DNA of 64,000 nt from assembly GCF_900120165.1 (NCBI RefSeq), contig NZ_LT635475.1, forward strand, positions 868,001-932,000, given 5' to 3'. Of the stretch, positions 1 to 64,000 are shown piece after piece. The first letter of the stretch is position 1. Every line of letters starts with the position of its first letter. The notes below the pieces were generated by a model. That model worked only from the letters and a program-made list of their open reading frames with translations, ran no database searches and was not told the origin of the DNA. Both the position numbers and the translations under genes were made by a program. This DNA is from Ezakiella massiliensis. Lineage in GTDB: Bacteria; Bacillota; Clostridia; Tissierellales; Peptoniphilaceae.

Positions 1-818
1 ATCAAATACCAAATGGCAAGGGCAGATGATCCTAAAAGTCCAAGGACAGCCAGGCTGTTGTAGAGAAAATCTTTCCGCTTGTAGGATCTTAAAAAATTCT
101 TGTAATCGACCACGGCCTCCTTGTACCTTTTCATAAGGTCCTCGCCCAGGTCGTAAATGCGGATTTCCTTGCCGTATTCCAAGGCCCCTGTCGTTTCGTA
201 GAGGTAATCAAGCTTTCTCAAATGCTTGTTCTCATCCTTTTGCATGGCAAGTTTTAATTGTGTCCTCTCCAGTTCTATATAAACAAAAAGGCAAATATAA
301 AGAGCCAAGGTAAGAGAAACTAGCGGACTCAGCATGCCCAGTATTATAAGGAAGATTATAATAGAAAGCACATCCGCCCCTGAATCTATAAAATTCTCCA
401 GGGCCCCTTGGTAACCCCTCATGTCAGAGGACAAGGACTCAAAGCCCTCCCTGGATTGGTCCCAAAAATTTTCATCAACTATGTACTTGTAGTCGGCATT
501 TAAGACTTTTACAAACATCTTACCCATCAAATTAAAACGAGCATCAAAACGATTGCTAGCGGTCGCCTCTTTCAAATAAGAGCTAACCAGCATGCCAATG
601 GCAGCTATTACAAAATAAATTATCCCATAATAAATAATGGTCGCCTTGGCCTCCAGGCCCCGGTCAAAACTCTCGACCATGAGCTTAGGAATTACCGACA
701 AAAATATGGGCAAGAGCCCCTTGGAAATAGTTATGGCGGCAAAGACCCAGAAAAAGCTCTTATCAAAAGCCCTGGTCTCCTTCAGCATCCGCTTAAAAGT
801 CTTAAAAAAATCTCTCAT
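1..818 (-). CDS. ABC transporter, membrane-domain part (partial, runs off left edge)
   Basis: An open frame on the minus strand starts at ATG 818, preceded by an AGGAGAAGAGG ribosome site, and continues without a stop for 272 codons to the window edge. The translation begins MRDFFKTFKRMLKETRAF and has several hydrophobic membrane segments (about residues 20-40, 60-80, 145-180, 250-270), with the long charged linker after the fourth segment that is usual in ABC exporter transmembrane domains. The ATPase domain would lie outside the window. The substrate cannot be told. Assignment to the type IV ABC exporter fold is by layout and by the phrase about residues 100-130 (NADYKYIVDENFWDQ), which resembles peptide or lipid exporters of Firmicutes. 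Confidence 0.75.
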   Translation of the reverse strand, partial: MRDFFKTFKRMLKETRAFDKSFFWVFAAITISKGLLPIFLSVIPKLMVESFDRGLEAKATIIYYGIIYFVIAAIGMLVSSYLKEATASNRFDARFNLMGKMFVKVLNADYKYIVDENFWDQSREGFESLSSDMRGYQGALENFIDSGADVLSIIIFLIILGMLSPLVSLTLALYICLFVYIELERTQLKLAMQKDENKHLRKLDYLYETTGALEYGKEIRIYDLGEDLMKRYKEAVVDYKNFLRSYKRKDFLYNSLAVLGLLGSSALAIWYL

Positions 819-1051
819 CCTCTTCTCCTTTTGTTTTATTTTCTCCTATAAATTATAAAATTTATAGTCAATTATCCATCTCTTATATATTATACCATAA
901 AGTTGATTTTTTTTAAGGTTTTTGTAAATATATTTATTATAATTATATTTTTTATATTTTTATCTTTTGCTTTTTTATTAAAAGAAAAATTCGATCCAAC
1001 GATTGAACAAGAGGTTGCGTGAGTTTTTTTACTTTTGCGGCTGGACTTTTC

Positions 1052-1074
1052 GGTCCACATAAAGTGGACCCTAC
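1052..1074 (-). repeat. REP-like hairpin H1 with GTAG foot
   Basis: GGTCCAC, loop ATAAA (with flanking A/T), GTGGACC, then CTAC at 1071-1074, which is GTAG on the minus strand. Member of the dispersed H1 family. The 3' flank (ACGTGCTTAAAAATATCCGT) is shared with the copy at 15.7 kb. Confidence 0.8.
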
Positions 1075-1123
1075 AACGTGCTTAAAAATATCCGTAGGAT
1101 AAATTCATTCATCCCATTTTACC

Positions 1124-1155
1124 CACAAAAAAAGAAGGCACTAATTAGCGCCTTC
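1124..1155 (-). terminator. Rho-independent terminator of the opp operon
   Basis: GAAGGC (1134-1139) pairs with GCCTTC (1150-1155). On the minus strand the stem is followed by a T run (1124-1133), just after the oppF stop. Confidence 0.85.
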
Positions 1156-1162
1156 AAAATTT

Positions 1163-2125
1163 TTATTCGTTATACAAGTGGCAGGCCACAAAGTGTTCTG
1201 GTTTTACTTCTCTCAATTGAGGAGCAACTTCCTTACAGATTGGCATGCACTTGGAGCAACGACCTGCAAACTTACATCCTGGTGGGACGTTGATTGGTGA
1301 AGGTACTTCACCTTCTAGGTGGATCCTGTTAGATTTTTTACCAACTTCTGGGTCCGGTACAGGTATTGCTGAGATTAGGGCTTGGGTGTAAGGGTGGAGG
1401 GAGTTTTCGTAGATTTCGCTTGACTTAGCAAGTTCAACTACTGATCCCAAATACATTACACAGATCCTATCTGAAATATGTTTTACCATTGACAAGTCAT
1501 GGGATATAAACATATAGGTTAGGCCCATATCTTTTTGTAATTTATTTAACAAGTTAACAACTTGTGCTTGGATACTTACGTCAAGAGCTGAGATTGGTTC
1601 GTCGCAAACGATGAACTTTGGTTCAATTGCAAGGCTTCTTGCAATACCTACACGTTGTCTTTGTCCACCTGATAATTCGTGTGGGAAACGTGCCCCGTGT
1701 TCTTTGTTTAGACCAACTGTGCCCAAAAGTTCATTGATCCTATCTGTGCGTTCTTTTTTGGATAGGTCAAAGTGGGTGTCCATACCTTCAGCGATAATAT
1801 CGCCGATGGTCATTCTTGGGTCCAAGCTTGCGTAAGGGTCTTGGAATATATATTGGGCTTTCTTTTTGAAGTCAAAGGCTTCTTTTTTACTCATTGAGTG
1901 TACGTCCTTGCCATCAAATAAAACCTTACCGTGGGTTGCTGGATACATGCCGAGGATTGTACGGCCTGCAGTTGTCTTACCGCAACCTGATTCACCTACA
2001 ACACCAAAGGTTTCGCCCTTGTAAATATTAAATGAAATATCGTCAACTGCCTTTAAAATTTGGTGCCTACCAACTTTAAAGTGTTTTGAGAGATGTTCAA
2101 CTTGTACTAGTACTTCTTTTGTCAT
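1163..2125 (-). CDS. oppF: Oligopeptide ABC transporter ATP-binding protein OppF
   Basis: This 320-residue ATPase is one of the two nucleotide-binding subunits that power peptide uptake through OppBC at the cytoplasmic face. It shows Walker A GESGCGKTTAGR near residue 43, the ABC signature LSGGQRQR near residue 152 and Walker B FIVCDEPISALD near 175. The C-terminal oligopeptide/dipeptide domain carries the cysteine cluster PPGCKFAGRCSKCMPIC, probably an iron-sulfur or zinc site as in many Opp/Dpp ATPases. The start is supported by GGAGG eight bases upstream. It is the last gene of oppABCDF, one base after oppD, and is followed by a clear terminator. Length is typical of the family. Confidence 0.95.
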   Translation of the reverse strand: MTKEVLVQVEHLSKHFKVGRHQILKAVDDISFNIYKGETFGVVGESGCGKTTAGRTILGMYPATHGKVLFDGKDVHSMSKKEAFDFKKKAQYIFQDPYASLDPRMTIGDIIAEGMDTHFDLSKKERTDRINELLGTVGLNKEHGARFPHELSGGQRQRVGIARSLAIEPKFIVCDEPISALDVSIQAQVVNLLNKLQKDMGLTYMFISHDLSMVKHISDRICVMYLGSVVELAKSSEIYENSLHPYTQALISAIPVPDPEVGKKSNRIHLEGEVPSPINVPPGCKFAGRCSKCMPICKEVAPQLREVKPEHFVACHLYNE

Positions 2126-2126
2126 A

Positions 2127-3149
2127 TTAGTATCCTCCTTCTCTCATAGCTTGCCAGTCGATTTCTCCGGCGTATTCGTGTTCTAGCCAGCACCATGAAC
2201 GGTGGGTGTCTGAGTGCACGCTTGCTGGTGGAGCCATCTTCTTGCAAATTTCCATAGCCCTTGAGCACCTTGGTGCAAATGGGCAGCCAGGAAGTGGCAA
2301 TAATAAGTCTGGTGGTGTACCGCCAAGTGCTCTTAAGTCGTCATTCTTGGTATCGTGAACCTTAGGAATTGAGTTTAATAGGGCCCAGGTGTATGGGTGT
2401 CTAGCATTGTAGAAGATTTCATCTGTAGTACCTTCTTCAATGATGTCGCCTGCATACATAACTTGGATCCTGTCAGCAAAGTTTGCTACAACTCCCAGGT
2501 CGTGAGTTACAAGGATAACAGCTGTGTGCATTTGTTCTTTCAAATCGTGGATAAGGTCCAAGATTTGAGCTTGGATAGTAACGTCCAGAGCTGTTGTTGG
2601 TTCGTCAGCAATCAAAAGTTTTGGTGAGCATGATAGCGCCATGGCGATCATAACTCTTTGTCTCATCCCGCCTGATAATTCGTGTGGGTATGATTTTAAT
2701 CTCTTGGCTGCCTCAGGAATTTGAACCAATTCTAATAGTCTAATGGCCTCACGCTTGGCATCGTCACCCTTTAATCCCCTGTGGATTTTGAGAGCTTCTG
2801 TAACTTGCATGCCAATTGTAAGGGTTGGGTTTAGAGATGTCATAGGGTCTTGGAAGATCATAGCAATGTCTCCACCCCTTAAATCAGTAAGTCTCTTGCC
2901 CTTCATAGACATAACATCTTCACCTTCAAAGGTGATGATTGAATTTTTTTTAATTTCTGAGGATTCTTCTGGCAAAAGTCTCATAAGAGCCTTGGCGGTA
3001 ACACTCTTACCGCAACCAGATTCACCTACAAAAGCCAAGGTTTCCCCCCTATTTACGTGGAAGTCCAAACCTCTAACGGCCTTAACTTCACCAGCGTAGG
3101 TGTGGAAGGATACCTGTAAATTTTTTACATCTATTAATCTATCTGCCAT
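2127..3149 (-). CDS. oppD: Oligopeptide ABC transporter ATP-binding protein OppD
   Basis: A 340-residue ABC ATPase, partner of OppF. Walker A is [12 protein letters not shown] near residue 40, the signature is [12 protein letters not shown] near 160 and Walker B is [12 protein letters not shown] near 180. The C-terminal extension has the [14 protein letters not shown] cluster found in peptide-importer ATPases. The ribosome site AAGGAGAG lies just before the ATG at 3149. The gene lies 10 bases after oppC and one base before oppF, so translation is probably coupled. Substrates would be short peptides delivered by OppA. The first ATPase of the pair is conventionally called OppD. Confidence 0.95.
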
Positions 3150-3159
3150 AATTCTCTCC

Positions 3160-4104
3160 TTACTTTCTCAGTTTAGGGTCAAGAGCGTCTCTTAGACCGT
3201 CTCCCAAAAGAGTAAATGATAACATGGTTAAAGCTATCATAAGTGTTGGGAAGAATAGTTGGTAAGGGTGGAACATGAGTTGTTGTTGAGCTTCACTGGA
3301 CATAATACCCCATGAAACTTCAGGTGGTTTAAGTCCAAGACCCATGTATGATAAGAAGGCTTCTGAGAAAATAAAGCCAGGAATATCAAAAGTTGCACCA
3401 ACTATAACAATACTCATAGCATTTGGTACCAAGTGCTTCAAAATGATCTTTGATTGAGGAACACCCAGTGTCCTTGCTGCAAGTACGAATTCTTCGTTTT
3501 TAATCCTTAAAACTTCACCACGAACCAGCCGGCTAGTACCGGTCCAGCTTGTAAGAGAAAGTGCCAAGAGCATGGTCCCAAAGGTCTGAGAATCCAGCCA
3601 AAGTTGGACCAATATTATTATCAATAGATAAGGTAGGGATGAAATAATTTCAACAATTCTCATGAGGATTGTATCAACCCAACCACCTGATAGACCTGCG
3701 ATAGCCCCGTAGGTAACACCTACAAGCATGGCTACAAAAGCACAGACCAAACCGATGGTTAGAGATTTCCTACCACCCATCCAAATACGGGTAAAAATAT
3801 CTCTACCTGCTGAGTCAGTACCAAACCAGTAAGTCCCATTTGGTGTTTGGTTTCTAACACTAGCATCTTGGGTAGCGTATTCGAACTTATTCATCATAGG
3901 TCCAAAAATACACATAAAAACTAATAAAACAATTAGAACAAGAGAGAACATAGCTGCCTTATTCATCTTTAAACGACGCCAAACGTCCTCCCAAAAAGTA
4001 ATAATAGGACGGGCAATTTTTTCAGCTTCGTCATCATCCATAGGTATGCGTTTAAACATATCTGGAGTGATGTTGGAAGCATTCATTTTAATGTCTTTTT
4101 CCAT
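3160..4104 (-). CDS. oppC: Oligopeptide ABC transporter permease OppC
   Basis: A 314-residue inner-membrane permease of the binding-protein-dependent family. An N-terminal cytoplasmic stretch (OppC_N type, about residues 1-45) precedes a first membrane segment at about 50-72, an extracellular loop, and five further segments. The EAA-type loop that contacts the ATPases (VLAARTLGVPQSKIILKHLV) lies around residues 207-226. An AGGAGGAGCAA ribosome site supports the ATG at 4104; a second ATG six codons later (MNASN) is possible but lacks as good a site. It forms the translocation pore with OppB. Confidence 0.94.
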   Translation of the reverse strand: MEKDIKMNASNITPDMFKRIPMDDDEAEKIARPIITFWEDVWRRLKMNKAAMFSLVLIVLLVFMCIFGPMMNKFEYATQDASVRNQTPNGTYWFGTDSAGRDIFTRIWMGGRKSLTIGLVCAFVAMLVGVTYGAIAGLSGGWVDTILMRIVEIISSLPYLLIIILVQLWLDSQTFGTMLLALSLTSWTGTSRLVRGEVLRIKNEEFVLAARTLGVPQSKIILKHLVPNAMSIVIVGATFDIPGFIFSEAFLSYMGLGLKPPEVSWGIMSSEAQQQLMFHPYQLFFPTLMIALTMLSFTLLGDGLRDALDPKLRK

Positions 4105-4113
4105 TTGCTCCTC

Positions 4114-5043
4114 CTAATCTTGAATCTTGATTCTTGGGTCAACTAGACCGTAGACAATATCAACAACCAATTGGCTGACTACAAATAAAAATGCAAATAA
4201 AACTGTAGTTGCGATAATCATTGGGTAGTCGCGATCTGGAATACTTTTAACTAAGAAAAATCCTAGGCCTGGAATACCAAAAATCTTTTCAATGATAAAT
4301 GATCCTCCAAAAACGCCCATAATTTGTGGTCCCAGTATAGTAATAGCTGGAATCATCGCATTTTTTAAAATATGTTTAAATAAAACTCCCATTTTGCTTA
4401 CGCCTTTTGCCCTAGCAGTTAAAACATAGTCTGAGTTAACAACTTCTAGAACAGAGCTTCTCATGTACCTTGCATAAGTAGCAATAGTACCAAATGATAG
4501 AGCAATGATAGGCATAACCATTGACTTCCAGTTTTTCGCCTTGTATGTGATAGGGAACCATCTGAGTTTGTTGCCCAAGAAATATTGTAAGAGGGCAGCC
4601 ATAACAAATGATGGAATTGTAACACCCAAGATTGAAATAGCAATAACTACATAATCTGGCCACTTACCCCTGTTTAAAGCAGCCACAAAACCTAGTGTAA
4701 CACCTATAGTAAAGCCGATAATCAGAGCAATAAAACCAAGCTTAGCACTTACTGGCGCTGTCTTTGCAATAGTCTTTGAAATCTTTTGGCCAGGGTAGAT
4801 AATGGATTCACCAAAGTCCCCTTGGACAGCATTTTTCAAAAAGATTACATATTGCTCAGAGATAGGTCTGTCGAGCTTATACTTTTTCATAAAGTTTTCC
4901 ATAACTTGAGGTGGCAAGTTTTTCTTTGCCATGTTGGTTAATGGATTACCTGGTACAGAGTGCATCATCCAGAATGTACCAGCCGAGATTACAAGTAGTG
5001 TAACAATCATAAAGGCAATACGCCTTAATACGTATCTTGTCAT
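4114..5043 (-). CDS. oppB: Oligopeptide ABC transporter permease OppB
   Basis: A 309-residue permease with six predicted membrane segments. The N-terminal segment MTRYVLRRIAFMIVTLLVI and the following phrase MMHSVPGNPL are characteristic of OppB/DppB. The EAA loop (VLTARAKGVSKMGVLFKHIL) is near residue 210. It is the first permease gene after oppA and lies 77 bases from it, with a hairpin between that could reduce downstream transcription. Together with OppC it makes the membrane channel for peptide import. Ribosome site AGGAAGGAG precedes the ATG. Confidence 0.95.
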   Translation of the reverse strand: MTRYVLRRIAFMIVTLLVISAGTFWMMHSVPGNPLTNMAKKNLPPQVMENFMKKYKLDRPISEQYVIFLKNAVQGDFGESIIYPGQKISKTIAKTAPVSAKLGFIALIIGFTIGVTLGFVAALNRGKWPDYVVIAISILGVTIPSFVMAALLQYFLGNKLRWFPITYKAKNWKSMVMPIIALSFGTIATYARYMRSSVLEVVNSDYVLTARAKGVSKMGVLFKHILKNAMIPAITILGPQIMGVFGGSFIIEKIFGIPGLGFFLVKSIPDRDYPMIIATTVLFAFLFVVSQLVVDIVYGLVDPRIKIQD

Positions 5044-5069
5044 CTTTTCTCCTTCCTATGTAGGTAAAA

Positions 5070-5095
5070 GGGCTAGCTTTATAAAAAGCTCGCCC
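5070..5095 (-). terminator. Hairpin between oppA and oppB (possible attenuator)
   Basis: GGGCTAGCTTT (5070-5080) and AAAGCTCGCCC (5085-5095) pair with one mismatch. On the minus strand a short T run follows. Such a hairpin after a binding-protein gene commonly lets oppA exceed oppBCDF in expression; that role here is inference. Confidence 0.55.
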
Positions 5096-5120
5096 TGTCC
5101 TACCAATTAATTAGTTGATT

Positions 5121-6869
5121 TTATCTACCTACAGTGTATAGAGTTTGTAGGCCCATTGTTGTGAACCAGTTGTCTGCTGCACCGCGTAGGTATTTCTTTC
5201 TGAAGATATTTGCAACGCCGTGGTTAATAGGAATAATAACTGCGTCGTCATAAATCATAATATTTTCAGCTTCTCTTAATAGTTCTGCTCTCTTTTCAGC
5301 ATCTACTTCAACTCTAGCTTCTTCTAGAAGTAAGTCAAATTTTTCGTTAACCCAACCAATGTTGTAAGCTGGAGCTTTTGAGTAAACTGTTTCGAGTAGG
5401 TTGATTGGGTCGTTGTAGTCTGCACCCCAACCTGCCCAAGCGATATCAAAGTCGCCTGATTCAACTACGTTTGTAAATGCGTTCCAGTCAAGGTTTTGAG
5501 CGTCAACTTTGCATCCTAGAGCCTTTTCAATTTGTTGTTGGAAAGCTTCGATAGCAATACGTCCTGAGTCTGAGTTGTCTGAACCAAGTAGTCTTACAAC
5601 GTATCCGTTTGGATCTCCGCCAAGTTCCTTAACTCCTTCTTCGAATAGAGCCTTTGGATCTTTGATGTCTTCCATCAATCTCTTAGCTGGGCCTTCGCCT
5701 TCTTTGTTGAATTCTACGCCTTGGCATCTCATAACTGGTGATACGAATGCGTATGCAGGAACTGGTGTACCGTTCCAAGCGTTGTCGATAACTTCTTGTC
5801 TGTCAAGAACAGCTGCGATAGCTCTTGTGATCTTGTTGTTAGCTACGTGTGAATCTGGACCGTAGTTCATCATGAAGTAACCTGTCCATGGGTTTTGTCT
5901 CTTAAGAATGTTGTATTCACCTGATTGTTCAAGTTCTTCACGAACCTTTGGATCACCAACACCTGAGTAGTCAATTTCGCCTGTCATTAGAGCGTTGTTG
6001 ATTGTGTTTTGGTCGTTTAAGATAGCAACGTGAACTCTGTCTGGCATAACGTTTGCAGCATTCCAGAAGTTTGGATTCTTAACATAGTTGATTTCATTAT
6101 TTAATGTCATATCTTCGATTAGGAATGGTCCACACATTGGGATGTTGCCTAGGTCTGTTGAGTATTGGTCGCCGTATTGTTCAACATAGTCTTCTCTTTG
6201 TGGGAAGTAAACTCTGTTTAGAAGCATGTCCAAGAAGAATGGAACTGGGTTGCCAAGTGTAAGAACTAGGGTGTATTCATCTGGTGTTTCAACGCCAAGT
6301 TCTTCAATATCAGCTTCGCCTGAGTTAACTTTTTGACCGTTAACTAGTGGGTAAGTGAAACTTGCATATGGTGATGCAGTGTCTTGCATAGCTGAACGTC
6401 TGATACCGTAAGCATAGTCTTCAGCTGTAACTTCTTTACCGTCATCCCACTTGTTTCCTTTTCTGATGTGGAAAGTATAAGTTAGACCGTCATCTGAGAT
6501 ATCCCAGCTTTCAGCACCAGCTGGTTCATAGTGGTCTTCGTTATATCTGATAAGTGGTTCTAAGACGTTAACAAGAACATTGTTACCATAAGTATCGTTA
6601 CCTTTTGATGGGTCGTATGTGTTTGGCCATAGATCCATAAATGTGTTGATGTATTGGTCTTCGTCGATTTTTTCGCCGTTGATCATTCCATCATTTTCGC
6701 TAGCTGAATCATCTTTTGATTCTTCGTCTTTCTTGTCTTCTGACTTGTCTGAGTTATCTGTAACTGCAGGTTCGTCTTTCTTTGCTGGCTCATCTTTCTT
6801 GCCACATGCTGTTAGCATTGTAATAGCCATTAAAGCTGCAAGAATTAAAGCCAATAACTTTTTATTCAT
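5121..6869 (-). CDS. oppA: Oligopeptide-binding lipoprotein OppA
   Basis: A 582-residue extracellular peptide-binding lipoprotein (solute-binding protein family 5). The signal peptide ends in the lipobox LTAC with the lipidated cysteine at residue 22. A low-complexity acidic linker (repeats of KKDEPA, then a D/E/S-rich stretch to about residue 62) tethers the domain to the membrane. The family pattern YTFHIRKGNKWDDGKEVTAED is near 130-150, and the C-terminal half carries the typical DFDIAWAGWGADYNDP motif near 475. It is the first gene of oppABCDF, with a consensus promoter 40 bases upstream of the start and an AAGGAGGAG ribosome site. Confidence 0.95.
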   Translation of the reverse strand: MNKKLLALILAALMAITMLTACGKKDEPAKKDEPAVTDNSDKSEDKKDEESKDDSASENDGMINGEKIDEDQYINTFMDLWPNTYDPSKGNDTYGNNVLVNVLEPLIRYNEDHYEPAGAESWDISDDGLTYTFHIRKGNKWDDGKEVTAEDYAYGIRRSAMQDTASPYASFTYPLVNGQKVNSGEADIEELGVETPDEYTLVLTLGNPVPFFLDMLLNRVYFPQREDYVEQYGDQYSTDLGNIPMCGPFLIEDMTLNNEINYVKNPNFWNAANVMPDRVHVAILNDQNTINNALMTGEIDYSGVGDPKVREELEQSGEYNILKRQNPWTGYFMMNYGPDSHVANNKITRAIAAVLDRQEVIDNAWNGTPVPAYAFVSPVMRCQGVEFNKEGEGPAKRLMEDIKDPKALFEEGVKELGGDPNGYVVRLLGSDNSDSGRIAIEAFQQQIEKALGCKVDAQNLDWNAFTNVVESGDFDIAWAGWGADYNDPINLLETVYSKAPAYNIGWVNEKFDLLLEEARVEVDAEKRAELLREAENIMIYDDAVIIPINHGVANIFRKKYLRGAADNWFTTMGLQTLYTVGR

Positions 6870-6908
6870 ATGTCTCCTCCTTTTGTTTGGGAAATTCCCA
6901 ACACGAAT

Positions 6909-6937
6909 ATTATAACTAAGTTACAAGTTTATGTCAA
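6909..6937 (-). promoter_or_regulatory. Promoter of the opp operon
   Basis: On the minus strand TTGACA (6932-6937), a 17-base spacer and TATAAT (6909-6914), a full sigma-A consensus, about 40 bases before the oppA start. Confidence 0.85.
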
Positions 6938-7087
6938 GGGTAAACTTAATAGTAATACTTGATTAAAGCGAATCCAAAATGTGTTTTAAATTACATAAGT
7001 CCCTCTAGCTCGATAAAATCAAGTCATACGGTATTCGAAAGTCTTTTGATTTGTAATAGTTACAATAAGGCAACAGAAAAAATATTA

Positions 7088-7115
7088 CAAAAAATCCAGG
7101 GCATCAAACCCTGGA
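7088..7115 (-). terminator. Terminator after the O-antigen-ligase-like gene
   Basis: TCCAGGG (7095-7101) pairs with CCCTGGA (7109-7115), followed on the minus strand by a T run, 20 bases after the stop of the 7135-8487 gene. Confidence 0.85.
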
Positions 7116-7134
7116 TAAAAATTATCTTTAAAAA

Positions 7135-8487
7135 TTAATTTGCATTTATTTTTTCTTTTTCGTCTTCGTATATATTTCTAAGGGCGCCCGTCAGACCAAA
7201 GACCATCCAAAGCATAACAATTATCCTATTTATATATACGATGTGCTCGGTCATTCCATTTGTCAAAATTCCTATGATGCTTGCCAAAAGCCCAATGGAA
7301 ACCGTCCTTATATATTTGTCTGTAGACTTCATTCCACTCTTAAATAAATTTACCATTGATCCAATCACTATATATAGGAAAGAAATAATTCCCAGCGCTC
7401 CGCCCTCAGCCATAATTTCCAAATAAGTGTTGTGGGCGTGGAAGATTGGCATGGACCGAATCAATAATTCAAACTCCTGTTTAAAGGCCTTGTGGCCAAA
7501 GCCAACCCCGACCATTGAGTGGTCTCTAATTAAATCTTTTGTAATTCCCCACATCTTAAAACGGTAGCTGGTGGATGAATCGGCAAAGTTAAAGATGCTG
7601 TAAATACGATTTTGAATTTTCTCCGGCAGGAAATTTATAGAAAAAATTCCTATTGGGATCAAAAATACAAAGAGAGGTCTCATGGCAAAGAACAAAAACA
7701 CCATGGCCGCTACCGCGATTGAAACCATGCCTCCGCGTGAGAAAGTAAGCATCATATTTAAAAGTAAGAGGCCAGATATCATCAGATAGATGAATTTTTT
7801 AAAGCCGTCCCTGTGGGCCCAAAATTGGCTGACTACAAGTGGCGTTACCAGGACCAAATACTCAGCAAAGATATTTGGATTCATAAAGACCGAGTAGGCC
7901 CGTCTGGTGATGACGCCCTTGAGACTAGCGTCTATCCACTCCCTTTGGACCGTGCCCAAAAATACGAATTGATAAAGGCCAAAAACTCCGACCAGGGCTG
8001 CGCCAATTGCGATTGAAGTCAAAATATTATTGAGCCTTTCCTTTGTGTTAACTTCCTTGTAGACCATAAGGGCCAAAAATATGCCGCCAAAGTTAAAGGC
8101 CAAATCCCTCATAGAGCCCAAGATATTTAAGCTGGTAAAGGAATTTATAATCATAAAAACACCGGCCAAAAACATGGGAATCAAAAGCGTATTTGCCTTG
8201 ATAACCTTCTTGTTAAATTTTAAATCAATGACCATTACCGCAAAGAATAAAATTTCCGCCGCCAAAATCACTATGTCCGGCAAAAAGGCGTAGGCCATTA
8301 TAAATAAATTGAGAGATAAAAACTGGTACTTGTAAACTATGGGCAGTACCATGGCACCGGCCATTGCGAGCAAAGCAAATTTGCCGCCCATAAAAATCCC
8401 TAAGGCAAGAGTCAATATCGCAAATACAAGGGCGTAGATAACTTGGTCCTTGTCTATGGTTCTCTTCACAACAGCTTTATTTTCCAT
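7135..8487 (-). CDS. O-antigen ligase / Wzy-like polysaccharide polymerase family membrane protein
   Basis: A polytopic membrane protein of 450 residues with about 11 hydrophobic segments. The Wzy_C/O-antigen ligase pattern is seen around residues 195-300 (arginine-rich loop ITRRAYSVFMNPNIFAEY, then LTFSRGGMVS) and the later large loop contains the conserved histidine region PIFHAHNTYLEIMAEGG. Such proteins transfer or polymerise undecaprenyl-linked glycans on the outer membrane face. Two in-frame ATGs exist; the one at 8487 is chosen because it lies at proper distance from GAGGAGG, whereas the one at 8493 abuts it. It is the last gene of a three-gene cluster, overlapping the gene before it. 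The glycan in this organism is unknown. Confidence 0.8.
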   Translation of the reverse strand: MENKAVVKRTIDKDQVIYALVFAILTLALGIFMGGKFALLAMAGAMVLPIVYKYQFLSLNLFIMAYAFLPDIVILAAEILFFAVMVIDLKFNKKVIKANTLLIPMFLAGVFMIINSFTSLNILGSMRDLAFNFGGIFLALMVYKEVNTKERLNNILTSIAIGAALVGVFGLYQFVFLGTVQREWIDASLKGVITRRAYSVFMNPNIFAEYLVLVTPLVVSQFWAHRDGFKKFIYLMISGLLLLNMMLTFSRGGMVSIAVAAMVFLFFAMRPLFVFLIPIGIFSINFLPEKIQNRIYSIFNFADSSTSYRFKMWGITKDLIRDHSMVGVGFGHKAFKQEFELLIRSMPIFHAHNTYLEIMAEGGALGIISFLYIVIGSMVNLFKSGMKSTDKYIRTVSIGLLASIIGILTNGMTEHIVYINRIIVMLWMVFGLTGALRNIYEDEKEKINAN

Positions 8488-8944
8488 GGCCATCCTCCTC
8501 TAACCTATAGGCGTATTTAAAAAACCTGACGACCTGGCTGCCCTCGTAGGCCTTGGTGGAAATAATCCAACCAATAAACAAAGCCACGATTAATAATACT
8601 CCGCCGACCATCAAAAGTTTTTTACCGATAACCCCCAAAGCAAAGGCGATTGTCATCATGACAAAAGCTGCCAAACCTGCAATTATTGACGTGGATAATT
8701 TTTCCCCAGCCCTCAAGAAAACCGAAGCCTTTGCTTCAAAAACTCTTGGCTCTTCAAAGGTCTTCTCTATAAAGCCGTAAGCCTTGGAATCCTTGGACAA
8801 GTCCTCGTCAACCAAAGTCCGCACGATTTTGGAATTTGTCTTCCCGTGCTTACGAGTAAAAATCTTGTAGAGATTTGAGGATACAAAAACCCTGCCAATA
8901 TATTTACCTATTATTACAAGTCCGTTTACAAACTTTGAATTACT
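8477..8944 (-). CDS. Hypothetical membrane protein, middle gene of envelope cluster
   Basis: A 155-residue protein I do not recognise. An N-terminal amphipathic region and a basic stretch (IFTRKHGKTNSK) precede two adjacent hydrophobic segments at about residues 85-107 and 110-130, then a short cytoplasmic tail rich in charge. The ATG at 8944 overlaps the stop of the DUF4330 gene in an ATGAGTAA arrangement, which favours this start over the upstream one and implies translational coupling. Its 3' end overlaps the O-antigen-ligase-like gene. A role in envelope glycan export or assembly is only suggested by these neighbours. Confidence 0.7.
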   Translation of the reverse strand, partial: SNSKFVNGLVIIGKYIGRVFVSSNLYKIFTRKHGKTNSKIVRTLVDEDLSKDSKAYGFIEKTFEEPRVFEAKASVFLRAGEKLSTSIIAGLAAFVMMTIAFALGVIGKKLLMVGGVLLIVALFIGWIISTKAYEGSQVVRFFKYAYRLEEDGHGK

Positions 8945-9425
8945 CATCAATATCAAAACCCACAATATGGGCTTCCATATTCATATACTTGGTCTTTACC
9001 ATATACTTGATGCCGACGCGAATTTGCTCGCCACCCAGCCAAAAAGCGTTGCCGTCGTCCTTGACCATGGCGTCGATTACAAAAGTCACCGCATATTTGC
9101 CAGGCACAGGCATGTTAACCCACTGACCATTTTGTTCAATTGGTCTTTCAAAAGGAATGTGGTTTACCTCAACGATTTCTCCCAGCGGAGTATTGCGATC
9201 AGCCCAATAAAGCTGGTGGCCAACCTTGATCGTGTCAACAGTCACCTGTCTTACGTCATTGATTTCAAAAGTCAGCTTGGCTGGCTTCATCATCTTGGAT
9301 TCGTCAGGCTTTGTAAAATACCTCTTGGCCCCAAAAACAATGGCCAAAACCACAATTACAAGTATAAATAGGTCGACTATATTGATCAGGCCAAATAGCC
9401 TCCCCTTGTCATCTAAAATTTTCAT
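8940..9425 (-). CDS. DUF4330 domain-containing membrane-anchored protein
   Basis: 161 residues. The opening MKILDDKGRLFGLINIVDL followed by a single membrane segment (about 15-33) is the hallmark of DUF4330 proteins of Firmicutes. The remainder is an extracytoplasmic beta-rich domain with the pattern TIKVGHQLYWADRNTPLGEI. The function of the family is not established; members are often next to polysaccharide polymerases, as here. First gene of the cluster, with ribosome site AGGAG close to the ATG. Confidence 0.8.
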   Translation of the reverse strand: MKILDDKGRLFGLINIVDLFILVIVVLAIVFGAKRYFTKPDESKMMKPAKLTFEINDVRQVTVDTIKVGHQLYWADRNTPLGEIVEVNHIPFERPIEQNGQWVNMPVPGKYAVTFVIDAMVKDDGNAFWLGGEQIRVGIKYMVKTKYMNMEAHIVGFDIDE

Positions 9426-9496
9426 AAAAATTCTCCTTATCTATTATTAATAGGTATATTTTACATTAAATGCGGCAAAAATTCAATGTGCCAAGT

Positions 9497-9650
9497 AATT
9501 TGTGGTTAATTTCGCGTTAAATTTGCGACCTTTGAAGCGGCTTGAATTTATTTGTCTCCTCGATGTGCACTTAGCACACCTGCGTCGCCAAAAAATTCAT
9601 CCACTTCAAATCTCATCAAATTTTCCAGCGAAATTTATATATAAAAGGAT
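9497..9650 (+). repeat. Long-hairpin repeat, element B copy 1
   Basis: Begins TAATTTGTGGTTAATTTCGC and ends TTTTCCAGCGAAATTTATAT. Its core has GTGC-ACTTA-GCAC followed by ACCTGCGTCG. Related copies near 28.8, 47.6, 49.8, 52.4, 55.1 and 63.4 kb share ends and core layout; the core stem changes between GTGC/GCAC and GTAC/GTAC. No gene lies in 9426-9824 apart from this element and the promoter below. Confidence 0.75.
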
Positions 9651-9762
9651 TTTTTTCTCTCATTTTGAATTTTTGCTCACAAATTTGTATGTAGAATAAA
9701 TATCCTTTATTCAAGAATAGTAGAACAAACTTTTATAGCCTTATAATAATGCTGATTTTACT

Positions 9763-9791
9763 TTGATTTTAATAATACTTTATTGTATAAT
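9763..9791 (+). promoter_or_regulatory. Promoter of the FRG-domain gene
   Basis: TTGATT (9763-9768), 17-base spacer, TATAAT (9786-9791), 33 bases before the ATG. Confidence 0.75.
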
Positions 9792-9824
9792 TGAATTATA
9801 ATAAGAAATGCAGGAGGGAAGAAG

Positions 9825-11309
9825 ATGCAAGATAATAAAAAAGTTAATAATCTTAATGAGTTTTTAGAGCTGATAGATAATAATCCCGTAGCACAAAATG
9901 CTTTTTTTAGAGGCGAATCTATGAATCGTCCTATTGTCGCTTCATGCTATAGAGAGAAATATTATAGAGCTAGTTGGCACGACCTAGATAATATGATAAA
10001 AGAATTTTATTTTGAAGTAGGTCATCAAGTAAATAACATTAAAGAGAAAAACTTCCTAGCATTTGCTCAACATCATGGCTTGCCCACAAATCTTATTGAC
10101 ATTACAGAAACACCCTTGACCGCCTTGTACTTTGCTTGCGAAAACTACAAAACAGACCATAATCCTTGTGTTCATGTCTTTAATAAAAATAGATTTTGGC
10201 CCATCGATAATAACTATACAAATATCGAAATTAGATCTTTATATGACGATTTTCTAGATGAGTTGAATCCAGAGAGCAATAAAAAAGATAGCTTAATAAT
10301 TCTTGACTATATAGTTAGATCATATGATTCTTTTCACGCTAAAGAATATTCAAAAATACTTGTTAATAACCTTAAACTCGCTAGATTATATTTTGACGAA
10401 GAAAAAGATAATCCATTAATTAATGGCATTGATAATTTTTTAAAGAACGTAAATAAAAGCGATTATATTGAAGTAGGCCTATCACTTAAGTCCGATATTC
10501 TTTTCTCCATTACCAGTAACGAATATAATACTTATAATAAGGATAGAAATAGAAATAGAAATAGAAACAGAAATAGAAATAGAAATAGAAATAGAAATAG
10601 AAATAGAAACAGAAATAGAAATAGAAATAAAAATAAAAATAAAAATAGAAATAGAAATAAAAATAGAAATTATAATAATATTAATAATATAAAAATCTGG
10701 AAAGAAATAATAGATGAAATTACCATAAAGCTCTTTCCATCAGAAGGATTCATGAATTTAGAAACAAAAGAGTATGATTTTGAAAAAATTCTAGCACATC
10801 ATGTATATAAATTAATATTCTTATCAACATTTGCTTTTTGCCTAAGAAAGGCCAGAGATAACGCAACAGAAACTTTCCCCGAATTTCCCCTCATGCTTTA
10901 TAAGACAAGTGTTAATTTCGATAGAATGAAATTACAATCTGGAGTCTTTATATTACAGAATGTAATATACCCTAATTCTTGTGAAACTATTGAAAATAAG
11001 CCTATGTTTATAGCTCAACCAATAGAGCCTAATTTAACAATAGAAATTCTTAATCCCCAACAAGTATTAAAACAGTTAGAAAACATGAAAATAAACGGAG
11101 CATCCATCTTTGGTGATCCTGACAATACCGCAAAGTATATAAAAGAAAAATATAAAAGGCCTATAAAAAACAATGTAAAAACTAATAATGAAAACCCAGA
11201 TGATAATATAGACTCGAACACAAACGATGAACAACAGAAAATCAATTATTCTAGTACTCCCTGCTTAAATTCTTGTCAACATTACTGCGAGCATATGAAT
11301 CAAAATTAG
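9825..11309 (+). CDS. FRG-domain protein with internal Arg-Asn repeat
   Basis: 494 residues. The N-terminal third is an FRG domain: the naming motif FFRGES is at about 27-32 and the companion motif QHHGLPTNLIDITETPLTAL at about 84-103. The biochemical activity of FRG domains is not settled; they recur in accessory and phage-defence neighbourhoods. Residues 241-282 are a low-complexity run of Arg-Asn and Lys-Asn dipeptides encoded by an AGAAAT microsatellite, splitting the protein in two. The C-terminal half (about 290-494) has no motif I know and ends in a Cys/His cluster (CLNSCQHYCEH). AT-rich codon use and an adjacent IS relic suggest acquisition. Start supported by AGGAGGGAAG. Confidence 0.75.
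   Translation: MQDNKKVNNLNEFLELIDNNPVAQNAFFRGESMNRPIVASCYREKYYRASWHDLDNMIKEFYFEVGHQVNNIKEKNFLAFAQHHGLPTNLIDITETPLTALYFACENYKTDHNPCVHVFNKNRFWPIDNNYTNIEIRSLYDDFLDELNPESNKKDSLIILDYIVRSYDSFHAKEYSKILVNNLKLARLYFDEEKDNPLINGIDNFLKNVNKSDYIEVGLSLKSDILFSITSNEYNTYNKDRNRNRNRNRNRNRNRNRNRNRNRNRNRNKNKNKNRNRNKNRNYNNINNIKIWKEIIDEITIKLFPSEGFMNLETKEYDFEKILAHHVYKLIFLSTFAFCLRKARDNATETFPEFPLMLYKTSVNFDRMKLQSGVFILQNVIYPNSCETIENKPMFIAQPIEPNLTIEILNPQQVLKQLENMKINGASIFGDPDNTAKYIKEKYKRPIKNNVKTNNENPDDNIDSNTNDEQQKINYSSTPCLNSCQHYCEHMNQN
10545..10670 (+). repeat. Hexanucleotide microsatellite AGAAAT, about 21 units
   Basis: 126 bases of (AGAAAT) with A-to-C and G-to-A variants, in frame inside the FRG gene and encoding an (RN/KN) run. 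Gain or loss of units would keep the frame and change only linker length. Confidence 0.9.
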
Positions 11310-11320
11310 CAATCCCTGGA

Positions 11321-11415
11321 ATAATAAGACTAGCCAGATCCACCTTCTACCACAACCTAGACAGAATGATGGAATCTGACAAAGTCTTAAGTCTAAAACT
11401 TAAAATGCTAAAAAA
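11321..11415 (+). pseudogene. Relic of IS3-family orfB (start region)
   Basis: About 95 bases matching, at roughly 80 percent by eye, the orfB start region of the IS at 32.7-34.3 kb (around 33355-33450). The match includes AGATCCACCTTCTACCACAA and the block ACTTAAAATGCTA. No complete frame remains. It lies directly after the FRG stop. Confidence 0.75.
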
Positions 11416-11521
11416 AGAAAGTCGCATTCAAAATATTGACTTATAAAATTACACCCAGTATTGAAACTAGCAGATAAAACAAACATAAAACTCTTACAGA
11501 CAGATATAAAAAGGAGATATT

Positions 11522-13057
11522 ATGAAAATTTTAGATATAAAGAGAATGGCTCATAGCATTCTCGAAAATCAGAGCATAGAAAACAGTTTCATCGAATATA
11601 AAAAATCGATAAATTTTAAAGATAAAATTCTAAAAACTGCTTGTGCATTTGCTAATAACTATATGAACAATGAGATAGGCCTATTATTTATAGGTATTGA
11701 AGAAGTAGATAATAAAGAGACTGGAGAAAAAGCAATACCAGTAAGACCTATATATGGAATAAAAGAGTCTAAAATTGAAGGAATTGAAAATGAATTGAAA
11801 TCTCTTCTTTCAAATATCCACCCTAAAATCAACTATCACATTATTACAGATCAAATTGATAATAAGTACTATATTGTCGTTGCAGTAGAAAACGGTAGTG
11901 GTGGGCCCTTTCAAACAAGTGATAAAGCTGAGAAAGATAAAGATATTGGTTTAAAAGTAGGAAGATATATTAGAATAGGCAGAGATTCAAGACTTCCAAA
12001 TCCAGTCGAAGAGTTTGAGCTTTTGAAAAAATTTGCCAACTTTTCTTTTAGCTCTAATTTGAATGATACAGCTACAATAGATGATCTTAGTTATGAGTAT
12101 ATGAAAGAGTATCTACTCCAGACAAAAGCTAAAAAAGATATTAGAGAAATGTCAAAGCTTGATATGGCAAAGAGTATGGGCCTTATTAGTGATAGCGAGT
12201 ATGGAGGCTATAGAGCCAAAAACTTTGCTGTATTGATGTTCTCAGAAACACCGAATAAATTCATTCCAAACGCCCATGTTGAAATCATAAGAGAAATTAA
12301 TGGCACAGACAAAATGGAATCAAAAAAATTTGATGGACCAGTTTGGATACAGGCAAAACAAGTCAGTAAGTATTTTATAGATAATATTATGGCTTCTTAT
12401 ACCATAAGAGAATCTGACAAAATTGAGCATAAGATAATCTATAACTATCCCCTTACAGCATTTGAAGAGCTTGCTACAAATGCTATTTTGCATAAAGAAT
12501 ATGATACACCCGAGTATGTAGGAATTTATATTTATAATGATAGAATTTCTTTTGTAAATCATAACAGACCACTCCCACCTGTAACTATAGAATCTCTTAA
12601 CCGAGATAGAAGTTTTGATCGAAGACAGTATCTTAATGCAGAGCTCAAAGATATGTTCTTTTCATTAAATCTAATAGAGTCTTACGGTTCTGGTATAAGA
12701 CGTGCAAAAGACGCACTATTAAAAAATGGCTCTCCAGAGCTTAAATTCTATCCAGATAATGAAGAAGATAACTACACTAATGCTGTTATGGGCATAAATC
12801 CAGAATTTTTAAAAGAGTTTAATGGTAGTACTACCAAAGAAACTACCAAAGAAACTACCAAAGAAAAAAGCAGTATAAAAGAACAAATAATATTTCTTAT
12901 GAAAAGCAATCCGAGAATTACTGCGGAGCAAATAGCAAACGAGATTGAAGAAATAACAGCAGATGGAGTACGATATCATATAAGAAAACTCAAAACAAAT
13001 GGATTTATTAAAAGAGAAGGCTCTACCAAATCAGGTAAATGGATAGTAATCGAATAG
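11522..13057 (+). CDS. AlbA_2 / HATPase_c_4 ATP-binding regulator with winged-helix tail
   Basis: 511 residues with the layout of the COG2865 family of putative transcriptional regulators. The AlbA_2 (Schlafen-like AAA_4) domain is at about 15-145, with FIEYKKSINFKDKILKTACA and GLLFIGIEE. A GHKL-type ATPase region is at about 310-410 (AFEELATNAILHKEYDTPEY, SYGSGIRRAKDAL). A linker of three TTKE repeats at about 440-451 leads to a C-terminal winged helix (ITAEQIANEIEEITADGVRY). The ribosome site AAAAAGGAGATATT is good. It follows the FRG gene by 200 bases with an IS relic between. Target and signal are unknown. Codon use is AT-rich like its neighbours. Confidence 0.8.
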   Translation: MKILDIKRMAHSILENQSIENSFIEYKKSINFKDKILKTACAFANNYMNNEIGLLFIGIEEVDNKETGEKAIPVRPIYGIKESKIEGIENELKSLLSNIHPKINYHIITDQIDNKYYIVVAVENGSGGPFQTSDKAEKDKDIGLKVGRYIRIGRDSRLPNPVEEFELLKKFANFSFSSNLNDTATIDDLSYEYMKEYLLQTKAKKDIREMSKLDMAKSMGLISDSEYGGYRAKNFAVLMFSETPNKFIPNAHVEIIREINGTDKMESKKFDGPVWIQAKQVSKYFIDNIMASYTIRESDKIEHKIIYNYPLTAFEELATNAILHKEYDTPEYVGIYIYNDRISFVNHNRPLPPVTIESLNRDRSFDRRQYLNAELKDMFFSLNLIESYGSGIRRAKDALLKNGSPELKFYPDNEEDNYTNAVMGINPEFLKEFNGSTTKETTKETTKEKSSIKEQIIFLMKSNPRITAEQIANEIEEITADGVRYHIRKLKTNGFIKREGSTKSGKWIVIE

Positions 13058-13141
13058 ATGAACTCAGGCAAATAATATGTAGAAATAGATTTTAGCTAAA
13101 TATTTTATGATCTCTTGGGTGAGTTTTCGGCCTTGCACACA

Positions 13142-13175
13142 AAAAATGCGTACACTTTAACATGTACGCATTTTT
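13142..13175. terminator. Bidirectional terminator
   Basis: AAAAATGCGTAC (13142-13153) and GTACGCATTTTT (13164-13175) pair perfectly over 12 bases. It lies between the convergent AlbA_2 gene and the DUF2922 operon and can serve both. Confidence 0.85.
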
Positions 13176-13188
13176 ATATTTACTTCTC

Positions 13189-13401
13189 TTACACGAGTTT
13201 TTGGGTTTCGATTGTGATTACATTTGCCTCTAATAGGCTTTGGGCTTGGCTATCCTTATACATTAGAGTATTTGATCCGAGGATTTTGGCAGTTTCTTGC
13301 TTAATTGCCTCTCCTGTTAGCCCTTCTTTGAATTCTGATAGTGAGATTGAAAAGCTTTGTTTATTAGCGTTTTCAAATTTCAATTGCAATCTTTTCTTCA
13401 T
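13189..13401 (-). CDS. DUF2922-like small protein
   Basis: 70 residues, MKKRLQLKFENANKQSFSIS. The pattern of a beta-strand opening, LTGEAIKQETAKIL in the middle and an I-T-I-E-T strand at the end fits DUF2922, a family of short proteins found in Firmicutes beside DUF1659. Function is unknown. Last of three short genes in tandem; a terminator follows within 15 bases. The ribosome site is AAGGAGGTAAAG. Confidence 0.7.
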   Translation of the reverse strand: MKKRLQLKFENANKQSFSISLSEFKEGLTGEAIKQETAKILGSNTLMYKDSQAQSLLEANVITIETQKLV

Positions 13402-13416
13402 CTTTACCTCCTTATA

Positions 13417-13623
13417 TTATTTTATCATGGACAGGATATACTTAACTATATCCCGCAAATTTATCTTAAAGACCTGGCCTGCGACCGGCTCCAAGTTCAA
13501 GGTTCCATCGCCAATGGCGGCTTCTGCTATAGCCTGGAGGGCCGGAGACAGGTCGTCTACATCTAACTTAATTTCTTTGAGTCCACCCTTGCCGGTGGCC
13601 AAGATAATAATCATATTAAGCAC
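13417..13623 (-). CDS. Small hypothetical protein, middle gene of DUF1659/DUF2922 operon
   Basis: 68 residues, not recognised. A hydrophobic start (MLNMIIILATGKGG) and an alternating-strand pattern (LKEIKLDVDDLSPALQAIAE) suggest a small alpha/beta fold. It overlaps the end of the DUF1659 gene by eight bases and lies 15 bases before the DUF2922 gene, so it is probably translated from the same message. The tight spacing is the main reason to call it. Confidence 0.6.
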   Translation of the reverse strand: MLNMIIILATGKGGLKEIKLDVDDLSPALQAIAEAAIGDGTLNLEPVAGQVFKINLRDIVKYILSMIK

Positions 13624-13810
13624 CGACCTTGTAGATTTCGGTTACAACCTTGTGGACTTCTGGCATATCCAGGCCAATAAGACCGTGAAAACCATCAGCC
13701 ATCTTTAGGATATCTTCCCTAGAAGCTGTATCTGCCACATTGTTGATTGTCTTGGAAGACAAGTATTCCTTGCCTTCCCTTTCCTTTTTAAGTTTTAATA
13801 CAACTTTCAT
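13616..13810 (-). CDS. DUF1659-like small protein
   Basis: 64 residues, MKVVLKLKKEREGKEYLSSK followed by TINNVADTASREDILKMADG. This fits DUF1659, whose members are 60-80 residues, alternate strands and one helix, and stand beside DUF2922 genes. Ribosome site AAGGAGGAGAAAG. First of a three-gene operon. No function is known for either family. Confidence 0.65.
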   Translation of the reverse strand: MKVVLKLKKEREGKEYLSSKTINNVADTASREDILKMADGFHGLIGLDMPEVHKVVTEIYKVGA

Positions 13811-13932
13811 TCTTTCTCCTCCTTAGAATTATATTTTTGCAAGGCCTTTTTAACCCCTTGCATATATAGATATCCTGAGCAAGGCAAAATTACGGAGAAA
13901 ATGGAAAAATTTTTTGTAAAAACCCATCCACA

Positions 13933-13968
13933 ATAAAAAAATAAAAACTGGTCGAATTCGACCAGTTT
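13933..13968 (-). terminator. Terminator after the AbiE module
   Basis: AAACTGGTCGAA and TTCGACCAGTTT form a 12-base perfect stem (13945-13968) with a minus-strand T-rich run behind it, 60 bases after the toxin stop. Confidence 0.8.
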
Positions 13969-13997
13969 AAAATTTTTCTCTCTGTGTTTTTGTCACA

Positions 13998-14023
13998 AAT
14001 ATTGTATTATATTCGGGAGAATT
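13998..14023 (-). repeat. 26-bp direct repeat, toxin-side copy
   Basis: Matches 15626-15651 with a single mismatch (TTATA against TCATA inside). Together the two copies bracket the AbiEi/AbiEii genes; this copy begins two bases after the toxin stop and keeps only one half of the operator palindrome. Confidence 0.85.
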
Positions 14024-14024
14024 T

Positions 14025-15002
14025 TCACTTATTAATTTCTTTCTCCAAATCTTGAAGAACTCTAATAATCTCCTCAAGGCTTGGATAGTCTCCATAAATC
14101 ATTTCTGCCATAGCCTTATAGTCTTTTTCAATTTCTTTAAAGCGTTCTTGTCTTGGAAGCAATTTCAATTTGCCACTTAAAGCTTCTTCGTACCTCGCCC
14201 ACTTTCTAGGGTAGAATTTCATTTTAAATTCAATTACTCTTTTTAATAAATCTCTATCTTTTAAAGCCTTATCTTTAAAATCTGAATTTGCTATCTTATA
14301 TAGGTCATAAAAGTGTCTTGCATACCTATGCGGCATAGGGGAATCTATAGGTCTATTAGCTTCGTGGTGTAGGATTGTCGCTTTTTCCCAAAAAGTTCTC
14401 TCCGCTGATACTGTTCTTATATTAGTTTTTTCTTTAAATACATTTGGGTAAGCCTCTCCAATTATGGGCGAAATTTCAACATCAATTGCTGGAGACCATG
14501 CTGCAAGGCTACCTATTTCAAGTCTAATACTTTGTATTAAATAGTTAGAATTAAATATTCTTGGATACTTACATAAAATAGTTTGATGGTCAAGCGTATC
14601 AATAGAAAACTCAAAATTTTTAAGATCCTTTTTCAAAACTGGTAGAAACTCTTCTCTTAAAAATTTCACAGTCTTTTCATTAACATCTTTATTAAACTTA
14701 TCTTGTTTAGTATTTGACCTATCTAACCAAGGCTCGAACTCATCATATCCTAATAAACGCCAGTCTAATATCAAATCTATATCTTCAGAAAATCTTTCTA
14801 TAAGTCCAAAACATTTGGAAAGAGATGTGCCACCCTTGAAAGTAAGATAATCTTTCCATTTATTTTCATTAAATAGATAGTCTAATATAAATGAAACCCA
14901 ATAATCTTTTTCAATAACTGCTTCAGATATATTTCTCTTTCTGGCAGTATTGACTATTAAAATTCTTAAGTCTTCTTTGTTTTCTATATAAAACTTATTC
15001 AT
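14025..15002 (-). CDS. AbiEii/AbiGii-type nucleotidyltransferase toxin
   Basis: 325 residues from the chosen ATG (MNKFYIENKEDLRI). The nucleotidyltransferase signature FKGGTSLSKCF followed by RFSEDIDLILDW lies around residues 59-85: GG/S plus the DxD that binds metal. The late KATILHHEA motif near 205 is also typical. AbiEii toxins of this class transfer nucleotides, probably to tRNA or GTP-dependent targets, and are held in check by AbiEi. The start at 15002 is one base after the antitoxin stop, with GAGGG before it, rather than the ATG four codons upstream. Operon with the upstream AbiEi gene. Confidence 0.88.
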   Translation of the reverse strand: MNKFYIENKEDLRILIVNTARKRNISEAVIEKDYWVSFILDYLFNENKWKDYLTFKGGTSLSKCFGLIERFSEDIDLILDWRLLGYDEFEPWLDRSNTKQDKFNKDVNEKTVKFLREEFLPVLKKDLKNFEFSIDTLDHQTILCKYPRIFNSNYLIQSIRLEIGSLAAWSPAIDVEISPIIGEAYPNVFKEKTNIRTVSAERTFWEKATILHHEANRPIDSPMPHRYARHFYDLYKIANSDFKDKALKDRDLLKRVIEFKMKFYPRKWARYEEALSGKLKLLPRQERFKEIEKDYKAMAEMIYGDYPSLEEIIRVLQDLEKEINK

Positions 15003-15003
15003 C

Positions 15004-15603
15004 TTAACCCTCACAAATTTCTCTTATAAACTCATAAATCCATGATGGAACAGATTTTGCTTCAATCATCAAATCCTTCTTCTCTTCTTCTGTTAAATTC
15101 TCTCTTATCTTTTTCACTACTTCATCAGAAATATTATCTTTGCCTAAAGACTTAATTGCTTGAATAACTGTTGCAGTCTTTAAGGACATATTGGCAATTT
15201 CTCCTGGATTTACTTTTTTAAATTCTAAAATGCTATCTCCAATTTTATATTCCTTATATCTTCCACTAGATATATATTTATAGTGAGTTGGAACTTGTGT
15301 TGAAAGTCCTAATAAATTTAAGGCTGTACTATTATATGGTGCAATATTCCAATTGTATTTTCTTGCTATGGCAAGTGCTAACTCGTGAATTGATACCGCT
15401 TCGTACTCTTCAATTAATTCACTATAACTTGGATTGTAATAAAACCCATCAATGACACGCTTAATTTTATTTTCACTAACTAATTGATTTAATGTTCTAC
15501 GGACAGTTTCATTTCCCGCTATATCTAAAAAATCAATGTTAATGAAGACCTTACCATTTTCAAAATTCTCAATCCTATTTATTATTTGATCTAAATACGA
15601 CAT
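15004..15603 (-). CDS. AbiEi-type antitoxin / DUF6088 family regulator
   Basis: 199 residues from ATG 15603 (MSYLDQIINRIENFENGKVF), placed eight bases after AAGGTGG; the longer open frame would begin inside the operator. The N-terminal winged-helix (about 15-65, NETVRRTLNQLVSENKIKRV) is the DNA-binding part, and the C-terminal part (VPTHYKYISSGRYKEYKIG) matches the AbiEi_4/DUF6088 antitoxin fold. It is expected to bind the palindrome overlapping its own promoter and to neutralise the nucleotidyltransferase encoded just downstream. Type IV toxin-antitoxin systems of this kind give abortive infection against phage. Confidence 0.82.
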   Translation of the reverse strand: MSYLDQIINRIENFENGKVFINIDFLDIAGNETVRRTLNQLVSENKIKRVIDGFYYNPSYSELIEEYEAVSIHELALAIARKYNWNIAPYNSTALNLLGLSTQVPTHYKYISSGRYKEYKIGDSILEFKKVNPGEIANMSLKTATVIQAIKSLGKDNISDEVVKKIRENLTEEEKKDLMIEAKSVPSWIYEFIREICEG

Positions 15604-15617
15604 ATTTAACACCACCT

Positions 15618-15657
15618 TTCTCCCGAATATTGTATCATATTCGGGAGAATTATTCAA
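15618..15657 (-). promoter_or_regulatory. AbiE promoter with overlapping operator palindrome
   Basis: On the minus strand TTGAAT (15652-15657), 17-base spacer, TACAAT (15629-15634). The 12-base arms TTCTCCCGAATA (15618-15629) and TATTCGGGAGAA (15638-15649) form an inverted repeat across the core promoter, as expected for autorepression. Confidence 0.75.
15626..15651 (-). repeat. 26-bp direct repeat, promoter-side copy
   Basis: Copy of 13998-14023 with one mismatch; contains the right operator arm and the -10 region. Confidence 0.85.
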
Positions 15658-15721
15658 TTTTTCTTAATTGTTGATCGTCATATTGACCAACATTTTGGGC
15701 TTTTAGTGCGGGACTTTTCGA

Positions 15722-15743
15722 GCCACATAAAGATGGCCCCTAC
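15722..15743 (-). repeat. Degenerate H1 hairpin
   Basis: GCCA/TGGC around ATAAA, followed by CCCCTAC. The stem is imperfect. Its 3' flank, TACGTGCTGATAAATATCCG, matches the copy at 1.05 kb. Confidence 0.6.
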
Positions 15744-15783
15744 ATACGTGCTGATAAATATCCGTTGGAGAAGGGCTTTTCTC

Positions 15784-15811
15784 GCCCACGGGATATCGAA
15801 TCTCCGTGGGC
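15784..15811 (+). repeat. H2 hairpin, GCCCACGG stem
   Basis: GCCCACGG, loop with ATCGAA, CCGTGGGC; then GGTGTCCAC, the left arm of a truncated H1. Confidence 0.7.
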
Positions 15812-15905
15812 AAGGTGTCCACAATTTTCCTCAGACTATTTCAATCAATCAAACATCGCCTTTGGCTCGTTTTCTTGAGAAATAGGTTGCGTGAGTCACT
15901 GCATA

Positions 15906-15939
15906 CCAATCGAGCGTCGTTTGCACTCGCTCTCTTGGG
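15906..15939 (+). repeat. C element, GAGCG core
   Basis: CCAATC, GAGCG, spacer, CGCTC, TCTTGG. Near-identical to 16362-16395. Preceded by the conserved spacer GCGTGAGTCACTGCATA. Confidence 0.7.
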
Positions 15940-16209
15940 CAGGGCTGCAAGTGGATGGTACCGCGCTATATGAATATAAATCATGCTCTGGGCGTTGTTG
16001 TAATAATAGAAATTCTATTTACATATGAGAATTTTGTGTTATAATATATGTAGTTTGACTTCGTTATATGAGGCCGGAAATCGCAAACGGAGTCAGGCAA
16101 AAATAATGCAAACGAGGTGAAAAGAATGAACAAGATAAAACAAGATAGAAATAAAAATATTAAAAATATATACGACGAGAACAATGGGAACGATGAACGT
16201 AATATAAAC

Positions 16210-16243
16210 CTCGATTGCCCGGCATCGAACCTGGGCAATCGAG
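16210..16243 (+). repeat. H2 hairpin, 11-bp CTCGATTGCCC stem
   Basis: CTCGATTGCCC and GGGCAATCGAG pair perfectly around GGCATCGAACCT. Followed by ATGTCCAC, half an H1. Confidence 0.8.
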
Positions 16244-16273
16244 ATGTCCACAATTCTCCTCAGACTGTTGTAA

Positions 16274-16332
16274 CCAATCAGGAAAAATTTGGGCCACATA
16301 AAGTCGCCCCTACAGGAATTTTTCCTTCTTGG
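16274..16332 (+). repeat. C element with nested H1
   Basis: CCAATCAGGAAAAATT and AATTTTTCCTTCTTGG form the outer arms. Inside lies H1 (16291-16309, GGGC/GCCC around CACATAAAGTC) with CTAC at 16310-16313. Confidence 0.75.
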
Positions 16333-16361
16333 ACAACAGGTTGCGTGAGTCACTGCATACA

Positions 16362-16395
16362 CCAATCGAGCGTCGTTTGCACTCGCTCTCTTGGG
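16362..16395 (+). repeat. C element, GAGCG core, second copy
   Basis: Same sequence as 15906-15939, again preceded by GCGTGAGTCACTGCATA and followed by GGGCAGGGCTGCAAGTGGA. Confidence 0.7.
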
Positions 16396-16608
16396 CAGGG
16401 CTGCAAGTGGACGGTACCGCCGATATCTTAGGCGAGAGAAATCAAAAGGATAGATATAAAAATAACTAAAAGAAGGAAAAACAAAATGAAAATTAAAAAT
16501 CAAAATGAATATCAAATGGAAAATCAAATCGAAAATAAAATTGCAAACGATCGCACGGGGGAATGTGAAAATAAATTCGAAAATATAAATGGCGAATGTA
16601 ATTTAAAC

Positions 16609-16662
16609 CTCGATTGCCCGGCATCGAGCCTGGGCAATCGAGATGTCCACAATAAAGTGGAC
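16609..16662 (+). repeat. H2 plus H1 pair in the sigma-factor leader
   Basis: H2 arms CTCGATTGCCC (16609-16619) and GGGCAATCGAG (16632-16642), then H1 GTCCAC-AATAAA-GTGGAC (16645-16662). The tail here is GGTACC rather than CTAC. Confidence 0.8.
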
Positions 16663-16734
16663 GGTACCGCCGACACCTTGAGCGAGAGAAATCACAAGGA
16701 TAGATATAAAAATAACAAAAGGACAGGTGAAAAT

Positions 16735-17298
16735 ATGAAAAAAATTGAAAAAATTATTGGGGATTATAGGCCGCTGATCTTGGCGTCGATATCCAGGTAT
16801 TGCAATTTGCCGGGATTTTTTGACGACCTATACCAAGACGGGGTTGTCGAGGTGATTGAGGCAATGAAAGAATACGACCCTGCCAAGGGGACGGTTGGAG
16901 GATATTTAAAGACCAGGCTAAAACTCTTTTATATAAACAAATACAAACGCCTAATCAGACGTGAGACAGACGACATAGATGAAATCAGAGCAAAAGACCA
17001 ACCATCGGTCATGGCAATCGCCGATCACGAAAACAAAATGTTGGTCGCCAGACTCCTCTCAATATTAGACCCAGACGAAAGAACCGTAATTGAACTAACA
17101 TTTTTAATGGATATGCGAGCAAGCGAAGTATCCAAAATAATGGGCATCAGTAAAAGGAAGGTGTATTATTTGAAGGAAACAGGAATGAGGAAGTTGCAAA
17201 AGATGTCTACACGGGAAAATTTGTCCATGAGGGATGTGGTGAATGACGAATACATGTACAAAGGTGGGGGTAAGAAAACGTATAAGAATATGGAATAA
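16735..17298 (+). CDS. Sigma-70 family RNA polymerase sigma factor
   Basis: 187 residues from ATG 16735 (MKKIEKIIGDYRPLILASIS), which has AGGACAGGTGA before it. Region 2 is at about 10-75 (FFDDLYQDGVVEVIEAMKEY, then GTVGGYLKTRLKLFYINKYK) and region 4 at about 110-165 (LDPDERTVIELTFLMDMRAS, EVSKIMGISKRKVYYLKETG). It would direct RNA polymerase to an alternative promoter set; no anti-sigma gene is adjacent. An open frame continues 83 codons upstream to 16486, but it is made of the duplicated repeat leader, so I take the internal start. Terminator directly behind the gene. Confidence 0.82.
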   Translation: MKKIEKIIGDYRPLILASISRYCNLPGFFDDLYQDGVVEVIEAMKEYDPAKGTVGGYLKTRLKLFYINKYKRLIRRETDDIDEIRAKDQPSVMAIADHENKMLVARLLSILDPDERTVIELTFLMDMRASEVSKIMGISKRKVYYLKETGMRKLQKMSTRENLSMRDVVNDEYMYKGGGKKTYKNME

Positions 17299-17307
17299 GA
17301 CATAATG

Positions 17308-17333
17308 AAAAGAGGGCTCTTAAGCCCTCTTTT
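17308..17333. terminator. Bidirectional terminator
   Basis: AAAAGAGGGCTCTT and AAGCCCTCTTTT pair almost end to end, between the sigma gene and the convergent gene at 17337. Confidence 0.85.
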
Positions 17334-17336
17334 AAT

Positions 17337-17759
17337 TTACAAGTAAATTCCACAGTCTACTTGCTTTTTAATTCTTATTTCAATTGTATAATAATCCTCT
17401 TGGAAATTATAACCGAAACTTATACTTTTAATATTTGTCCCTGGATTAAGTTCATTGTTTTTTAATGCAATATTCATGACAAGAATTTTGCATACAAAAT
17501 TCTTTTTTACTATAACGTCCGATTTATCATAATCAATGATAAACCAAGGATTAACATACGCTTGATTTTTTATCTCTGAACTTTTATTGTTTTTTCTGTT
17601 ATCAAAGATTTTTTCTAGTATAAACTTAACGATAACAGGTGCAATAATTTCGATTGTTTTTCCTAAATAAATGTAAAATTTATCTATGGTAATATACCTC
17701 CTTTCATTAAATTTAGTATAGAAGAGATCTATACCATTTAAATCGAGTCTAGCATCCAA
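17337..17759 (-). CDS. Hypothetical protein, start uncertain
   Basis: Up to 140 residues, not recognised. It has one hydrophobic segment (about 28-48, YIYLGKTIEIIAPVIVKFIL) followed by a soluble beta-rich part (INPWFIIDYDKSDVIV type pattern) reminiscent of small accessory proteins with an N-terminal anchor. The longest start is TTG at 17759 without a clear ribosome site, while a strong AGGAGG lies inside the frame at about residue 20 with only ATT or ATA codons at proper distance. Therefore the true start is unsettled. AT-rich, like the neighbouring membrane protein. Confidence 0.5.
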   Translation of the reverse strand: MDARLDLNGIDLFYTKFNERRYITIDKFYIYLGKTIEIIAPVIVKFILEKIFDNRKNNKSSEIKNQAYVNPWFIIDYDKSDVIVKKNFVCKILVMNIALKNNELNPGTNIKSISFGYNFQEDYYTIEIRIKKQVDCGIYL

Positions 17760-17815
17760 AAATAATTATTACAATAGAATTTGCACAATCCCATACCCTA
17801 TGAGAACATACATGT

Positions 17816-17833
17816 AAAAAAACCCCGAAGGGT
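17816..17833 (-). terminator. Small terminator after the 17853 gene
   Basis: ACCC-CGAA-GGGT on the plus strand; on the minus strand a TTCG-loop stem followed by seven T. Confidence 0.7.
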
Positions 17834-17852
17834 CTACTTATACTTTTCTGCT

Positions 17853-18590
17853 TCACTCATATCTAGTATAAATTTCTTTAGACTTACCGTTTCTTTTAAT
17901 CCAATACTCTTTATACTCACAAGAAATTAAGCCGATTAATGTTGCTGCAACAAATGGAAAAAGGAGAATTTTCCATACGTTTTTACTTATAACAATAGCG
18001 TTCATAATATCGGGATCATTAAATACAAGCGTTCCTCTCAAATTACCAGTAAATTCAAGTCCCAAAGTTACAAAAGCTGAAATTATACCATTGCCCATTT
18101 TAGCAACTTCCAAATTATCTAGTGTACTTATATATGACCATAATACAACCATTAAAAATATCATAAGATAATATGATATTATAACATTTTTTGTTATAAC
18201 AAGAAGCAAAGCAAAAAAGCAAAGATTAACAACAAAGAAAACGCTTGCTCCATAAAAAATAAATTTACATACACTATTAAATATTTCTTTCAATTTTGAT
18301 AAGAAAAACACCACAATAATAACTAAAACTGATCCAAAAAGCAAGAACAGCAAAAAGCTCATACCGCACTCTGTCTTAATCTTCTCATTAAAAAAACAAC
18401 CTAATATGATTGATGATAAGACTGCTATACATAAACTAACTATATACTGTATATTTATGTATTTATTCTCAAAAAAATTTTTATTTATTATCCGCTCTCT
18501 GTTTTTTTCTTGATTTCCAAAAATAAAAGAAAACAGAGATCTAGATTTGTTTTCCTCAGACAATTTTTCTGATTTTTTATTATTATTCAT
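17853..18590 (-). CDS. Hypothetical polytopic membrane protein
   Basis: 245 residues, not recognised. A charged cytoplasmic N-terminus of about 50 residues (MNNNKKSEKLSEENKSRSL) is followed by about six hydrophobic segments in three groups (about 50-95, 110-155, 195-220) and a short charged tail. No enzymatic motif is visible. It is AT-rich and stands between the sigma-factor island and the S-layer gene, reading leftward on its own with a good AGGAGGAC ribosome site and its own terminator. Confidence 0.65.
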   Translation of the reverse strand: MNNNKKSEKLSEENKSRSLFSFIFGNQEKNRERIINKNFFENKYINIQYIVSLCIAVLSSIILGCFFNEKIKTECGMSFLLFLLFGSVLVIIVVFFLSKLKEIFNSVCKFIFYGASVFFVVNLCFFALLLVITKNVIISYYLMIFLMVVLWSYISTLDNLEVAKMGNGIISAFVTLGLEFTGNLRGTLVFNDPDIMNAIVISKNVWKILLFPFVAATLIGLISCEYKEYWIKRNGKSKEIYTRYE

Positions 18591-18700
18591 ATATGTCCTC
18601 CTGTTTTATTTCTTTATCATATTATAACATAAGTGTTTGTTTTGTCAAGTTTACGGAAAGTCAGGGAATGATCTATAGGGAGTGAAGTATTTTATGTATC

Positions 18701-18726
18701 AAAAAAGACCCCGAAGGGTCTTTTTT
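18701..18726. terminator. Terminator of the S-layer gene
   Basis: AAAAAAGACCC-CGAA-GGGTCTTTTTT, symmetric, 24 bases after the stop of the SLH gene. Same stem-loop type as at 17816. Confidence 0.9.
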
Positions 18727-18749
18727 GTATAGTAAGAACTAAGTCTTAA

Positions 18750-21700
18750 TTATTTAACAGCTTCAGCTTCGTATACAGCGATTAATGCTCTAATGTTTGC
18801 AACATCAGCATCAATGTTTGCTTTCTTAGCTGCTTCTTCTGAAGCATTTGCTACTGTGAAAGCTTTGCCTTTTAGAGTTGTAATAGCGTTATTAACATCG
18901 TCAATCTTAGCTTTTACATTTGGCTTAGCGTTAACTTCGTCTGTGTAGTTATTCATTACACGTGCGAATTCGTTTTCAATTCTTCTAGCTTCTGAATCTC
19001 TGTAAGCATCTACTCTCTTTTGAGCTGCTGTTGTCTTATCAGCTTCAATGCTATTTTCATAAGCAACAATTTTACCGTTTACCCAGTTTCTGTAATTTGT
19101 GTCATTAGCACCTTTTACAATATTAGGTATTGCTGCGTATGCATCATAAGTTTTTAGTAGGTTTTTAGCTTCTTCATATTCTTCAGCTGTTGTGATCTTG
19201 TGTTTATCATTACCTGTCTTATTATCCATTCTATCATTAAATGCTTTTAATGCTTTAAATGCTTTGTCATAATCAGCTTGGAATTTAACTTCAGGTACTG
19301 TATCTTCAAGTGCATCAAGAGCTTTCTTTTCATCTTCTGTAACTAAGAGTTTCTTAGCAGCTTCTGTTAAATCTTCGTATGCGTCTAATGCAGCCTTAAC
19401 CTTAGTTGCATAATCAGCATCTGTTGGCTTTGCAGTTTGTGCTGCAGCAAGAGCTGCCTTGAATAGATTGTAGTCAACATAATCACTTGGTACTAGTTTA
19501 AGTGCTGGAGCTGCGCCTGGTTTTGTGTATACGATAAGGTCAGCGTATCCGCCTCTTACATATACCCATGCGTAGTCAAGTCTTGAGTCACCAAATTCTT
19601 TAGTGTTCATATCTGTCTTGAATGCTGAGTGTCCTTCAAGTTTGATTGAGTATGCTCTTCTGTCTTCAACTTTTCCTTCAGCTGTAGCTGTGATGATAGC
19701 ATCAAATCTTGCAGCCTTTGGATCAGAATCTTTAACTCTTCTGAATTCTACATATTCACCAATTAATCCACGATTTCTCATGTTAACTGCGCTACCTGAT
19801 GCAATCTTGAATTCTTCGAACATACCACGTGATACTTCGATTTCAACAACATTTGAGTAGTTATCAATTCTTGCAATTCTACCAATTTCTGGTTTTTCTA
19901 GGTCAGCTTGAGGTCCTTTGTAGTTTGTGAAGATAATTGCCTTAGCAAAGTCATCTCTAGCATCATTGTATCTGCCCCATGTTGCAACGTCAATCTTATC
20001 TAAGAAATCTGCGTATTCTTTTTCTGTAAGAACAGCTGCCATTAGGTCAGTGTTGCCAGCGTTGTATTTCTTAACATCAGCTAGTGTAACCTTTGAAATT
20101 ACATAGTCTCTCTTACCTGTTCTTGGGTCAATATTGATTACGAATACATCTGTTTCATCTGTGTATCTGTAGTCTTTGCTTCCAACTCTTACGAAGTCTC
20201 TTCTTGCATCGATAAATGCTGCATAAGCCCATTTATGACCATCAAAGTTATAATCTTCAGTGTCTTTATCATAACCATAAGCGAATTTATCGATCATAGC
20301 AACTGTCTTAGCGTTTCCGTCTTTGTCAGCTGCAGTGTAAACTAGATCAAGTCTGTTGAATCTATCAAATCTCCATGTTTGAGTTGCATTCCAACCATAA
20401 CGATAGTAGTTTGAATCCCAACCATCTGTTAATCTGAATTTAACTTCTTCTGGTGCGTTTGGTAGATAGAATTCCATACCTTTAGCTGAGATAACTTTGT
20501 CAACTAGAGCTAGTCTATCTGTGAATTTTTCGTGTGATGTGATTAATTGGATATCTCCAAACACGTCTAGTAATACTTTAACGTCTGCTCCAACCATGTC
20601 ATCGATTTGTGCACGTGAATCTAATCTTCTGAAGTGGTTATCATCGTATGCGTATACTGATTGGAATGGAATATCAGAGAATTTCTTTGAATTTAGATAG
20701 AATGCATCTGATGCATCTTCTGCAACTTTAAGAACTGCAAATTCACCGTATTTGTCAATGTATGTCTTAACTAGGTTTGTATCAAGTTTTGCGTCTTGTC
20801 TAACAAGTGTTAGGCCGTCCATCCAGTGAATTGTGTCATCAGCTTTGATGTCAGATTTTGAAATTAATCTGAAACCATCTTTTGCTGTGTAACCAATAAT
20901 TCTTGGAGCTGGTGTCATTCTTTCTACTGCAGCGTCTCTAGCGTCGTTCCAGTAGTAAACATCGTTTCCATCTCTTTCAACTTTTTGAACTGGAGCGATG
21001 TCTGTGTAGTTATAAGCATCTACAAATAGAACCATACCGTCTTTAACTGTGATTCTAGCAAAGTTAGCGTTTAACTTTCTGTCATCGCCTTTCTTTAGGT
21101 TTAATCTTTCAGCAAAGTCGATGTAGTTGTAGTTTTCAGCTCTTCTGTCGTTTGTTACATATGTTCTGTAAACTCTGTCATCTCTGTCATATCTTTGGAT
21201 ATTGTAGAGACCATCGCCTTGTCTGTAGTATCTTTCGTCAAAACGAACGTTGAATGTCTTGTTAGCGATGCTAAATGTCTTACCATCTTTTGATGCTGAG
21301 AAGCGACCCCAGTAGTATTCATAGTTTGTTTTATCAACAACAACTTTAACTAGTTTACCGTTTTGATCAACTGTGAAGTTAGCAACTTTACCGATTAGGT
21401 TTTCTGTGTCAGCTAGGCCATTTTCAACTTTAACGTCTTTGATGTCAAATACCATTTGTTCGCCAACTTTAGCTGCTCCTCTTTCATTTACGTTGTTAGC
21501 AATTTGAACAACTGAAAGAACTTCAGCTTTGATTTGGTCTTTGCCAAGTTGAGCAACTCTGTTGTTTTCAAGAACGATCATTTTGTAAACATTGTATTTA
21601 CCAAAGTCGTCTCTTGATAGAGCGTTGTAAAGCATCATGAATACGTTTTTACGTACAGCGTTCTTTGTGTATTCGCCAGCGATTTCTTCTACGCCTTTGA

Positions 21701-22196
21701 ATAGGCCAAGTTCAGTTGCCTTTGCAATGTAAGATGTTGGGTATACCATACCATCTTTTTCTTCGCCTAGGAATCTAACAAGGGTTGTAGCAATTTCAGC
21801 GTAGGAAATTGATTTTCCTGGCATGAATTCATTAGCTGTGTTACCCTTCATCCATAGGTTGTCGTGTGCAACTGTTGCATAACCGTTTGCCCAGTGAGCA
21901 GCGGTCATGTCAGCAAATTTGCTTGGAAGTGTTTTAACAGATTCTGCTACTGCTTCCTTTCCGTCTGCTCTAACAAGAATTGCTGCGAATGATGCGCGGT
22001 CAATGTCTTGGTCGAGCATTAAATTTCCTGACTTATCACCTTCAATGATGTTTTGTTCTTTTAAGAATTCAATGAATTCTTCATTCTTTTCAATGTTTTC
22101 AGCTGTAACGTCTTTAACGTCTTCTTCAGCGAAAACTGGTGAAAAGATTGACAAAACCATTAATAGTGAAAGTACTATTGATAATGTTTTTCTCAT
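18750..22196 (-). CDS. SLH-domain S-layer protein
   Basis: 1148 residues from ATG 22196 (MRKTLSIVLSLLMVLSIFSP), placed nine bases after AGGAGG; the frame upstream of this ATG is leader. A signal peptide is cleaved probably after FA at residue 23. Three SLH repeats follow at about 35-80, 85-140 (FADMTAAHWANGYATVAHDN) and 145-195 and would bind pyruvylated cell-wall polysaccharide. The middle 750 residues are beta-rich, full of Y, R and D, and unlike any domain I know. The last 220 residues are alanine/lysine-rich helical modules. Codon use is strongly biased to T-ending favoured codons, and the promoter is near consensus, both fitting a highly expressed surface protein. Confidence 0.88.
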   Translation of the reverse strand: MRKTLSIVLSLLMVLSIFSPVFAEEDVKDVTAENIEKNEEFIEFLKEQNIIEGDKSGNLMLDQDIDRASFAAILVRADGKEAVAESVKTLPSKFADMTAAHWANGYATVAHDNLWMKGNTANEFMPGKSISYAEIATTLVRFLGEEKDGMVYPTSYIAKATELGLFKGVEEIAGEYTKNAVRKNVFMMLYNALSRDDFGKYNVYKMIVLENNRVAQLGKDQIKAEVLSVVQIANNVNERGAAKVGEQMVFDIKDVKVENGLADTENLIGKVANFTVDQNGKLVKVVVDKTNYEYYWGRFSASKDGKTFSIANKTFNVRFDERYYRQGDGLYNIQRYDRDDRVYRTYVTNDRRAENYNYIDFAERLNLKKGDDRKLNANFARITVKDGMVLFVDAYNYTDIAPVQKVERDGNDVYYWNDARDAAVERMTPAPRIIGYTAKDGFRLISKSDIKADDTIHWMDGLTLVRQDAKLDTNLVKTYIDKYGEFAVLKVAEDASDAFYLNSKKFSDIPFQSVYAYDDNHFRRLDSRAQIDDMVGADVKVLLDVFGDIQLITSHEKFTDRLALVDKVISAKGMEFYLPNAPEEVKFRLTDGWDSNYYRYGWNATQTWRFDRFNRLDLVYTAADKDGNAKTVAMIDKFAYGYDKDTEDYNFDGHKWAYAAFIDARRDFVRVGSKDYRYTDETDVFVINIDPRTGKRDYVISKVTLADVKKYNAGNTDLMAAVLTEKEYADFLDKIDVATWGRYNDARDDFAKAIIFTNYKGPQADLEKPEIGRIARIDNYSNVVEIEVSRGMFEEFKIASGSAVNMRNRGLIGEYVEFRRVKDSDPKAARFDAIITATAEGKVEDRRAYSIKLEGHSAFKTDMNTKEFGDSRLDYAWVYVRGGYADLIVYTKPGAAPALKLVPSDYVDYNLFKAALAAAQTAKPTDADYATKVKAALDAYEDLTEAAKKLLVTEDEKKALDALEDTVPEVKFQADYDKAFKALKAFNDRMDNKTGNDKHKITTAEEYEEAKNLLKTYDAYAAIPNIVKGANDTNYRNWVNGKIVAYENSIEADKTTAAQKRVDAYRDSEARRIENEFARVMNNYTDEVNAKPNVKAKIDDVNNAITTLKGKAFTVANASEEAAKKANIDADVANIRALIAVYEAEAVK

Positions 22197-22221
22197 AGTC
22201 TTTAGACCTCCTAATAATTTT

Positions 22222-22241
22222 GGTATACGAATATCGTATCC
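22222..22241. promoter_or_regulatory. Palindrome in the S-layer leader
   Basis: GGTATACGAATATCGTATCC, arms ATACG and CGTAT with GG/CC outside, just downstream of the predicted transcription start. Possible operator or mRNA 5' stabiliser; role unproven. Confidence 0.45.
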
Positions 22242-22249
22242 TTGCATTT

Positions 22250-22279
22250 ATTATATCAATCATCAGAATTAAAAATCAA
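22250..22279 (-). promoter_or_regulatory. Promoter of the S-layer gene
   Basis: TTGATT (22274-22279), 18-base spacer, TATAAT (22250-22255) on the minus strand, giving a leader of roughly 45 bases. Confidence 0.8.
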
Positions 22280-22525
22280 GTGTTTTGAGCCAATGTAATG
22301 TAAACGTAATATTAGCGTAACATTAGGAAACATAAACACAGGGTTTAAATCCGTAGATTGATCTTGGATATATAATAGCATACATATATTACAAAGCAAT
22401 TACAGGGGGGTTAAGGGAATATTATATATGCACACGGCTAAACCAATTACGCACCATTCGATATTCCACGGCATATATATAGGAAAGAAATCAAATATGG
22501 TATTGTATATGTAGAATGTATGTGA

Positions 22526-22925
22526 CAATGGCATTCATATTATGTATCGCTCTGCGGTTGTAGAGTCCGATTTATTTCGGACATACCGGAGCCGATTACG
22601 GGTTCATCCCGTGTGAGGTTTCGGCGTTGTATGGCAGACGGTTTGTTGTGTAACAATGTTTGTAACAATGGTATTCAGATTGTAGATCGCCCTGCGGTTG
22701 TAGAGTCCGATTTATTTCGGACATACCGAGGCCGATTACGGGTTCATCCCGTATGAGGTTTCGGCGTTTTATGGCAGACGGTTTGTTGTGTAACAATGTT
22801 TGTAACAATGGTATTCAGATTGTAGATCGCCCTGCGGTTGTAGAGTCCGATTTATTTCGGACATACCGAGGCCGATTCCCATTTATGGGATGAGGTTTCG
22901 GCGTTGTATGGCAGGTGGTATTTAA
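22526..22925 (+). repeat. Tandem array of 140-bp units, each with GTAG-H1 and an H2-type hairpin
   Basis: Three units with H1 (GTCCGA-TTTATT-TCGGAC) at 22565-22582, 22705-22722 and 22845-22862, exactly 140 bases apart. GTAG stands at 22560, 22700 and 22840. Behind each H1 is a second hairpin: ACGGG-TTCAT-CCCGT in units 1 and 2, CCCAT-TT-ATGGG in unit 3, both enclosed by GCCGA/TCGGC. The region 22280-22525 before it has no gene and no feature I can name. Confidence 0.9.
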
Positions 22926-22960
22926 TATCCAGAATATAAAAACATTGATCCGTATATGTC

Positions 22961-23019
22961 TTCGACCGCGGGACATCGAGTCCACGCGGCCGAAATGTCC
23001 ACGATAAAGTGGACGCTAC
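22961..23019 (-). repeat. H2 plus H1 pair
   Basis: H2: TTCG, CCGCG, GAC, loop ATCGA, GTC, CGCGG, CGAA (22961-22994). H1: GTCCAC-GATAAA-GTGGAC (22997-23014), then CTAC 23016-23019. Confidence 0.8.
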
Positions 23020-23092
23020 CTACGTTCTAATCAATTTTTGTATTTTTATTTCAAAAATTCAACCAATAAAGATTGGTCCGTATAAATTCTGA

Positions 23093-23215
23093 AACGGGGG
23101 CATCGAACCCCCGTTCCAGGGTGTCCGAAATAAATCGGACGCTACCTACGTTCTAATCGACACACATTAGGCGAAATATATTCAGCCGTTATAAATTTTC
23201 GTAGGATATATTCGG
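23093..23215 (-). repeat. H2 plus H1 pair with long 3' flank, left of the RAYT gene
   Basis: AACGGGGG-CATCGAA-CCCCCGTT (23093-23115), H1 GTCCGA-AATAAA-TCGGAC (23123-23140), CTAC 23142. The flank running to about 23215 recurs right of the RAYT gene (24112-24270). Confidence 0.85.
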
Positions 23216-23268
23216 GCGTGCATTTTATTTGTATAAATGGCATTCATATTATATATCGCTCTGCGTTT

Positions 23269-23335
23269 GTAGAGTCCGATTTATTTCGGACATACCGGAG
23301 CCGATTACGGGTTCATCCCGTATGAGATTTCGGGG
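23269..23335 (+). repeat. GTAG-H1 plus H2-type hairpin immediately before the RAYT gene
   Basis: GTAG 23269-23272, H1 GTCCGA-TTTATT-TCGGAC 23274-23291, then ACGGG-TTCAT-CCCGT inside a GCCGA-type frame. Fourth, separated copy of the 140-bp unit. Confidence 0.85.
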
Positions 23336-23402
23336 TTTGCGTATCATTAATATTGATTATTAAAATTTATTATGATAATATTAAATCAAAAGGAGGCGGA
23401 CA

Positions 23403-24083
23403 ATGTTTATTAGAAAAGATAGGCGACTTGATTATTTCAATTATAATGCGTTGGGCCCATATTTTATTACAATTTGTACATATAATCGGCAAAAATTGCT
23501 TGGTAAGATTCAAGATAATAAATTTATTTATTATTCCGAGGATTTAAAAATTTTGTTTGAAAATACATACAAGACCATTGAAAATGAATTTAATGGCATA
23601 CGTTTTAATGTTCATTGTACCATGCCCGACCATGTGCATTTTATCGTTTTGAATGAAACGAGCGGCAAAATCGATTTAGGCGAGATCATCAAGCGTTTTA
23701 AGATTTTGATTTTAAAGGGTTACCAAGATTTGGTTTACAAGGGCATGGTCCAAAAATACACAGGCCATTTGTGGCAAAAGAATTTTTACGACCATATAAT
23801 AAGAAACGAGAGAGAATTTGACGATTGTTACGAATATATCGTCAACAATCCCATGGCCGCATCATTTAAGGTTTTATTAGCCAAATGGAATAGAGAATCC
23901 GAAGAACAAAAACGTCGTTTAAAGGCAAGGCAAGAAGCCGAAGACGCAGCAGACATTAAGTTAGCAATGAAAAGATTGAAGGGATTGAAGAGTGAAGATT
24001 TGATTTCACAAGAAGAGTTTGAAAAGATGCACGGTATAAAATTCGATGAGATTGAGCCGTTAGATGATGACGAATTTGAATAA
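23403..24083 (+). CDS. REP-associated tyrosine transposase (RAYT, Y1_Tnp family)
   Basis: 226 residues. The single-strand DNA transposase fold of the IS200/RAYT family is shown by the strand YFITICTYNRQKLLG (about 20-34), the HUH pair in TMPDHVHFIVLN (about 73-84) and the catalytic-tyrosine helix region FYDHIIRNEREFDDCYEYIV (about 123-142) followed by NNP, which is the RAYT-specific pattern rather than classical TnpA. A charged helical tail (residues 160-226) is extra. RAYTs cut and join single-stranded REP hairpins next to a GTAG-type tetranucleotide. Both flanks here carry such hairpins, and the gene has AAAGGAGGCGGACA before its ATG. No IS ends enclose it, so it is likely domesticated or mobilises REPs in trans. 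Confidence 0.9.
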   Translation: MFIRKDRRLDYFNYNALGPYFITICTYNRQKLLGKIQDNKFIYYSEDLKILFENTYKTIENEFNGIRFNVHCTMPDHVHFIVLNETSGKIDLGEIIKRFKILILKGYQDLVYKGMVQKYTGHLWQKNFYDHIIRNEREFDDCYEYIVNNPMAASFKVLLAKWNRESEEQKRRLKARQEAEDAADIKLAMKRLKGLKSEDLISQEEFEKMHGIKFDEIEPLDDDEFE

Positions 24084-24111
24084 ATGTTTAACATTCAGAA
24101 TATAATTATAT

Positions 24112-24270
24112 TGATCCGCATAAATTCTGAAACGGGGGCATCGAACCCCCGTTCCAGGGTGTCCAAAATAAATTGGACGCTACCTACGTTCTAATCGACA
24201 CACATTAGGTGAAATATATTCAGCCATTATAGAATTCATATTGCACAAAATTTTATAAAATATATCCGTT
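24112..24270 (-). repeat. H2 plus H1 pair with long 3' flank, right of the RAYT gene
   Basis: H2 AACGGGGG/CCCCCGTT (24131-24153), H1 GTCCAA-AATAAA-TTGGAC (24161-24178), CTAC 24180-24183. Compared with the left copy the H1 stem has changed G-C to A-T on both arms. Confidence 0.9.
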
Positions 24271-24306
24271 GGATAGATGTATTCATTAAAATATCGCTCT
24301 GCGGTT

Positions 24307-24375
24307 GTAGAGTCCGTGGTGTGTAATTGGTTTTATCCGAAATAAATCGGACGCTACAAATAACCAATTACACAC
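24307..24375. repeat. 14-bp inverted repeat enclosing an H1 hairpin
   Basis: GTGTGTAATTGGTT (24319-24332) and AACCAATTACACAC (24362-24375) are exact inverses. Between them is TCCGA-AATAAA-TCGGA with CTAC at 24354-24357. A broken GTAG-H1 start (GTAGAGTCCG) precedes it at 24307. Confidence 0.85.
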
Positions 24376-24475
24376 GTATCGGCCGGAGGGCGATCAAAAA
24401 TTCGATGGTCCGTTGGGGGCCTGAGAATTTTTAAATCAATCAAAAAACATATAATCAACAAAAAATGTCCCCATT

Positions 24476-24503
24476 CAAAAATCCGCCCCGTGAGGCGGAT
24501 TTT
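24476..24503. terminator. Terminator of the helicase gene
   Basis: AATCCGCC (24480-24487) and GGCGGATT (24494-24501) with T-rich tails on both strands, 30 bases after the helicase stop. Confidence 0.8.
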
Positions 24504-24532
24504 CATTCAATTGATTTAAATCAATCAATCTC

Positions 24533-27500
24533 TTATCTTCTATTATTTATATTTTCTACCAACTCATCTATGGCGGTTTTGGGGTCATAGATGTATTTGC
24601 TTTCGCGGATGTGGGCGAGTTTCCAGCCGACTCTTTCGAGGGTGAGGGTGGTTTCGAGTTCGGTATTTAATTTGTCGCGGTCGGGTTTCATGCTGGCTGA
24701 ATGGGCCATGACGGCGACTTTTGGTTCTTTGACCACGAGCGGCAGTGGGTATTTGCCGGCTGAGTGGTTGGTTTGAATTTCGAATCCTGCTCTCTCGAGT
24801 TCAGCTTTGATTTCTTCTTCAAAGGCTGTAAGCGTGTGGTTTTTGTGGTAGTTTTCGTGGGCTTCTTCAAAGTATTCGATGGTGAATTGTCTGAGGTCAC
24901 CCGTCTTTAAATCTTTTTGTCTGAGGGACGTAACTAAAATTTCTTGGTCGCGGGCCCGTGAGAAGGCTACATTGTAGCGTTTTTTGTTGAGGTCTTCTCC
25001 TCCTTCGCTCATGAGGCGGAGGGGTTTGTCCTGTGGGCTGTCGACCATGGATAAGAAGATTATATCTCTTTCGTCTCCTTGGAAGTCGACGGGTGTGCCT
25101 GCCATAAGTTTGCGGTTGTCGTAGTCGATGATGTCGATTTGTTCGATCATCATGTCGTCTATGAGTTTGGCTTGTGCGTCACCCAGGAGTGATATCACAC
25201 CGATTGTCTTTCCGTCGTAGGCAGGGTCTGCCAAGATTTCTTTGATGGTCTCCAAGATTTTGTCAGCTTCGATTTGGTTTGTATCGCCTTCGCGAACGCC
25301 CTCCACATGGACCAGTTTGAGGGCTGGTTTAATTGTCGTATCATTGGTGTCACGCAGGGGCAAAATTTTACCGTCGTATGAGAGTTTGTTGGAGTATTCG
25401 ATAATCTCTGGGACTGACCTGAATTGTTCCTTGAGTAAAAATGATGGGAAGGACGCTTTTAAGATGTCGTAAAGGGATGTGGTCAGGTCCATGAGGTGGT
25501 AGTTGGGGAAGTCCTCGGATAGTGAGGCTGCCCTTAGGTTTTTCACACGCTCTAGGCCGATGTTGGCGTAGAGAGGTGTGGTTTGTTTGTCGTCGCCGAT
25601 GGCAATTATCTTTGGCGAAGTGTAGACGATTGGCAGGGATAATATATCGGCCTGGCTGGCTTCGTCTACGATTGTGAGGTCAAAGTATTGTTTGAGGGCG
25701 ACGTTATCTATGCAGTCGTCAATGGTCATGATCCAGCATGGTACATAGCCTTGGGCTTCACGAAGTAAGTCGTCGGCCTTGGCTTTGAGTTCCTTGGCGT
25801 CGCGTCCTGTGCCCTTGCCGATTTTTTTGTAAGTGAGCTCAAGGCCTTTTAAAGTTTGCCTGATCTCTGGATTTTCGTCCATACGTTTTAGGAAGTGGTA
25901 CCATGAAAGCGTGCGCGCGTATTCGCGGTTGTTTTCGATAATGGATTTCCTATACCAGGACAGCATCTTCCGCATTTTTTCGTAGGGGTTTTTGATGATC
26001 TTGGAGACTTCTTCGTCCAAGATTTTAACCTTCCAAGCGGTTTCGATGTGTTCGGGCACTTCCCTTTCCCCGTGGATGCCAAAGCGTCTGTCCAAAAATT
26101 CTTTCCAGGATGGAGCAATGTCCAAGCGTTTTAAAAGTTGTTGGCGTTTTTTGGCGATGGCGATACGACGACTCATGGCATCGTACTCGGCATAGTCTTC
26201 GGAGTATTGGATGAGTTTTTTATTTAATGTATCGTTTTTAAGGGCGTTTATGATTTCAATCTCATCAGTTGATGACAAGAGTTCAGCGTTTGTGTCTAGT
26301 TTTTTCCTTTGAGTCAAGACTTCCTTATTATATAGGTTCATGAGCTTCAAGAGATTGTAGATGTCGGTTGACAGGTAGGCGAGGATTTCACTGGATGGGT
26401 TTTCGCTAACCGGGCCCAGCTTGTTTATAATCTTGGCCGGTAAAATTTCTGTCAGCCTGTGGTGGACTCTCATGTATAGGTCTTTAAAAGCGTAGAGCTC
26501 TTCGAGTTTTTGGAAGATGAAGTCCTTATTTTTGAAATAATCGTCGAAGGGCTCGCCTTCTTTGGATGCGATCAATTCATCGTAAACGCTTTTTAATTCG
26601 TCAATCAAAACGTCATAGTTCATGAGGACTATGGCATCGGACACGTCTTTTTTGCTGCGGATGGGTTCACCGTTTATCTTGAACTCTTCCATAACCAGCT
26701 TGCGGTTTTTCTTGAAGAGCATGTCAAAAGTACCGGGTTTGTCCTTCTTGGAATAAATTTCCTCCAAGATTCCCAGCTCTTCGATTATGTCGGCTCTGGC
26801 TATCTTTGGATAGTCGATGGATTTGCCCGTCAGGGTTTCGATGTTGGCGGCTCTGAAACGGTCAACTTCCATGGATAGGCGGCTGAGCTCCTTGTATTGT
26901 TTGTTGTCAATTATATTTAGGCCGGCCCTGATTGCGTTTTGCTGCCATTCAGGCAAGTCTATATAGGATTTCAAGGCTTCAAGGTCGGTGTATAGTTCCT
27001 CGTAATCGCCGTAGGTCGTTAAGATCTCGCCCATGACTTTGACTCCGTCGTCCGTGAGTTCCGTGCCGGCAGGTGCCAGGGGCTTGTATTTGAGGGATTC
27101 AAATTCCAAGCGGTCCAGATTTACAAGAACTTCTTCAAATTGGCTAGGCGTCAAGAGTTCATTGATGTCTGGCAGATTTTTATCTAGGGCCTTTTCCTCT
27201 TCAAAAGAGACTTCCTTGTTGGAATTGTAAAGGTAGTCGAGTTCGTCCTTGTCGAAGGGGAAGGCAGTGTTTTTGATTGAGCCGGGAATTAGGCTCATGT
27301 ATTCGTAATTGTCCACGACGAATTTGGCGGCCTCGATTGGCGTGAGCTTTTCGTCGTCATAGTAGATTGGCAGGCCCTCTGTCTCCAAGATGTTTAGGAT
27401 GGTGGACTTGGTCTCCTCCATGCGAGAGAGGATGTCGGCCCTTTCGCCTGCAAGCTTCTTGGCCTTGGCTTCCATCTCAAGGGTGGTGTGGTTGGAGATA

Positions 27501-28579
27501 AATTCATTTATATAATAGAGGGTCTCGTTGATGTCGTCGTTGGAATCCATAATTCTGGATACAACAAGGCCGTTAAAGGCAGGGTCGATCATGTTTTTTA
27601 AAACGCGGAGGGCTTTTTTCTTTTTAGATAAGACCAAAATGCGTTTGCCCTCAGCCAGATAATGGCCGATGATATTGGCGACCGTGTGGGTCTTGCCCGA
27701 TCCTGGTGGCCCGTCGACGAGGGTAACCGTGTTGGCGTAAGACGATTTAAGTATGTTTAGCTGCTCGGAGTTGTATTCCTTGGTAAAGAGGCCAAAGTCA
27801 AGGGGCTTGGTCTCCTCTTCGTGGATGACAGCGTCGCCTGAAATTTGGGAAATGATTGGCGACTTGCGGTCGGCCTCGTAAAAGGCGATGGCCCGGTCAA
27901 AAGTCGTGGTCGCAGCAGAAGTTTTGGGCGCCAAAATAATAACATTTCTATCGATTAGAGTAACTGGAGTGAGCTTGTAGTCGGCTGTGTAGTCTTCGAC
28001 CACTTGGCCCTCAGCGTGAAGGCGCTTGGCAATGCCACGCATAAAGGCGGACGACTCCTTGGAGGAAATTGGATTGTAATAATTTTGCCTGAGCTCGTCA
28101 GAAATCCGCTTTAGCTCCATGGGGTTGACATTTGAAATCTTGGACAGGAGCTTGACATTTAAGTCGGAAGCGACATTTGAATTCTTGAGCTCAATGATTT
28201 GCTTTTTGGGATCCATAGAAATATTAATCCTCTTGGTAAAGACCGGGTAATTGATATCGGACTCGGAGGATGAAGTGAGAATCGCATTTGCAATGTAGAG
28301 ATCCAGGTCCTCGCTCTCGTTTTGTATAATGTAAAAGAGTTTTAAAAATTTGAGGTAGAGGTCTTGGATCCGGCGGTCCTCAGCAGATTTTGAAGAGAAG
28401 GGACGCTTGATACGCAAAATAAATTCGTCCTCAGGGCCGCCAGTGGCAATGTAGGTCGAATTTTTGGGTAGGTCGTCCAAGTACATATAAAAATCCAATT
28501 CGTCCAAATTGGAAATAGTCTTGTCCTTCTCGTATGAAAGTTGTCTTAAGAATCGTAAAAGTGAAATCGTCTTGTCCAT
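24533..28579 (-). CDS. Large SF1 (Upf1/DNA2-like) helicase with C-terminal nuclease-like domain
   Basis: 1348 residues from ATG 28579 (MDKTISLLRFLRQLSYEKDK), preceded by GGAG and a promoter at 28631-28660; the longer frame begins upstream of the promoter. Walker A GPPGSGKTHTVANIIGHYL is at about 290, Walker B TIVDEASQAD at about 971, motif III GDDKQTTP, motif IV QFRS, motif V TPVDFQGDERDIIFLSM and motif VI RYNVAFSRARD follow in order. Between motifs I and II lies an insertion of about 600 residues, largely helical. The final 85 residues (ELERAGFEIQTNHSAGKYPL to the end) resemble the Vsr/MTES_1575-type endonuclease fold seen at the C-terminus of such proteins. Likely role is nucleic-acid processing or defence; not proven. 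Confidence 0.82.
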   Translation of the reverse strand: MDKTISLLRFLRQLSYEKDKTISNLDELDFYMYLDDLPKNSTYIATGGPEDEFILRIKRPFSSKSAEDRRIQDLYLKFLKLFYIIQNESEDLDLYIANAILTSSSESDINYPVFTKRINISMDPKKQIIELKNSNVASDLNVKLLSKISNVNPMELKRISDELRQNYYNPISSKESSAFMRGIAKRLHAEGQVVEDYTADYKLTPVTLIDRNVIILAPKTSAATTTFDRAIAFYEADRKSPIISQISGDAVIHEEETKPLDFGLFTKEYNSEQLNILKSSYANTVTLVDGPPGSGKTHTVANIIGHYLAEGKRILVLSKKKKALRVLKNMIDPAFNGLVVSRIMDSNDDINETLYYINEFISNHTTLEMEAKAKKLAGERADILSRMEETKSTILNILETEGLPIYYDDEKLTPIEAAKFVVDNYEYMSLIPGSIKNTAFPFDKDELDYLYNSNKEVSFEEEKALDKNLPDINELLTPSQFEEVLVNLDRLEFESLKYKPLAPAGTELTDDGVKVMGEILTTYGDYEELYTDLEALKSYIDLPEWQQNAIRAGLNIIDNKQYKELSRLSMEVDRFRAANIETLTGKSIDYPKIARADIIEELGILEEIYSKKDKPGTFDMLFKKNRKLVMEEFKINGEPIRSKKDVSDAIVLMNYDVLIDELKSVYDELIASKEGEPFDDYFKNKDFIFQKLEELYAFKDLYMRVHHRLTEILPAKIINKLGPVSENPSSEILAYLSTDIYNLLKLMNLYNKEVLTQRKKLDTNAELLSSTDEIEIINALKNDTLNKKLIQYSEDYAEYDAMSRRIAIAKKRQQLLKRLDIAPSWKEFLDRRFGIHGEREVPEHIETAWKVKILDEEVSKIIKNPYEKMRKMLSWYRKSIIENNREYARTLSWYHFLKRMDENPEIRQTLKGLELTYKKIGKGTGRDAKELKAKADDLLREAQGYVPCWIMTIDDCIDNVALKQYFDLTIVDEASQADILSLPIVYTSPKIIAIGDDKQTTPLYANIGLERVKNLRAASLSEDFPNYHLMDLTTSLYDILKASFPSFLLKEQFRSVPEIIEYSNKLSYDGKILPLRDTNDTTIKPALKLVHVEGVREGDTNQIEADKILETIKEILADPAYDGKTIGVISLLGDAQAKLIDDMMIEQIDIIDYDNRKLMAGTPVDFQGDERDIIFLSMVDSPQDKPLRLMSEGGEDLNKKRYNVAFSRARDQEILVTSLRQKDLKTGDLRQFTIEYFEEAHENYHKNHTLTAFEEEIKAELERAGFEIQTNHSAGKYPLPLVVKEPKVAVMAHSASMKPDRDKLNTELETTLTLERVGWKLAHIRESKYIYDPKTAIDELVENINNRR

Positions 28580-28630
28580 AATAACTCCAATCAAAAACAT
28601 TTGCACCAAAAGATGCAGATTTATATTTAC

Positions 28631-28660
28631 ATTATAACATAAGGGGCGAGCAATGGGCAA
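28631..28660 (-). promoter_or_regulatory. Promoter of the helicase gene
   Basis: TTGCCC (28655-28660), 18-base spacer, TATAAT (28631-28636) on the minus strand, about 50 bases before ATG 28579. Confidence 0.65.
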
Positions 28661-28674
28661 ATAAAAAATATTTC

Positions 28675-28703
28675 CAATAAAAAATGACCCATAAGGGCCA
28701 TTT
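28675..28703 (-). terminator. Terminator downstream of the sirtuin operon
   Basis: AAATGACCC (28682-28690), ATAA, GGGCCATTT (28695-28703) with a minus-strand T run behind. Confidence 0.7.
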
Positions 28704-28710
28704 ATACATA

Positions 28711-28795
28711 CATAATTTGCGAGGGCCGTAAGATTCTCAACACCTCATATTCATAATTTGCGAATAGCATTAGATTCTCAACATCTCATATTCAT
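28711..28795 (-). repeat. Two 41-bp tandem units leading into element B
   Basis: CATAATTTGCGA starts at 28711, 28752 and 28793. Units share AGATTCTCAACA and CTCATATT. The first carries GAGGGCCGTAAGATT, a phrase found again at 32.6, 54.8 and 55.0 kb. Confidence 0.75.
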
Positions 28796-28925
28796 AATTT
28801 GCGAGAGAATTTCGATGAGATTCGAAGTGAAATAAACTAAAAAATATGGCCGGAATAAACCGGCCGCTACAACGCTTCGCGTATTTTTTAGTTTTTCACA
28901 AGAATGTCGCAATTTTAACCGCAAA
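28796..28925 (-). repeat. Element B copy 2, with H1 as its core
   Basis: Ends AATTTGCGAG and CCGCAAATT are inverted. Inner pairs TTCG/CGCAA, GTGAAA/TTTCAC and CTAAAAAAT/ATTTTTTAG lead to H1 GGCCGG-AATAAA-CCGGCC (28848-28865) with CTAC at 28867. The other B copies have a GTAC-type core instead. It overlaps the last codons of the sirtuin gene. Confidence 0.85.
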
Positions 28926-29646
28926 TTTCTTGCATAACCTCTCTAAATACTTTGCCTATTTTTTCATATATACATAAATCCGCGGCTCCATCGTAGGAGG
29001 TTTTAGATAAATTAATCAATACTAAATTCTTGCCTCTGAAATAATTGATGAGGCCGGCCGCTGGATAAACGACCAGGGACGTGCCTCCAACTATGAGTGT
29101 ATCGCAAGTTGAAATTTCGTGGACTGCATCAGCAAGGACTGCTTGGTCCAGGCCTTCTTCATATAAAACTACGTCGGGCTTTACCACTCCGCCGCATTCT
29201 GTGCAATGGGGTATGTCGCCGAGTTTTAAAAATTCATCCAAATCATAAAACTTTCCACATTTTGTGCAGTAGTTCCTATGGACTGAGCCATGGAGTTCGC
29301 ACACGTGCTGGCTGCCTGCCATTTGGTGGAGGCCGTCTATGTTTTGGGTGATGACTGCGGATAATTTCCCCATGTCCTCGAGCTTAGCCAGGGCCTTGTG
29401 GCAATCGTTTGGCTTGGCGTCGGGATAGATAAGGTTCTTCCTATAAAAGTCAAAGAAATCCGCAGGATAATTTACATAAAAGCTGTGGCTGACCATATCC
29501 TCTGCGTGGAGGGTCCTGCCCATGGCCTTGTTAAAAACGCCATCAGCAGACCTGAAGTCGGGTATGCCCGATTCGGTGGACACGCCCGCTCCGCCAAAAA
29601 ATACAATTTTATTTGAATTTTTTATAATTTCAGCAAGTTTATTCAC
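28915..29646 (-). CDS. cobB: NAD-dependent protein deacylase (sirtuin, CobB-like)
   Basis: 243 residues. NAD-binding motif GAGVSTESGIPDFRS is at about 20-34, the catalytic motif TQNIDGLHQMAG at about 115-126 with the acid-base histidine at about 136 (LHGSVH), and the four zinc cysteines are in CTKC (about 144-147) and CTEC. It removes acyl groups from lysine using NAD. The start codon is GTG at 29646, three bases after the stop of the lipoprotein gene, so the two are probably co-transcribed. The last four residues (EICG) and the stop lie within repeat element B. Confidence 0.93.
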   Translation of the reverse strand: MNKLAEIIKNSNKIVFFGGAGVSTESGIPDFRSADGVFNKAMGRTLHAEDMVSHSFYVNYPADFFDFYRKNLIYPDAKPNDCHKALAKLEDMGKLSAVITQNIDGLHQMAGSQHVCELHGSVHRNYCTKCGKFYDLDEFLKLGDIPHCTECGGVVKPDVVLYEEGLDQAVLADAVHEISTCDTLIVGGTSLVVYPAAGLINYFRGKNLVLINLSKTSYDGAADLCIYEKIGKVFREVMQEICG

Positions 29647-29649
29647 GCC

Positions 29650-30645
29650 TTATTTTTCATCTCCGTCTGTCTTTTCGTCTGTTTTTTCATCTGCCTTTTC
29701 GTCTTCAGTTTTATTTCCTTCTGGCATTTGTGGAAGGCCCGGTTGTGGGTTTGTTTCCTTAGGTTGGATGCCGATTGAAAGGAGGGTTCCGTCTTCAGCG
29801 TAAACGAGATTGTATTCAACAGCTGGTCCTTCTTCGTAAAGGGCAACGGCGGAAACATTTATAATCTTGCCTGTGATGCCCAAATCTTTGAGGGATGAAA
29901 CGGCTGTCCTGTCGGTGATATTTAAGATGTTCATTTCTTTTCTATTGGAAACCTTGTCGGCGACAGCAGCGAGTTGGGCTTCAAAACCCTTGTGGGCTTC
30001 TTCGTCCATTTCCATGAGCTTTAGCTTTGGCTTGATGGCTGCGTAGTCCTTGTTTTCAACTAGATCTGCAAGGTCTTCAACTTCTTTGATGATGTTGGCA
30101 TATTTTTCCTTGTTTTTCTCTTGGTCTTGCATTGGGAAAAATCTCCAGTCAATAAGCTCACCATCTTCGGTAACGATTAGGTCGAAAGCTAGAGATTGGT
30201 TTTCGCCTTTGACTTGGCCTGAGTAAAATTTAACCTTGCCAAATTCTTCGTCGTCGTGGTCTTGCTTGATAAGCGCTTCGAATTCGCCAAGCTTACCTGT
30301 GTCCTTGAAAATGTTTTGAGTTAGCTCATAAACATCTTCTGTTTGATATTCTTTGGATTTTTCGTGCATTTTTTCATGAACGGTCGCAAATTCTTCGTTT
30401 GCCATGAAGTTTAGGGTGTCCATAACTTCTTTTTTGTCATTGTCGTCGACGTTTACAAAGTTTTGCATTTCAGGATTTTGACCCTCTGTTTGGTTTTCGT
30501 CCTTGTTTTCGTCCTTATTTTCATCTGTCTTTTGTGTATCCTCTGTTTGTGGGCTCGTGTCTTTTGCATCGTCCTTCTTGGTGCAAGCAAAGCTTGAAAA
30601 AGCAAGGGCAAAAGCCGCGAGAATGATCAATAATTTTCTTCTCAT
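29650..30645 (-). CDS. DUF3887-type lipoprotein
   Basis: 331 residues. The signal peptide ends at the lipobox FAC with the cysteine at residue 21, followed by an acidic linker with NKDENKDENQ repeats (about 25-60). Two repeats of a domain of about 110 residues follow (VMDTLNFMANEEFATVHEKM near 70 and LADLVENKDYAAIKPKLKLM near 195), a pattern of DUF3887 proteins. The C-terminus is again acidic with DEKTDGDEK-like runs. Probably anchored on the outer membrane face; function unknown. Promoter at 30687-30715 and ribosome site AAGGAGAATATT. Confidence 0.78.
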   Translation of the reverse strand: MRRKLLIILAAFALAFSSFACTKKDDAKDTSPQTEDTQKTDENKDENKDENQTEGQNPEMQNFVNVDDNDKKEVMDTLNFMANEEFATVHEKMHEKSKEYQTEDVYELTQNIFKDTGKLGEFEALIKQDHDDEEFGKVKFYSGQVKGENQSLAFDLIVTEDGELIDWRFFPMQDQEKNKEKYANIIKEVEDLADLVENKDYAAIKPKLKLMEMDEEAHKGFEAQLAAVADKVSNRKEMNILNITDRTAVSSLKDLGITGKIINVSAVALYEEGPAVEYNLVYAEDGTLLSIGIQPKETNPQPGLPQMPEGNKTEDEKADEKTDEKTDGDEK

Positions 30646-30659
30646 AATATTCTCCTTTA

Positions 30660-30722
30660 TATATATTATTTTAATCTCAAGAACATATTATAACACAAAA
30701 AAGGGGGAATGTAAAAAATAAA
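30660..30722 (-). repeat. Promoter-bearing 62-bp direct repeat, left copy
   Basis: Matches 32285-32347 at roughly 54 of 62 bases. Includes the lipoprotein promoter: TTTACA (30710-30715), 17-base spacer, TATAAT (30687-30692). Confidence 0.85.
30687..30715 (-). promoter_or_regulatory. Promoter of the lipoprotein-sirtuin operon
   Basis: TTTACA, 17 bases, TATAAT on the minus strand, followed about 25 bases later by the leader with AAGGAG. Confidence 0.8.
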
Positions 30723-30729
30723 GATCAAT

Positions 30730-30757
30730 AAAAAACGATTAGATTTTACTCTAATCG
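30730..30757 (-). terminator. Terminator after the second AlbA_2 gene
   Basis: CGATTAGA (30736-30743) and TCTAATCG (30750-30757); minus-strand T run behind. Confidence 0.8.
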
Positions 30758-30787
30758 CTTTTGACTTTTAGGGGCTCAACTTATTTA

Positions 30788-32215
30788 TTACTCATCAAGC
30801 TCCCAATGACCATTATTTCCACTACCTACATATTGCAAATTATCTATTTCCTTTATAGCCCTTTGTATAGTCTTTACACTTACCCCTGCACCTTCTGACA
30901 TAGCCTGCCTTGTAATTTTATTATTTAATCTTACTTGTGCTTTTATAAATTCAATCAGTTCATCTCTGCCCTGAGGGACATTCTGAGGGACATTGTGAGA
31001 GACATCGTGAGGGACATTCCCTCCCCCCACCTTTTGCGTCGCTATCTTCTTAAGTGGAATAATTGTCTTGAATATATGCCCTTCCTCGAACAAAGGATTT
31101 GCTCCCGAATAAAGCTGTGTGTATTTATAAGTGTTTCGCATCCCTGAACCTAACTCATCGGCGAGACCTATTTCTCTAAATACTTTGGAAATAGCCGGGT
31201 TTTTAGGAAACGGTTCAAATTTTTGCAAATCTAGTACTCCAGTTCCATGAGCTAAATTACTATTTTCAACAATAATGTTCTCATCACTAATAATCATCTT
31301 TGCAGGATATCCACTTGAATAATCTCTATGGGCTAGCGTATTAGAAACTATTTCTCTAAGTATAAGGTCTCTTGCGTTAACCTTTACGATTCCGTCTAAT
31401 ACAAAAAGGTCATTTAAATGCTTTTGTCCAAAAGCTATAAGCCTATCGTAGCTATCAATTAAATTTGTCGTAATAACATCTCGATCATCATATCTGTCCT
31501 TATTTTCAACTCTTAATATCGCATCGGTTTTGTGTTGCGGAAGAACAGACATAATAGAGTTATCTTTTCCAAATAACAAAATTGCAGCTAGTGTAATCCC
31601 CTCTCGTTTTGTTTCTAAATCTGTAAGAATTAGATTCGCACTTCTAAGGAGTTCTTCATCACTCATCCTACCCCAAGCGTGATTTTTATCTAGCGAGGTC
31701 GCCATTATCCTTGATTTTTCAATAACTGACGTATCAAGGAATTCAATATCAAGATTTGTATATACTTTATTTACAAAATAACTCCCCTGTTTCCTCCCAT
31801 ATAGCTTATAGACAAGTTCTGAATGATTTGTAATATTAATATCTCCTTCATAAGACCTGTCCCAAATTTTCCCATTATGTCTACATACCTGATAACCTTC
31901 AGGAACTCTGATGTAAATTACTTTTTTATCGTCTATATCAAAGACTTCAGGGAGCAAATAAAGTGGTGGGTATATCTTTTGTGGATTATTAACTGCAGTT
32001 GTAAATTCTTTAATCACTTTACTAACTTTCTCTTCACTAACACCGACAATTTCTCTTTTATCATTTACACCCAGTAAAATATGCCCTCCATTCCTATTAT
32101 TAAAAGAGCATACAGTATCAAAGACATCTTTAGTTAAAGCCTCCTTAGATTCTTTAAACTCAACATCTATTTTTTCTCCGAATTTTATTAGTTTCTTTAT
32201 CTCGTCTATATTCAT
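30788..32215 (-). CDS. AlbA_2 / HATPase_c_4 ATP-binding regulator, second copy
   Basis: 475 residues, same family as the 11522 gene but only distantly similar. The AlbA_2 domain is at about 10-130 (KIDVEFKESKEALTKDVFDT, GGHILLGVNDKREIVGV). The ATPase-like part is at about 270-375 (ILREIVSNTLAHRDYSSGYP, LADELGSGMRNTYKYTQ). A linker of four-residue repeats (NVPH, DVSH, NVPQ, NVPQ) at about 400-415 comes before the C-terminal winged helix (VSVKTIQRAIKEIDNLQYVG). It is flanked by direct repeats that both carry a promoter, so it appears to be an insertion beside the lipoprotein operon. Target unknown. Confidence 0.8.
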   Translation of the reverse strand: MNIDEIKKLIKFGEKIDVEFKESKEALTKDVFDTVCSFNNRNGGHILLGVNDKREIVGVSEEKVSKVIKEFTTAVNNPQKIYPPLYLLPEVFDIDDKKVIYIRVPEGYQVCRHNGKIWDRSYEGDINITNHSELVYKLYGRKQGSYFVNKVYTNLDIEFLDTSVIEKSRIMATSLDKNHAWGRMSDEELLRSANLILTDLETKREGITLAAILLFGKDNSIMSVLPQHKTDAILRVENKDRYDDRDVITTNLIDSYDRLIAFGQKHLNDLFVLDGIVKVNARDLILREIVSNTLAHRDYSSGYPAKMIISDENIIVENSNLAHGTGVLDLQKFEPFPKNPAISKVFREIGLADELGSGMRNTYKYTQLYSGANPLFEEGHIFKTIIPLKKIATQKVGGGNVPHDVSHNVPQNVPQGRDELIEFIKAQVRLNNKITRQAMSEGAGVSVKTIQRAIKEIDNLQYVGSGNNGHWELDE

Positions 32216-32284
32216 CTGCTTACTCCACCACCTTTATTTCAATATATTTATCTTTAATAAAAACTATAAATTTGGAATTTTATT

Positions 32285-32347
32285 TTTATATTACTTTAAT
32301 CCTAGAAAGATATTATAACACAAAAAAGAGGGAATGTAAAAAATAAA
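32285..32347 (-). repeat. Promoter-bearing 62-bp direct repeat, right copy
   Basis: Second copy of 30660-30722; its TTTACA (32335-32340) and TATAAT (32312-32317), again 17 apart, would drive the AlbA_2 gene. Confidence 0.85.
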
Positions 32348-32371
32348 AAAAGAGATTGCAAAAGCAATCTC
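32340..32371 (-). terminator. Orphan minus-strand terminator
   Basis: GAGATTGC-AAAA-GCAATCTC (32352-32371) with a minus-strand T run (32341-32351). No gene on the minus strand ends here now, suggesting a lost neighbour. Confidence 0.65.
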
Positions 32372-32429
32372 AAAATATACATATAAAATATATTGAAGCG
32401 AATTTTTTCCTCTGGGGCAGGACTCTTCT

Positions 32430-32451
32430 GGCTACATAAAGTAGCCCCTAC
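32430..32451 (-). repeat. H1 hairpin, GGCTAC stem
   Basis: GGCTAC-ATAAA-GTAGCC (32430-32446), CTAC 32448-32451. A further stem variant with perfect pairing. Confidence 0.85.
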
Positions 32452-32511
32452 AACCGCAGAGCGATATAATGGCTGAATTTATTTAATCTACGGATATTTT
32501 TCAGAACGTAG

Positions 32512-32575
32512 GTAGAGTCCGATTTATTTCGGACATACGCGGGCCCGATCCCCATTTATGGGGTGAGGGTTTGCG
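32512..32575 (+). repeat. GTAG-H1 plus H2-type hairpin
   Basis: GTAG 32512-32515, H1 GTCCGA-TTTATT-TCGGAC (32517-32534), then CCCCAT-TT-ATGGGG. The second stem differs from the ACGGG/CCCGT version yet pairs fully. Confidence 0.85.
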
Positions 32576-32628
32576 AAATGTAAAATCGCTTGCCTCATAT
32601 ACATAATTTGCGAGGGCCGTAAGATTCA

Positions 32629-32660
32629 CCAATCGAACATCGTTACACTCGTTCTCTTGG
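32629..32660 (+). repeat. C element, GAAC core
   Basis: CCAATC, GAAC, spacer, GTTC, TCTTGG. Relative to the GAGCG version both arms changed together. Confidence 0.65.
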
Positions 32661-32685
32661 GAATCTCTGACACGAGACCTGCTAG

Positions 32686-32719
32686 CCAATCGAGCGTCGT
32701 TATCACTCGCTCTCTTGGG
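32686..32719 (+). repeat. C element, GAGCG core, third copy
   Basis: CCAATCGAGCG, spacer, CTCGCTCTCTTGGGC, directly before the IS left end. Confidence 0.65.
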
Positions 32720-32782
32720 CTAGGGCTTCGAAAATTGATGAGTGTCCTGTTCCCCGAAAATTGGACACAAGAGGAGGAGAAC

Positions 32783-33337
32783 ATGGACTACACTAAAGAC
32801 TACAAAAAGAAGAAAGTAGAAGAATATCTAAACTCAAAACTATCACTTAGAAAATTCACAAAGATAAACAACATCCCCAAAACAACCCTTCAAGGCTGGA
32901 TCCAAACACACAACGAATACGGACCAGATGCCTTTATGGACTCAAGCAAAAGAAACACCTTAACTTTACAAGAAAGACATAATCTAGTAGAATTGTACCT
33001 AAGGAAGGGAGATGCCCTAACAAAGTTTGCTAAGAGCCATGGCATACCAGCCATGACATTTTCAAGCTGGGTATACAAATACTACCAAAGGCTCCTTCCT
33101 GAGTATATACGAAGGGAAGGCCAAGAATTGAGTAAAGATAAAAACCTTAAGAAAAGCAAATATTCAAACATAGATGACAAGAACGAATTCATAAAAAAAT
33201 TAGAAGAAAAAGATGAGAAGCTACTAAGACTTGAAATAGAAAACGCATATTTAAAAGAGTTGAGGAGGATTCGACTTCAAGAAAAAACGAAGAAAAAACA
33301 AGGATTGCCGAAGACCTCCGAAGACAATACCCACTAA
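32783..33337 (+). CDS. IS3-family transposase OrfA
   Basis: 184 residues from ATG 32783 (MDYTKDYKKKKVEEYLNSKL), preceded by AGGAGGAGAAC. Two helix-turn-helix segments (about 15-40, LSLRKFTKINNIPKTTLQGW, and 65-95, DALTKFAKSHGIPAMTFSSW) recognise the element ends; the C-terminal part from about 120 is a heptad-rich coiled coil for multimerisation. The reading frame upstream of this ATG belongs to the IS left end and host repeat, so it is not used. The A-rich tract near 33281-33298 may allow frameshifting into orfB. Confidence 0.85.
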   Translation: MDYTKDYKKKKVEEYLNSKLSLRKFTKINNIPKTTLQGWIQTHNEYGPDAFMDSSKRNTLTLQERHNLVELYLRKGDALTKFAKSHGIPAMTFSSWVYKYYQRLLPEYIRREGQELSKDKNLKKSKYSNIDDKNEFIKKLEEKDEKLLRLEIENAYLKELRRIRLQEKTKKKQGLPKTSEDNTH

Positions 33338-33396
33338 AGACAATTCTTGAAGTAATAGGACTAGCTAGATCCACCTTCTACCACAATCTAGACAGA

Positions 33397-34167
33397 ATGA
33401 GAGAGCCTGACAAAGACTCAGAACTAAAACTTAAAATGCTAGAAATAAGAGAAGCTCATCCAAACTATGGACTAAGAAGAATACACGCAGTATTAAAGAT
33501 GGATGAAGAAATAAACATAAAAAAAGTCCATAGACTATACAAAGAACTGGGCATGCAAATAAAAACCAAGAAAACCAGAAAACCATACACATTCCTAGGA
33601 AGCCTAAAAGACATACCAAACAGAATAAAAAGAAGATTTGACTCCACAATGCCAAATCTAAAACTCTTTACAGACACAACCTATGTAAAAATATATAAAG
33701 ACAAAGAAAACTATACATGGGCCTACCTAAACGCCTTCATAGATGGATTTGACAGGAAAATAATCTCATACAACGTAGTAGACAACATGAGAAAAGAACC
33801 CTTCATAGATCTAGCAAAAGAAACCATAAGAAAAACCAATAATGCAGAATACAGAAGAACATTTCATTCAGACCAAGGCATCATATACTTCAGTAAAGAA
33901 TACCAAGACCTACTAAAAGAAAATAATATCTACCAAAGCATGTCAAGAAAAGGCAACTGCCTAGACAACTCAGTCATAGAAAGCTTCTGGTCAGTAATTA
34001 AAAGAGAAAAACTAAGTAAAACAAAATTCAAAAGCCTAGAGCAGTTACAAAAGGCAGTAGATGAATTTGTGGAATACTACAACAACACAAGAATAAAAGA
34101 AAAGAACAACTACCTAAGCCCCAATGAAAAAAGGGCCAAGTATTACGAAGAAAAAGAAAGAGCATAA
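33397..34167 (+). CDS. IS3-family transposase OrfB (DDE integrase)
   Basis: 256 residues from the first ATG, but the -1 frame is open well upstream into the orfA end (RIAEDLRRQYPLKTILEVIG), so the active protein is probably an OrfAB frameshift fusion. The rve-type catalytic core shows the first D in FTDTTYV (about 88-94), the second in FHSDQG (about 151-156) and the E in DNSVIESFWSVIKRE (about 188-202). The HTH_21 region NYGLRRIHAVLKMDEEINIK is at about 22-41. It appears intact. Confidence 0.9.
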   Translation: MREPDKDSELKLKMLEIREAHPNYGLRRIHAVLKMDEEINIKKVHRLYKELGMQIKTKKTRKPYTFLGSLKDIPNRIKRRFDSTMPNLKLFTDTTYVKIYKDKENYTWAYLNAFIDGFDRKIISYNVVDNMRKEPFIDLAKETIRKTNNAEYRRTFHSDQGIIYFSKEYQDLLKENNIYQSMSRKGNCLDNSVIESFWSVIKREKLSKTKFKSLEQLQKAVDEFVEYYNNTRIKEKNNYLSPNEKRAKYYEEKERA

Positions 34168-34189
34168 AGAAGCTTTCTTGCCAAATTTT

Positions 34190-34264
34190 AAATTTTTGAA
34201 TAAGCTTTATGTCAAGGGCTATGCAAGTTGCTTCGCAACCCTTGACAATCGCATTCAAAAATTT
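34190..34264. other. Nested hairpin in the IS 3' end
   Basis: Outer arms AAATTTTTGAAT (34190-34201) and ATTCAAAAATTT (34253-34264); inner arms TGTCAAGGG (34210-34218) and CCCTTGACA (34239-34247). Both perfect. Likely stops transcription across the IS border. Confidence 0.7.
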
Positions 34265-34331
34265 AGTTAGCAAGTAGAAAGCATTCTTTTAGATGAACAA
34301 ATTATTTGTCCAACTTTTTGGGAACACCCCA

Positions 34332-34375
34332 GTCCGAAATAAATCGGACGCTACCTACGTGCTGAAAAGCACACA
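34332..34375 (-). repeat. H1 hairpin with following small hairpin
   Basis: GTCCGA-AATAAA-TCGGAC (34332-34349), CTAC 34351-34354, then GTGCT-GAAA-AGCAC. The flank resembles those beside the RAYT gene. Confidence 0.8.
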
Positions 34376-34443
34376 TTAAGCAAAATATATTTTGCCATTA
34401 TACATTTTATATTGCACAAATTTTTATAAAATATTTCCGTTGA

Positions 34444-35754
34444 TTAAATTGTTTTTTCTAATGTAAAAACACATTCAATGTTTAATGTGGCTCTAAAATT
34501 ATCGAATGCCTTCATACTTACCGCCCTGTACGCGTCCATGGTTTGGATATCTTCTACCGCCGTTACCGGATTACATGAAACATAGACAATTCTTTCCACG
34601 CCCGATTCGTTCAGAGTCTCGGCGATTTTTTTGCCCAGGCCGGCCCGGGGTGGGTCGACGATTATAAAGTCTGCCTTGTCTTCGGTTTTGACAAAGTCCT
34701 TGCAATCGGCGAGGATTGGCTGGACATTTGTAATTTTATTTATCTCCAGCATTTCTTTGGCATCCTCCACGTTAGCTGGATTTATTTCCACAGAATAAAC
34801 TTGGTCTGCCATGTCGGAGACGATGGCCCCGATTACTGCGGACCCTGCAAAGAGATCCCAGATGACATGGGCCCCGTAGACTTGAGTTTTTACATAAGCA
34901 TATAATTCTTCGGCTGCACGACTGTTGGTTTGGAAAAACGAAAAGGGTCCGATGGGAAATCTGAGGCCTAAAATCTCTTCGTAGATTTGCCCTTGACCGT
35001 AAATTAAATCGACCTTGTCGGCCACGATTGCATCCGAAGGGCTGTCGTTGGTCGTATGGTAGATGCCAGCAATCTTGTCGAGAAGCTTTGCTGCTTTTAA
35101 TTCTTCGATTAGTCCGTCCACACCCAAACTTGCCTGCGAAGTCGTGACCAAATTTAAAAGATACTTGTCGTCCGCTACGCTGTGCCTGATGACCAAGTGC
35201 CTGTAAAAGCCTTGGCCCCCATACCTATGGTAAAAGGGATGACCAGATTTAACAGCAAAACTTTTCACGGCGAGTTTTATGGCATCCATGTCCTTGGGTA
35301 CCAGCTTGCAATCGGCCGCCTCCACAATGTTGTGGTACTTGCCCCTTTCGTGGAGGCCCAGCTTCATAGGCCCGTCTTTGACTTCATCGCCAAAAGTATA
35401 TTCCATTTTGTTCCTGTAACGGTGGATGGCCTCTGGCGTGTGTAGACCTAAAAACTCGGCAGATATTTGATCTGCCAAGCGTTCTAGTTCCATAATTTTT
35501 ATATTTTTTTCGTCCTCGTAGGTGATATCCCTAAAGCGACAGCCGCCGCACCGGTCTTGGACCTGACAATCCAGGATTTTTTTATAGGGCGAAGAGACGA
35601 CCCCCTCGACTCTTGCCCGGCCCCGTTTGCCAATCGTTAGGTCAACGATTTCTCCGGGCAGGCCGGTTTTTTCCTTATAGGATTTGCCTTCAGAAATAAT
35701 GGTCGTCCGCTTGTTAAATTCAAGGCGGCTGACCTTGCCTATCTGTTTTTCCAT
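34444..35754 (-). CDS. rlmD: 23S rRNA (uracil-5-)-methyltransferase, RlmD/TrmA family
   Basis: 436 residues from ATG 35754 (MEKQIGKVSRLEFNKRTTII), one base after the stop of the preceding gene; a start five codons earlier is possible. An N-terminal TRAM-like domain is followed by the iron-sulfur cysteines in CQVQDRCGGCRF (about 64-75). The methyltransferase core has the SAM-binding segment IWDLFAGSAVIGAIV near 290, the motif FIIVDPPRAGL near 360 and the catalytic cysteine in VYVSCNPVTAVED near 390. It methylates a uridine of 23S rRNA (position 1939 or 747 class) using SAM. Last gene of the proS operon. RlmD and RlmCD cannot be separated by eye. Confidence 0.88.
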   Translation of the reverse strand: MEKQIGKVSRLEFNKRTTIISEGKSYKEKTGLPGEIVDLTIGKRGRARVEGVVSSPYKKILDCQVQDRCGGCRFRDITYEDEKNIKIMELERLADQISAEFLGLHTPEAIHRYRNKMEYTFGDEVKDGPMKLGLHERGKYHNIVEAADCKLVPKDMDAIKLAVKSFAVKSGHPFYHRYGGQGFYRHLVIRHSVADDKYLLNLVTTSQASLGVDGLIEELKAAKLLDKIAGIYHTTNDSPSDAIVADKVDLIYGQGQIYEEILGLRFPIGPFSFFQTNSRAAEELYAYVKTQVYGAHVIWDLFAGSAVIGAIVSDMADQVYSVEINPANVEDAKEMLEINKITNVQPILADCKDFVKTEDKADFIIVDPPRAGLGKKIAETLNESGVERIVYVSCNPVTAVEDIQTMDAYRAVSMKAFDNFRATLNIECVFTLEKTI

Positions 35755-35755
35755 A

Positions 35756-37342
35756 TCAATCACCCACATTTATGCTGGGAGCGAGGACCGATTTAAAAAA
35801 AGTGGCTTGGTCCTTGTCCAGATAGTCATCGATGTCTTCATAGGCGAATTTTTCCTTGAGGAATTCATCGCCCTTTTTAAAATAAACATCCAAGTCATTC
35901 TCGAGAACAAAGCCCACGATTTTTATGTCGGCTTCGTCTTTGAAAGCGGACATGGCAATGAGCTTCTCACGCATGTCGGACTCGGTAAATAAATCCGATA
36001 GTTCAACCTTGGCTGGCAGGGAAATATCAAACATAAAAGTCGGATCGCCCTTGGCAGTTTTCACTGTCACAAACAATATGTCCCCATGAATACTCAATTC
36101 AATTTTGCGATCGTCTTTTATAATTTCATCGATGGCAGAATTTAAAGCCTGATTAGTCCCTGCTGGCAATTTCTTTGCAAATATATAGGGTTTTTGGTCT
36201 TCTATAATATAGGAAAGATGTTCGAGGGGTTTTGGGATGAGGGAGGTCTTGACCAAATTTTTGTCCTTGTCAAAGTAAAGGACTTCATTCATGGTCGAGA
36301 TGATGTAGAAGTTTTCGTCTTTTTTTACATCGATAGTCCCCTCAGCTGTTGGCGCGTCGATTTCCACTCCATTTTTGTCCAGGAAGTAGGCCTGGTCGTC
36401 ACGAATGGCGCAAATGATGCCGCCGTTTGAATCGAAATTATCCGCATTTAAATAAGAATATTTATAATCAGTCAGCCGAGTTCCGTCGGTTTTGAAAAGC
36501 GCAAAGCCGTCCTTGCCACGAGCTGAAAAATAATTTTTGGATAAGAGTCTCACGTCATCAAAATCAGCCGGCACAAGTTCTTTGCCCTTGACCGAGTAGA
36601 TGGCGGACTTGATAGACCCGCCCACCCTTTGGTTGATGACTAGCATATCGTAATTGATGTCGACTATGTCGCCCTTGATATTTGTAAAAATCGCTTCACC
36701 GTCAGCATTCAAAAGATCAACTTGGCCGTCCTTGAGGCCGATTAGATAATCTGAATCGCCAGCCTTGAGGACTTCCTCGTAATCAAGTGGACTCTCCTCG
36801 CCTTTTTTGTCGATTTTAAGAGGAGTCCCGTCCTTGATGGCGACTGCAAAATTTACGCCAAAGGAATAGGCTTCGTCATAAGTTGGCTCGACGATGACTT
36901 CATTTATATTTCTGTAGCCCCACTTGCCCCCGTCCATGTAGGCAAAGATTCCGCTGGCCTCGGCCTTGATATAATCGTAAGTGGCCAGGGCTTTTTGGGC
37001 CTTGAGATCATATAAAATATTTTTGCCGGCCTTGTTTAGAATCGCGCGGTCACCGTTAATATCGGCCACGCTATCGAAGTCTTCGCTCACGAGCGATTGG
37101 CCGGTTTTATTTATAATTTGAATTTGATTTCCCTTGTAGACAACTGCGTAGTCGCCTTCAAAATAGGAAATCACATCATCATAGGCCTGGTCAAAGGCCA
37201 GGTCCATGTTGGCATTGTAAAATTTATAGGAAATCCCGTCTTCGTCCATATCCATAATGGGATAGAGCTTGCCCACTTTGTTGCAGGCGACTAGGCTAAG
37301 AGCCATCAAAATCGCGATGGCAAAAATAAGAGCCTTTTTCAT
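35756..37342 (-). CDS. WG-repeat lipoprotein
   Basis: 528 residues. A signal peptide ends in the lipobox LVAC with Cys at residue 20. The next 320 residues contain repeats of the WG type (for example DYAVVYKGNQIQIINKTGQS, KWGYRNINEVIVEPTYDEAY), which form beta-propeller-like arrays. The last 150 residues resemble the RsiV/DUF3298 C-terminal domain (HGDILFVTVKTAKGDPTF, SLPAKVELSDLFTESDMREK). It is anchored on the cell surface; function unknown. The gene lies directly between gltX (no gap) and rlmD (one base), so it is part of the proS operon, an odd place for a surface protein. Confidence 0.78.
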   Translation of the reverse strand: MKKALIFAIAILMALSLVACNKVGKLYPIMDMDEDGISYKFYNANMDLAFDQAYDDVISYFEGDYAVVYKGNQIQIINKTGQSLVSEDFDSVADINGDRAILNKAGKNILYDLKAQKALATYDYIKAEASGIFAYMDGGKWGYRNINEVIVEPTYDEAYSFGVNFAVAIKDGTPLKIDKKGEESPLDYEEVLKAGDSDYLIGLKDGQVDLLNADGEAIFTNIKGDIVDINYDMLVINQRVGGSIKSAIYSVKGKELVPADFDDVRLLSKNYFSARGKDGFALFKTDGTRLTDYKYSYLNADNFDSNGGIICAIRDDQAYFLDKNGVEIDAPTAEGTIDVKKDENFYIISTMNEVLYFDKDKNLVKTSLIPKPLEHLSYIIEDQKPYIFAKKLPAGTNQALNSAIDEIIKDDRKIELSIHGDILFVTVKTAKGDPTFMFDISLPAKVELSDLFTESDMREKLIAMSAFKDEADIKIVGFVLENDLDVYFKKGDEFLKEKFAYEDIDDYLDKDQATFFKSVLAPSINVGD

Positions 37343-38794
37343 TTATAGGTCAATCCTTCTTAAAATTTCTTCTTTGCCAAGCAGGTATAGGCACTTGTCA
37401 AATTCTGGCCCGTGGACAACGCCTGTCAAAAGGGCACGGGTTGGCATAAATAAGTCCTTGCCCTTGGCCCCAGTTTTTTCTTTGACTTGTTTCATAAAGC
37501 CTTTTGCATATTCTAAAGTCAACTCTTGGCCGTCCAAGAGTTCTTTGATGGCAGACTTGATTGCTGGAACATTTTCGTTTGCCAGCCATTCTTTAGCCTC
37601 TTCTTCCACTTCAAAGTCGCCAGGCATGAGGAGCTTGCATTTTTCTGCAAGGACTTCAAGAGTTTCTGCATTTTCTTTGAAGGCGTCCATCATAATTACA
37701 TAGTGGTCATGATCGTTATCGATTTCCTCTTCGCTGATGCCGAGAGCCTTGACCATGTATGGCTTAGCGAGATCTAATAATTTTTCGCTGTCTGTATTTC
37801 TAATATAGTGGGCGTTGGTCCAATTTAATTTTTCGATATCAAAGATGCCGCCGGTTTTGGAAACGCGAGCAAAGTCGAATTCTTTGATCATTTGATCCAT
37901 GGATAGGATTTCCTCTTCGCCTTCTGGGCTCCAGCCGATAAGTGCCAGGTAGTTTACAAGTGCTTCTGGCAAATAGCCCTTGGCCCTAAAGTCTTCAACG
38001 GCAACGTCGCCTTGGCGTTTGGAAAGTTTCTTGCGGTCCTTGTTTAAAACGGTTGGCAGGTGGACGTAGGTTGGTTTTTCCCAGCCCAGAGCCTCGTACA
38101 AGAAGATGTGTTTTGGTGTGGACGGCAGCCATTCTTCGCCGCGGACAATGTGGGTCACGCCCATGAGGTGGTCGTCAACCACAACTGCCATGTGGTAGGT
38201 TGGGAAGCCGTCGGATTTTAAGAGGACTTGGTCGTCCATGTCATCTGTATTAATGGTAATTTTGCCGCGAACTAGGTCGTCAAAGGAAATGTCAACGTCC
38301 TTGGGGAGTTTCATCCTTACAACATAAGGTTCGCCAGCTTCCACGCGTTTTTTGGCTTCGTCAAGTGGAATTGCCCGGCAAAAGCCATCGTACTTTGGCA
38401 TAAGACCTTTAATTTCTCTGGCCTTACGAACTTCGTCCAAGCGGTCTTTGTCGCAGAAGCAGTAGTAGGCCTTGTCCTTTTCGATTAATTCATCCACATA
38501 TTTTTTGTAGATTTCCAGTCTGTTTGATTGGGTGTAAGGACCGTAGTCGCCGACTTCTTTCAATTCGCCGTCAACAAATTTTGGGCCTTCGTCGTTTTCA
38601 ATGCCCGACCATTTGAGGGCGTCCAAAAGATTTTCAACTGCCCCTTCTACATATCTGGTCCTGTCTGTGTCTTCTATTCTTAAAATAAATTCCCCGCCCA
38701 TCTTTTTGGCATAGAGGTAGTTAAAGAGCGCTGTCCTGAGTCCTCCGATGTGTAGCCAGCCTGTTGGCGATGGTGCAAAGCGTAGTCTAACCAT
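37343..38794 (-). CDS. gltX: Glutamyl-tRNA synthetase
   Basis: 483 residues, class I aminoacyl-tRNA synthetase that charges tRNA-Glu. The HIGH-type motif is SPTGWLHIGGLRTAL (about 9-23), the zinc-type segment YCFCDKDRLDEVRKA is near 107 and the KMSKS equivalent is KLSKRQGDVAV near 250. The C-terminal anticodon-binding domain is complete and length is standard. The ATG overlaps the proS stop as TAATG, so the two are translationally coupled, and the operon is under the T-box before proS. The enzyme may also charge tRNA-Gln if the amidotransferase GatCAB is used, which cannot be seen here. Confidence 0.96.
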   Translation of the reverse strand: MVRLRFAPSPTGWLHIGGLRTALFNYLYAKKMGGEFILRIEDTDRTRYVEGAVENLLDALKWSGIENDEGPKFVDGELKEVGDYGPYTQSNRLEIYKKYVDELIEKDKAYYCFCDKDRLDEVRKAREIKGLMPKYDGFCRAIPLDEAKKRVEAGEPYVVRMKLPKDVDISFDDLVRGKITINTDDMDDQVLLKSDGFPTYHMAVVVDDHLMGVTHIVRGEEWLPSTPKHIFLYEALGWEKPTYVHLPTVLNKDRKKLSKRQGDVAVEDFRAKGYLPEALVNYLALIGWSPEGEEEILSMDQMIKEFDFARVSKTGGIFDIEKLNWTNAHYIRNTDSEKLLDLAKPYMVKALGISEEEIDNDHDHYVIMMDAFKENAETLEVLAEKCKLLMPGDFEVEEEAKEWLANENVPAIKSAIKELLDGQELTLEYAKGFMKQVKEKTGAKGKDLFMPTRALLTGVVHGPEFDKCLYLLGKEEILRRIDL

Positions 38795-40485
38795 TATTTT
38801 ACTTCCTTTCTGATAATTTCAATAGCTTCTTCAGCTGAGATTTCTTGTCTGTCTTTTGGTGTCTTTCTATAGGAAAATTCCACGATGTTTTCGCTGGCGC
38901 GTTTGCCAACTGTAATCCTAAGTGGGATGCCGATCAAATCGCGGTCTGCGAATTTTACTCCGGCCCTGTCCTTCCTATCATCAAGCATTACGTCGCAGAA
39001 TTTATTGAGTTCTGCGTAAATTTTTTCGCCCAGGGCAACTTGTTCTTCGTCGCCTGTGTTTACAATGGTAACGATAGCGTGGAAAGGGGTAACTGACATT
39101 GGCCAGATGATTCCAAATTCGTCGTGGTTTTGTTCGATGATGGCGGTAATTGTTCTGGAAACGCCAACCCCGTATGAGCCCATCCAAATTGGATTTTTCT
39201 TGCCATTTTCGTCCAAGTAATAAGCCCCTTCGGCTTCGGCGTACTTGGTGCCCAGGCCAAAGATTTGTCCGACTTCAACCCCGCGGCGGATCTTCATTGG
39301 CTTGCCGTTTGGACTTATGTCGCCCTCAACAGCTGTGAGTAAATCGCCCCCGTCAATGCCTTCGAAGTCGCGACCATAATTTACGTTCTTGTAGTGGTAG
39401 TCGGTCTTGTTGGCGCCGACTACAAAGTTTTTCATCTGCATAATTCTCTTGTCGCAAATGAATTTTATGTCTGCACCGATTGGGCCACCAAAACCAGCAA
39501 CGCAACCGTGCTTTTCAATTTCTTCGGCTGGGAGCATATCAATATCGTACTCGTTGGCACCGATAAAGTTGACCAGCTTGGTTAAGTTTAATTCTCTATC
39601 GCCAGGGATCATTACAAAGACAGGCTTGCCTGCATTTGATAGGAAAATCATCTTGGCGGTTTTATTTTCGTCAATTCCTAAGAAGTCGGCCACATCTGTT
39701 ATGGTTTTTGTGCCTGGTGTGTGGACTTCTTCCATTTCTAGCATTTGGGAATCGTCCTTTATTTCATAAGAGACCGGGCACTTTTCGATGTTGGCTGCGT
39801 ATGACAAGTCCTCGGTGTAGAGGAGTTCGCCTTCGCCAGTTTCGCTTAGAGCTTGGAATTCAATCGACAGATTGCCGCCCATTTGCCCTGAGTCGGAGTC
39901 AACCTTTACATAGTCCAGGCCAATCTCGGTGAAGATTGCGTCGTAGCAGTCTTCCATATTGTGATAGGATTTAATCATGCCTTCCTTGTCACAGTCGAAG
40001 GAGTAAGCGTCCTTCATCAAAAATTCACGGCTGCGGTTAAGGCCAAAGCGTGGGCGTTTTTCGTCCCTATATTTGACTTGGAATTGGTATAAATTCATTG
40101 GTAATTGCTTGTAGGAATTTAATTCGTCCTTGATTAAGAATGAAAAATATTCTTCGGCTGTTGGCCCTAAGCAAAATTCGCGGTCATTGCGGTCGGTCAA
40201 TTTAAATAATTCTGGGCCGTATTTTGCCCACCTGTTTGAAGCCTCCCAAATTTCTTTTGGTTGGATGACGCTCATGCGGATTTCTTGGCCGCCAAATTCG
40301 TCCATATTTTTTCTAACGATATTTTCCACATTCATAAGTACACGGAGGCCCAGTGGCAGGTAGGAATAAATCCCCGTGCAAGTCCTTCTAATCATGCCGG
40401 CCCTTAGCATGAGCTGGTGGCTGGCAATTTCTGCATCTGCCGGCACTTCTTTTAAGGTCGGCATGTAATATCTTGATAATCTCAT
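38794..40485 (-). CDS. proS: Prolyl-tRNA synthetase, bacterial type
   Basis: 563 residues, class II synthetase. Motif 1 is in PLGLRVLMNVENIVRKNMDE (about 45-64), motif 2 in KYRDEKRPRFGLNRSREFLM (about 134-153) and motif 3 in GSYGVGVSRTITAIIEQ (about 437-453). The insertion editing domain between motifs 2 and 3 (about 225-385) has GADIKFICDK and is full length, so Ala-tRNA-Pro editing is expected. The anticodon domain is at the C-terminus (about 470-563). Ribosome site AAGGAGAATTTT. Expression is controlled by the T-box leader directly upstream. Confidence 0.96.
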   Translation of the reverse strand: MRLSRYYMPTLKEVPADAEIASHQLMLRAGMIRRTCTGIYSYLPLGLRVLMNVENIVRKNMDEFGGQEIRMSVIQPKEIWEASNRWAKYGPELFKLTDRNDREFCLGPTAEEYFSFLIKDELNSYKQLPMNLYQFQVKYRDEKRPRFGLNRSREFLMKDAYSFDCDKEGMIKSYHNMEDCYDAIFTEIGLDYVKVDSDSGQMGGNLSIEFQALSETGEGELLYTEDLSYAANIEKCPVSYEIKDDSQMLEMEEVHTPGTKTITDVADFLGIDENKTAKMIFLSNAGKPVFVMIPGDRELNLTKLVNFIGANEYDIDMLPAEEIEKHGCVAGFGGPIGADIKFICDKRIMQMKNFVVGANKTDYHYKNVNYGRDFEGIDGGDLLTAVEGDISPNGKPMKIRRGVEVGQIFGLGTKYAEAEGAYYLDENGKKNPIWMGSYGVGVSRTITAIIEQNHDEFGIIWPMSVTPFHAIVTIVNTGDEEQVALGEKIYAELNKFCDVMLDDRKDRAGVKFADRDLIGIPLRITVGKRASENIVEFSYRKTPKDRQEISAEEAIEIIRKEVK

Positions 40486-40488
40486 AAA

Positions 40489-40697
40489 ATTCTCCTTTGC
40501 TAAAATTTTCTATAAAAAAAGCCCCATATACATGAGGCGATGTTTCCGCGTTACCACTCAAATTGGTTCTTTGTCGGTCCTTAACGGAACCACCCGCGCT
40601 TGCTTGCGAAAACAAAAGTAGGTTCAGCAAGGCCCTGTCGATTTCTTCCACCATCCGAAATCTCTCTGTAGACAAAGTCCAAGCCTACTGGCTTTCT
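40489..40697 (-). promoter_or_regulatory. T-box leader of proS
   Basis: The antiterminator motif GAGTGGTAACGCGG lies at 40546-40559. The terminator GCCTCATGTATATGGGGC with a T7 run lies at 40514-40538. Upstream are an AGAGA-type bulge (CAGAGAGATTT) and a candidate specifier CCT followed by A (40620-40622, in GAACCTAC), a proline codon agreeing with the downstream gene. Uncharged tRNA-Pro would favour antitermination. Confidence 0.88.
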
Positions 40698-40703
40698 GCT
40701 TTA

Positions 40704-40732
40704 ATTATAGCAAAGAAAAAACCAATAGTCAA
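40704..40732 (-). promoter_or_regulatory. Promoter of the proS operon
   Basis: TTGACT (40727-40732), 17 bases, TATAAT (40704-40709) on the minus strand, immediately before the T-box leader. Confidence 0.85.
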
Positions 40733-40760
40733 CGAGAAAAGGCCGGCTGACAAAGTTTTT

Positions 40761-41060
40761 TTATAATTTAATTAGGGTCTTTGAAACATTAAAATATCCT
40801 AAAAAATAAATTAAAGCCGCTAATGTCAGGACAGTTATTAATATTAAAATATTGCCTCGTTTTTTCCCATAGGACTTGTGAGAGACCTCGGCAAAGTGTG
40901 ATATGAGGACGATGTTAAGGGTGTTAAAAATAATAAATAAATAGCTGTGGGCGAATGATAGTATAAAGCTGGCCGTCATGTAAAAAGTCAGGGTAAAGGT
41001 CAGCCATTCAAAAAACATTGAGGCGTAGATTTTAAATTTATTTTCCATTTGTTTGTCCAT
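40761..41060 (-). CDS. Small hypothetical membrane protein
   Basis: 99 residues from ATG 41060 (MDKQMENKFKIYASMFFEWL), which lies at good distance from GAGGAGG; a start seven codons upstream would put that site inside the gene. Three hydrophobic segments (about 12-35, 37-55, 70-90) with a basic loop (SHKSYGKKRGN) between the second and third. Not recognised. It follows the ADP-ribosylglycohydrolase gene closely and is probably co-transcribed. Confidence 0.6.
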   Translation of the reverse strand: MDKQMENKFKIYASMFFEWLTFTLTFYMTASFILSFAHSYLFIIFNTLNIVLISHFAEVSHKSYGKKRGNILILITVLTLAALIYFLGYFNVSKTLIKL

Positions 41061-41073
41061 AATTTTCCTCCTC

Positions 41074-42039
41074 TTATTCATATTTTTCTAGCAAAAATTC
41101 TGTAAAGGCATCGTATTTCATTTTTATATTATTATCGAGCTTGTCGATCCACTCTTTTGGAATAGAATGATAGCCGTCTCTGGCTCCTGCCATGGACCCG
41201 GTGATGGCGGCAATGGTGTCGGCGTCTCCACCGTGGTTGACAGCACCTATAATAGAATCAGCGACCGGAAGGTTTGCAAAGTGTTTTGCATTATTATAGG
41301 TGTTTATAATGTAACCAGAGGGCTTTAATAATTCTTGGGATTTTAATTTATAATTTTCGCCCAAGATAAAGTCCCTGATGATCTTTGTGTATTCGGTTAA
41401 GATGTCAGCGCAGGTTTTATTTTTGTGGGTGATCTCTCCTTGGAGGAGATTCAAGTATTCGGGTCCGTCTACTAGTGAGCTGTCGGACGTTAGCGTGCGG
41501 TCGCTTGCTGGTGAGGATGCTGTCGTTAGTGAGGAGGCGGACGTTAGTGGGCGGTCGGTCGCTGGTGAGGGCTCGTCTACTTGTGAGCGGCCGGTCGCTA
41601 GTGACCATGCATCCATTGGCAAGAGGGCGCAAGGCAGGGCCCGCATGAGGCTGCCGTTACCCAAAGCATCTTTATCTTCGTCGATGTAGTCGCCAGTCAT
41701 TTTGTATTTTACAAGGGCAAGTCGGCATTGATTGCCCACGTCCTTGGGGCCGGTTTCAAACCAGGCCAAGAAATTATCTGCGCAGGCTTTTTTAAATTCA
41801 TCCGCACTTTTAAAAGCTGACATTAAAGCCTCGATAACTCCTAGAGTCATGGCCGTATCATCAGTCGTCTCGCCGACATTTAAATCCAGCCAGCCGCCAC
41901 CTATAAGATCATCGACCCTACCGTATTTTATTTTAATTTCATCGGCTGGCATAAATTCCGTGGTCGCTCCCATTGCGTCGCCAATGGCGTGGGCATAGAG
42001 GGCGCCGCGAATCCTGTCTCTTAAAATATTTTTATCCAT
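41074..42039 (-). CDS. ADP-ribosylglycohydrolase family protein with repetitive insert
   Basis: 321 residues, DraG-like. The metal-binding motifs are GDAMGATTEF at about 19-28, GETTDDTAMT at about 56-65 and HGGDADTIAAITG near 268-280. Such enzymes hydrolyse ADP-ribose from modified arginine or other targets. Between about residues 150 and 195 lies a Ser/Thr/Asp-rich insert of imperfect short repeats (LATGRS, PATDRPLTS, PASDRTLTS) that family members lack. The insert is in frame, so the enzyme may still fold. It is followed by a small membrane protein gene and preceded by a C39-like protein gene. Confidence 0.85.
   Translation of the reverse strand: MDKNILRDRIRGALYAHAIGDAMGATTEFMPADEIKIKYGRVDDLIGGGWLDLNVGETTDDTAMTLGVIEALMSAFKSADEFKKACADNFLAWFETGPKDVGNQCRLALVKYKMTGDYIDEDKDALGNGSLMRALPCALLPMDAWSLATGRSQVDEPSPATDRPLTSASSLTTASSPASDRTLTSDSSLVDGPEYLNLLQGEITHKNKTCADILTEYTKIIRDFILGENYKLKSQELLKPSGYIINTYNNAKHFANLPVADSIIGAVNHGGDADTIAAITGSMAGARDGYHSIPKEWIDKLDNNIKMKYDAFTEFLLEKYE
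41470..41615 (-). repeat. Degenerate short tandem repeats inside the ADP-ribosylglycohydrolase gene
   Basis: Recurring CGGTCGCTGGTGAG-like and GACGTTAG-like blocks of 12-15 bases. They encode the Ser/Thr/Asp-rich insert and have a base composition unlike the flanking coding sequence. Confidence 0.65.
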
Positions 42040-42055
42040 AAACTTTATCCTTTCT

Positions 42056-42619
42056 TTAAGAAATAATTAAATCATAAGTCGTGGCGGAGAACATAAGTGA
42101 GCCGCTGTTGACCTTGTAATAGCTTACGCTTTGAGTCCAGCCGTCTGAAATTATCAAATAGTCGTCCCCATTTGCATAGGCCCTGTAGCCCAGGCAGAGG
42201 ACATAGTGCCAGTCGAAGAGGCCATTTGCTATGAGCAAAATCGACAGGCGGTTCCTGATGGTCGCCTTTTTTATTTTATCGGTCTTAAAATGAATTTTGG
42301 ATTTTAATTTTAGTCCGTGGGATTTAAAATATCTTTTGATTTTGTGGGAGATAAAAAAAGCTGGGCCGTTGCCGATCAGGGCATAGATATTTACAAAAAG
42401 CTTCCGCCAATCTTCCTTTATATAGTGGCGGGCAAAATTAGTGGCGGCCGTTGCCCCACAGTGATTATTCAAAGTATCGCCCGTTTGCCCAGTCGTCACA
42501 AAGCCCTCTCTCATGGCCAGGCTTGCGTAGACATCACGGTATTCGCCTGCGGGCATCTGGTCTGCTTTTAAAAATCCATAATCGTCATCGCCGGCGAAAA
42601 AATTTTTGAAGCTCGTCAT
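42056..42619 (-). CDS. Peptidase C39-like family protein
   Basis: 187 residues from ATG 42619 (MTSFKNFFAGDDDYGFLKAD), which follows AAAGGGGG at correct distance; the upstream ATG is within the leader. A papain-like cysteine-peptidase pattern is visible: Cys in LNNHCGATAATNF (near 53), His in WHYVLCLGYRAY (near 140) and Asp in LIISDGW (near 162). No signal peptide is seen, so it would act in the cytoplasm. The substrate is unknown. Located just upstream of the ADP-ribosylglycohydrolase gene, 16 bases away, probably in one operon. Confidence 0.65.
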   Translation of the reverse strand: MTSFKNFFAGDDDYGFLKADQMPAGEYRDVYASLAMREGFVTTGQTGDTLNNHCGATAATNFARHYIKEDWRKLFVNIYALIGNGPAFFISHKIKRYFKSHGLKLKSKIHFKTDKIKKATIRNRLSILLIANGLFDWHYVLCLGYRAYANGDDYLIISDGWTQSVSYYKVNSGSLMFSATTYDLIIS

Positions 42620-42741
42620 CTTATCCCCCTTTCTAAATCTTCTATATATTATATTACCCATTCGCCAAATAAAACATTGCCCTTTTTCCTTTAATGTGTT
42701 ATAATAAAGCCAAAATAAAATATACTTATAGGAGGTAGATT

Positions 42742-43476
42742 ATGAGATGTAATAATTGCGGCGCAGAATTGCAAGACAACGCAAAATTCTGCACATCATG
42801 TGGGTCAAAAGTAGAAAATGTTGGTCCCCAAGCTGGACCAAAGCACTGCCCAAATTGCGGAAGCCAGTTGGCAGCTGACGCTAGCTTTTGCACCAATTGC
42901 GGACAAAGACTAGGAGGCCCTGCAAGGCAAAGGGCCCCAAGGAATAATTATATCAGGCCTAGAAAAAATCAAGAAGATGTAAAAAAACTTGGCCTAGCTA
43001 TTGGCGGAGTTGTCCTATGTCTACTCCTTTTAATATTTGTAATAATTCCACTCTTTAAAACGGGCTTATCAGAAAAGAAGGCTACAAAAATGGTTGAAAG
43101 CACAATAAACTCCATTATGGACTTTGATTTTGAAAAGGCCAGCAAAAACTTTGCCAATGTTACTGACGACGACTACAGAGACTTGGTTGACGGAGTTACC
43201 AGCATGCAAAAGGAAATGGGGGCCTTACTTGGAAACAAGACCCTAAAAGATTTTATGGATATAAAGGTCACACCTATGGCTTTTACCTGCAACAAGAGCA
43301 CTGGCACAGCCCAAGGGACTTATAGTGTTAATTTCTCCCTAAACAAAAAAGGCATTAAAAATCCAACTATAAATGGACTTTTAAATATGGCCTTGGCAAG
43401 CGGCGGGCCACAAACCCTTGAAGTCGAATTTGTAAAAGTTGGACGCAAGTGGAAGATTAGCGAACTAAGTGATTAA
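42742..43476 (+). CDS. Double zinc-ribbon membrane protein, copy 1
   Basis: 244 residues. Two CxxC...CxxC zinc ribbons open the protein (CNNCGAELQDNAKFCTSCG at about 3-21, CPNCGSQLAADASFCTNCG at about 34-52). A basic linker precedes one membrane segment (about 83-105, LAIGGVVLCLLLLIFVIIPL). The outer domain of about 135 residues has the form of NTF2-like/DUF4878 proteins (ATKMVESTINSIMDFDFEKA). Ribosome site TAGGAGGTAG. A tandem paralogue follows 100 bases later. Function unknown; similar proteins are common in Firmicutes. Confidence 0.82.
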   Translation: MRCNNCGAELQDNAKFCTSCGSKVENVGPQAGPKHCPNCGSQLAADASFCTNCGQRLGGPARQRAPRNNYIRPRKNQEDVKKLGLAIGGVVLCLLLLIFVIIPLFKTGLSEKKATKMVESTINSIMDFDFEKASKNFANVTDDDYRDLVDGVTSMQKEMGALLGNKTLKDFMDIKVTPMAFTCNKSTGTAQGTYSVNFSLNKKGIKNPTINGLLNMALASGGPQTLEVEFVKVGRKWKISELSD

Positions 43477-43484
43477 TAATAAAG

Positions 43485-43511
43485 CTCCAGCTGAAAAGGC
43501 TGGAGTTTTTT
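43485..43511 (+). terminator. Terminator between the zinc-ribbon genes
   Basis: CTCCAGC (43485-43491) pairs with GCTGGAG (43499-43505), then TTTTTT. Confidence 0.9.
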
Positions 43512-43578
43512 CTTGCTAGAAATTCTATTAAATGCTATAATAAATATATAAACTATAATCAATATGAGGAGGAATATT

Positions 43579-44319
43579 ATGAAATGTAATAATTGCGGCG
43601 CAGACTTAGCCGACAATGCAAAATTCTGCACATCTTGCGGAGCAAGCGTAGAAAACACTGCCCCACAAGGCAGACCAAAGCACTGCCCAAATTGCGGAAG
43701 CCAGTTGGCAGAGGGTGCTAGCTTTTGTACCAACTGCGGTCAAAAGGTGGGAGGTCCTGTAAATCAAGGGGCTAAAGAAATCGAAAATAAATTAGCAAAT
43801 ACTTTTGGCGGAAAGAATAATGCCAATCTTAAAAATATAGGCATGATAGTTGGAGGCCTCGTAGTCGCACTGCTCTTGATATTCTTTGTCTTTGGACCAC
43901 TCTTTGGTGGCGGAAAATTTACAGCCAAAAAAGCGGCCGACATTGTTGAAGACGTTTTTGAGGAAGCCATGGACTATGACTTTGAAGACGCCAGAAAATA
44001 TTTTTCCATAACAGCCCAAGACGAAGCCAACTATTTTATTAGTGATTTCCAAGACATCAAGGCCTACTATAACTACACAGATAAGACCCTAGACGACTTT
44101 ATAGATATTGAAGTTGAGCCAATGAGCTTCTTTTACAACAAAGACACCAAGACAGCTAAGGGAACTTTTAATATGACTACCAAGGTCAAGAAAAAATACT
44201 TGACTGAACCAATGATAACAGAAATTTTTGGATCTGACTTCAATGGAATCGGCACCGAGACAGTCGAAGCTGAATTCATCAAGGAAGGCAGGAAATGGGT
44301 CATCACTAGCATAGAATAA
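43579..44319 (+). CDS. Double zinc-ribbon membrane protein, copy 2
   Basis: 246 residues from ATG 43579 (MKCNNCGADLADNAKFCTSC), preceded by GAGGAGG; the frame upstream starts inside that site. Same layout as copy 1: two zinc ribbons (about 3-52), a linker, a membrane segment (about 88-112, IVGGLVVALLLIFFVFGPLF) and an outer NTF2-like domain. The zinc ribbons are nearly identical to copy 1 at DNA level, but the outer domains have diverged strongly, which suggests a tandem duplication with later specialisation or gene conversion at the 5' end. Each copy has its own terminator. Confidence 0.82.
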   Translation: MKCNNCGADLADNAKFCTSCGASVENTAPQGRPKHCPNCGSQLAEGASFCTNCGQKVGGPVNQGAKEIENKLANTFGGKNNANLKNIGMIVGGLVVALLLIFFVFGPLFGGGKFTAKKAADIVEDVFEEAMDYDFEDARKYFSITAQDEANYFISDFQDIKAYYNYTDKTLDDFIDIEVEPMSFFYNKDTKTAKGTFNMTTKVKKKYLTEPMITEIFGSDFNGIGTETVEAEFIKEGRKWVITSIE

Positions 44320-44344
44320 AAATATTTACGGTGTAAAATAAAGG

Positions 44345-44370
44345 TGGAGGCACAAGCCTCCAGCTTTTTT
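44345..44370 (+). terminator. Terminator after zinc-ribbon copy 2
   Basis: TGGAGGC-ACAA-GCCTCCA, then GCTTTTTT. Confidence 0.9.
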
Positions 44371-44413
44371 CTTGCAAAAAATTTTTGCAGCCAGCCTTTT
44401 TATTTGGACAAGC

Positions 44414-44440
44414 AAAAAGCCACGGGGAAAATTCGTGGCT
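44414..44440 (-). terminator. Terminator downstream of the pdxY operon
   Basis: AGCCACG (44418-44424) and CGTGGCT (44434-44440), with a short minus-strand T run. Confidence 0.65.
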
Positions 44441-44537
44441 CCTTGCCAGTTATTAAACTGGAGAATATATGCAAATCCGAAAAGATGATCAAAAATTTAT
44501 GATGGCTTATCTTTAAGCCAAAAAATTAATTCGATTT

Positions 44538-45338
44538 TTAGAAATGTATCTTGTCTGTCTTTATATCGTGGAAGCCATCTTCGCTTGCAGGTTCATGGGC
44601 CTGGGCCTTGATGGCCTCATACATAATGGTCTGTAAGTTTTGCAAGCTGGCCATATTGAGGGCGCCATTTGCAAGAAGGATGCCCACCATGGATGCGTAG
44701 GCGTCGCCTGATCCAACGAATTTGGCATCGACGAGTGGCGAGGACACAAAGCCCTCTTGATCTTTGTTTTTAAAATAAGTTTTAATCTCGCCGTCTTCCA
44801 CATAGCTCTTGATAATTACATTTTTAACCCCAAAGTCCCCGTGGAGAATTTCCGCAATCTTTACCACGTCAGCGTCCGTAATTTCCTCGAATGCCACTGG
44901 ATATCCAAAGACATTAATGGCCTCGGTCAGGTTCGGCGTAATGGCGTCGGCATTTTTTATCAATTCCCTGTACATTTCAATTTGTCGTGGACTAAGTGGC
45001 GAATACATCCGCCCGTCGTCCGCGTGAATTGGATCGACCAGGACAAATTTGTGGTCGACTTTCTGTAGATAACTTTTGATGCCAGCAAAAGGCGTCTCTT
45101 CATCCAAATATCCAATTTGAACTAGGTCGACTTCTGGGAAAATCTTTTGGACCGATTCCATCAAGACATTAAAATCCCTACCTTCGCTCATGACCGGGTC
45201 AGTGTAGCCCAGATGAGCGGAGAAAGTTTTGGTTGGGACCGATACAATATCAAAGCCGTGGGCCATGAAAAGCGCCACGTTAACCTTTAAAGAACAATTG
45301 CCTACATAGGTAAAGGAATTAAAGGATGTGCACTTCAT
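44538..45338 (-). CDS. pdxY: Pyridoxal/pyridoxamine kinase
   Basis: 266 residues of the ribokinase (PfkB) superfamily, pyridoxal-kinase branch. FSAHLGYTDPVM is near 40-51, the segment FVLVDPIHADDGRMYSPLSP near 90-109 binds nucleotide/metal, TPNLTEA is near 133 and the catalytic G-S-G-D-A in KFVGSGDAYASMVG near 215-228. It phosphorylates B6 vitamers to the 5'-phosphate. It overlaps the ECF transporter gene by one base and is divergent from a PdxR-type regulator, which supports B6 specificity over hydroxymethylpyrimidine kinase activity. Confidence 0.85.
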   Translation of the reverse strand: MKCTSFNSFTYVGNCSLKVNVALFMAHGFDIVSVPTKTFSAHLGYTDPVMSEGRDFNVLMESVQKIFPEVDLVQIGYLDEETPFAGIKSYLQKVDHKFVLVDPIHADDGRMYSPLSPRQIEMYRELIKNADAITPNLTEAINVFGYPVAFEEITDADVVKIAEILHGDFGVKNVIIKSYVEDGEIKTYFKNKDQEGFVSSPLVDAKFVGSGDAYASMVGILLANGALNMASLQNLQTIMYEAIKAQAHEPASEDGFHDIKTDKIHF

Positions 45339-45886
45339 TAATTAAGCCTCGTATCTACCATTGGTTTTAATATTTTGTTTAATACCAAGGCGATAATTAC
45401 GCCTATGGCTGCATTTGCCAGTGAAGCCGCAGCCTTGGTTTTAACTGTAACCATAACTGCTTCGTGTGGAATGCCTGCTACGTATCTTTGTGTTATATAG
45501 CTTTTAATTAGGTATAGGCAGACATAAGTGAGCGCACCTACGACTGTGCCGATAATATTTTTGGTGCTGTCCTTGGCCTTGGCTCCCTTTGAATGAACGA
45601 TAAGTCCAGCCACAGCTGCCATGGTAAATTTAAAAATAAAAGTGATGGGTGAACCTGCAATGTAGGCTGGGTTTGTAAAGTCATAAAACATTGAGCCCAG
45701 ACCTGCTGCCAGCCCTCCCCAAAGTGGGCCCACCAGCATGGCTGCTAGAATGCAAATGCCGTTTGCAATGTGAACGCGTGTAACTCCAAAGCCTGTTGGA
45801 ATTGGAATTGAAATGTAATTAGATACAAATACCAAAGCGGTCAAGAGACCTACGATTGTAATTTTTTTAGTCTTGTTGGTTTTCAT
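45338..45886 (-). CDS. ECF transporter S component, probable vitamin B6 carrier
   Basis: 182 residues with six hydrophobic segments, beginning with the typical TKKITIVGLLTALVFVSNYI. The S-component signature is seen in HIANGICILAAMLVGPLWGG (about 39-58) and the following GSMFYDFTNP. S components bind the vitamin and work with the shared EcfAAT module, which is not in the window. The coupling to a pyridoxal kinase (one-base overlap) and divergence from pdxR point to pyridoxal or pyridoxine as substrate (PdxU-type); this is inference. Ribosome site AAGGGAGGAAAAC. Confidence 0.82.
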   Translation of the reverse strand: MKTNKTKKITIVGLLTALVFVSNYISIPIPTGFGVTRVHIANGICILAAMLVGPLWGGLAAGLGSMFYDFTNPAYIAGSPITFIFKFTMAAVAGLIVHSKGAKAKDSTKNIIGTVVGALTYVCLYLIKSYITQRYVAGIPHEAVMVTVKTKAAASLANAAIGVIIALVLNKILKPMVDTRLN

Positions 45887-45919
45887 TGTTTTCCTCCCTT
45901 TTACATGAGTTTAACATAC

Positions 45920-45982
45920 AACTGACCATATTAAAAGGACCACTTTTCAAATTAAAAATAAGACCAGTTATGCAAACTGACC
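45920..45982. promoter_or_regulatory. Probable PdxR boxes in the divergent pdx intergenic region
   Basis: AACTGACC at 45920-45927 and again at 45975-45982, and the inverse form GACCAGTT at 45962-45969. Direct plus inverted repeats of this kind are typical for MocR/PdxR regulators, and the right box is spaced like a -35 to TATTAT at 46001 for pdxR. Confidence 0.6.
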
Positions 45983-46032
45983 TTGTTTTTAATGTAAAAA
46001 TATTATACAATAAGGATATCAAAGGAGGATTT

Positions 46033-47370
46033 ATGACTGCCATATACATAGACAAAAGCCAGGGATTTTTGTACGAGCAACTTTATAATTATTTTAAAAA
46101 CGCAATTTTAAATGGACAAATCGAAAACAATGCCAAGCTCCCATCCAAACGCGACCTTCAAAATGACTTAAACATTTCCCAGTCGACGATCGAGGCCGCC
46201 TACAATCTCCTCTTGGACGAGGGCTATATTTATTCTAAAGAGCGGTCTGGCTATTACGCCTCGGACATTGCCAGCCTGGTCCAAATTCCCGACGAGAAAT
46301 CTTTTGAAGTCGAAGAAACTTATGAAAAAAAATACGATTACGATTTGGATTTTAACGGGATCGACCCATCCCTGCCCATTGACTCTGCTCTATCCAAACC
46401 CATTCGCGACATTGCATCCGACCTTGACAACGACCTCTACGACCGCCATTTGGACGGCGGCCTCTACGAACTCAGGGCGGCAATTGCAAAATACTTATAC
46501 TACGAACGCGGCTTCAAAGTCTCGGCCAATCAAATCTACATTGCAAATTCCACCCGGGCCCTAATCTATGAACTCACAAAGGCCTATCCAAAATTTAAAT
46601 TTGCCTTGGAAGACCCCGGCTTTCCCGGCATTGTAAACACCCTCAAGGAATTTAAGAAAAACTATCAAGTCTTTGACGTTTTGGACGACGGGATTGACCT
46701 TGAAAAAATTCCGCAAAATACAAATATAATTTCAGTCACACCATCCCACCAATTCCCAACCGGTCTGGTCTATCCAATTAAAAAACGCCTGGATCTGATT
46801 TCCTGGGCCTCGTCCAAAAAAGATCGCTATATATTGGAGGACGACTACGACAGCGAATTTAGGTACACGGGGATCAAAATTCCCGCCCTCAAGTCCTTCG
46901 ACGTAAACGACCGGGTTATCTATATCGGAAACTTTTCCAAGTCCATCGCCCCGTCAATCAAGACCTCCTACATGGTCCTGCCAAAATCGCTAGTCTTGAA
47001 AAACTACGAGACAAATGTCAGCTACTTCACCCAAAAACTCATCGCAAATTTTATTGACCAGGGGCATTTTGAAAAACAATTAAACAAAATGCGGACAGCT
47101 TCAAAAAGAAAATTAAATATCTTGTTAAAGGCCCTGGACGAAAACAAGATCGCCTACACAGGCCAAGACGCCGGATTACACGTCATCTGTGATTTCAAAG
47201 ACCGGGAAGAGGAAATCTTGGCAAATGCAAGCAAATACAAAATAAAAATCTACCCCATCAAGGACTACTATCAAAATAAAAGCGACGACCCCAGGTACAT
47301 CATCGGCTACGCTTCCATCAGCGAGGCCGACCTCAAAACCGCCTGCGACCTTCTATTTAAAAAAATGTAA
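46033..47370 (+). CDS. pdxR: MocR-type PLP-dependent transcriptional regulator (PdxR-like)
   Basis: 445 residues from ATG 46033 (MTAIYIDKSQGFLYEQLYNY), which follows AAAGGAGG; the open frame upstream runs through the divergent promoter and is discarded. A GntR winged helix occupies about 1-70 (KLPSKRDLQNDLNISQSTIE). An aminotransferase fold class I domain fills the rest, with the PLP lysine in YIGNFSKSIAPSIKTSYMVL near 300-315 and DDYDSEFRY just before. PdxR proteins sense PLP and control B6 synthesis or salvage. Here the target would be the divergent ECF-pdxY operon. Confidence 0.88.
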   Translation: MTAIYIDKSQGFLYEQLYNYFKNAILNGQIENNAKLPSKRDLQNDLNISQSTIEAAYNLLLDEGYIYSKERSGYYASDIASLVQIPDEKSFEVEETYEKKYDYDLDFNGIDPSLPIDSALSKPIRDIASDLDNDLYDRHLDGGLYELRAAIAKYLYYERGFKVSANQIYIANSTRALIYELTKAYPKFKFALEDPGFPGIVNTLKEFKKNYQVFDVLDDGIDLEKIPQNTNIISVTPSHQFPTGLVYPIKKRLDLISWASSKKDRYILEDDYDSEFRYTGIKIPALKSFDVNDRVIYIGNFSKSIAPSIKTSYMVLPKSLVLKNYETNVSYFTQKLIANFIDQGHFEKQLNKMRTASKRKLNILLKALDENKIAYTGQDAGLHVICDFKDREEEILANASKYKIKIYPIKDYYQNKSDDPRYIIGYASISEADLKTACDLLFKKM

Positions 47371-47391
47371 TCCATTTGTAATTAAAAAAGG

Positions 47392-47424
47392 CCCAATGGT
47401 AACTACTTTGTTACCCATATTGGG
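47392..47424 (+). other. Hairpin downstream of pdxR
   Basis: CCCAAT (47392-47397) with ATTGGG (47419-47424) and GGTAAC (47398-47403) with GTTACC (47410-47415). No T run follows, so it is not a simple terminator. A TATAAT at 47435-47440 follows. Confidence 0.6.
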
Positions 47425-47470
47425 AAAGCTAGTGTATAATATACTTATCCTTTTGTTTTATAATAATTTA

Positions 47471-47507
47471 AAGACCTGGGTGTGAGAAACGCACCTGGGT
47501 CTTTTTA
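47471..47507 (+). terminator. Terminator with G-U pairs
   Basis: AAGACCTGGGTGTG pairs with GCACCTGGGTCTT-type arm if G-U pairs are allowed, then TTTTTATTTTT. The wobble pairs indicate selection at RNA level. Confidence 0.8.
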
Positions 47508-47518
47508 TTTTTATTTTA

Positions 47519-47650
47519 ATTTGCGGTTAATTCCGCGACATTCTTGTGAAAAAAATTTTTAGTCCTCGATGTACGGTCTAGTACACCTGCGTCCTAAAAA
47601 TTTTATTTCACATCGAATCTCATCGAAATTCCCTCGCAAATTATATGTAT
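47519..47650 (+). repeat. Element B copy 3
   Basis: TAATTTGCGG at the start and CTCGCAAATTA at the end are inverted. Core GTAC-GGTCTA-GTAC followed by ACCTGCGTCC. The whole unit can fold into one long hairpin. Confidence 0.8.
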
Positions 47651-47733
47651 AATGATAAATAAGAAAAAATGCCTCACGCCCACTAGGGGCGATCAGCATT
47701 TTAATGGCCGGGATTTTCCTCAGATTGTTGCAT

Positions 47734-47795
47734 CCAATCAAACAAAATTTTTTGTCCGAAATAAATCGGACTCTACAGAAATTTTGTTTTCTTGG
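47734..47795 (+). repeat. C element with nested H1
   Basis: CCAATCAAACAAAATTT and AAATTTTGTTTTCTTGG are the outer arms; inside are H1 GTCCGA-AATAAA-TCGGAC (47754-47771) and CTAC (47773-47776). Confidence 0.8.
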
Positions 47796-47822
47796 GCAAC
47801 AAATTGCGTGAGTCACTGCATA

Positions 47823-47854
47823 CCAATCGGTCAATTTCTTGGCGACCATAAAGG
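47823..47854 (+). repeat. C element / H1, left half, interrupted by IS copy 1
   Basis: CCAATCGGTCAATTTCTT then GGCGACC-ATAAAGG. The right half is at 49536-49569. Outer arms GGTCAATTTC and GAAATTGACC are exact inverses, proving that the two halves were once joined. Confidence 0.85.
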
Positions 47855-47903
47855 TGAACTGCCCCTTGTCAAGTAGACACAATAATTAATTAAAAACATA
47901 CAT

Positions 47904-48626
47904 TTAAACTGCATACTCTCTGTACTCCAACGGAGCCATGCAGTTTAATCTTTTCTGAAACCTCTCGTTGTTGTAAAACTCAATGTAATTCATAATTCTT
48001 TCTTTTAATTCTTCTAAAGAATTAAACTCTTTACCATAAAACATCTCTGTCTTTAATATACCAAAAAATCCTTCCATTGGACCGTTATATATACATTTAC
48101 CTACCCTGGACATACTATGCTTAATGCCTTGACCTTCTACTTTTCTTTTAAATGCTCTTGAAGTATATTGACAACCACGGTCACTATGGAATATTGGTTT
48201 TGCATTAGGGTATTTGTCTATGGCCTTGTCAAACATTTTAAATACAATCTCTGCATTGCTTCTGTAAGACAACTCATATTCTACGATGCTGTTGTCGTAT
48301 AGATCAAGTATTGCACTTAGGTAGAGTTTTTTGTTTTCTCCAGCTATACTAAATTCTGTTATGTCTGTAAGCCACTTCTCATTTGGTTTTTCTGCTTTGA
48401 ATTTTCTTTTAAGGATGTTTTCTCTTGTATAGAATGGTTCTATTGTTTTTCTAACTACTTTCTTTCTTCTAATTCTTGCTTGTATTCCTAGGAGCTTCAT
48501 TAGTCTGTAGATGTATTGTTCTGAGTAGTTTTTGTGGTTTAGTTTGTTTATGAACATGGTCATCCTTCTGTATCCTAGGATTCCGTCATATGTTCTATGG
48601 TATTCAAATATTAAGCTACTTAGCAA
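47904..48626 (-). CDS. IS3-family transposase OrfB, copy 1
   Basis: 240 residues from the first ATG; the -1 frame stays open upstream (GYQVKTICEILKISRSSYYK), so the working product is probably an OrfAB fusion. Catalytic residues are D in WLTDITEFSI (about 84), D in IFHSDRGCQYTS (about 144) and E in GPMEGFFGILKTEM (about 181). HTH_21 region DGILGYRRMTMFINKLNHKN is at about 14-33. It differs from copy 2 in one residue noted near the end (REYAV against REHAV). It appears intact. Confidence 0.92.
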   Translation of the reverse strand: MLSSLIFEYHRTYDGILGYRRMTMFINKLNHKNYSEQYIYRLMKLLGIQARIRRKKVVRKTIEPFYTRENILKRKFKAEKPNEKWLTDITEFSIAGENKKLYLSAILDLYDNSIVEYELSYRSNAEIVFKMFDKAIDKYPNAKPIFHSDRGCQYTSRAFKRKVEGQGIKHSMSRVGKCIYNGPMEGFFGILKTEMFYGKEFNSLEELKERIMNYIEFYNNERFQKRLNCMAPLEYREYAV

Positions 48627-48715
48627 TTCATCTCGTTTTTCTTTTTCAGGTTTTTCTCTTTTTTTGTATTTGTAGTAGCTGCTTCTTGAGATTTTTAGTA
48701 TTTCACAGATGGTTT

Positions 48716-49474
48716 TTACTTGGTATCCTTTTTCTTTGAAGATGTCGACCGTAAGGTACTGAGCTTCTTGACGTAGTTTTGAGTGTATAGCTGTTTTTCC
48801 ATAGCTTCTTTTTTTTTAAGAACTTCAAGCTCTAATTCAAGTCTTTTTCTAATTTCTTTTTCTTTTTCAAGTTCAAGTTTTAATTTCTCTGTGTCTGTAA
48901 GCTTGCTTTCATCTATTTCAGCTTTGAATTTAGGCCCTCTTTTTTTGTACTTTAAGCCTTCTTCTCCTTCTTTTAAGAAGCTTTGTGTCCATTTGTATAC
49001 AAGTGCATAGTTTAGATTGAATTTTTCTGCTGCCTTATTGTAATTATTGTTGTTGTCTAGGATCCATTTTACTATTTCAATTCTTTCTTCATATGTGGTT
49101 TCTTTGGCTTTCATGGAATCTTCCTCTCTTTTTTGTTTTGTATCTTTGAGTGTAATTCCATTATACCACATGTTAACCCATTTACCTGCAGTTGAGTGTG
49201 ATATATTATATTTATGTCCAAGTTGCTGGTAGGAGTAGTTTCCTGTAAGGTAGTCTTGAACTACCTTCATTTTAAATTCTTTTGAAAAACTTCCGTTTGA
49301 AGTTCTTGACTTTAGAGCCTCTTCTCCTTTTTCCTTGTACTTTACATACCATGAGGCGACAGTTGTATCTCCTGCATTTATTTCTTTGGCTATTTCTATG
49401 AATGATTTGTTTCCTTTTTCGTATTCTCTACATGCTTGTATTTTTGTTTCTAAGTCAAATTTAATTTTCCCCAT
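48716..49474 (-). CDS. IS3-family transposase OrfA, copy 1
   Basis: 252 residues, longer than the usual OrfA because it holds three successive helix-turn-helix units: KIQACREYEKGNKSFIEIAK (about 11-30), MKVVQDYLTGNYSYQQLGHK (about 69-88) and RIEIVKWILDNNNNYNKAAE (about 131-150). A lysine/glutamate-rich coiled coil (about 190-235) follows. A run of nine A before G in the sequence for VLKKKEAMEK is the likely -1 frameshift site. Protein identical to copy 2. Confidence 0.92.
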   Translation of the reverse strand: MGKIKFDLETKIQACREYEKGNKSFIEIAKEINAGDTTVASWYVKYKEKGEEALKSRTSNGSFSKEFKMKVVQDYLTGNYSYQQLGHKYNISHSTAGKWVNMWYNGITLKDTKQKREEDSMKAKETTYEERIEIVKWILDNNNNYNKAAEKFNLNYALVYKWTQSFLKEGEEGLKYKKRGPKFKAEIDESKLTDTEKLKLELEKEKEIRKRLELELEVLKKKEAMEKQLYTQNYVKKLSTLRSTSSKKKDTK

Positions 49475-49535
49475 TTTTTCTCCTTTTTCTGGGTTTTTAA
49501 TTAATTAGACTGTCTACTTTGCATGTATCATACCA

Positions 49536-49569
49536 AAAGGATCGCCGCTACAGGAAATTGACCTCTTGG
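49536..49569 (+). repeat. C element / H1, right half after IS copy 1
   Basis: AAAGG, ATCGCC, GCTAC, AGGAAATTGACCTCTTGG. Completes the element begun at 47823. Confidence 0.85.
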
Positions 49570-49579
49570 GCAGGGCTGC

Positions 49580-49625
49580 AACCGCGGCCGCTACCAACGC
49601 TTCGCGTTATTTTTTACTTTTTATC
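49580..49625 (-). repeat. Truncated H1 with GCGTTATTTTTTA tail
   Basis: CGCGGCCGCTACCAACGCTT followed by CGCGTTATTTTTTA. It corresponds to the right half of the H1 core in B copies at 28.85 and 52.2 kb; the left arm is missing. Confidence 0.65.
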
Positions 49626-49689
49626 TTCTCCTCACCTTTTAAATACACTGAATTCACGAGAAAAAACGGAAATATTCAACATTTCTTTT

Positions 49690-49845
49690 GCACTTAAATT
49701 TCGCTGGAAAATTTGATGAGATTTGGAGTGGACGAATTTTTTGCCGACGCAGGTGTGCTCAGGTGCACTCCGAGGAGGCAAATAAATTCAGGCCGCTTCA
49801 AAGGTCGCAAATTTAACGCGAAATTTTTTGATAGGCGAAACGTGG
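49690..49845 (-). repeat. Element B copy 4
   Basis: TTAAATTTCGCTGGAAAATT at one end, CGCAAATTTAACGCGAAATT at the other. Core on the minus strand is GTGC-ACCTGA-GCAC. Overlaps the last codons of the GNAT gene. Confidence 0.75.
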
Positions 49846-50292
49846 CTCGCCGTTGGTTAGGTAAATAACCCCACAATAACTAAATCCCGCCTTCTCTATC
49901 GCCGCCCTCATGGGCCCATTATCCTCATGGGTATCCACCCTCACGCATGGGGATTTGGTCAGGGCAAAGTCCGCCGCCTCTTTAAAGACGCCCCTCCGTC
50001 CACCAGCCTGGGCAATCCTATGTATGGTCACATAAGGGCCGTCATAATTCCAGGCCCCCTCTATGTATTCGTAAGTCGGATCATCACCATATATCATGGC
50101 AAAGGCCCCATAAATTTCTTCATCTTCCATTACATACAAGTTCCCATTTTCAATATCCGCCGCCAAATCACTTCTCGCCGGATAGCCATCCGCCCATTGC
50201 TTCAAATTTCCATGAGCCCTCATATAAGCCTTGGCCCCTTCAAAAATCTCCACCAATCTATCCAAGTCACCCATCTTCGCACGCCTAATCAT
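49813..50292 (-). CDS. GNAT family N-acetyltransferase
   Basis: 159 residues from ATG 50292 (MIRRAKMGDLDRLVEIFEGA), after GAGGAGG; the frame upstream is discarded. The GNAT fold is visible: N-terminal helices, the strand GNLYVMEDEEIYGAFAMIYG (about 52-71), the core strand TIHRIAQAGGRRGVFKEAAD (about 92-111), which includes an acetyl-CoA loop variant (G-G-R-R-G), and VRVDTHEDNGPMRAAIEKAG near 120-139. The substrate is unknown. It lies between two inverted IS copies. The C-terminal KISR and stop are formed by repeat element B. Confidence 0.85.
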   Translation of the reverse strand: MIRRAKMGDLDRLVEIFEGAKAYMRAHGNLKQWADGYPARSDLAADIENGNLYVMEDEEIYGAFAMIYGDDPTYEYIEGAWNYDGPYVTIHRIAQAGGRRGVFKEAADFALTKSPCVRVDTHEDNGPMRAAIEKAGFSYCGVIYLTNGEPRFAYQKISR

Positions 50293-50380
50293 ACCAACCT
50301 CCTCAAGAATTTCTCTACCTTTATTATAAATGGAATCGCCACAAGACACAAGCAAATAAAAACGACCACATAAACAAAAC

Positions 50381-50427
50381 AAAAGCGGGGACATCGAATC
50401 CCCGCTTTTGAATGGCGACCATAAAGG
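50381..50427 (+). repeat. H2 hairpin and left half of H1, interrupted by IS copy 2
   Basis: AAAAGCGGGG-ACATCGAAT-CCCCGCTTTT (50381-50409), then GGCGACC-ATAAAGG up to the IS. The right half is at 52109-52124. Confidence 0.85.
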
Positions 50428-50488
50428 TGGTATGATACATGCAAAGTAGACAGTCTAATTAATTAAAAACCCATAAAAAGGAGAAAAA

Positions 50489-51247
50489 ATGGGGAAAATT
50501 AAATTTGACTTAGAAACAAAAATACAAGCATGTAGAGAATACGAAAAAGGAAACAAATCATTCATAGAAATAGCCAAAGAAATAAATGCAGGAGATACAA
50601 CTGTCGCCTCATGGTATGTAAAGTACAAGGAAAAAGGAGAAGAGGCTCTAAAGTCAAGAACTTCAAACGGAAGTTTTTCAAAAGAATTTAAAATGAAGGT
50701 AGTTCAAGACTACCTTACTGGAAACTACTCCTACCAGCAACTTGGACATAAATATAATATATCACACTCAACTGCAGGTAAATGGGTTAACATGTGGTAT
50801 AATGGAATTACACTCAAAGATACAAAACAAAAAAGAGAGGAAGATTCCATGAAAGCCAAAGAAACCACATATGAAGAAAGAATTGAAATAGTAAAATGGA
50901 TCCTAGACAACAACAATAATTACAATAAGGCAGCAGAAAAATTCAATCTAAACTATGCACTTGTATACAAATGGACACAAAGCTTCTTAAAAGAAGGAGA
51001 AGAAGGCTTAAAGTACAAAAAAAGAGGGCCTAAATTCAAAGCTGAAATAGATGAAAGCAAGCTTACAGACACAGAGAAATTAAAACTTGAACTTGAAAAA
51101 GAAAAAGAAATTAGAAAAAGACTTGAATTAGAGCTTGAAGTTCTTAAAAAAAAAGAAGCTATGGAAAAACAGCTATACACTCAAAACTACGTCAAGAAGC
51201 TCAGTACCTTACGGTCGACATCTTCAAAGAAAAAGGATACCAAGTAA
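50489..51247 (+). CDS. IS3-family transposase OrfA, copy 2
   Basis: 252 residues, identical in protein to copy 1 (three helix-turn-helix units plus a C-terminal coiled coil). AAAAGGAG precedes the ATG. The A9 tract at 51146-51154 is the probable slippage site: in the -1 frame translation continues as RSYGKTAIHSKLRQEAQYLT into orfB without a stop. Identity with copy 1 shows recent transposition. Confidence 0.92.
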   Translation: MGKIKFDLETKIQACREYEKGNKSFIEIAKEINAGDTTVASWYVKYKEKGEEALKSRTSNGSFSKEFKMKVVQDYLTGNYSYQQLGHKYNISHSTAGKWVNMWYNGITLKDTKQKREEDSMKAKETTYEERIEIVKWILDNNNNYNKAAEKFNLNYALVYKWTQSFLKEGEEGLKYKKRGPKFKAEIDESKLTDTEKLKLELEKEKEIRKRLELELEVLKKKEAMEKQLYTQNYVKKLSTLRSTSSKKKDTK

Positions 51248-51336
51248 AAACCATCTGTGAAATACTAAAAATCTCAAGAAGCAGCTACTACAAATACAAA
51301 AAAAGAGAAAAACCTGAAAAAGAAAAACGAGATGAA

Positions 51337-52059
51337 TTGCTAAGTAGCTTAATATTTGAATACCATAGAACATATGACGGAATCCTAGGATACAGAAGGA
51401 TGACCATGTTCATAAACAAACTAAACCACAAAAACTACTCAGAACAATACATCTACAGACTAATGAAGCTCCTAGGAATACAAGCAAGAATTAGAAGAAA
51501 GAAAGTAGTTAGAAAAACAATAGAACCATTCTATACAAGAGAAAACATCCTTAAAAGAAAATTCAAAGCAGAAAAACCAAATGAGAAGTGGCTTACAGAC
51601 ATAACAGAATTTAGTATAGCTGGAGAAAACAAAAAACTCTACCTAAGTGCAATACTTGATCTATACGACAACAGCATCGTAGAATATGAGTTGTCTTACA
51701 GAAGCAATGCAGAGATTGTATTTAAAATGTTTGACAAGGCCATAGACAAATACCCTAATGCAAAACCAATATTCCATAGTGACCGTGGTTGTCAATATAC
51801 TTCAAGAGCATTTAAAAGAAAAGTAGAAGGTCAAGGCATTAAGCATAGTATGTCCAGGGTAGGTAAATGTATATATAACGGTCCAATGGAAGGATTTTTT
51901 GGTATATTAAAGACAGAGATGTTTTATGGTAAAGAGTTTAATTCTTTAGAAGAATTAAAAGAAAGAATTATGAATTACATTGAGTTTTACAACAACGAGA
52001 GGTTTCAGAAAAGATTAAACTGCATGGCTCCGTTGGAGTACAGAGAGCATGCAGTTTAA
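51337..52059 (+). CDS. IS3-family transposase OrfB, copy 2
   Basis: 240 residues from the first ATG, with the DDE residues as in copy 1. Position 51337 is in -1 frame relative to orfA, and the frame is open from the slippage tract onward, so synthesis as OrfAB is expected. The penultimate codons read REHAV rather than REYAV. Both copies look functional. Confidence 0.92.
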   Translation: MLSSLIFEYHRTYDGILGYRRMTMFINKLNHKNYSEQYIYRLMKLLGIQARIRRKKVVRKTIEPFYTRENILKRKFKAEKPNEKWLTDITEFSIAGENKKLYLSAILDLYDNSIVEYELSYRSNAEIVFKMFDKAIDKYPNAKPIFHSDRGCQYTSRAFKRKVEGQGIKHSMSRVGKCIYNGPMEGFFGILKTEMFYGKEFNSLEELKERIMNYIEFYNNERFQKRLNCMAPLEYREHAV

Positions 52060-52108
52060 ATATGTGTTTTTAATTAATTGTTGTGTCTACTTGACAAGGG
52101 GCAGTTCA

Positions 52109-52124
52109 AAAGGATCGCCGCTAC
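52109..52124 (+). repeat. Right half of H1 after IS copy 2
   Basis: AAAGG (target duplication), ATCGCC, GCTAC, then ACGTTCTTATAAATT as in the H1 flank at 54.9 kb. Confidence 0.85.
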
Positions 52125-52172
52125 AACGTTCTTATAAATTTATAGAAAAATAAACCTCTTTATTTTACATAA

Positions 52173-52240
52173 TGAAACTAAAAAATATGGCCGGAATAAA
52201 CCGGCCGCTACCAACGCTTCGCGTTATTTTTTAGTTTTTA
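52173..52240 (-). repeat. H1 inside an AACTAAAAAAT/ATTTTTTAGTT palindrome
   Basis: H1 GGCCGG-AATAAA-CCGGCC (52189-52206), CTAC 52208-52211, then ACGCTTCGCGT, the whole enclosed by AACTAAAAAAT and ATTTTTTAGTT. Same core as B copy 2. Confidence 0.85.
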
Positions 52241-52257
52241 TCTTCTCTTAAACATTC

Positions 52258-52485
52258 TTTTGCACTTAAATTTCGCTGGAAAATTTGATGAGAAAGGCGT
52301 GAGTAGCAGAAATTTTGCGAATGAGGTAAATAATATCAACTCTTCAACCTTTAAGCACCCAAATTTAGGAGGATAAATCGATGAGATTCGAAGTGAAATA
52401 AATTTTTTAGGACGCAGGTGTACTTGAGCGTACATCGAGGACTAAAAAATTTTTTCACGAGAATGTCGCGATTTAGACCCTGAAT
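52258..52485 (-). repeat. Element B copy 5 with a second B end fused
   Basis: A B end (TTAAATTTCGCTGGAAAATT) at 52263 is followed by unrelated sequence and then a full second half at 52378-52480 with core GTAC/GTAC. On the minus strand it begins eight bases after the HxlR stop. Confidence 0.7.
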
Positions 52486-52896
52486 TTATTTACATAGGAA
52501 GTCACACCCCTTGCACCGGGGCAACTCCGCCTCATTCTCCAACCTCACCCCATGGCTCCAGGCTCTCATTTGCCTCAAGATTGGGACGAGCTCCCTGCCT
52601 CTTTCGGTAAGATCATATTCGGTTCTGGGCGGCATTTCATCATAGACTGTTTTTGTTACTATGCCCATATTAACGAGTTCTTTTAAATTATTAACCAGTG
52701 TTGACTCGGTAACATCGCTCATGCCATCTCTGAGTTCAGAAAATCTCAAGGTCCCCAGATTTGAAAGAACGCAGATAATTCTGGCCTTCCATTTGTTGGA
52801 CAAAATCTTCATAGTGTTTGCAACCGGGCAATTGACGTCCTTATCGCTCGGTACATTCTTTAATTCTTCTTGTATGGATTTCTCCATTTTTTTCAT
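52486..52896 (-). CDS. HxlR family winged-helix regulator
   Basis: 136 residues. HxlR domain: CPVANTMKILSNKWKARIIC (about 23-42), LRFSELRDGMSDVTESTLVN (about 51-70), VTKTVYDEMPPRTEYDLTER (about 81-100). The conserved N-terminal Cys and a C-terminal cluster CKGCDFLCK may sense redox or reactive electrophiles. The regulator usually controls a divergent gene; here the divergent side is only a short AT-rich region before the surface protein gene that reads the same way. Ribosome site AAGAAGGGGGG. Target unknown. Confidence 0.88.
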   Translation of the reverse strand: MKKMEKSIQEELKNVPSDKDVNCPVANTMKILSNKWKARIICVLSNLGTLRFSELRDGMSDVTESTLVNNLKELVNMGIVTKTVYDEMPPRTEYDLTERGRELVPILRQMRAWSHGVRLENEAELPRCKGCDFLCK

Positions 52897-53055
52897 AACC
52901 CCCCTTCTTAAAAAATATATATGGTTTAATAGTTCAAAAATAAAACTATAGTCTCCTATTTAATATTATAATTCAATTATCGAAATAAATCAATAGAATT
53001 GTCATATATAGTGCTATATATTTTTAAGGGTCAGCAGATATGCATATGCATTTTA

Positions 53056-53089
53056 AAAACGAGGTGGAATTTTTAATCCGCCTCGTTTT
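53056..53089 (-). terminator. Terminator of the stalk-domain surface protein
   Basis: AAAACGAGGTGGA and TCCGCCTCGTTTT, 13-base arms with one G-T type mismatch, minus-strand T run behind. Confidence 0.85.
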
Positions 53090-53102
53090 AAATCATATTT
53101 TA

Positions 53103-54542
53103 TTATTTTGTTCTAATAATTACCCTCATATTTTCTGCATCCCACTCGATGTCATCAGCCTTTTCGTCATTGATGTCTCCGCTTGAGATGGCAAATATTT
53201 TCGCAATATTTGTAAGTGGCAACACAATCCTATCATTTTTTACCATTGGCTCAGCGTCGAGTTCAATTGCGCGTCCGTCTGATAATTGAACAATCTTGCT
53301 ACCCAAGGTCAGCTTAGCGGTAATGCCATTTTTGCTAAAAGAAGCGGTCTTAGTCTCTTTGTCCCAGCTGACCTCTGCCCCCAAAACTTCTGCGATAAAT
53401 CTGACAGGGACCATGGTTCTACCGTTCAGTGCAAAGGGCTCAACGTCCATCGTTCTCTTTTCAAGTTTACCGTTAACATTTACCTCGTATTCGGCTTTGT
53501 TTAAATACAAATAGTGCTCAACAGTCTTGACCTCACCTTTTTCAGGAAGCTTTTCTTCTTTTTTCTCTTCCTTCTTTTCCTCTGTCTTAGCCTTAGGTTT
53601 TTCTTCGACCTTAGAGTAATCACGGCTTGAATAATCTGGTCTCATATAATTTGGCCTTTCATCCTCACTAGGTCTCTTTTCTGGTGCCTTATTTTCAGGT
53701 TTTTCTTGAGGATTTTCCTCAGGTTTTACCGGTGGATTTTCCTCAGGTTTTTCCTTTGGCTCTTCAGGAGCTTCTGTAAATTCTGCATAGAAATTTTTGT
53801 TTTCAGCTGAAACCTTGTAGTCGGTCTCACCTTTTTCATTGACCCACTTAACAGACCCCTTCTTGCTCTCATCACTTCCCTTTGCGGCTATTAAATCAAA
53901 AATAGTTCCGCCGATTATTGGATTGGTGTATTTAGAGACATCCACACCTGGCATGGCCTTGTAGGCTGAAAATTCCACAGGATTTTCTTGACCCTCATAT
54001 ACATTATCACTGCCAGCCTTGGTCCCCTTGCGCAAATAAAAAGTAATTTTAACTGCATTATCAGGTGCATTTGGATTTGTTGCACCGGTAACTTGATCGC
54101 TTACATAAACTTTATTCTTAACAGAAAGTTCAGACTGGTCCTTGAATTTAACATTTACATTTCCTTCTCTTGTGCCCGCTTGAGATAGGTCGCGACCCGG
54201 TTTTTCGTCTGTCATCTCAGCTCCTTCAAGATTTTCCTTGGCCTCATTGTCATCCTTGTGCTCATCTTTTAGGCCAACCCCATCCTTCCAGTTGACGGAA
54301 TCACCCTTCCAAATTTTGATGTCCTTGCCTTCAAGCTTGTCTTTCATAGAATTTGCGACAGTCTTTTCTTGAACCTGGACACCAGGGTTTTCATTTGCAA
54401 TTTGCTGGCAAGCGGCCTTGCCTAAGTCCTCCGGTCTGCAGTCATTGGCCAGAACATTTATGGGCATAGTTTGCACACCGATCATGGCTGCTAGGGCAAG
54501 GGCAAAAGTCGTCCTTGCAATTTTTTCTTTTGAATATTTCAT
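53103..54542 (-). CDS. Secreted stalk-domain (copper amine oxidase N-like) surface protein
   Basis: 479 residues. A signal peptide (KIARTTFALALAAMIGVQTM) is cleaved near LAND at 33. An acidic region with TDEKPGRDLSQ is followed by a beta-sandwich-like domain (about 125-250, VKITFYLRKGTKAGSDNVYE). A proline/glutamate-rich wall-spanning linker (about 255-340, repeats of EENPPVKPEENPQEKPE type) precedes a C-terminal domain of the copper amine oxidase N-terminal type (about 350-479, MVPVRFIAEVLGAEVSWDKE). Such stalk domains recur in surface proteins of Peptoniphilaceae. The ligand is unknown. Strong promoter upstream. Confidence 0.85.
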   Translation of the reverse strand: MKYSKEKIARTTFALALAAMIGVQTMPINVLANDCRPEDLGKAACQQIANENPGVQVQEKTVANSMKDKLEGKDIKIWKGDSVNWKDGVGLKDEHKDDNEAKENLEGAEMTDEKPGRDLSQAGTREGNVNVKFKDQSELSVKNKVYVSDQVTGATNPNAPDNAVKITFYLRKGTKAGSDNVYEGQENPVEFSAYKAMPGVDVSKYTNPIIGGTIFDLIAAKGSDESKKGSVKWVNEKGETDYKVSAENKNFYAEFTEAPEEPKEKPEENPPVKPEENPQEKPENKAPEKRPSEDERPNYMRPDYSSRDYSKVEEKPKAKTEEKKEEKKEEKLPEKGEVKTVEHYLYLNKAEYEVNVNGKLEKRTMDVEPFALNGRTMVPVRFIAEVLGAEVSWDKETKTASFSKNGITAKLTLGSKIVQLSDGRAIELDAEPMVKNDRIVLPLTNIAKIFAISSGDINDEKADDIEWDAENMRVIIRTK

Positions 54543-54609
54543 TTATTAATCTCCTTGAATTTAAATTTCGCGAAAGGCAATCAACTTGCCCCACATTTTT
54601 TGCTTTTTG

Positions 54610-54639
54610 ATTATAAAGTTTTTTTATATTATTTGTCAA
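54610..54639 (-). promoter_or_regulatory. Promoter of the stalk-domain protein
   Basis: TTGACA (54634-54639), 18 bases, TATAAT (54610-54615) on the minus strand, about 70 bases before the ATG. Confidence 0.85.
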
Positions 54640-54721
54640 TAGTTTTTTGAAAAAAATATAAGATTTTTGAAGAAATTTTTTCACATTATTAGGACATAAG
54701 GACAAATCAGCATAATTTACA

Positions 54722-54749
54722 CAAAAAAGCGGCTAATCGAATCAGCCGC
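54722..54749 (-). terminator. Minus-strand terminator
   Basis: GCGGCT (54729-54734) and AGCCGC (54744-54749) with a T6 run on the minus strand; probably ends the rsmI-nurA-herA-glucan synthase message. Between it and 55162 there is no gene, only repeats. Confidence 0.75.
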
Positions 54750-54919
54750 AAGATTAAAATGTTTTATTATTTATTTGTTTTTTATTTGTATTATGTCTAA
54801 TCCAACAATGCAAATTTGCGAGGGCCGTAAGATTCTACATGAAAAACAAGAATATTTTTATACATATGATTTACGAGGGAAAATTGATGAATTTTTGACT
54901 TTTAGGGCAAGACTTTTGC

Positions 54920-54942
54920 GGGCGACATAAAGTCGCCCCTAC
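54920..54942 (-). repeat. H1 hairpin, GGGCGAC stem
   Basis: GGGCGAC-ATAAA-GTCGCCC (54920-54938), CTAC 54939-54942, followed by AACGTTCTTATAAATTATTT. Confidence 0.88.
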
Positions 54943-55043
54943 AACGTTCTTATAAATTATTTTACCTTTCTCTCTTTAAATTTGCGAGGAAATTTCTATG
55001 AGGGCCGTAAGATATTTTTTTATATTCTCTTAATTTTTATAGC

Positions 55044-55175
55044 ACTCTGAATTTGTGAGAAAAAACGGATGAGATTCGCGAAGTACAGAAATTTTGAGAA
55101 TGAGGCGTAGTAAACCCTACGCCGCAGTGAAAAAAATTTCGAAACAAGCGAAGGTCGCCGTTTTAGCCACAAATT
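55044..55175 (-). repeat. Element B copy 6, distinct core
   Basis: Outer ends AATTTGTG and CACAAATT are inverted. The core is GGCGTAG-TAAAC-CCTACGCC, not found in the other B copies. It overlaps the last codons of the glucan-synthase gene. Confidence 0.75.
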
Positions 55176-56611
55176 TCGTGTTTCAGTTCGTTGAATATCT
55201 CCAGATAAGTGTCCGTCGTAACCCCCCACCTGGAGTCGCGTTCCAAACAATTCACCTGCATCTGCTCATAGACTTCTGGCTTATTGAAGTAGATGTCGCA
55301 GGCGGTATCGATTGCTTCTCTAAAGTTTTTCGAAGTTTGTCCAGAGAACAAAATGCCTTGGCCTTTTTTGGAAAATTTATTGTAGGGCTTGACTGAGTCC
55401 TTGAGGGTTCCCGTTTCGCGAACGATTGGAACTGACCCATAGCGCATGGCAATCAGCTGGTTGATGGCGGAGATTTCCGTCCGCGGTACAGCCAAATAAA
55501 AATCCGAACCAGCCAAAATCCTGTTGGCCTCGTTTTCGTTCATATAAAGCTTAGTTGCTATGCGACCGGGGAAACGATTTTGATATTCGATTAATGTATC
55601 CTCGATTTCGGGGTCGCCCGTGCCCATAAAGATTATATTTATATTTTTCTCCATCAGATAATCCAAATTGTCGGCGATGAGGTCCGTGCCCTTTTGACTG
55701 ATCATCCTGCCGATAACACAGATCAGCATCTTGTCCACGCCCTCCAAATTATAATAATTCAAGAGCCCAAGCTTGTTGACCTTGCGTTCTTCCAAATTTT
55801 CCAGAGAAAAATTGGCGAATAATGACCCGTCAGTTTCTGGATTGTAGCGAATATAATTTAGGCCGTCCAAAATGCCAGCCATTTTAAAATTGTTGGCCTT
55901 GAAAAGTCCGTCCAATCTTTCAGAATAAAATGGGGTTTGGCATTCTTCCTTGAAAGTTGGGGATGGGAAGGTGATGTAATCGGCTGCCAGGATGCCGGCC
56001 TTTAAAAAGTTGACCGACTGATAAAACTTGTAGTCGAAATCGCCCACCATCTCCATGGGAAGGCCAATAGCTTCGGCTTCGCAAATGGGATAGATCCCTT
56101 GGCTTTTGATGTCGTGGAGGGTCAAAACGGTCTTGACATTTTTATAGTACTTGTCGTTTTGCCTGAGTTTTTTAATATAGGCAGGAATTAATGCGGCTTC
56201 AAAGTCTTTGGCGTTTAAAATATCCGTCTTCAAATCCATTTCCTTGATCATTTGCACAACGGCCTTGGCGAAAAATATAAAGCGTTCGCAGTCGTCGACC
56301 TCGCCGATGACCCGGTTGCGGTTAAAATAGGTCTCGCTATCTATAAATAGAAATTCCACACCTTCCACATCCAAAGTCAAAATGGACGCCGTGTGTTTTT
56401 CTGAATTGATGTCCACCATAAAATTTGTAATGTATCTAAGCGAATCAGAATACTTGGCCTTAACTGATTTGTAAAGGGGCATGACAACCTTGGCGTTGTG
56501 GTTTTTCTCCCTGTACTTGCGAGTGGAGTTGTAAACGAATTCCGCAGAGTTGGTGACCCTCACGAAAGGGACTGCCTCAACAGTTGCGACTAAGATATTT
56601 AATTTTTCCAT
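55163..56611 (-). CDS. GT5 family glycosyltransferase (glycogen synthase-like), N-terminal motif degenerate
   Basis: 482 residues with GT-B layout as in GlgA. The N-terminal Rossmann half has the order of glycogen synthases (FIFFAKAVVQMIKEMDLKTD, ILNAKDFEAALIPAYIK, TLHDIKSQGIYP). The C-terminal half has MLICVIGRMISQKGTDLIAD near 300, the donor-binding region and GSVPIVRETGTLKDSVKPYN near 400. The usual N-terminal K-x-G-G-L that binds ADP-glucose is replaced by RVTNSAEF (about 18-25). No other glycogen gene is nearby. The gene starts inside herA (13-base overlap) after GGAAGGAGG. Activity on ADP-glucose is doubtful; the last residues EICG derive from element B. Confidence 0.75.
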   Translation of the reverse strand: MEKLNILVATVEAVPFVRVTNSAEFVYNSTRKYREKNHNAKVVMPLYKSVKAKYSDSLRYITNFMVDINSEKHTASILTLDVEGVEFLFIDSETYFNRNRVIGEVDDCERFIFFAKAVVQMIKEMDLKTDILNAKDFEAALIPAYIKKLRQNDKYYKNVKTVLTLHDIKSQGIYPICEAEAIGLPMEMVGDFDYKFYQSVNFLKAGILAADYITFPSPTFKEECQTPFYSERLDGLFKANNFKMAGILDGLNYIRYNPETDGSLFANFSLENLEERKVNKLGLLNYYNLEGVDKMLICVIGRMISQKGTDLIADNLDYLMEKNINIIFMGTGDPEIEDTLIEYQNRFPGRIATKLYMNENEANRILAGSDFYLAVPRTEISAINQLIAMRYGSVPIVRETGTLKDSVKPYNKFSKKGQGILFSGQTSKNFREAIDTACDIYFNKPEVYEQMQVNCLERDSRWGVTTDTYLEIFNELKHEICG

Positions 56612-58422
56612 GTGTACCTCCTTCCAAAAACCGTCTCTTCCATTTCAAAGGATCCAGCTTGGACCAGACGATTGAGCTCGGCTTTTAAAGAGTCTGTCGT
56701 GTAAGACATGCCCATATCTTCGAGTTCTTCGATCAGCTTTAGATAATCCGTTTCGTTAATTGGCGAATAAGTTTTTAAAATGTCAATAATTTTATCAGTG
56801 GTCTTGGCCCTGAAATCCCTAAGCTCATCAAAGGGGTTTTCGCTCTTGGGTTGATGACTGATGGCCTGGCGGACGCGGACAAAAAGTGTCCGGCCGATAG
56901 TGGCCGACGAGAAGAAAACGTTACCCGATTTCAAATAAGGGAGTCGTTTTGCGTCTTCGCTTGAAATATCAGTCTCGTCGCGAATAGTTTTGATATCCGT
57001 TTCACGAGTCGTTCTAAAAAGCAATTTTGTGTTCAGCTGGGCGGTCGACGTGTCGTCAAGAATGCTTGGCCTTTGGGTTGCAAGGACCAAGAAGACTCCG
57101 TACTTCCTGCCCTCTTGGGCGATCTCGCGAATAATGGACTTGGATGGAGATTCATCGCCGCGTGGGGCAAAGTTGTGGGCCTCGTCAACGACTGAAACGA
57201 AGGGCGGAAAATAAGCTGCATCTGATTTGATCTTGGCATCCAAATATTCCCTCCGCAAATTGTAGGTCTTCTTTAAGATAAAGGCTGTAAAAACTGTGAG
57301 CACGCGTTTAGACCCTTGGATGACCACGGTCTTGCCCGATTTTAGATCTTCGATTACAGAACTTGATGCCGTGTCGAAAATCCCCGTCTTGTCAAGGGAG
57401 GTCAACCTCCAGCTAATGCCCTTTAATACATTTATATTAGAAGTTTTTATATACTTGCCGTAGGAAGCCAGCTTGGTATCAAGGGTATTGGCCTCGGCAA
57501 TATTGCCGGCCGCACGCAGGTCCTGAATTTCCTGGGCAATTTTATTTTCATCTCCGATTTGTAGGAGCTCGATCATGGATGAGATTTTAAATTTAAAGGA
57601 ATCGATGGATTCATTTTGCTCTTTGATATTTTCAATGGCCGCCTTCATGGGCTCGGTTAGGCCGCCTGCAGATTGCAGCAGGTAAACCAAGTCAAAGGCA
57701 GACAAGTCGCGAAAGTCTACGCCAGCGTTGACGCCGACTTCGTAAACCTCATAAGCGTCGTCAAAACGGCCGTCCTCACTTTCAAAGGTCATTTCATTGT
57801 GGGGATCAGAAATAATTGTGGGAATATTGTGGCGCATAAGCTCTTCTAAAATTACCCGTAATCCGTAGGACTTACCCGATCCCGATCCGCCAAAGACCCC
57901 CACGTGTGGGTAGTCCTTCATGGCCCAGAGGTCAAAAATCATGGGCAGTTCAAATTGGTCGACCGCTTTGCCGTCTTCGTAAGTAGTGAAGAGGTTTTTT
58001 AAATCGTCATCTGCGCCCGCATATAAGTTGTCAGTGTTTTTGATGGCGCCAACGATTAGTCCCTTGTCGGTGGAAGTGGAAATCAAAATGGCTTTTACTT
58101 CATCAAAGGTCGGCACGACCACGTCTGACCCAGTTTCAATTGGATAAGGTGCTTCGTTTAACAAACGCACTTTTGCAATGTAAATTCTCTCGTTGTCCAG
58201 GTCATAGCCCAGCTCCTTCAAGCTTTCCATAACCCGCTTGTCAGCCATGTCCGAATCCGGATCCAAAGGCATAAAGCGATTGTAAGTATGGGTTTCAATT
58301 GTCTCGCAAAGGAGAGCCCCCTGGCTGGGGTCGATAATTTTTAAATATTCATTGATGCGAATGGCCCGCTCGTTATCCACGATATAGGCTTCGCTTTGGC
58401 TAGTCATGCCTGCAACTTTCAT
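56599..58422 (-). CDS. HerA-type ATPase / DNA translocase
   Basis: 607 residues from ATG 58422, which overlaps the nurA stop as TAATG and is better spaced from GGTGG than the ATG three codons earlier. HAS-barrel-like N-terminus (about 1-150), Walker A VFGGSGSGKSYGLRVI near 176-191, Walker B FVSVVDEAHNFAPRGDE near 405-421, and the arginine-bearing FLVLATQRPSILDDTSTAQL. HerA forms hexameric rings that translocate DNA and drive the NurA nuclease in end resection. The C-terminal winged helix (TDYLKLIEELEDMGMSYTTD) is present. Adjacent to nurA in the same operon. Confidence 0.88.
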   Translation of the reverse strand: MKVAGMTSQSEAYIVDNERAIRINEYLKIIDPSQGALLCETIETHTYNRFMPLDPDSDMADKRVMESLKELGYDLDNERIYIAKVRLLNEAPYPIETGSDVVVPTFDEVKAILISTSTDKGLIVGAIKNTDNLYAGADDDLKNLFTTYEDGKAVDQFELPMIFDLWAMKDYPHVGVFGGSGSGKSYGLRVILEELMRHNIPTIISDPHNEMTFESEDGRFDDAYEVYEVGVNAGVDFRDLSAFDLVYLLQSAGGLTEPMKAAIENIKEQNESIDSFKFKISSMIELLQIGDENKIAQEIQDLRAAGNIAEANTLDTKLASYGKYIKTSNINVLKGISWRLTSLDKTGIFDTASSSVIEDLKSGKTVVIQGSKRVLTVFTAFILKKTYNLRREYLDAKIKSDAAYFPPFVSVVDEAHNFAPRGDESPSKSIIREIAQEGRKYGVFLVLATQRPSILDDTSTAQLNTKLLFRTTRETDIKTIRDETDISSEDAKRLPYLKSGNVFFSSATIGRTLFVRVRQAISHQPKSENPFDELRDFRAKTTDKIIDILKTYSPINETDYLKLIEELEDMGMSYTTDSLKAELNRLVQAGSFEMEETVFGRRYTWKN

Positions 58423-59315
58423 TACATCCACCTCTTCTTTCTAGCTTGGTCCAGATAAATCCGTCTCAAGTCCTCGTCAATATATGTTTTAATAAAGGCC
58501 TCCAGTTCGCGGTCGGTAATTCGCGCGTACTTGTCCACCATGTCGATGATGTAGGGAATGCCACGCCCACTCTCAGGCGTCATGGTAAAAATTAAATCCA
58601 GGGCCTCTCTAATCCTCTTCTCATCTGAAATATTGTAGTCGATTGCAATTGGCTGAGGGCTCAGGGCCGACCGCAAATATGCAGTCCCCACTTCAGTATT
58701 TTTTCTGTGCTTGGAATTTAAAATGAGAGCCTGGCCATAATCCAAAGCGCCAAAAACGATTTCTCGATCGTAGGCGTCAATGCCAAAGGACTCGGCCACG
58801 ACTTTTGATTTCATGTCTTCGATAATGCCGACGACCAAAGTTTTATTTTTGTTGGCCACTTGGACAAGGTCGTGGAAATCGTCCTCGGCGTTGGTCAAAA
58901 ACCTAATAAATCCGCCGTCCATAAAGAGGGCGTGGGATTTAAATTTCTCCAGGCCCTGAATGGCAACCAAGACTTCCAGCCGGGCCAGTTCGTCCTTGGG
59001 GTTTTCGTAAGAGCCTGCAAGGGGGGAAATGATTTTATTAATTTCAAGTCTTTCCCTTTTTAAATCTGGCAGATAGCAGGCCGACAAAAGTGAAATCACA
59101 TTTGGTTCATCGCCGCCAAAGGAATTTACTGACCCGTCTACAGCTGCGATTGAATTTTCTTTATAGACGCCAAGTTCTTCTACAGTCAGTTTCCTGGCCT
59201 GGTAGAGGTCGCCCACCGTAGACAAGTCTGCCTTTATATGCGCCTTGTCGATTTTTTTATATTTTTCCCGCAAAGTCTCATTAAATTTTTCAAATTCTCT
59301 AATCCTGTCTTCCAT
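58422..59315 (-). CDS. NurA family nuclease
   Basis: 297 residues. The NurA domain starts near 45; the metal-binding aspartate is in IAAVDGSVNSFGGDE (about 54-68), a second acidic residue in HALFMDGGFIRFLTNAEDDF (about 125-144), and late elements are IAIDYNISDEKRIREALDLI and GIPYIIDMVDKYARI. NurA is an exonuclease/endonuclease acting with HerA on DNA ends; NurA-HerA pairs are best known in archaea and occur in some bacteria. It overlaps rsmI by 17 bases and herA by one. Confidence 0.85.
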   Translation of the reverse strand: MEDRIREFEKFNETLREKYKKIDKAHIKADLSTVGDLYQARKLTVEELGVYKENSIAAVDGSVNSFGGDEPNVISLLSACYLPDLKRERLEINKIISPLAGSYENPKDELARLEVLVAIQGLEKFKSHALFMDGGFIRFLTNAEDDFHDLVQVANKNKTLVVGIIEDMKSKVVAESFGIDAYDREIVFGALDYGQALILNSKHRKNTEVGTAYLRSALSPQPIAIDYNISDEKRIREALDLIFTMTPESGRGIPYIIDMVDKYARITDRELEAFIKTYIDEDLRRIYLDQARKKRWM

Positions 59316-60105
59316 GGTCCAGCTCCATTAAGTAATTATAAATATCATTTCTCTTGGCGTCGGGATTTCTTTCCATAACTTTTTTTACAATATCCTTGGT
59401 CCTTAAGCCTTCATCCTTCAATTGTTTAGCCAGGTCCCTAAAGTCTTCAATTTTTGCCTCGGCCCCCTGGACAACTATGACCAGCTCACCTCGAAATTCC
59501 ATGTCCTTGGCTTCATGCAGGGTCGTTTTGATATGTTCTTCGTAGATTTTTGAAATCTCGCGGGCAATGGAAATATTCCTGTCGCCAAAAATTTCCTCCA
59601 TGGCGGCAAGGGTTTCGTTAATCCTATGGGGTGACTCGTAAAAGATTAATGTATGGGAAATATTTTTTAGACTTTCCAGCTCGCGGTCGCGGTCAGATTT
59701 TTTTTGCGGCAAAAATCCCACAAAGGTAAAGCGGCCTGCATCTAAGCCCGAAGCCACCAGGGCCGGCACAAAGGCAGTTGGTCCGGGCAGGCAAATAACT
59801 TCCGCATGGACGGATTTGACCAAGAGCTCGCAGGGGTCCGAAATCCCCGGCGTGCCCGCATCTGAGATCACGGCTATGTCCACCCCGTCGTCCAAAAGGT
59901 CTTGAATCTCGTCGACCTTGGATGCCTCGTTGTACTTGTGGAGGCTGCGGAGTTTATTTTTTATGCCCAAATTTTTAAGTAAAATTCCCGAGTGGCGAGT
60001 GTCCTCACAGTAAATAAAGCCGACAGACTTTAAAATCTCGACCGCCCGAAAAGTTATATCAGATAAATTGCCAATAGGAGTTGGCACAATATACAAAATC
60101 CCCAT
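59299..60105 (-). CDS. rsmI: 16S rRNA (cytidine-1402-2'-O)-methyltransferase RsmI
   Basis: 268 residues from ATG 60105 (MGILYIVPTPIGNLSDITFR), preceded by GCAGGTGATAAT; the open frame upstream holds a terminator. The tetrapyrrole-methylase fold shows IVPTPIGNLSDIT (about 5-17), YCEDTRHSGILLKNL (about 33-47), VISDAGTPGISDP (about 78-90) and PGPTAFVPALVASGL (about 104-118). A small C-terminal helical domain is at 225-268. It methylates the ribose of C1402 in 16S rRNA. First gene of the operon with nurA, herA and the glycosyltransferase. Confidence 0.94.
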   Translation of the reverse strand: MGILYIVPTPIGNLSDITFRAVEILKSVGFIYCEDTRHSGILLKNLGIKNKLRSLHKYNEASKVDEIQDLLDDGVDIAVISDAGTPGISDPCELLVKSVHAEVICLPGPTAFVPALVASGLDAGRFTFVGFLPQKKSDRDRELESLKNISHTLIFYESPHRINETLAAMEEIFGDRNISIAREISKIYEEHIKTTLHEAKDMEFRGELVIVVQGAEAKIEDFRDLAKQLKDEGLRTKDIVKKVMERNPDAKRNDIYNYLMELDHGRQD

Positions 60106-60153
60106 ATTATCACCTGCTTTTATTATAGCAGATTGCAAGATATTTTTCGACAA

Positions 60154-60176
60154 TAAAAAACCAGCATGGCTGCTGG
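60154..60176 (-). terminator. Terminator upstream of rsmI
   Basis: CCAGCA-TGGC-TGCTGG (60161-60176) with a minus-strand T run (60154-60160); ends the transcript from the Fic region. Confidence 0.8.
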
Positions 60177-60184
60177 CGGAAAAA

Positions 60185-60335
60185 TTATTTATTTTTAAAG
60201 CCCAATAATTTACAAACTTCTTCATGAGAATAAGTGATTGGGTTTTTCTTAAATTCTCTAAGAGCTTTTTTGTAAATATGCAAATCGCTTTTATCTACTT
60301 TGATTTTTTTTACTTTTTATAGTTTTTTTATCCAT
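60185..60335 (-). pseudogene. Antitoxin-like small gene, apparently frameshifted
   Basis: ATG 60335 opens a frame MDKKTIKSKKNQSR that stops early. After one frame change in the A-rich start, the other frame reads KVDKSDLHIYKKALREFKKN then PITYSHEEVCKLLGFKNK to a stop at 60185. The YSHEEVxKLLG ending is typical of small antitoxins of the RelB/DinJ or Phd type. No matching toxin gene of that class is adjacent, though a Fic gene lies 0.6 kb away. Could be a real gene with another start. Confidence 0.5.
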
Positions 60336-60337
60336 TT

Positions 60338-60778
60338 TTATCTACTTTTCTTCTTTTTGTCCCTGATCAAAACATAAATCCATGACAAAGTCGCAACTGC
60401 GATAAAGATTAATGGTGAAGCCAAAAATCTAAGCCAGGATTTCACAGGGCTGTAACCATAAAGAGTTATATATCGATAAGGGCTTGTCGAAGACAGGCTA
60501 CGGTTAATTACAGACGCTGCAAAAAACAAAGAATAAATAAATCTTGATTTATCGTCTTCAACTTCATCTCTTTCGACCAAGTGCAAAATATAATAGCCAA
60601 GTGGCAGGACTTGACCCAAAATAGTCAAGACAACAATCAGCCAAGTTGGCATGAACAAGGCCTTGTCATAGACAACTTCCAAAACAGAATAAGTAATGGG
60701 AACCAGGCCAAGCAAATAAACAAAAACTAAAATGCCTATCCTAAATTTTCTTTTACTTTCGCTAAGCTTGTAATACAT
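60338..60778 (-). CDS. Hypothetical membrane protein
   Basis: 146 residues with four hydrophobic segments (about 12-32, 42-66, 82-97, 115-135) and a lysine-rich C-terminus (DKKKKSR). Not recognised. Loops contain RDEVEDDKSRF and a Ser/Tyr-rich external stretch (SLSSTSPYRYITLYGY). It lies 10 bases after the Fic gene and is likely co-transcribed; a regulatory relation to Fic is possible but unsupported. Ribosome site AGGAGGAGAAA. Confidence 0.65.
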   Translation of the reverse strand: MYYKLSESKRKFRIGILVFVYLLGLVPITYSVLEVVYDKALFMPTWLIVVLTILGQVLPLGYYILHLVERDEVEDDKSRFIYSLFFAASVINRSLSSTSPYRYITLYGYSPVKSWLRFLASPLIFIAVATLSWIYVLIRDKKKKSR

Positions 60779-60788
60779 TTTTCTCCTC

Positions 60789-61502
60789 CTAATATTGAAT
60801 CCTAAAATAATCCAAATACTTTTTAAATTTATCCTGGGCTGTCAGGCAAGTATCCATCAAATATCCTTTTTCATCTTTATAATTTGCCAGGCCGCGATAG
60901 TAAAAATATTTTAAGTCCTCATCTATTATAAAGGGGACGATATTTTCCTTTAAAGCTTCCTTCAATAAAATCAACCTGCCCACACGCCCATTGCCATCTT
61001 GGAAGGGGTGGATAGATTCGAATTCGTAATGAAAGTCGACCAGGTCCTCAAAAGTTTTCTTACTTTTAGAAGCGTAAGCCTCCAAGAGCTTTTGCATTTC
61101 TTTTTCTACATCTTCGGGGGCTGTGGTCTCGCGGCCGCCAACTTCATTTGGCAGACGCTTGTAATCGCCGACTGCAAACCAGTCCTCATCCGCCTGACTT
61201 GTCCCAGCCTTCAAAAGCTTGTGCAAAGTTTTTATAAAGTCTTGGTTCAAATCGTCCATGGCATTGTCAATCACATAATCAATACATTTAAAGTGATTTA
61301 CAGTTTCAAAAATATCATCAACATTAACTGCCTCGTCCACACCAAGTGCCTTGGTCTCAAAAATATAACGAGTCTGGTCGTGGCTGAGTTTGCTTCCTTC
61401 AATATGATTTGAATTGTAAGTAAATTCAATTTGCAACTTATGGTAGATTCCGCCAGATATTTTCTTGGCCTTCTCTGCCCTCAAAATTTCCAATAAAGTC
61501 AT
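60789..61502 (-). CDS. Fic/DOC family protein with built-in inhibitory motif
   Basis: 237 residues from ATG 61502 (MTLLEILRAEKAKKISGGIY), after GGTGATAAG; the longer frame is discarded. The Fic motif HPFQDGNGRVGRLILLKEA is complete at about 163-181, so AMP (or another nucleotide monophosphate) transfer to a protein hydroxyl is expected. The inhibitory helix motif S/T-x-x-x-E-G is seen as SNHIEG at about 31-36, N-terminal to the Fic core, which places it among self-inhibited (class II) Fic proteins. The target is unknown. Divergent from the M3 peptidase gene. Confidence 0.9.
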   Translation of the reverse strand: MTLLEILRAEKAKKISGGIYHKLQIEFTYNSNHIEGSKLSHDQTRYIFETKALGVDEAVNVDDIFETVNHFKCIDYVIDNAMDDLNQDFIKTLHKLLKAGTSQADEDWFAVGDYKRLPNEVGGRETTAPEDVEKEMQKLLEAYASKSKKTFEDLVDFHYEFESIHPFQDGNGRVGRLILLKEALKENIVPFIIDEDLKYFYYRGLANYKDEKGYLMDTCLTAQDKFKKYLDYFRIQY

Positions 61503-61638
61503 CTTATCACCTATATATATTATAACAGAAGGCGAAAAATTTTTCGACCAATTTCCCCCGACCATTAATATTTCGAAAAGCGTTTTATATCTAAGTCCAA
61601 TGGGGTATAAATATCTTGTAGATCAAAAGGAGGTTTAT

Positions 61639-63360
61639 ATGGAAAATAATAACTTAAGTGAACAATTAGAATTGAAATTTGAAGAATACGACTATGTCCG
61701 TCCGGATTTTGACGAGATTGATAAGCTGATTAGAGAACAAATCGAAGAGCTCAAAAACGCCAAGCACGTGGATGAAGCTGTCCACGCTTACGAAGTCTAC
61801 ACCCACGCTTTGGCAGATGCAGACTCAATGACAACCCTGGCTTCAATCAGAAACTCAATAAACACCAAGGACGAATACTATGAAAAAGAAATTGAATTTA
61901 TCCAAGAAAATTCACCACACCTAGAAAAAACTATTGTGGAATTCAAAAAAGCCTTCTTGGAATCAGAATTTAGAGATCAATTGGAAGAAAAATACGGTGA
62001 ATACCTCTTCCAAAAATACGAAAACGACCTTCTAACATTCAAGCCTGAAATTGTTGACGACTTGGTAGAAGAAGCCAAACTCACAACCGAATACCAAAAG
62101 CTCTTGGCCTCCTGCCAAAAGGACTGGGACGGGGAAAAATTAAATCTCACCCAACTTGGCAAGTACACCCAAGACAAGGACAGAAATGTAAGACAAAAAG
62201 CAACCAAGCTAGTAGCTGAATTCTTTAACGAAAACACAGCAAAGCTTGATGAAATTTATGATAAACTCGTAAAGGTTAGAAATTCTATGGCCAAAAAACT
62301 GGGCTACAAAAACTATGTAGAACTCGGTTACAAGAGAATGGGCAGGGTTGATTACGACGCAAATGACGTTAAAAATTACCGCGAACAAATCATCTCTGAA
62401 ATCGTTCCACTTGCAACAAAACTTCGTGAAAGACAAGCCAAACGCCTTGGCCACGAATTGAAATTCTACGACGAAGGCCTACAATTTGAATCAGGCAACG
62501 CCAAACCACACGGCGACAAGGATTGGTGCCTAGACAAGGCCAAGAAAATGTACGCTGAGCTCAGCCCAGAAACAGACGACTTCTTTAGCTTTATGTTAAA
62601 GCACGACCTCTTTGACCTTGACTCCAAACCAGGCAAGGCAGGCGGCGGCTACTGCACATACATGTCCAAGTGGAGAAGCCCATTTATCTTTGCCAACTTC
62701 AACGGCACAACCCACGACGTGGAAGTTCTAACCCACGAAGCTGGCCACGCCTTCCAAGTTTATAATTCACGCGATTATATCTCAGAATATATTTGGCCTG
62801 GCATGGAATCAGCAGAAATTCACTCCATGAGCATGGAATTTTTCACCTGGCCATGGATGGAACTCTTCTTTGAAGGAGAAACTGACAAATTCAAATTCTC
62901 CCACCTCCAAGGAGCAATTCTCTTCCTCCCATACGGAGCCCTCATCGACGAATTCCAACACTTCGTTTACGAAAATCCAGACGTAAGCCCTGAAGAAAGA
63001 AGAAAAACTTTCAGAGAACTGGAAAAGAAATATTTACCACACCGCGACTATGATGGAGTAAAAGTCCTCGAAGACGGCGGATATTGGTTTAGACAAGGCC
63101 ATGTATTCAGCGTGCCATTCTATTATATAGACTACACCCTGGCCCAAGTCTGCGCCCTCCAATTCTGGAAGAAAGACCGCGAAGACCACGACAAAGCCTG
63201 GGAAGATTATCTAAACCTATGCAGGGCTGGCGGTACAAAACCATTCCTACAATTAGTTGAACTAGCAAATCTGGAAAACCCATTTGTGGATGGAACGATT
63301 AAGAAGACGGTTGCACCAGTAATCGAGTATTTGGACCAAGTAGACGACAGCAAATTCTAA
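61639..63360 (+). CDS. M3 family oligoendopeptidase
   Basis: 573 residues from ATG 61639 (MENNNLSEQLELKFEEYDYV), preceded by AAAGGAGG. The zinc-binding motif HEAGHAFQVYNSR is at about 366-378 with the third ligand Glu in SAEIHSMSMEFFTWPW about 27 residues on. The C-terminal YIDYTLAQVCALQFW is typical of PepF-like enzymes. No signal peptide, so it is cytoplasmic and cleaves imported oligopeptides, a natural partner of the Opp system. The A- and C-ending codons in runs (for example CCACAC, GACGGC) are usual for highly expressed genes here. Confidence 0.93.
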   Translation: MENNNLSEQLELKFEEYDYVRPDFDEIDKLIREQIEELKNAKHVDEAVHAYEVYTHALADADSMTTLASIRNSINTKDEYYEKEIEFIQENSPHLEKTIVEFKKAFLESEFRDQLEEKYGEYLFQKYENDLLTFKPEIVDDLVEEAKLTTEYQKLLASCQKDWDGEKLNLTQLGKYTQDKDRNVRQKATKLVAEFFNENTAKLDEIYDKLVKVRNSMAKKLGYKNYVELGYKRMGRVDYDANDVKNYREQIISEIVPLATKLRERQAKRLGHELKFYDEGLQFESGNAKPHGDKDWCLDKAKKMYAELSPETDDFFSFMLKHDLFDLDSKPGKAGGGYCTYMSKWRSPFIFANFNGTTHDVEVLTHEAGHAFQVYNSRDYISEYIWPGMESAEIHSMSMEFFTWPWMELFFEGETDKFKFSHLQGAILFLPYGALIDEFQHFVYENPDVSPEERRKTFRELEKKYLPHRDYDGVKVLEDGGYWFRQGHVFSVPFYYIDYTLAQVCALQFWKKDREDHDKAWEDYLNLCRAGGTKPFLQLVELANLENPFVDGTIKKTVAPVIEYLDQVDDSKF

Positions 63361-63361
63361 A

Positions 63362-63505
63362 TTTGTGGAATTTGTGGTTAATTTCGCGACATTCTTGTGA
63401 AAAAATTTTTTAGTCCTCGATGTACACTTGAGTACACCTGCGTCCTAAAAAAATTTATTTCACTTCGAATCTCATCGAAATTCCCTCACAAAATATATGT
63501 ATAAA
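63362..63505 (+). repeat. Element B copy 7
   Basis: AATTTGTGGTTAATTTCGCG at the start, CTCACAAAATAT at the end. Internal pairs AATTTCG/CGAAATT, GTGAAA/TTTCAC and AAATTTTTTAG/CTAAAAAAATTT lead to the core GTAC-ACTTGA-GTAC. The element starts directly after the M3 stop codon. Confidence 0.85.
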
Positions 63506-63526
63506 GATTATGTAATTTATAAAATT

Positions 63527-63565
63527 AAAAAAATCTTGCAGGAATAATATCCTGCAAGATTTTTT
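63527..63565. terminator. Bidirectional terminator
   Basis: AATCTTGCAGGA-ATAATA-TCCTGCAAGATT with A and T runs outside; serves the M3 gene and the convergent gene at 63564. Confidence 0.9.
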
Positions 63566-63986
63566 ATATATCAGATATTCTTAATATCATATTTTTTACG
63601 CCTTGACTCACGACTTCTTTCCACTTATCTGTAATAATCCACGCAGTTATAATACATAATGCCGCAAAAGCTAAATACAATATTTTATCAAATGTATTTA
63701 ACTTGTACCCACGCATCATCATAACCAGAGGTACGATACCTACGGCTAAACAGAAAGAAAAAGATTCGCAAACATCAACAATATTTGCAAATATATCGTC
63801 AAGCTGCACAAGGTTTTTTATATGATAAATCATAACTAATAGGACTATCACATTTAAAACTAGCTTAAGCCTTGACCTATTCTTCTCAAGCGTAACCTGT
63901 GTTTTATCTTGTACTTCGCTTTTATTTGAAGCATTGTTTAATCCATATAATTCATTCATCTCGTATAGATATTGGGTTTTCCCCAA
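63564..63986 (-). CDS. Hypothetical membrane protein at the right edge
   Basis: Up to 140 residues from TTG 63986, or 131 from ATG 63959 (MNELYGLNNASNKSEVQDKT); an in-frame stop lies just upstream of the TTG, so the gene is complete. A hydrophilic N-terminus of about 45 residues is followed by four hydrophobic segments in pairs (about 46-62, 70-95, 105-125). Not recognised; the layout of a charged head plus short hydrophobic hairpins recalls small DUF6442-like proteins found beside Cro-type regulators, but this is a guess. Any partner gene would lie beyond the window. Confidence 0.55.
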   Translation of the reverse strand: MGKTQYLYEMNELYGLNNASNKSEVQDKTQVTLEKNRSRLKLVLNVIVLLVMIYHIKNLVQLDDIFANIVDVCESFSFCLAVGIVPLVMMMRGYKLNTFDKILYLAFAALCIITAWIITDKWKEVVSQGVKNMILRISDI

Positions 63987-64000
63987 CCCCAGTATTTATC

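Follow-up and report, generated by a model that had tools for sequence, protein, structure and literature searches.

GTAG-type REP hairpins with covarying stems in Ezakiella massiliensis, probably spread by a RAYT encoded among them

The hairpins dispersed over a 64,000-nt window of Ezakiella massiliensis (NZ_LT635475.1, 868,001-932,000), a species related to E. peruensis, are read here, with a probability of about 0.7, as GTAG-type REPs of one Ezakiella REPtron. The foot (GTAG, in a minority GTAC) and the loop (TTTAT or TTTATT/C) are near-invariant among the sequences compared, the letters of the stem vary while pairing is mostly kept, and a RAYT gene lies among the repeats, with REPs found only in those genomes of the genus that carry RAYT (two of six). 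The hairpins have probably been spread by this single-strand DNA transposase encoded in the window. According to this reading, the RAYT would bind the repeat as folded single-stranded DNA. Sequence would matter for the GTAG foot and the loop, duplex shape for the stem, so propagation would largely be confined to copies whose stem is paired. Stems would change in matched pairs since recognition appears to depend on the folded shape rather than on the letters of the stem: a mutated lineage would persist if the partner base changes as well, or alternatively if recombination or template switching with a different copy replaces the whole tip. A single foot, loop and transposase would then be expected to go with many stem types.

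Hairpin repeats of the window

The window contained 23 ATAAA-loop hairpins whose stems are at least 5 bp long, compared to a mean of 4.65 and a maximum of 9 in 20 mononucleotide shuffles, and 17 of the 23 were REP-like, the REP form being a GTAG foot, a stem of 6-7 bp and the loop TTTAT(T). The recount of REPs yielded 21, in agreement with the approximately 21 dispersed copies of the initial annotation, and all of the arm pairs quoted there are present. These comprise 17 GTAG-N7-TTTAT sites (14 perfectly paired, with six stem types, and three with one mismatch), a bulged copy at 15720-15743 (-; GGGCCA-t-C/GTGGCTC, with one mismatch), a GTAC-footed copy at 16645-16667 (-; GTCCAC/GTGGAC), and two REPs split by insertion sequences. 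The CTAC foot, described as fixed, is so for most copies but not wholly, because 16645-16667 has a GTAC foot. The description of the copies as noncoding is similarly accurate for 20 of the 21, which lie outside ORFs of at least 150 aa, the exception being 16645, inside the first part of ORF 16486-17298. An Rfam search of the window at gathering score returned no matches, and a tRNA/tmRNA search found none.

The stem GTCCGA/TCGGAC is found in the first, second and third units of a 140-bp tandem array (22560-22582, 22700-22722, and 22840-22862; all +), at 23123-23145 (-) upstream of RAYT, at 23269-23291 (+), the closest upstream copy, and at 32512-32534 (+), 34332-34354 (-) and 47754-47776 (-). 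Other REPs are GGTCCAC/GTGGACC at 1052-1074 (-), GTCCAC/GTGGAC at 22997-23019 (-), GTCCAA/TTGGAC at 24161-24183 (-), which is inverted and closest downstream of RAYT, GGCTAC/GTAGCC with its outermost pair broken at 32429-32451 (-), and GGGCGAC/GTCGCCC at 54920-54942 (-).

Across the genome, 90 GTAG-N7-TTTAT sites were detected, 62 of which pair at five or more positions and the other 28 at four or fewer, while the reversed-pattern control gave 47 sites. There were 17 perfectly paired stem types. A chance origin of the hairpins was rejected by the shuffle, reversed-pattern and foot-comparison controls.

RAYT gene and its association with the repeats

The candidate RAYT (TnpA_REP) gene, at 23403-24083 (+), encodes 226 aa with an HUH motif (MPDHVH) and a tyrosine in WQKNFYDH. 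It matched NCBIfam NF047646 with an E-value of 6.7e-19 and 68.2 bits, under the curated cut-off of 80, which is a curation threshold and not a biological defining feature, and Pfam Y1_Tnp with 26.9 bits, above the cut-off of 23. A search of the PDB by sequence gave no relatives, and relatives were found by fold only: the best match of an AlphaFold2 model (mean pLDDT 74) was 4er8, a RAYT in complex with a REP hairpin (E 3.2e-8; TM 0.59 by target length and 0.44 by query length). The HUH and tyrosine motifs are invariant in the homologue alignment (A4), where the invariance of WQKNFYDH is no evidence, the motif having served as one of the search patterns.

A single copy of the gene was found in the genome, with REPs in both orientations on both sides. 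Among six genomes of the genus, two had RAYT and REPs and in four neither was detected, one of these four being 71% complete, with REPs there counted by the N7 pattern only. At 14 RAYT loci of other genomes, GTAG was the top foot among all 256 (median foot 1), with 41 GTAG hairpins in 12 of the 14 loci, and seven of the 14 showed differing but paired stems under a common foot.

Constant foot and loop, covarying stem

In the collected sequence, 136 perfect hairpins had a GTAG foot compared to 0-15 for each of 15 other feet, and 127 of the 136 had the loop TTTAT, TTTATT or TTTATC; both counts are biased, as most regions, the window exempted, were collected by the GTAG/TTTAT pattern. Hairpins with known arms had a GTAG foot in 161 of 176 cases and GTAC in 11, the four others being chance-like. 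Among the nine remaining loops, TTCATT and TTAAT alter only the third position. This fits the rule reported for the Marinomonas REP with loop TTTA, where only the third of the four loop positions is free and T, T and A are needed at the others (PMC8266576). In the same system, cleavage was moderately affected when the stem was replaced by its complement and seriously reduced by a stem mismatch (PMC8266576).

Covariation was computed on distinct hairpins, chosen by their 5' half, in three geometric classes. Alignment A2 omits eight of 29 distinct rows, which are class B hairpins (GTAGGG...) counted, all but one spacer variant, in A1. The scores were 0.306, 0.487 and 0.413 for classes B, A and C, compared to 0.130, 0.194 and 0.240 in shuffles that leave relatedness among hairpins in place, and none of 500 shuffles reached the observed score in any class. 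The signal vanished when the partner was slid by 1-3 columns. Two stricter measures were weaker: for classes B, A and C, 5, 78 and 4 of 500 shuffles equalled or exceeded the number of pairs changed on both sides, and 100, 405 and 442 did so for the number of further pair types, so that the stricter counts of class A are not exceptional. The claim that complementarity is kept while the stem letters vary is upheld.

A blind test was performed on 12 unread N8 sites with REP-like 5' halves, a thirteenth candidate (597486) being excluded as a site within a locus already examined. Eight sites paired perfectly (7/7) and one at 6/7; of the remaining three, one was not a REP and two pair only with one bulged base, a post hoc interpretation of sites for which the script counted 3 of 7 pairs. 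Seven control sites had 0-5 pairs. Five of the 12 carried novel 5' arms, with two perfect (GGTTGAC and GGTCATC), one at 6/7, one bulged and one unpaired.

The three commonest stems (GTCCGA, GGTCCAC, and GGGCTAC) account for 65 of 163 hairpins, and perfectly paired stems occurring once in the collected sequence include GGTTCAC, GGTCCAG, GGTTGAC, GGTCATC and others. Non-Watson-Crick cells in the three classes consisted of 9 G-U and 31 other mismatches, the latter including rows in which pairing is restored by a shifted register or a bulge; transversions (T:A to G:C, C:G to G:C) account for several of the pair changes. Pairing is not absolute, because a stem mismatched at pair 5 (G-G), GGGCGAC/GTGGCCC, has been amplified to nine copies and two of 14 orthologous hairpins carry uncompensated breaks.

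Orthologous sites and alternative explanations

Fourteen hairpins were judged orthologous, the E. peruensis sites being selected for REP-like 5' halves and pairs anchored solely in IS sequence or repeat families being omitted. For 13 the flanks are continuous up to the REP; the orthology of the fourteenth (891019 vs C1:50275), not a reciprocal best hit, is the author's judgement. Nine are identical, two show paired changes, two a single break, and one a change at an unpaired position. Paired changes at orthologous loci had been anticipated, and the counter-case of none is contradicted by these two. Decay, which the initial annotation expected to break the pairs, is not absent, as the two uncompensated breaks show. 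In the clean case (G000:761928 vs G001 C1:151189), exactly two hairpin differences occur, both at paired positions, with the loop and other stem bases the same. In the other, REP 22997-23019 corresponds to GTCCAA/TTGGAC in E. peruensis, and the paired change is accompanied by a third in the adjoining loop base, giving three clustered apex bases. Between near-identical flanks, the next hairpin downstream of REP 22840 is exchanged as a block: it reads GATTCCCATTTATGGGATGAGG in the window and GATGCCGGGTTCATCCCGGTTGAGG in E. peruensis. REP content also varies between orthologous sites, with a different REP type in place at five orthologous intergenic sites (G000 1255311, 1307748, 1315676, 1524760, and 1685396).

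The block swap, the clustered changes at 22997 and the substituted REP types are all consistent with arms being exchanged or re-templated as a unit, by gene conversion between dispersed copies or by replicative template switching at the hairpin, with no selection on pairing, and the creation and maintenance of hairpins by template switching has been reported (PMC8794818). The 22997-23019 change and the neighboring block are compatible both with copies exchanging sequence and with compensation in steps. We consider exchange without selection a real possibility, if short of an even chance, since the clean pair differs at exactly two paired positions, mere copying does not require foot and loop to be constant, and two of the 14 orthologous stems retain unrepaired breaks; that none of the 136 perfect hairpins has its loop inverted relative to the foot argues weakly in the same direction, the set being mostly TTTAT-selected. 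The initial alternatives of a maintained structure and of arms re-templated as a unit both find support, in one clean two-substitution compensation and in tips replaced as blocks.

A history of few ancient stem types inherited by duplication, with covariation reflecting the past and not an ongoing process, would account for the dominance of few types, the nine identical orthologs and the weaker stricter counts, given that the shuffles keep relatedness. It is nevertheless improbable, as both the perfectly paired single-occurrence stems and the two paired changes at orthologous sites speak against it. Selection on a transcribed RNA hairpin, either a terminator or an mRNA stabilizer, agrees with the position of 20 of 21 window copies between ORFs but is very improbable: Rfam gave no match in the window, several pair changes are transversions, and conservation of foot and loop and the tie to RAYT are left unexplained. 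The lack of G-U enrichment points the same way, weakly, in view of the shifted-register and bulged rows among the mismatches. Recognition of a folded REP by its RAYT remains the preferred reading.

Nested architecture

Many single REPs sit at the apex of an outer stem that is not REP and is also variable, and the outer arms around REPs covary too. This covariation was less expected, as were the whole-tip swaps at orthologous sites and the elements lodged in REP loops. Composites with such stems occur at 24319-24375 (-; GTGTGTAATTGGTT/AACCAATTACACAC around REP 24335-24357), at 28834-28894 (-; AAACTAAAAAATA/TATTTTTTAGTTT, a GAA-loop mini-hairpin and REP GGCCGG/CCGGCC at 28848-28870; DNA fold z -4.77), and at 52175-52237 (-; AAACTAAAAAATA/TATTTTTTAGTTT around REP GGCCGG/CCGGCC at 52189-52211). 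REP loops are also occupied by a structured noncoding insert, which in turn can contain a REP, so that elements are sometimes nested. Beyond the 21 REPs counted, two more have such an insert: at 15817-15961 (-) it replaces the loop, with a mutated 3' arm (GTGGAT) and a GTAC foot, and at 16246-16417 (-; GTCCAC/GTGGAC, GTAC foot) an insert of ~150 nt contains REP GGGCGAC/GTGGCCC, with its G-G mismatch, at 16291-16313 (-). The DNA fold of 16206-16424, spanning the latter, gave z -6.37, and covariation in the base stem of the insert is no more than suggestive.

IS3-family elements lie in REP loops or against REP stems. Two window REPs each have their arms, GGCGACC/GGaTCGCC, split by an element of ~1.7 kb, at 47841-49551 (-; genes 47904-48626 and 48716-49474) and 50414-52124 (-; genes 50489-51247 and 51337-52059), and REP 34332-34354 abuts the end of another (~32744-34331). 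Close inverted REP pairs also exist (582628+/582757- and 594870-/594954+). The hairpin tip, rather than the REP sequence, might be the unit of exchange and insertion in these genomes, with apices accepting folded single-stranded DNA; REPs would enter other apices, structured inserts would enter REP loops, nesting would recur, and arms at every level would change mostly pairwise. We hold this idea to be speculative and somewhat unlikely. In a literature search on nesting of REPs, the phrase 'nested insertion' was absent from the matches listed.

Relation to known systems and significance

The repeats have the foot, high intergenic copy number and RAYT linkage of GTAG REPs, which are reported to carry GTAG at one end, with a stem of 5-13 bp, and to occur in high copy with several stem/loop types per genome (Di Nocera et al. 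2013, PMC3733652); the TTTAT loop, variable outer stem and loop inserts differ from that description. The word 'firmicutes' is absent from the main text of that paper. A figure legend there writes complementary nucleotide changes as IUB codes (PMC3733652), and compensatory REP stems are published elsewhere (PMC2817692, PMC3116915) and seen at other RAYT loci. The contention that ordinary REPs keep a more constant stem is therefore not supported: covarying stems are a property already reported for REPs of other bacteria.

As in described RAYT/TnpA_REP systems and REPtrons (PMC2817692, PMC8266576, PMC6006769), HUH and tyrosine motifs occur with REPs flanking in both orientations, the predicted fold is nearest 4er8, and one gene copy was found; as differences from those REPtrons, the protein has 226 aa and 17 perfectly paired stem types accompany one RAYT gene. 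The motifs DHVH, WQ and YIVNNP match no single row of the RAYT subclass table in PMC6006769, which gives [ND]HVH for subclass 2.7 and YIxNNP for 2.4. REPINs are likewise mobile hairpin units with frequent compensatory changes but are described as inverted REP doublets around a spacer (PMC3116915), whereas many single REPs lie here in a non-REP outer stem. The IS3-family elements in or against REPs resemble REP-targeting insertion sequences (Tobes and Pareja 2006, PMC1525189), with the difference that a separate noncoding structured insert, which may carry a REP, also occupies REP loops here. The repeats are best regarded as a known kind of element with an unusually elaborate architecture. IS1397 inserts in REP loops. 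Literature searches on Ezakiella with palindromic sequences yielded no REP paper by title, and those on RAYT/REPIN with Firmicutes yielded none on Firmicutes REPs by title among the matches listed.

By combining 17 perfectly paired stem types with a single foot, loop and RAYT gene, the genome provides a natural mutagenesis experiment on REP transposase recognition, in which the foot and loop would be read as sequence and the stem as shape, and published in vitro rules become testable in a Gram-positive system. Confirmation of the nested architecture would reveal how folded DNA elements diversify by swapping hairpin tips.

RAYT gene and REP identity

A single match to a REP-associated tyrosine transposase (RAYT) was found in the single-contig 1.74-Mb genome of E. 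massiliensis (G000), at window positions 23403-24083, with a counterpart of 94% identity in the related E. peruensis (G001, contigs C1-C4). The gene matches NF047646 with an E value of 6.7e-19, under the curated cut-off, and exceeds the cut-off of Pfam Y1_Tnp. The HUH and tyrosine motifs are present in its product, and the best PDB match of the predicted model (mean pLDDT 74) was 4er8, a RAYT with a bound REP hairpin. Adjoining the RAYT locus is a 1375-aa ORF (window 24533-28660) that matches anti-phage helicase models in part, every score falling far short of its cut-off.

The pattern GTAG-N7-TTTAT (N7) occurred 90 times in G000 versus 47 for the reversed control, and 107 versus 50 times in G001. 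No RAYT match was detected in four other genomes of the genus (one 71% complete), where N7 sites were scarcer than the reversed control (17, 9, 27, and 25 versus 42, 27, 59, and 65); one of these contained a lone 5' half resembling that of a REP, with no arm to match it. Taken together, the RAYT evidence and the N7 excess in G000 and G001 make it nearly certain, at the level of sequence, that the repeats are GTAG-type REPs with their own transposase.

All 17 N7 sites in the window were paired, 14 perfectly (six stem types) and three with one mismatch. Four more copies, one bulged, one on a GTAC foot, and two interrupted by insertion sequences (IS), brought the total to 21, in agreement with the approximately 21 dispersed copies of the initial annotation, and hairpins with every arm pair quoted there are present. 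Two further window REPs carry a noncoding insert in the loop. Hairpins with an ATAAA loop numbered 23 versus a shuffle mean of 4.65. The window also contains an AGAAAT hexanucleotide repeat run (10540-10680) within an ORF (9825-11309).

Genome-wide pairing, covariation, and blind reading

A partner arm with at least five complementary positions was found at 62 of the 90 N7 sites in G000, the other 28 having at most four. In G001, 83 of 84 pattern sites paired within regions surrounding sites with REP-like 5' halves, a selection from the genome-wide total of 107. Perfectly paired stem types numbered 17 in G000 and 20 for both genomes combined, in the sequence examined. None of the 62 paired N7 REPs is more than 571 kb from dnaA (1150680); they span G000:579345-1702842, and the 618-kb arc facing dnaA has none, while the 28 unpaired background matches are dispersed over the whole circle; a REP of class C (defined below) at 557203 makes the REP-free arc slightly narrower.

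Covariation was scored on distinct rows, non-pairing rows included, in three geometries: class A (GTAG + N + 6 bp + TTTAT + one base; 21 rows), class B (GTAG + 7 bp + TTTAT; 17 rows), and class C (GTAG + N + 7 bp + TTTAT; 10 rows). The covariation score was 0.487 versus 0.194 shuffled (A), 0.306 versus 0.130 (B), and 0.413 versus 0.240 (C), was reached by 0 of 500 shuffles in each class, and fell in all three when the partner was slid by 1 to 3 columns. Stricter counts were weaker, however: both-sided pair changes were matched by 78 (A), 5 (B), and 4 (C) of 500 shuffles; for further pair types the figures were 405, 100, and 442, respectively. Since kinship among sequences can also lift the score above shuffles without any structure, the score alone is no proof, and the blind reading and orthologous sites matter more as evidence.

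For the blind reading, 13 sites with REP-like 5' arms and seven control sites were chosen from the 61 N8 pattern sites of G000; one of the 13, its sequence already known, was left out. Eight of the 12 unread sites paired at 7/7 positions, one paired at 6/7, and one was no REP; two paired only with one bulged base, a post hoc reading (3 of 7 by script). Controls had 0-5 pairs. Five sites carried new 5' arms: GGTTGAC and GGTCATC were perfectly paired, GTCTACA paired at 6/7, GGCCAGC paired with a bulge, and GGTGGCC was unpaired.

Stem changes at orthologous sites

Fourteen REPs were taken, by our judgement, as orthologs between G000 and G001, of which nine were identical. Arms changed in pairs at two; two others had a single pair-breaking change (890700/50670 and 840212/34548), and one had a change at an already unpaired position (783932/128600). 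The cleanest paired change was G000:761928 (GGTCCAC/GTGGACC) versus C1:151189 (GGTTCAC/GTGAACC), with two substitutions, both at stem pair 4, between closely similar flanks. At the second (window 22997-23019, GTCCAC/GTGGAC versus GTCCAA/TTGGAC) the adjacent loop base also changed, and a nearby hairpin of the same locus showed whole-tip replacement within near-identical flanks. Five more intergenic sites carried a different REP type at the same place. Compensation and block replacement thus both alter the arms. Maintenance of the structure and re-templating of the arms as a unit, offered earlier as alternatives, each have evidence, and exchange of the hairpin tip is judged a real contributor to arm change.

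Insertions and nested structures

An IS3-family element occupies REP loops in seven two-ended cases. Two copies lie in the window in opposite orientations (47841-49551 and 50414-52124; arms GGCGACC/GGaTCGCC), and the IS-filled REP at C1:401690-403932 is uninterrupted in G000 as GGCTAAC/GTTAGCC. REPs are already described as IS targets in PMC1525189. At L171:5993-6016, a G000 locus (G000:935999-936015), the REP GGCTACC ATACATAAA GGTAGCC has four extra loop bases, and the loop of its E. peruensis ortholog is filled by the loop-occupying IS3-family element. A different IS3-family element (window 32744-34331) abuts a REP hairpin at 34332, and does so also at G000:843364, 1200578, and 1215322, and at C3:31862, C4:4040, and C4:19305; it meets the hairpin's outer end, not its loop.

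The flanks of 46 of 145 REP copies were self-complementary with a score of at least 24, versus 36 of 870 cross-copy same-class pairings and 6 of 145 shuffles. Most high-scoring copies have 1-3 or 11-14 nt between the end of the outer 5' arm and GTAG, the longer spacing holding a GCGAAGC-type mini-hairpin, and 0-4 nt between the REP and the outer 3' arm; the outer arms vary from site to site. The single-stranded DNA fold of 28830-28898 is this junction of outer stem, mini-hairpin, and REP (z -4.77). G000:1685347-1685420 comprises two REPs with locus-specific outer arms, while C2:265309-265560, the counterpart in G001, has apparently only one of the outer arms and no REP at that point; either the second arm came with an insertion in G000 or it was deleted. 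A second hairpin module 3' of REPs (window 22590-22615 and similar), CGAT...TGAG around stems variable yet paired in the copies inspected, also lies downstream of the REP subtype whose stem pair 5 is a G-G or A-G mismatch.

By our reading of the rows, REP arms that remain complementary enclose a noncoding structured insert at 12 places. The insert starts with TCTCCTCAGA and finishes with GGCTGCAA, apart from slight variations, and can contain a REP of its own. At C1:401050-401400 a two-armed REP encloses an insert enclosing another REP. This two-armed REP is itself part of an insert, next to the 5' half of a third REP; the other arm of the third was not found. Five perfectly paired types of the insert's base stem account for 31 of 38 copies; the distinct-row shuffle test gave weak evidence of covariation there (reached by 121 of 5000). 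No description of such a nested, tip-exchanging architecture was found in the portions of the open-licence literature searched, and it is this, not the covarying stem, that would be new.

Nearly constant foot and loop, varying stem

Among 176 hairpins with known arms the foot was GTAG in 161 and GTAC in 11. The loop was TTTAT, TTTATT, or TTTATC in 127 of 136 perfect hairpins, a figure biased by selection of most regions with the GTAG/TTTAT pattern; five of the remaining nine keep TTTA in another register, TTCATT and TTAAT differ at the third position only, and two seem unrelated. For a Marinomonas REP with loop TTTA, PMC8266576 reports that T, T, and A are required at three loop positions and the third base of the loop is free, and that a stem swap has a moderate effect and a stem mismatch a serious one.

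Around 14 RAYT homologues of other genomes (one Peptoniphilus and 13 records titled MAG; two nearly one locus), GTAG was the top foot of 256 possible, with 41 hairpins at 12 loci versus a median of 1 per foot. Differing, fully paired stems lay near one RAYT in seven loci, e.g. GGACCGGT and GGACCAAT in the homologue locus L032. These loci, and compensatory REP-stem variation already published in PMC2817692 and PMC3116915, contradict the earlier view that ordinary REP families hold stems more constant. A likely explanation (probability about 0.7) is that the RAYT would recognize foot and loop by sequence and the stem by duplex shape, so that stem letters could drift under a nearly constant foot and loop. 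Varied but paired stems appear to be a general feature of REPs linked to a RAYT.
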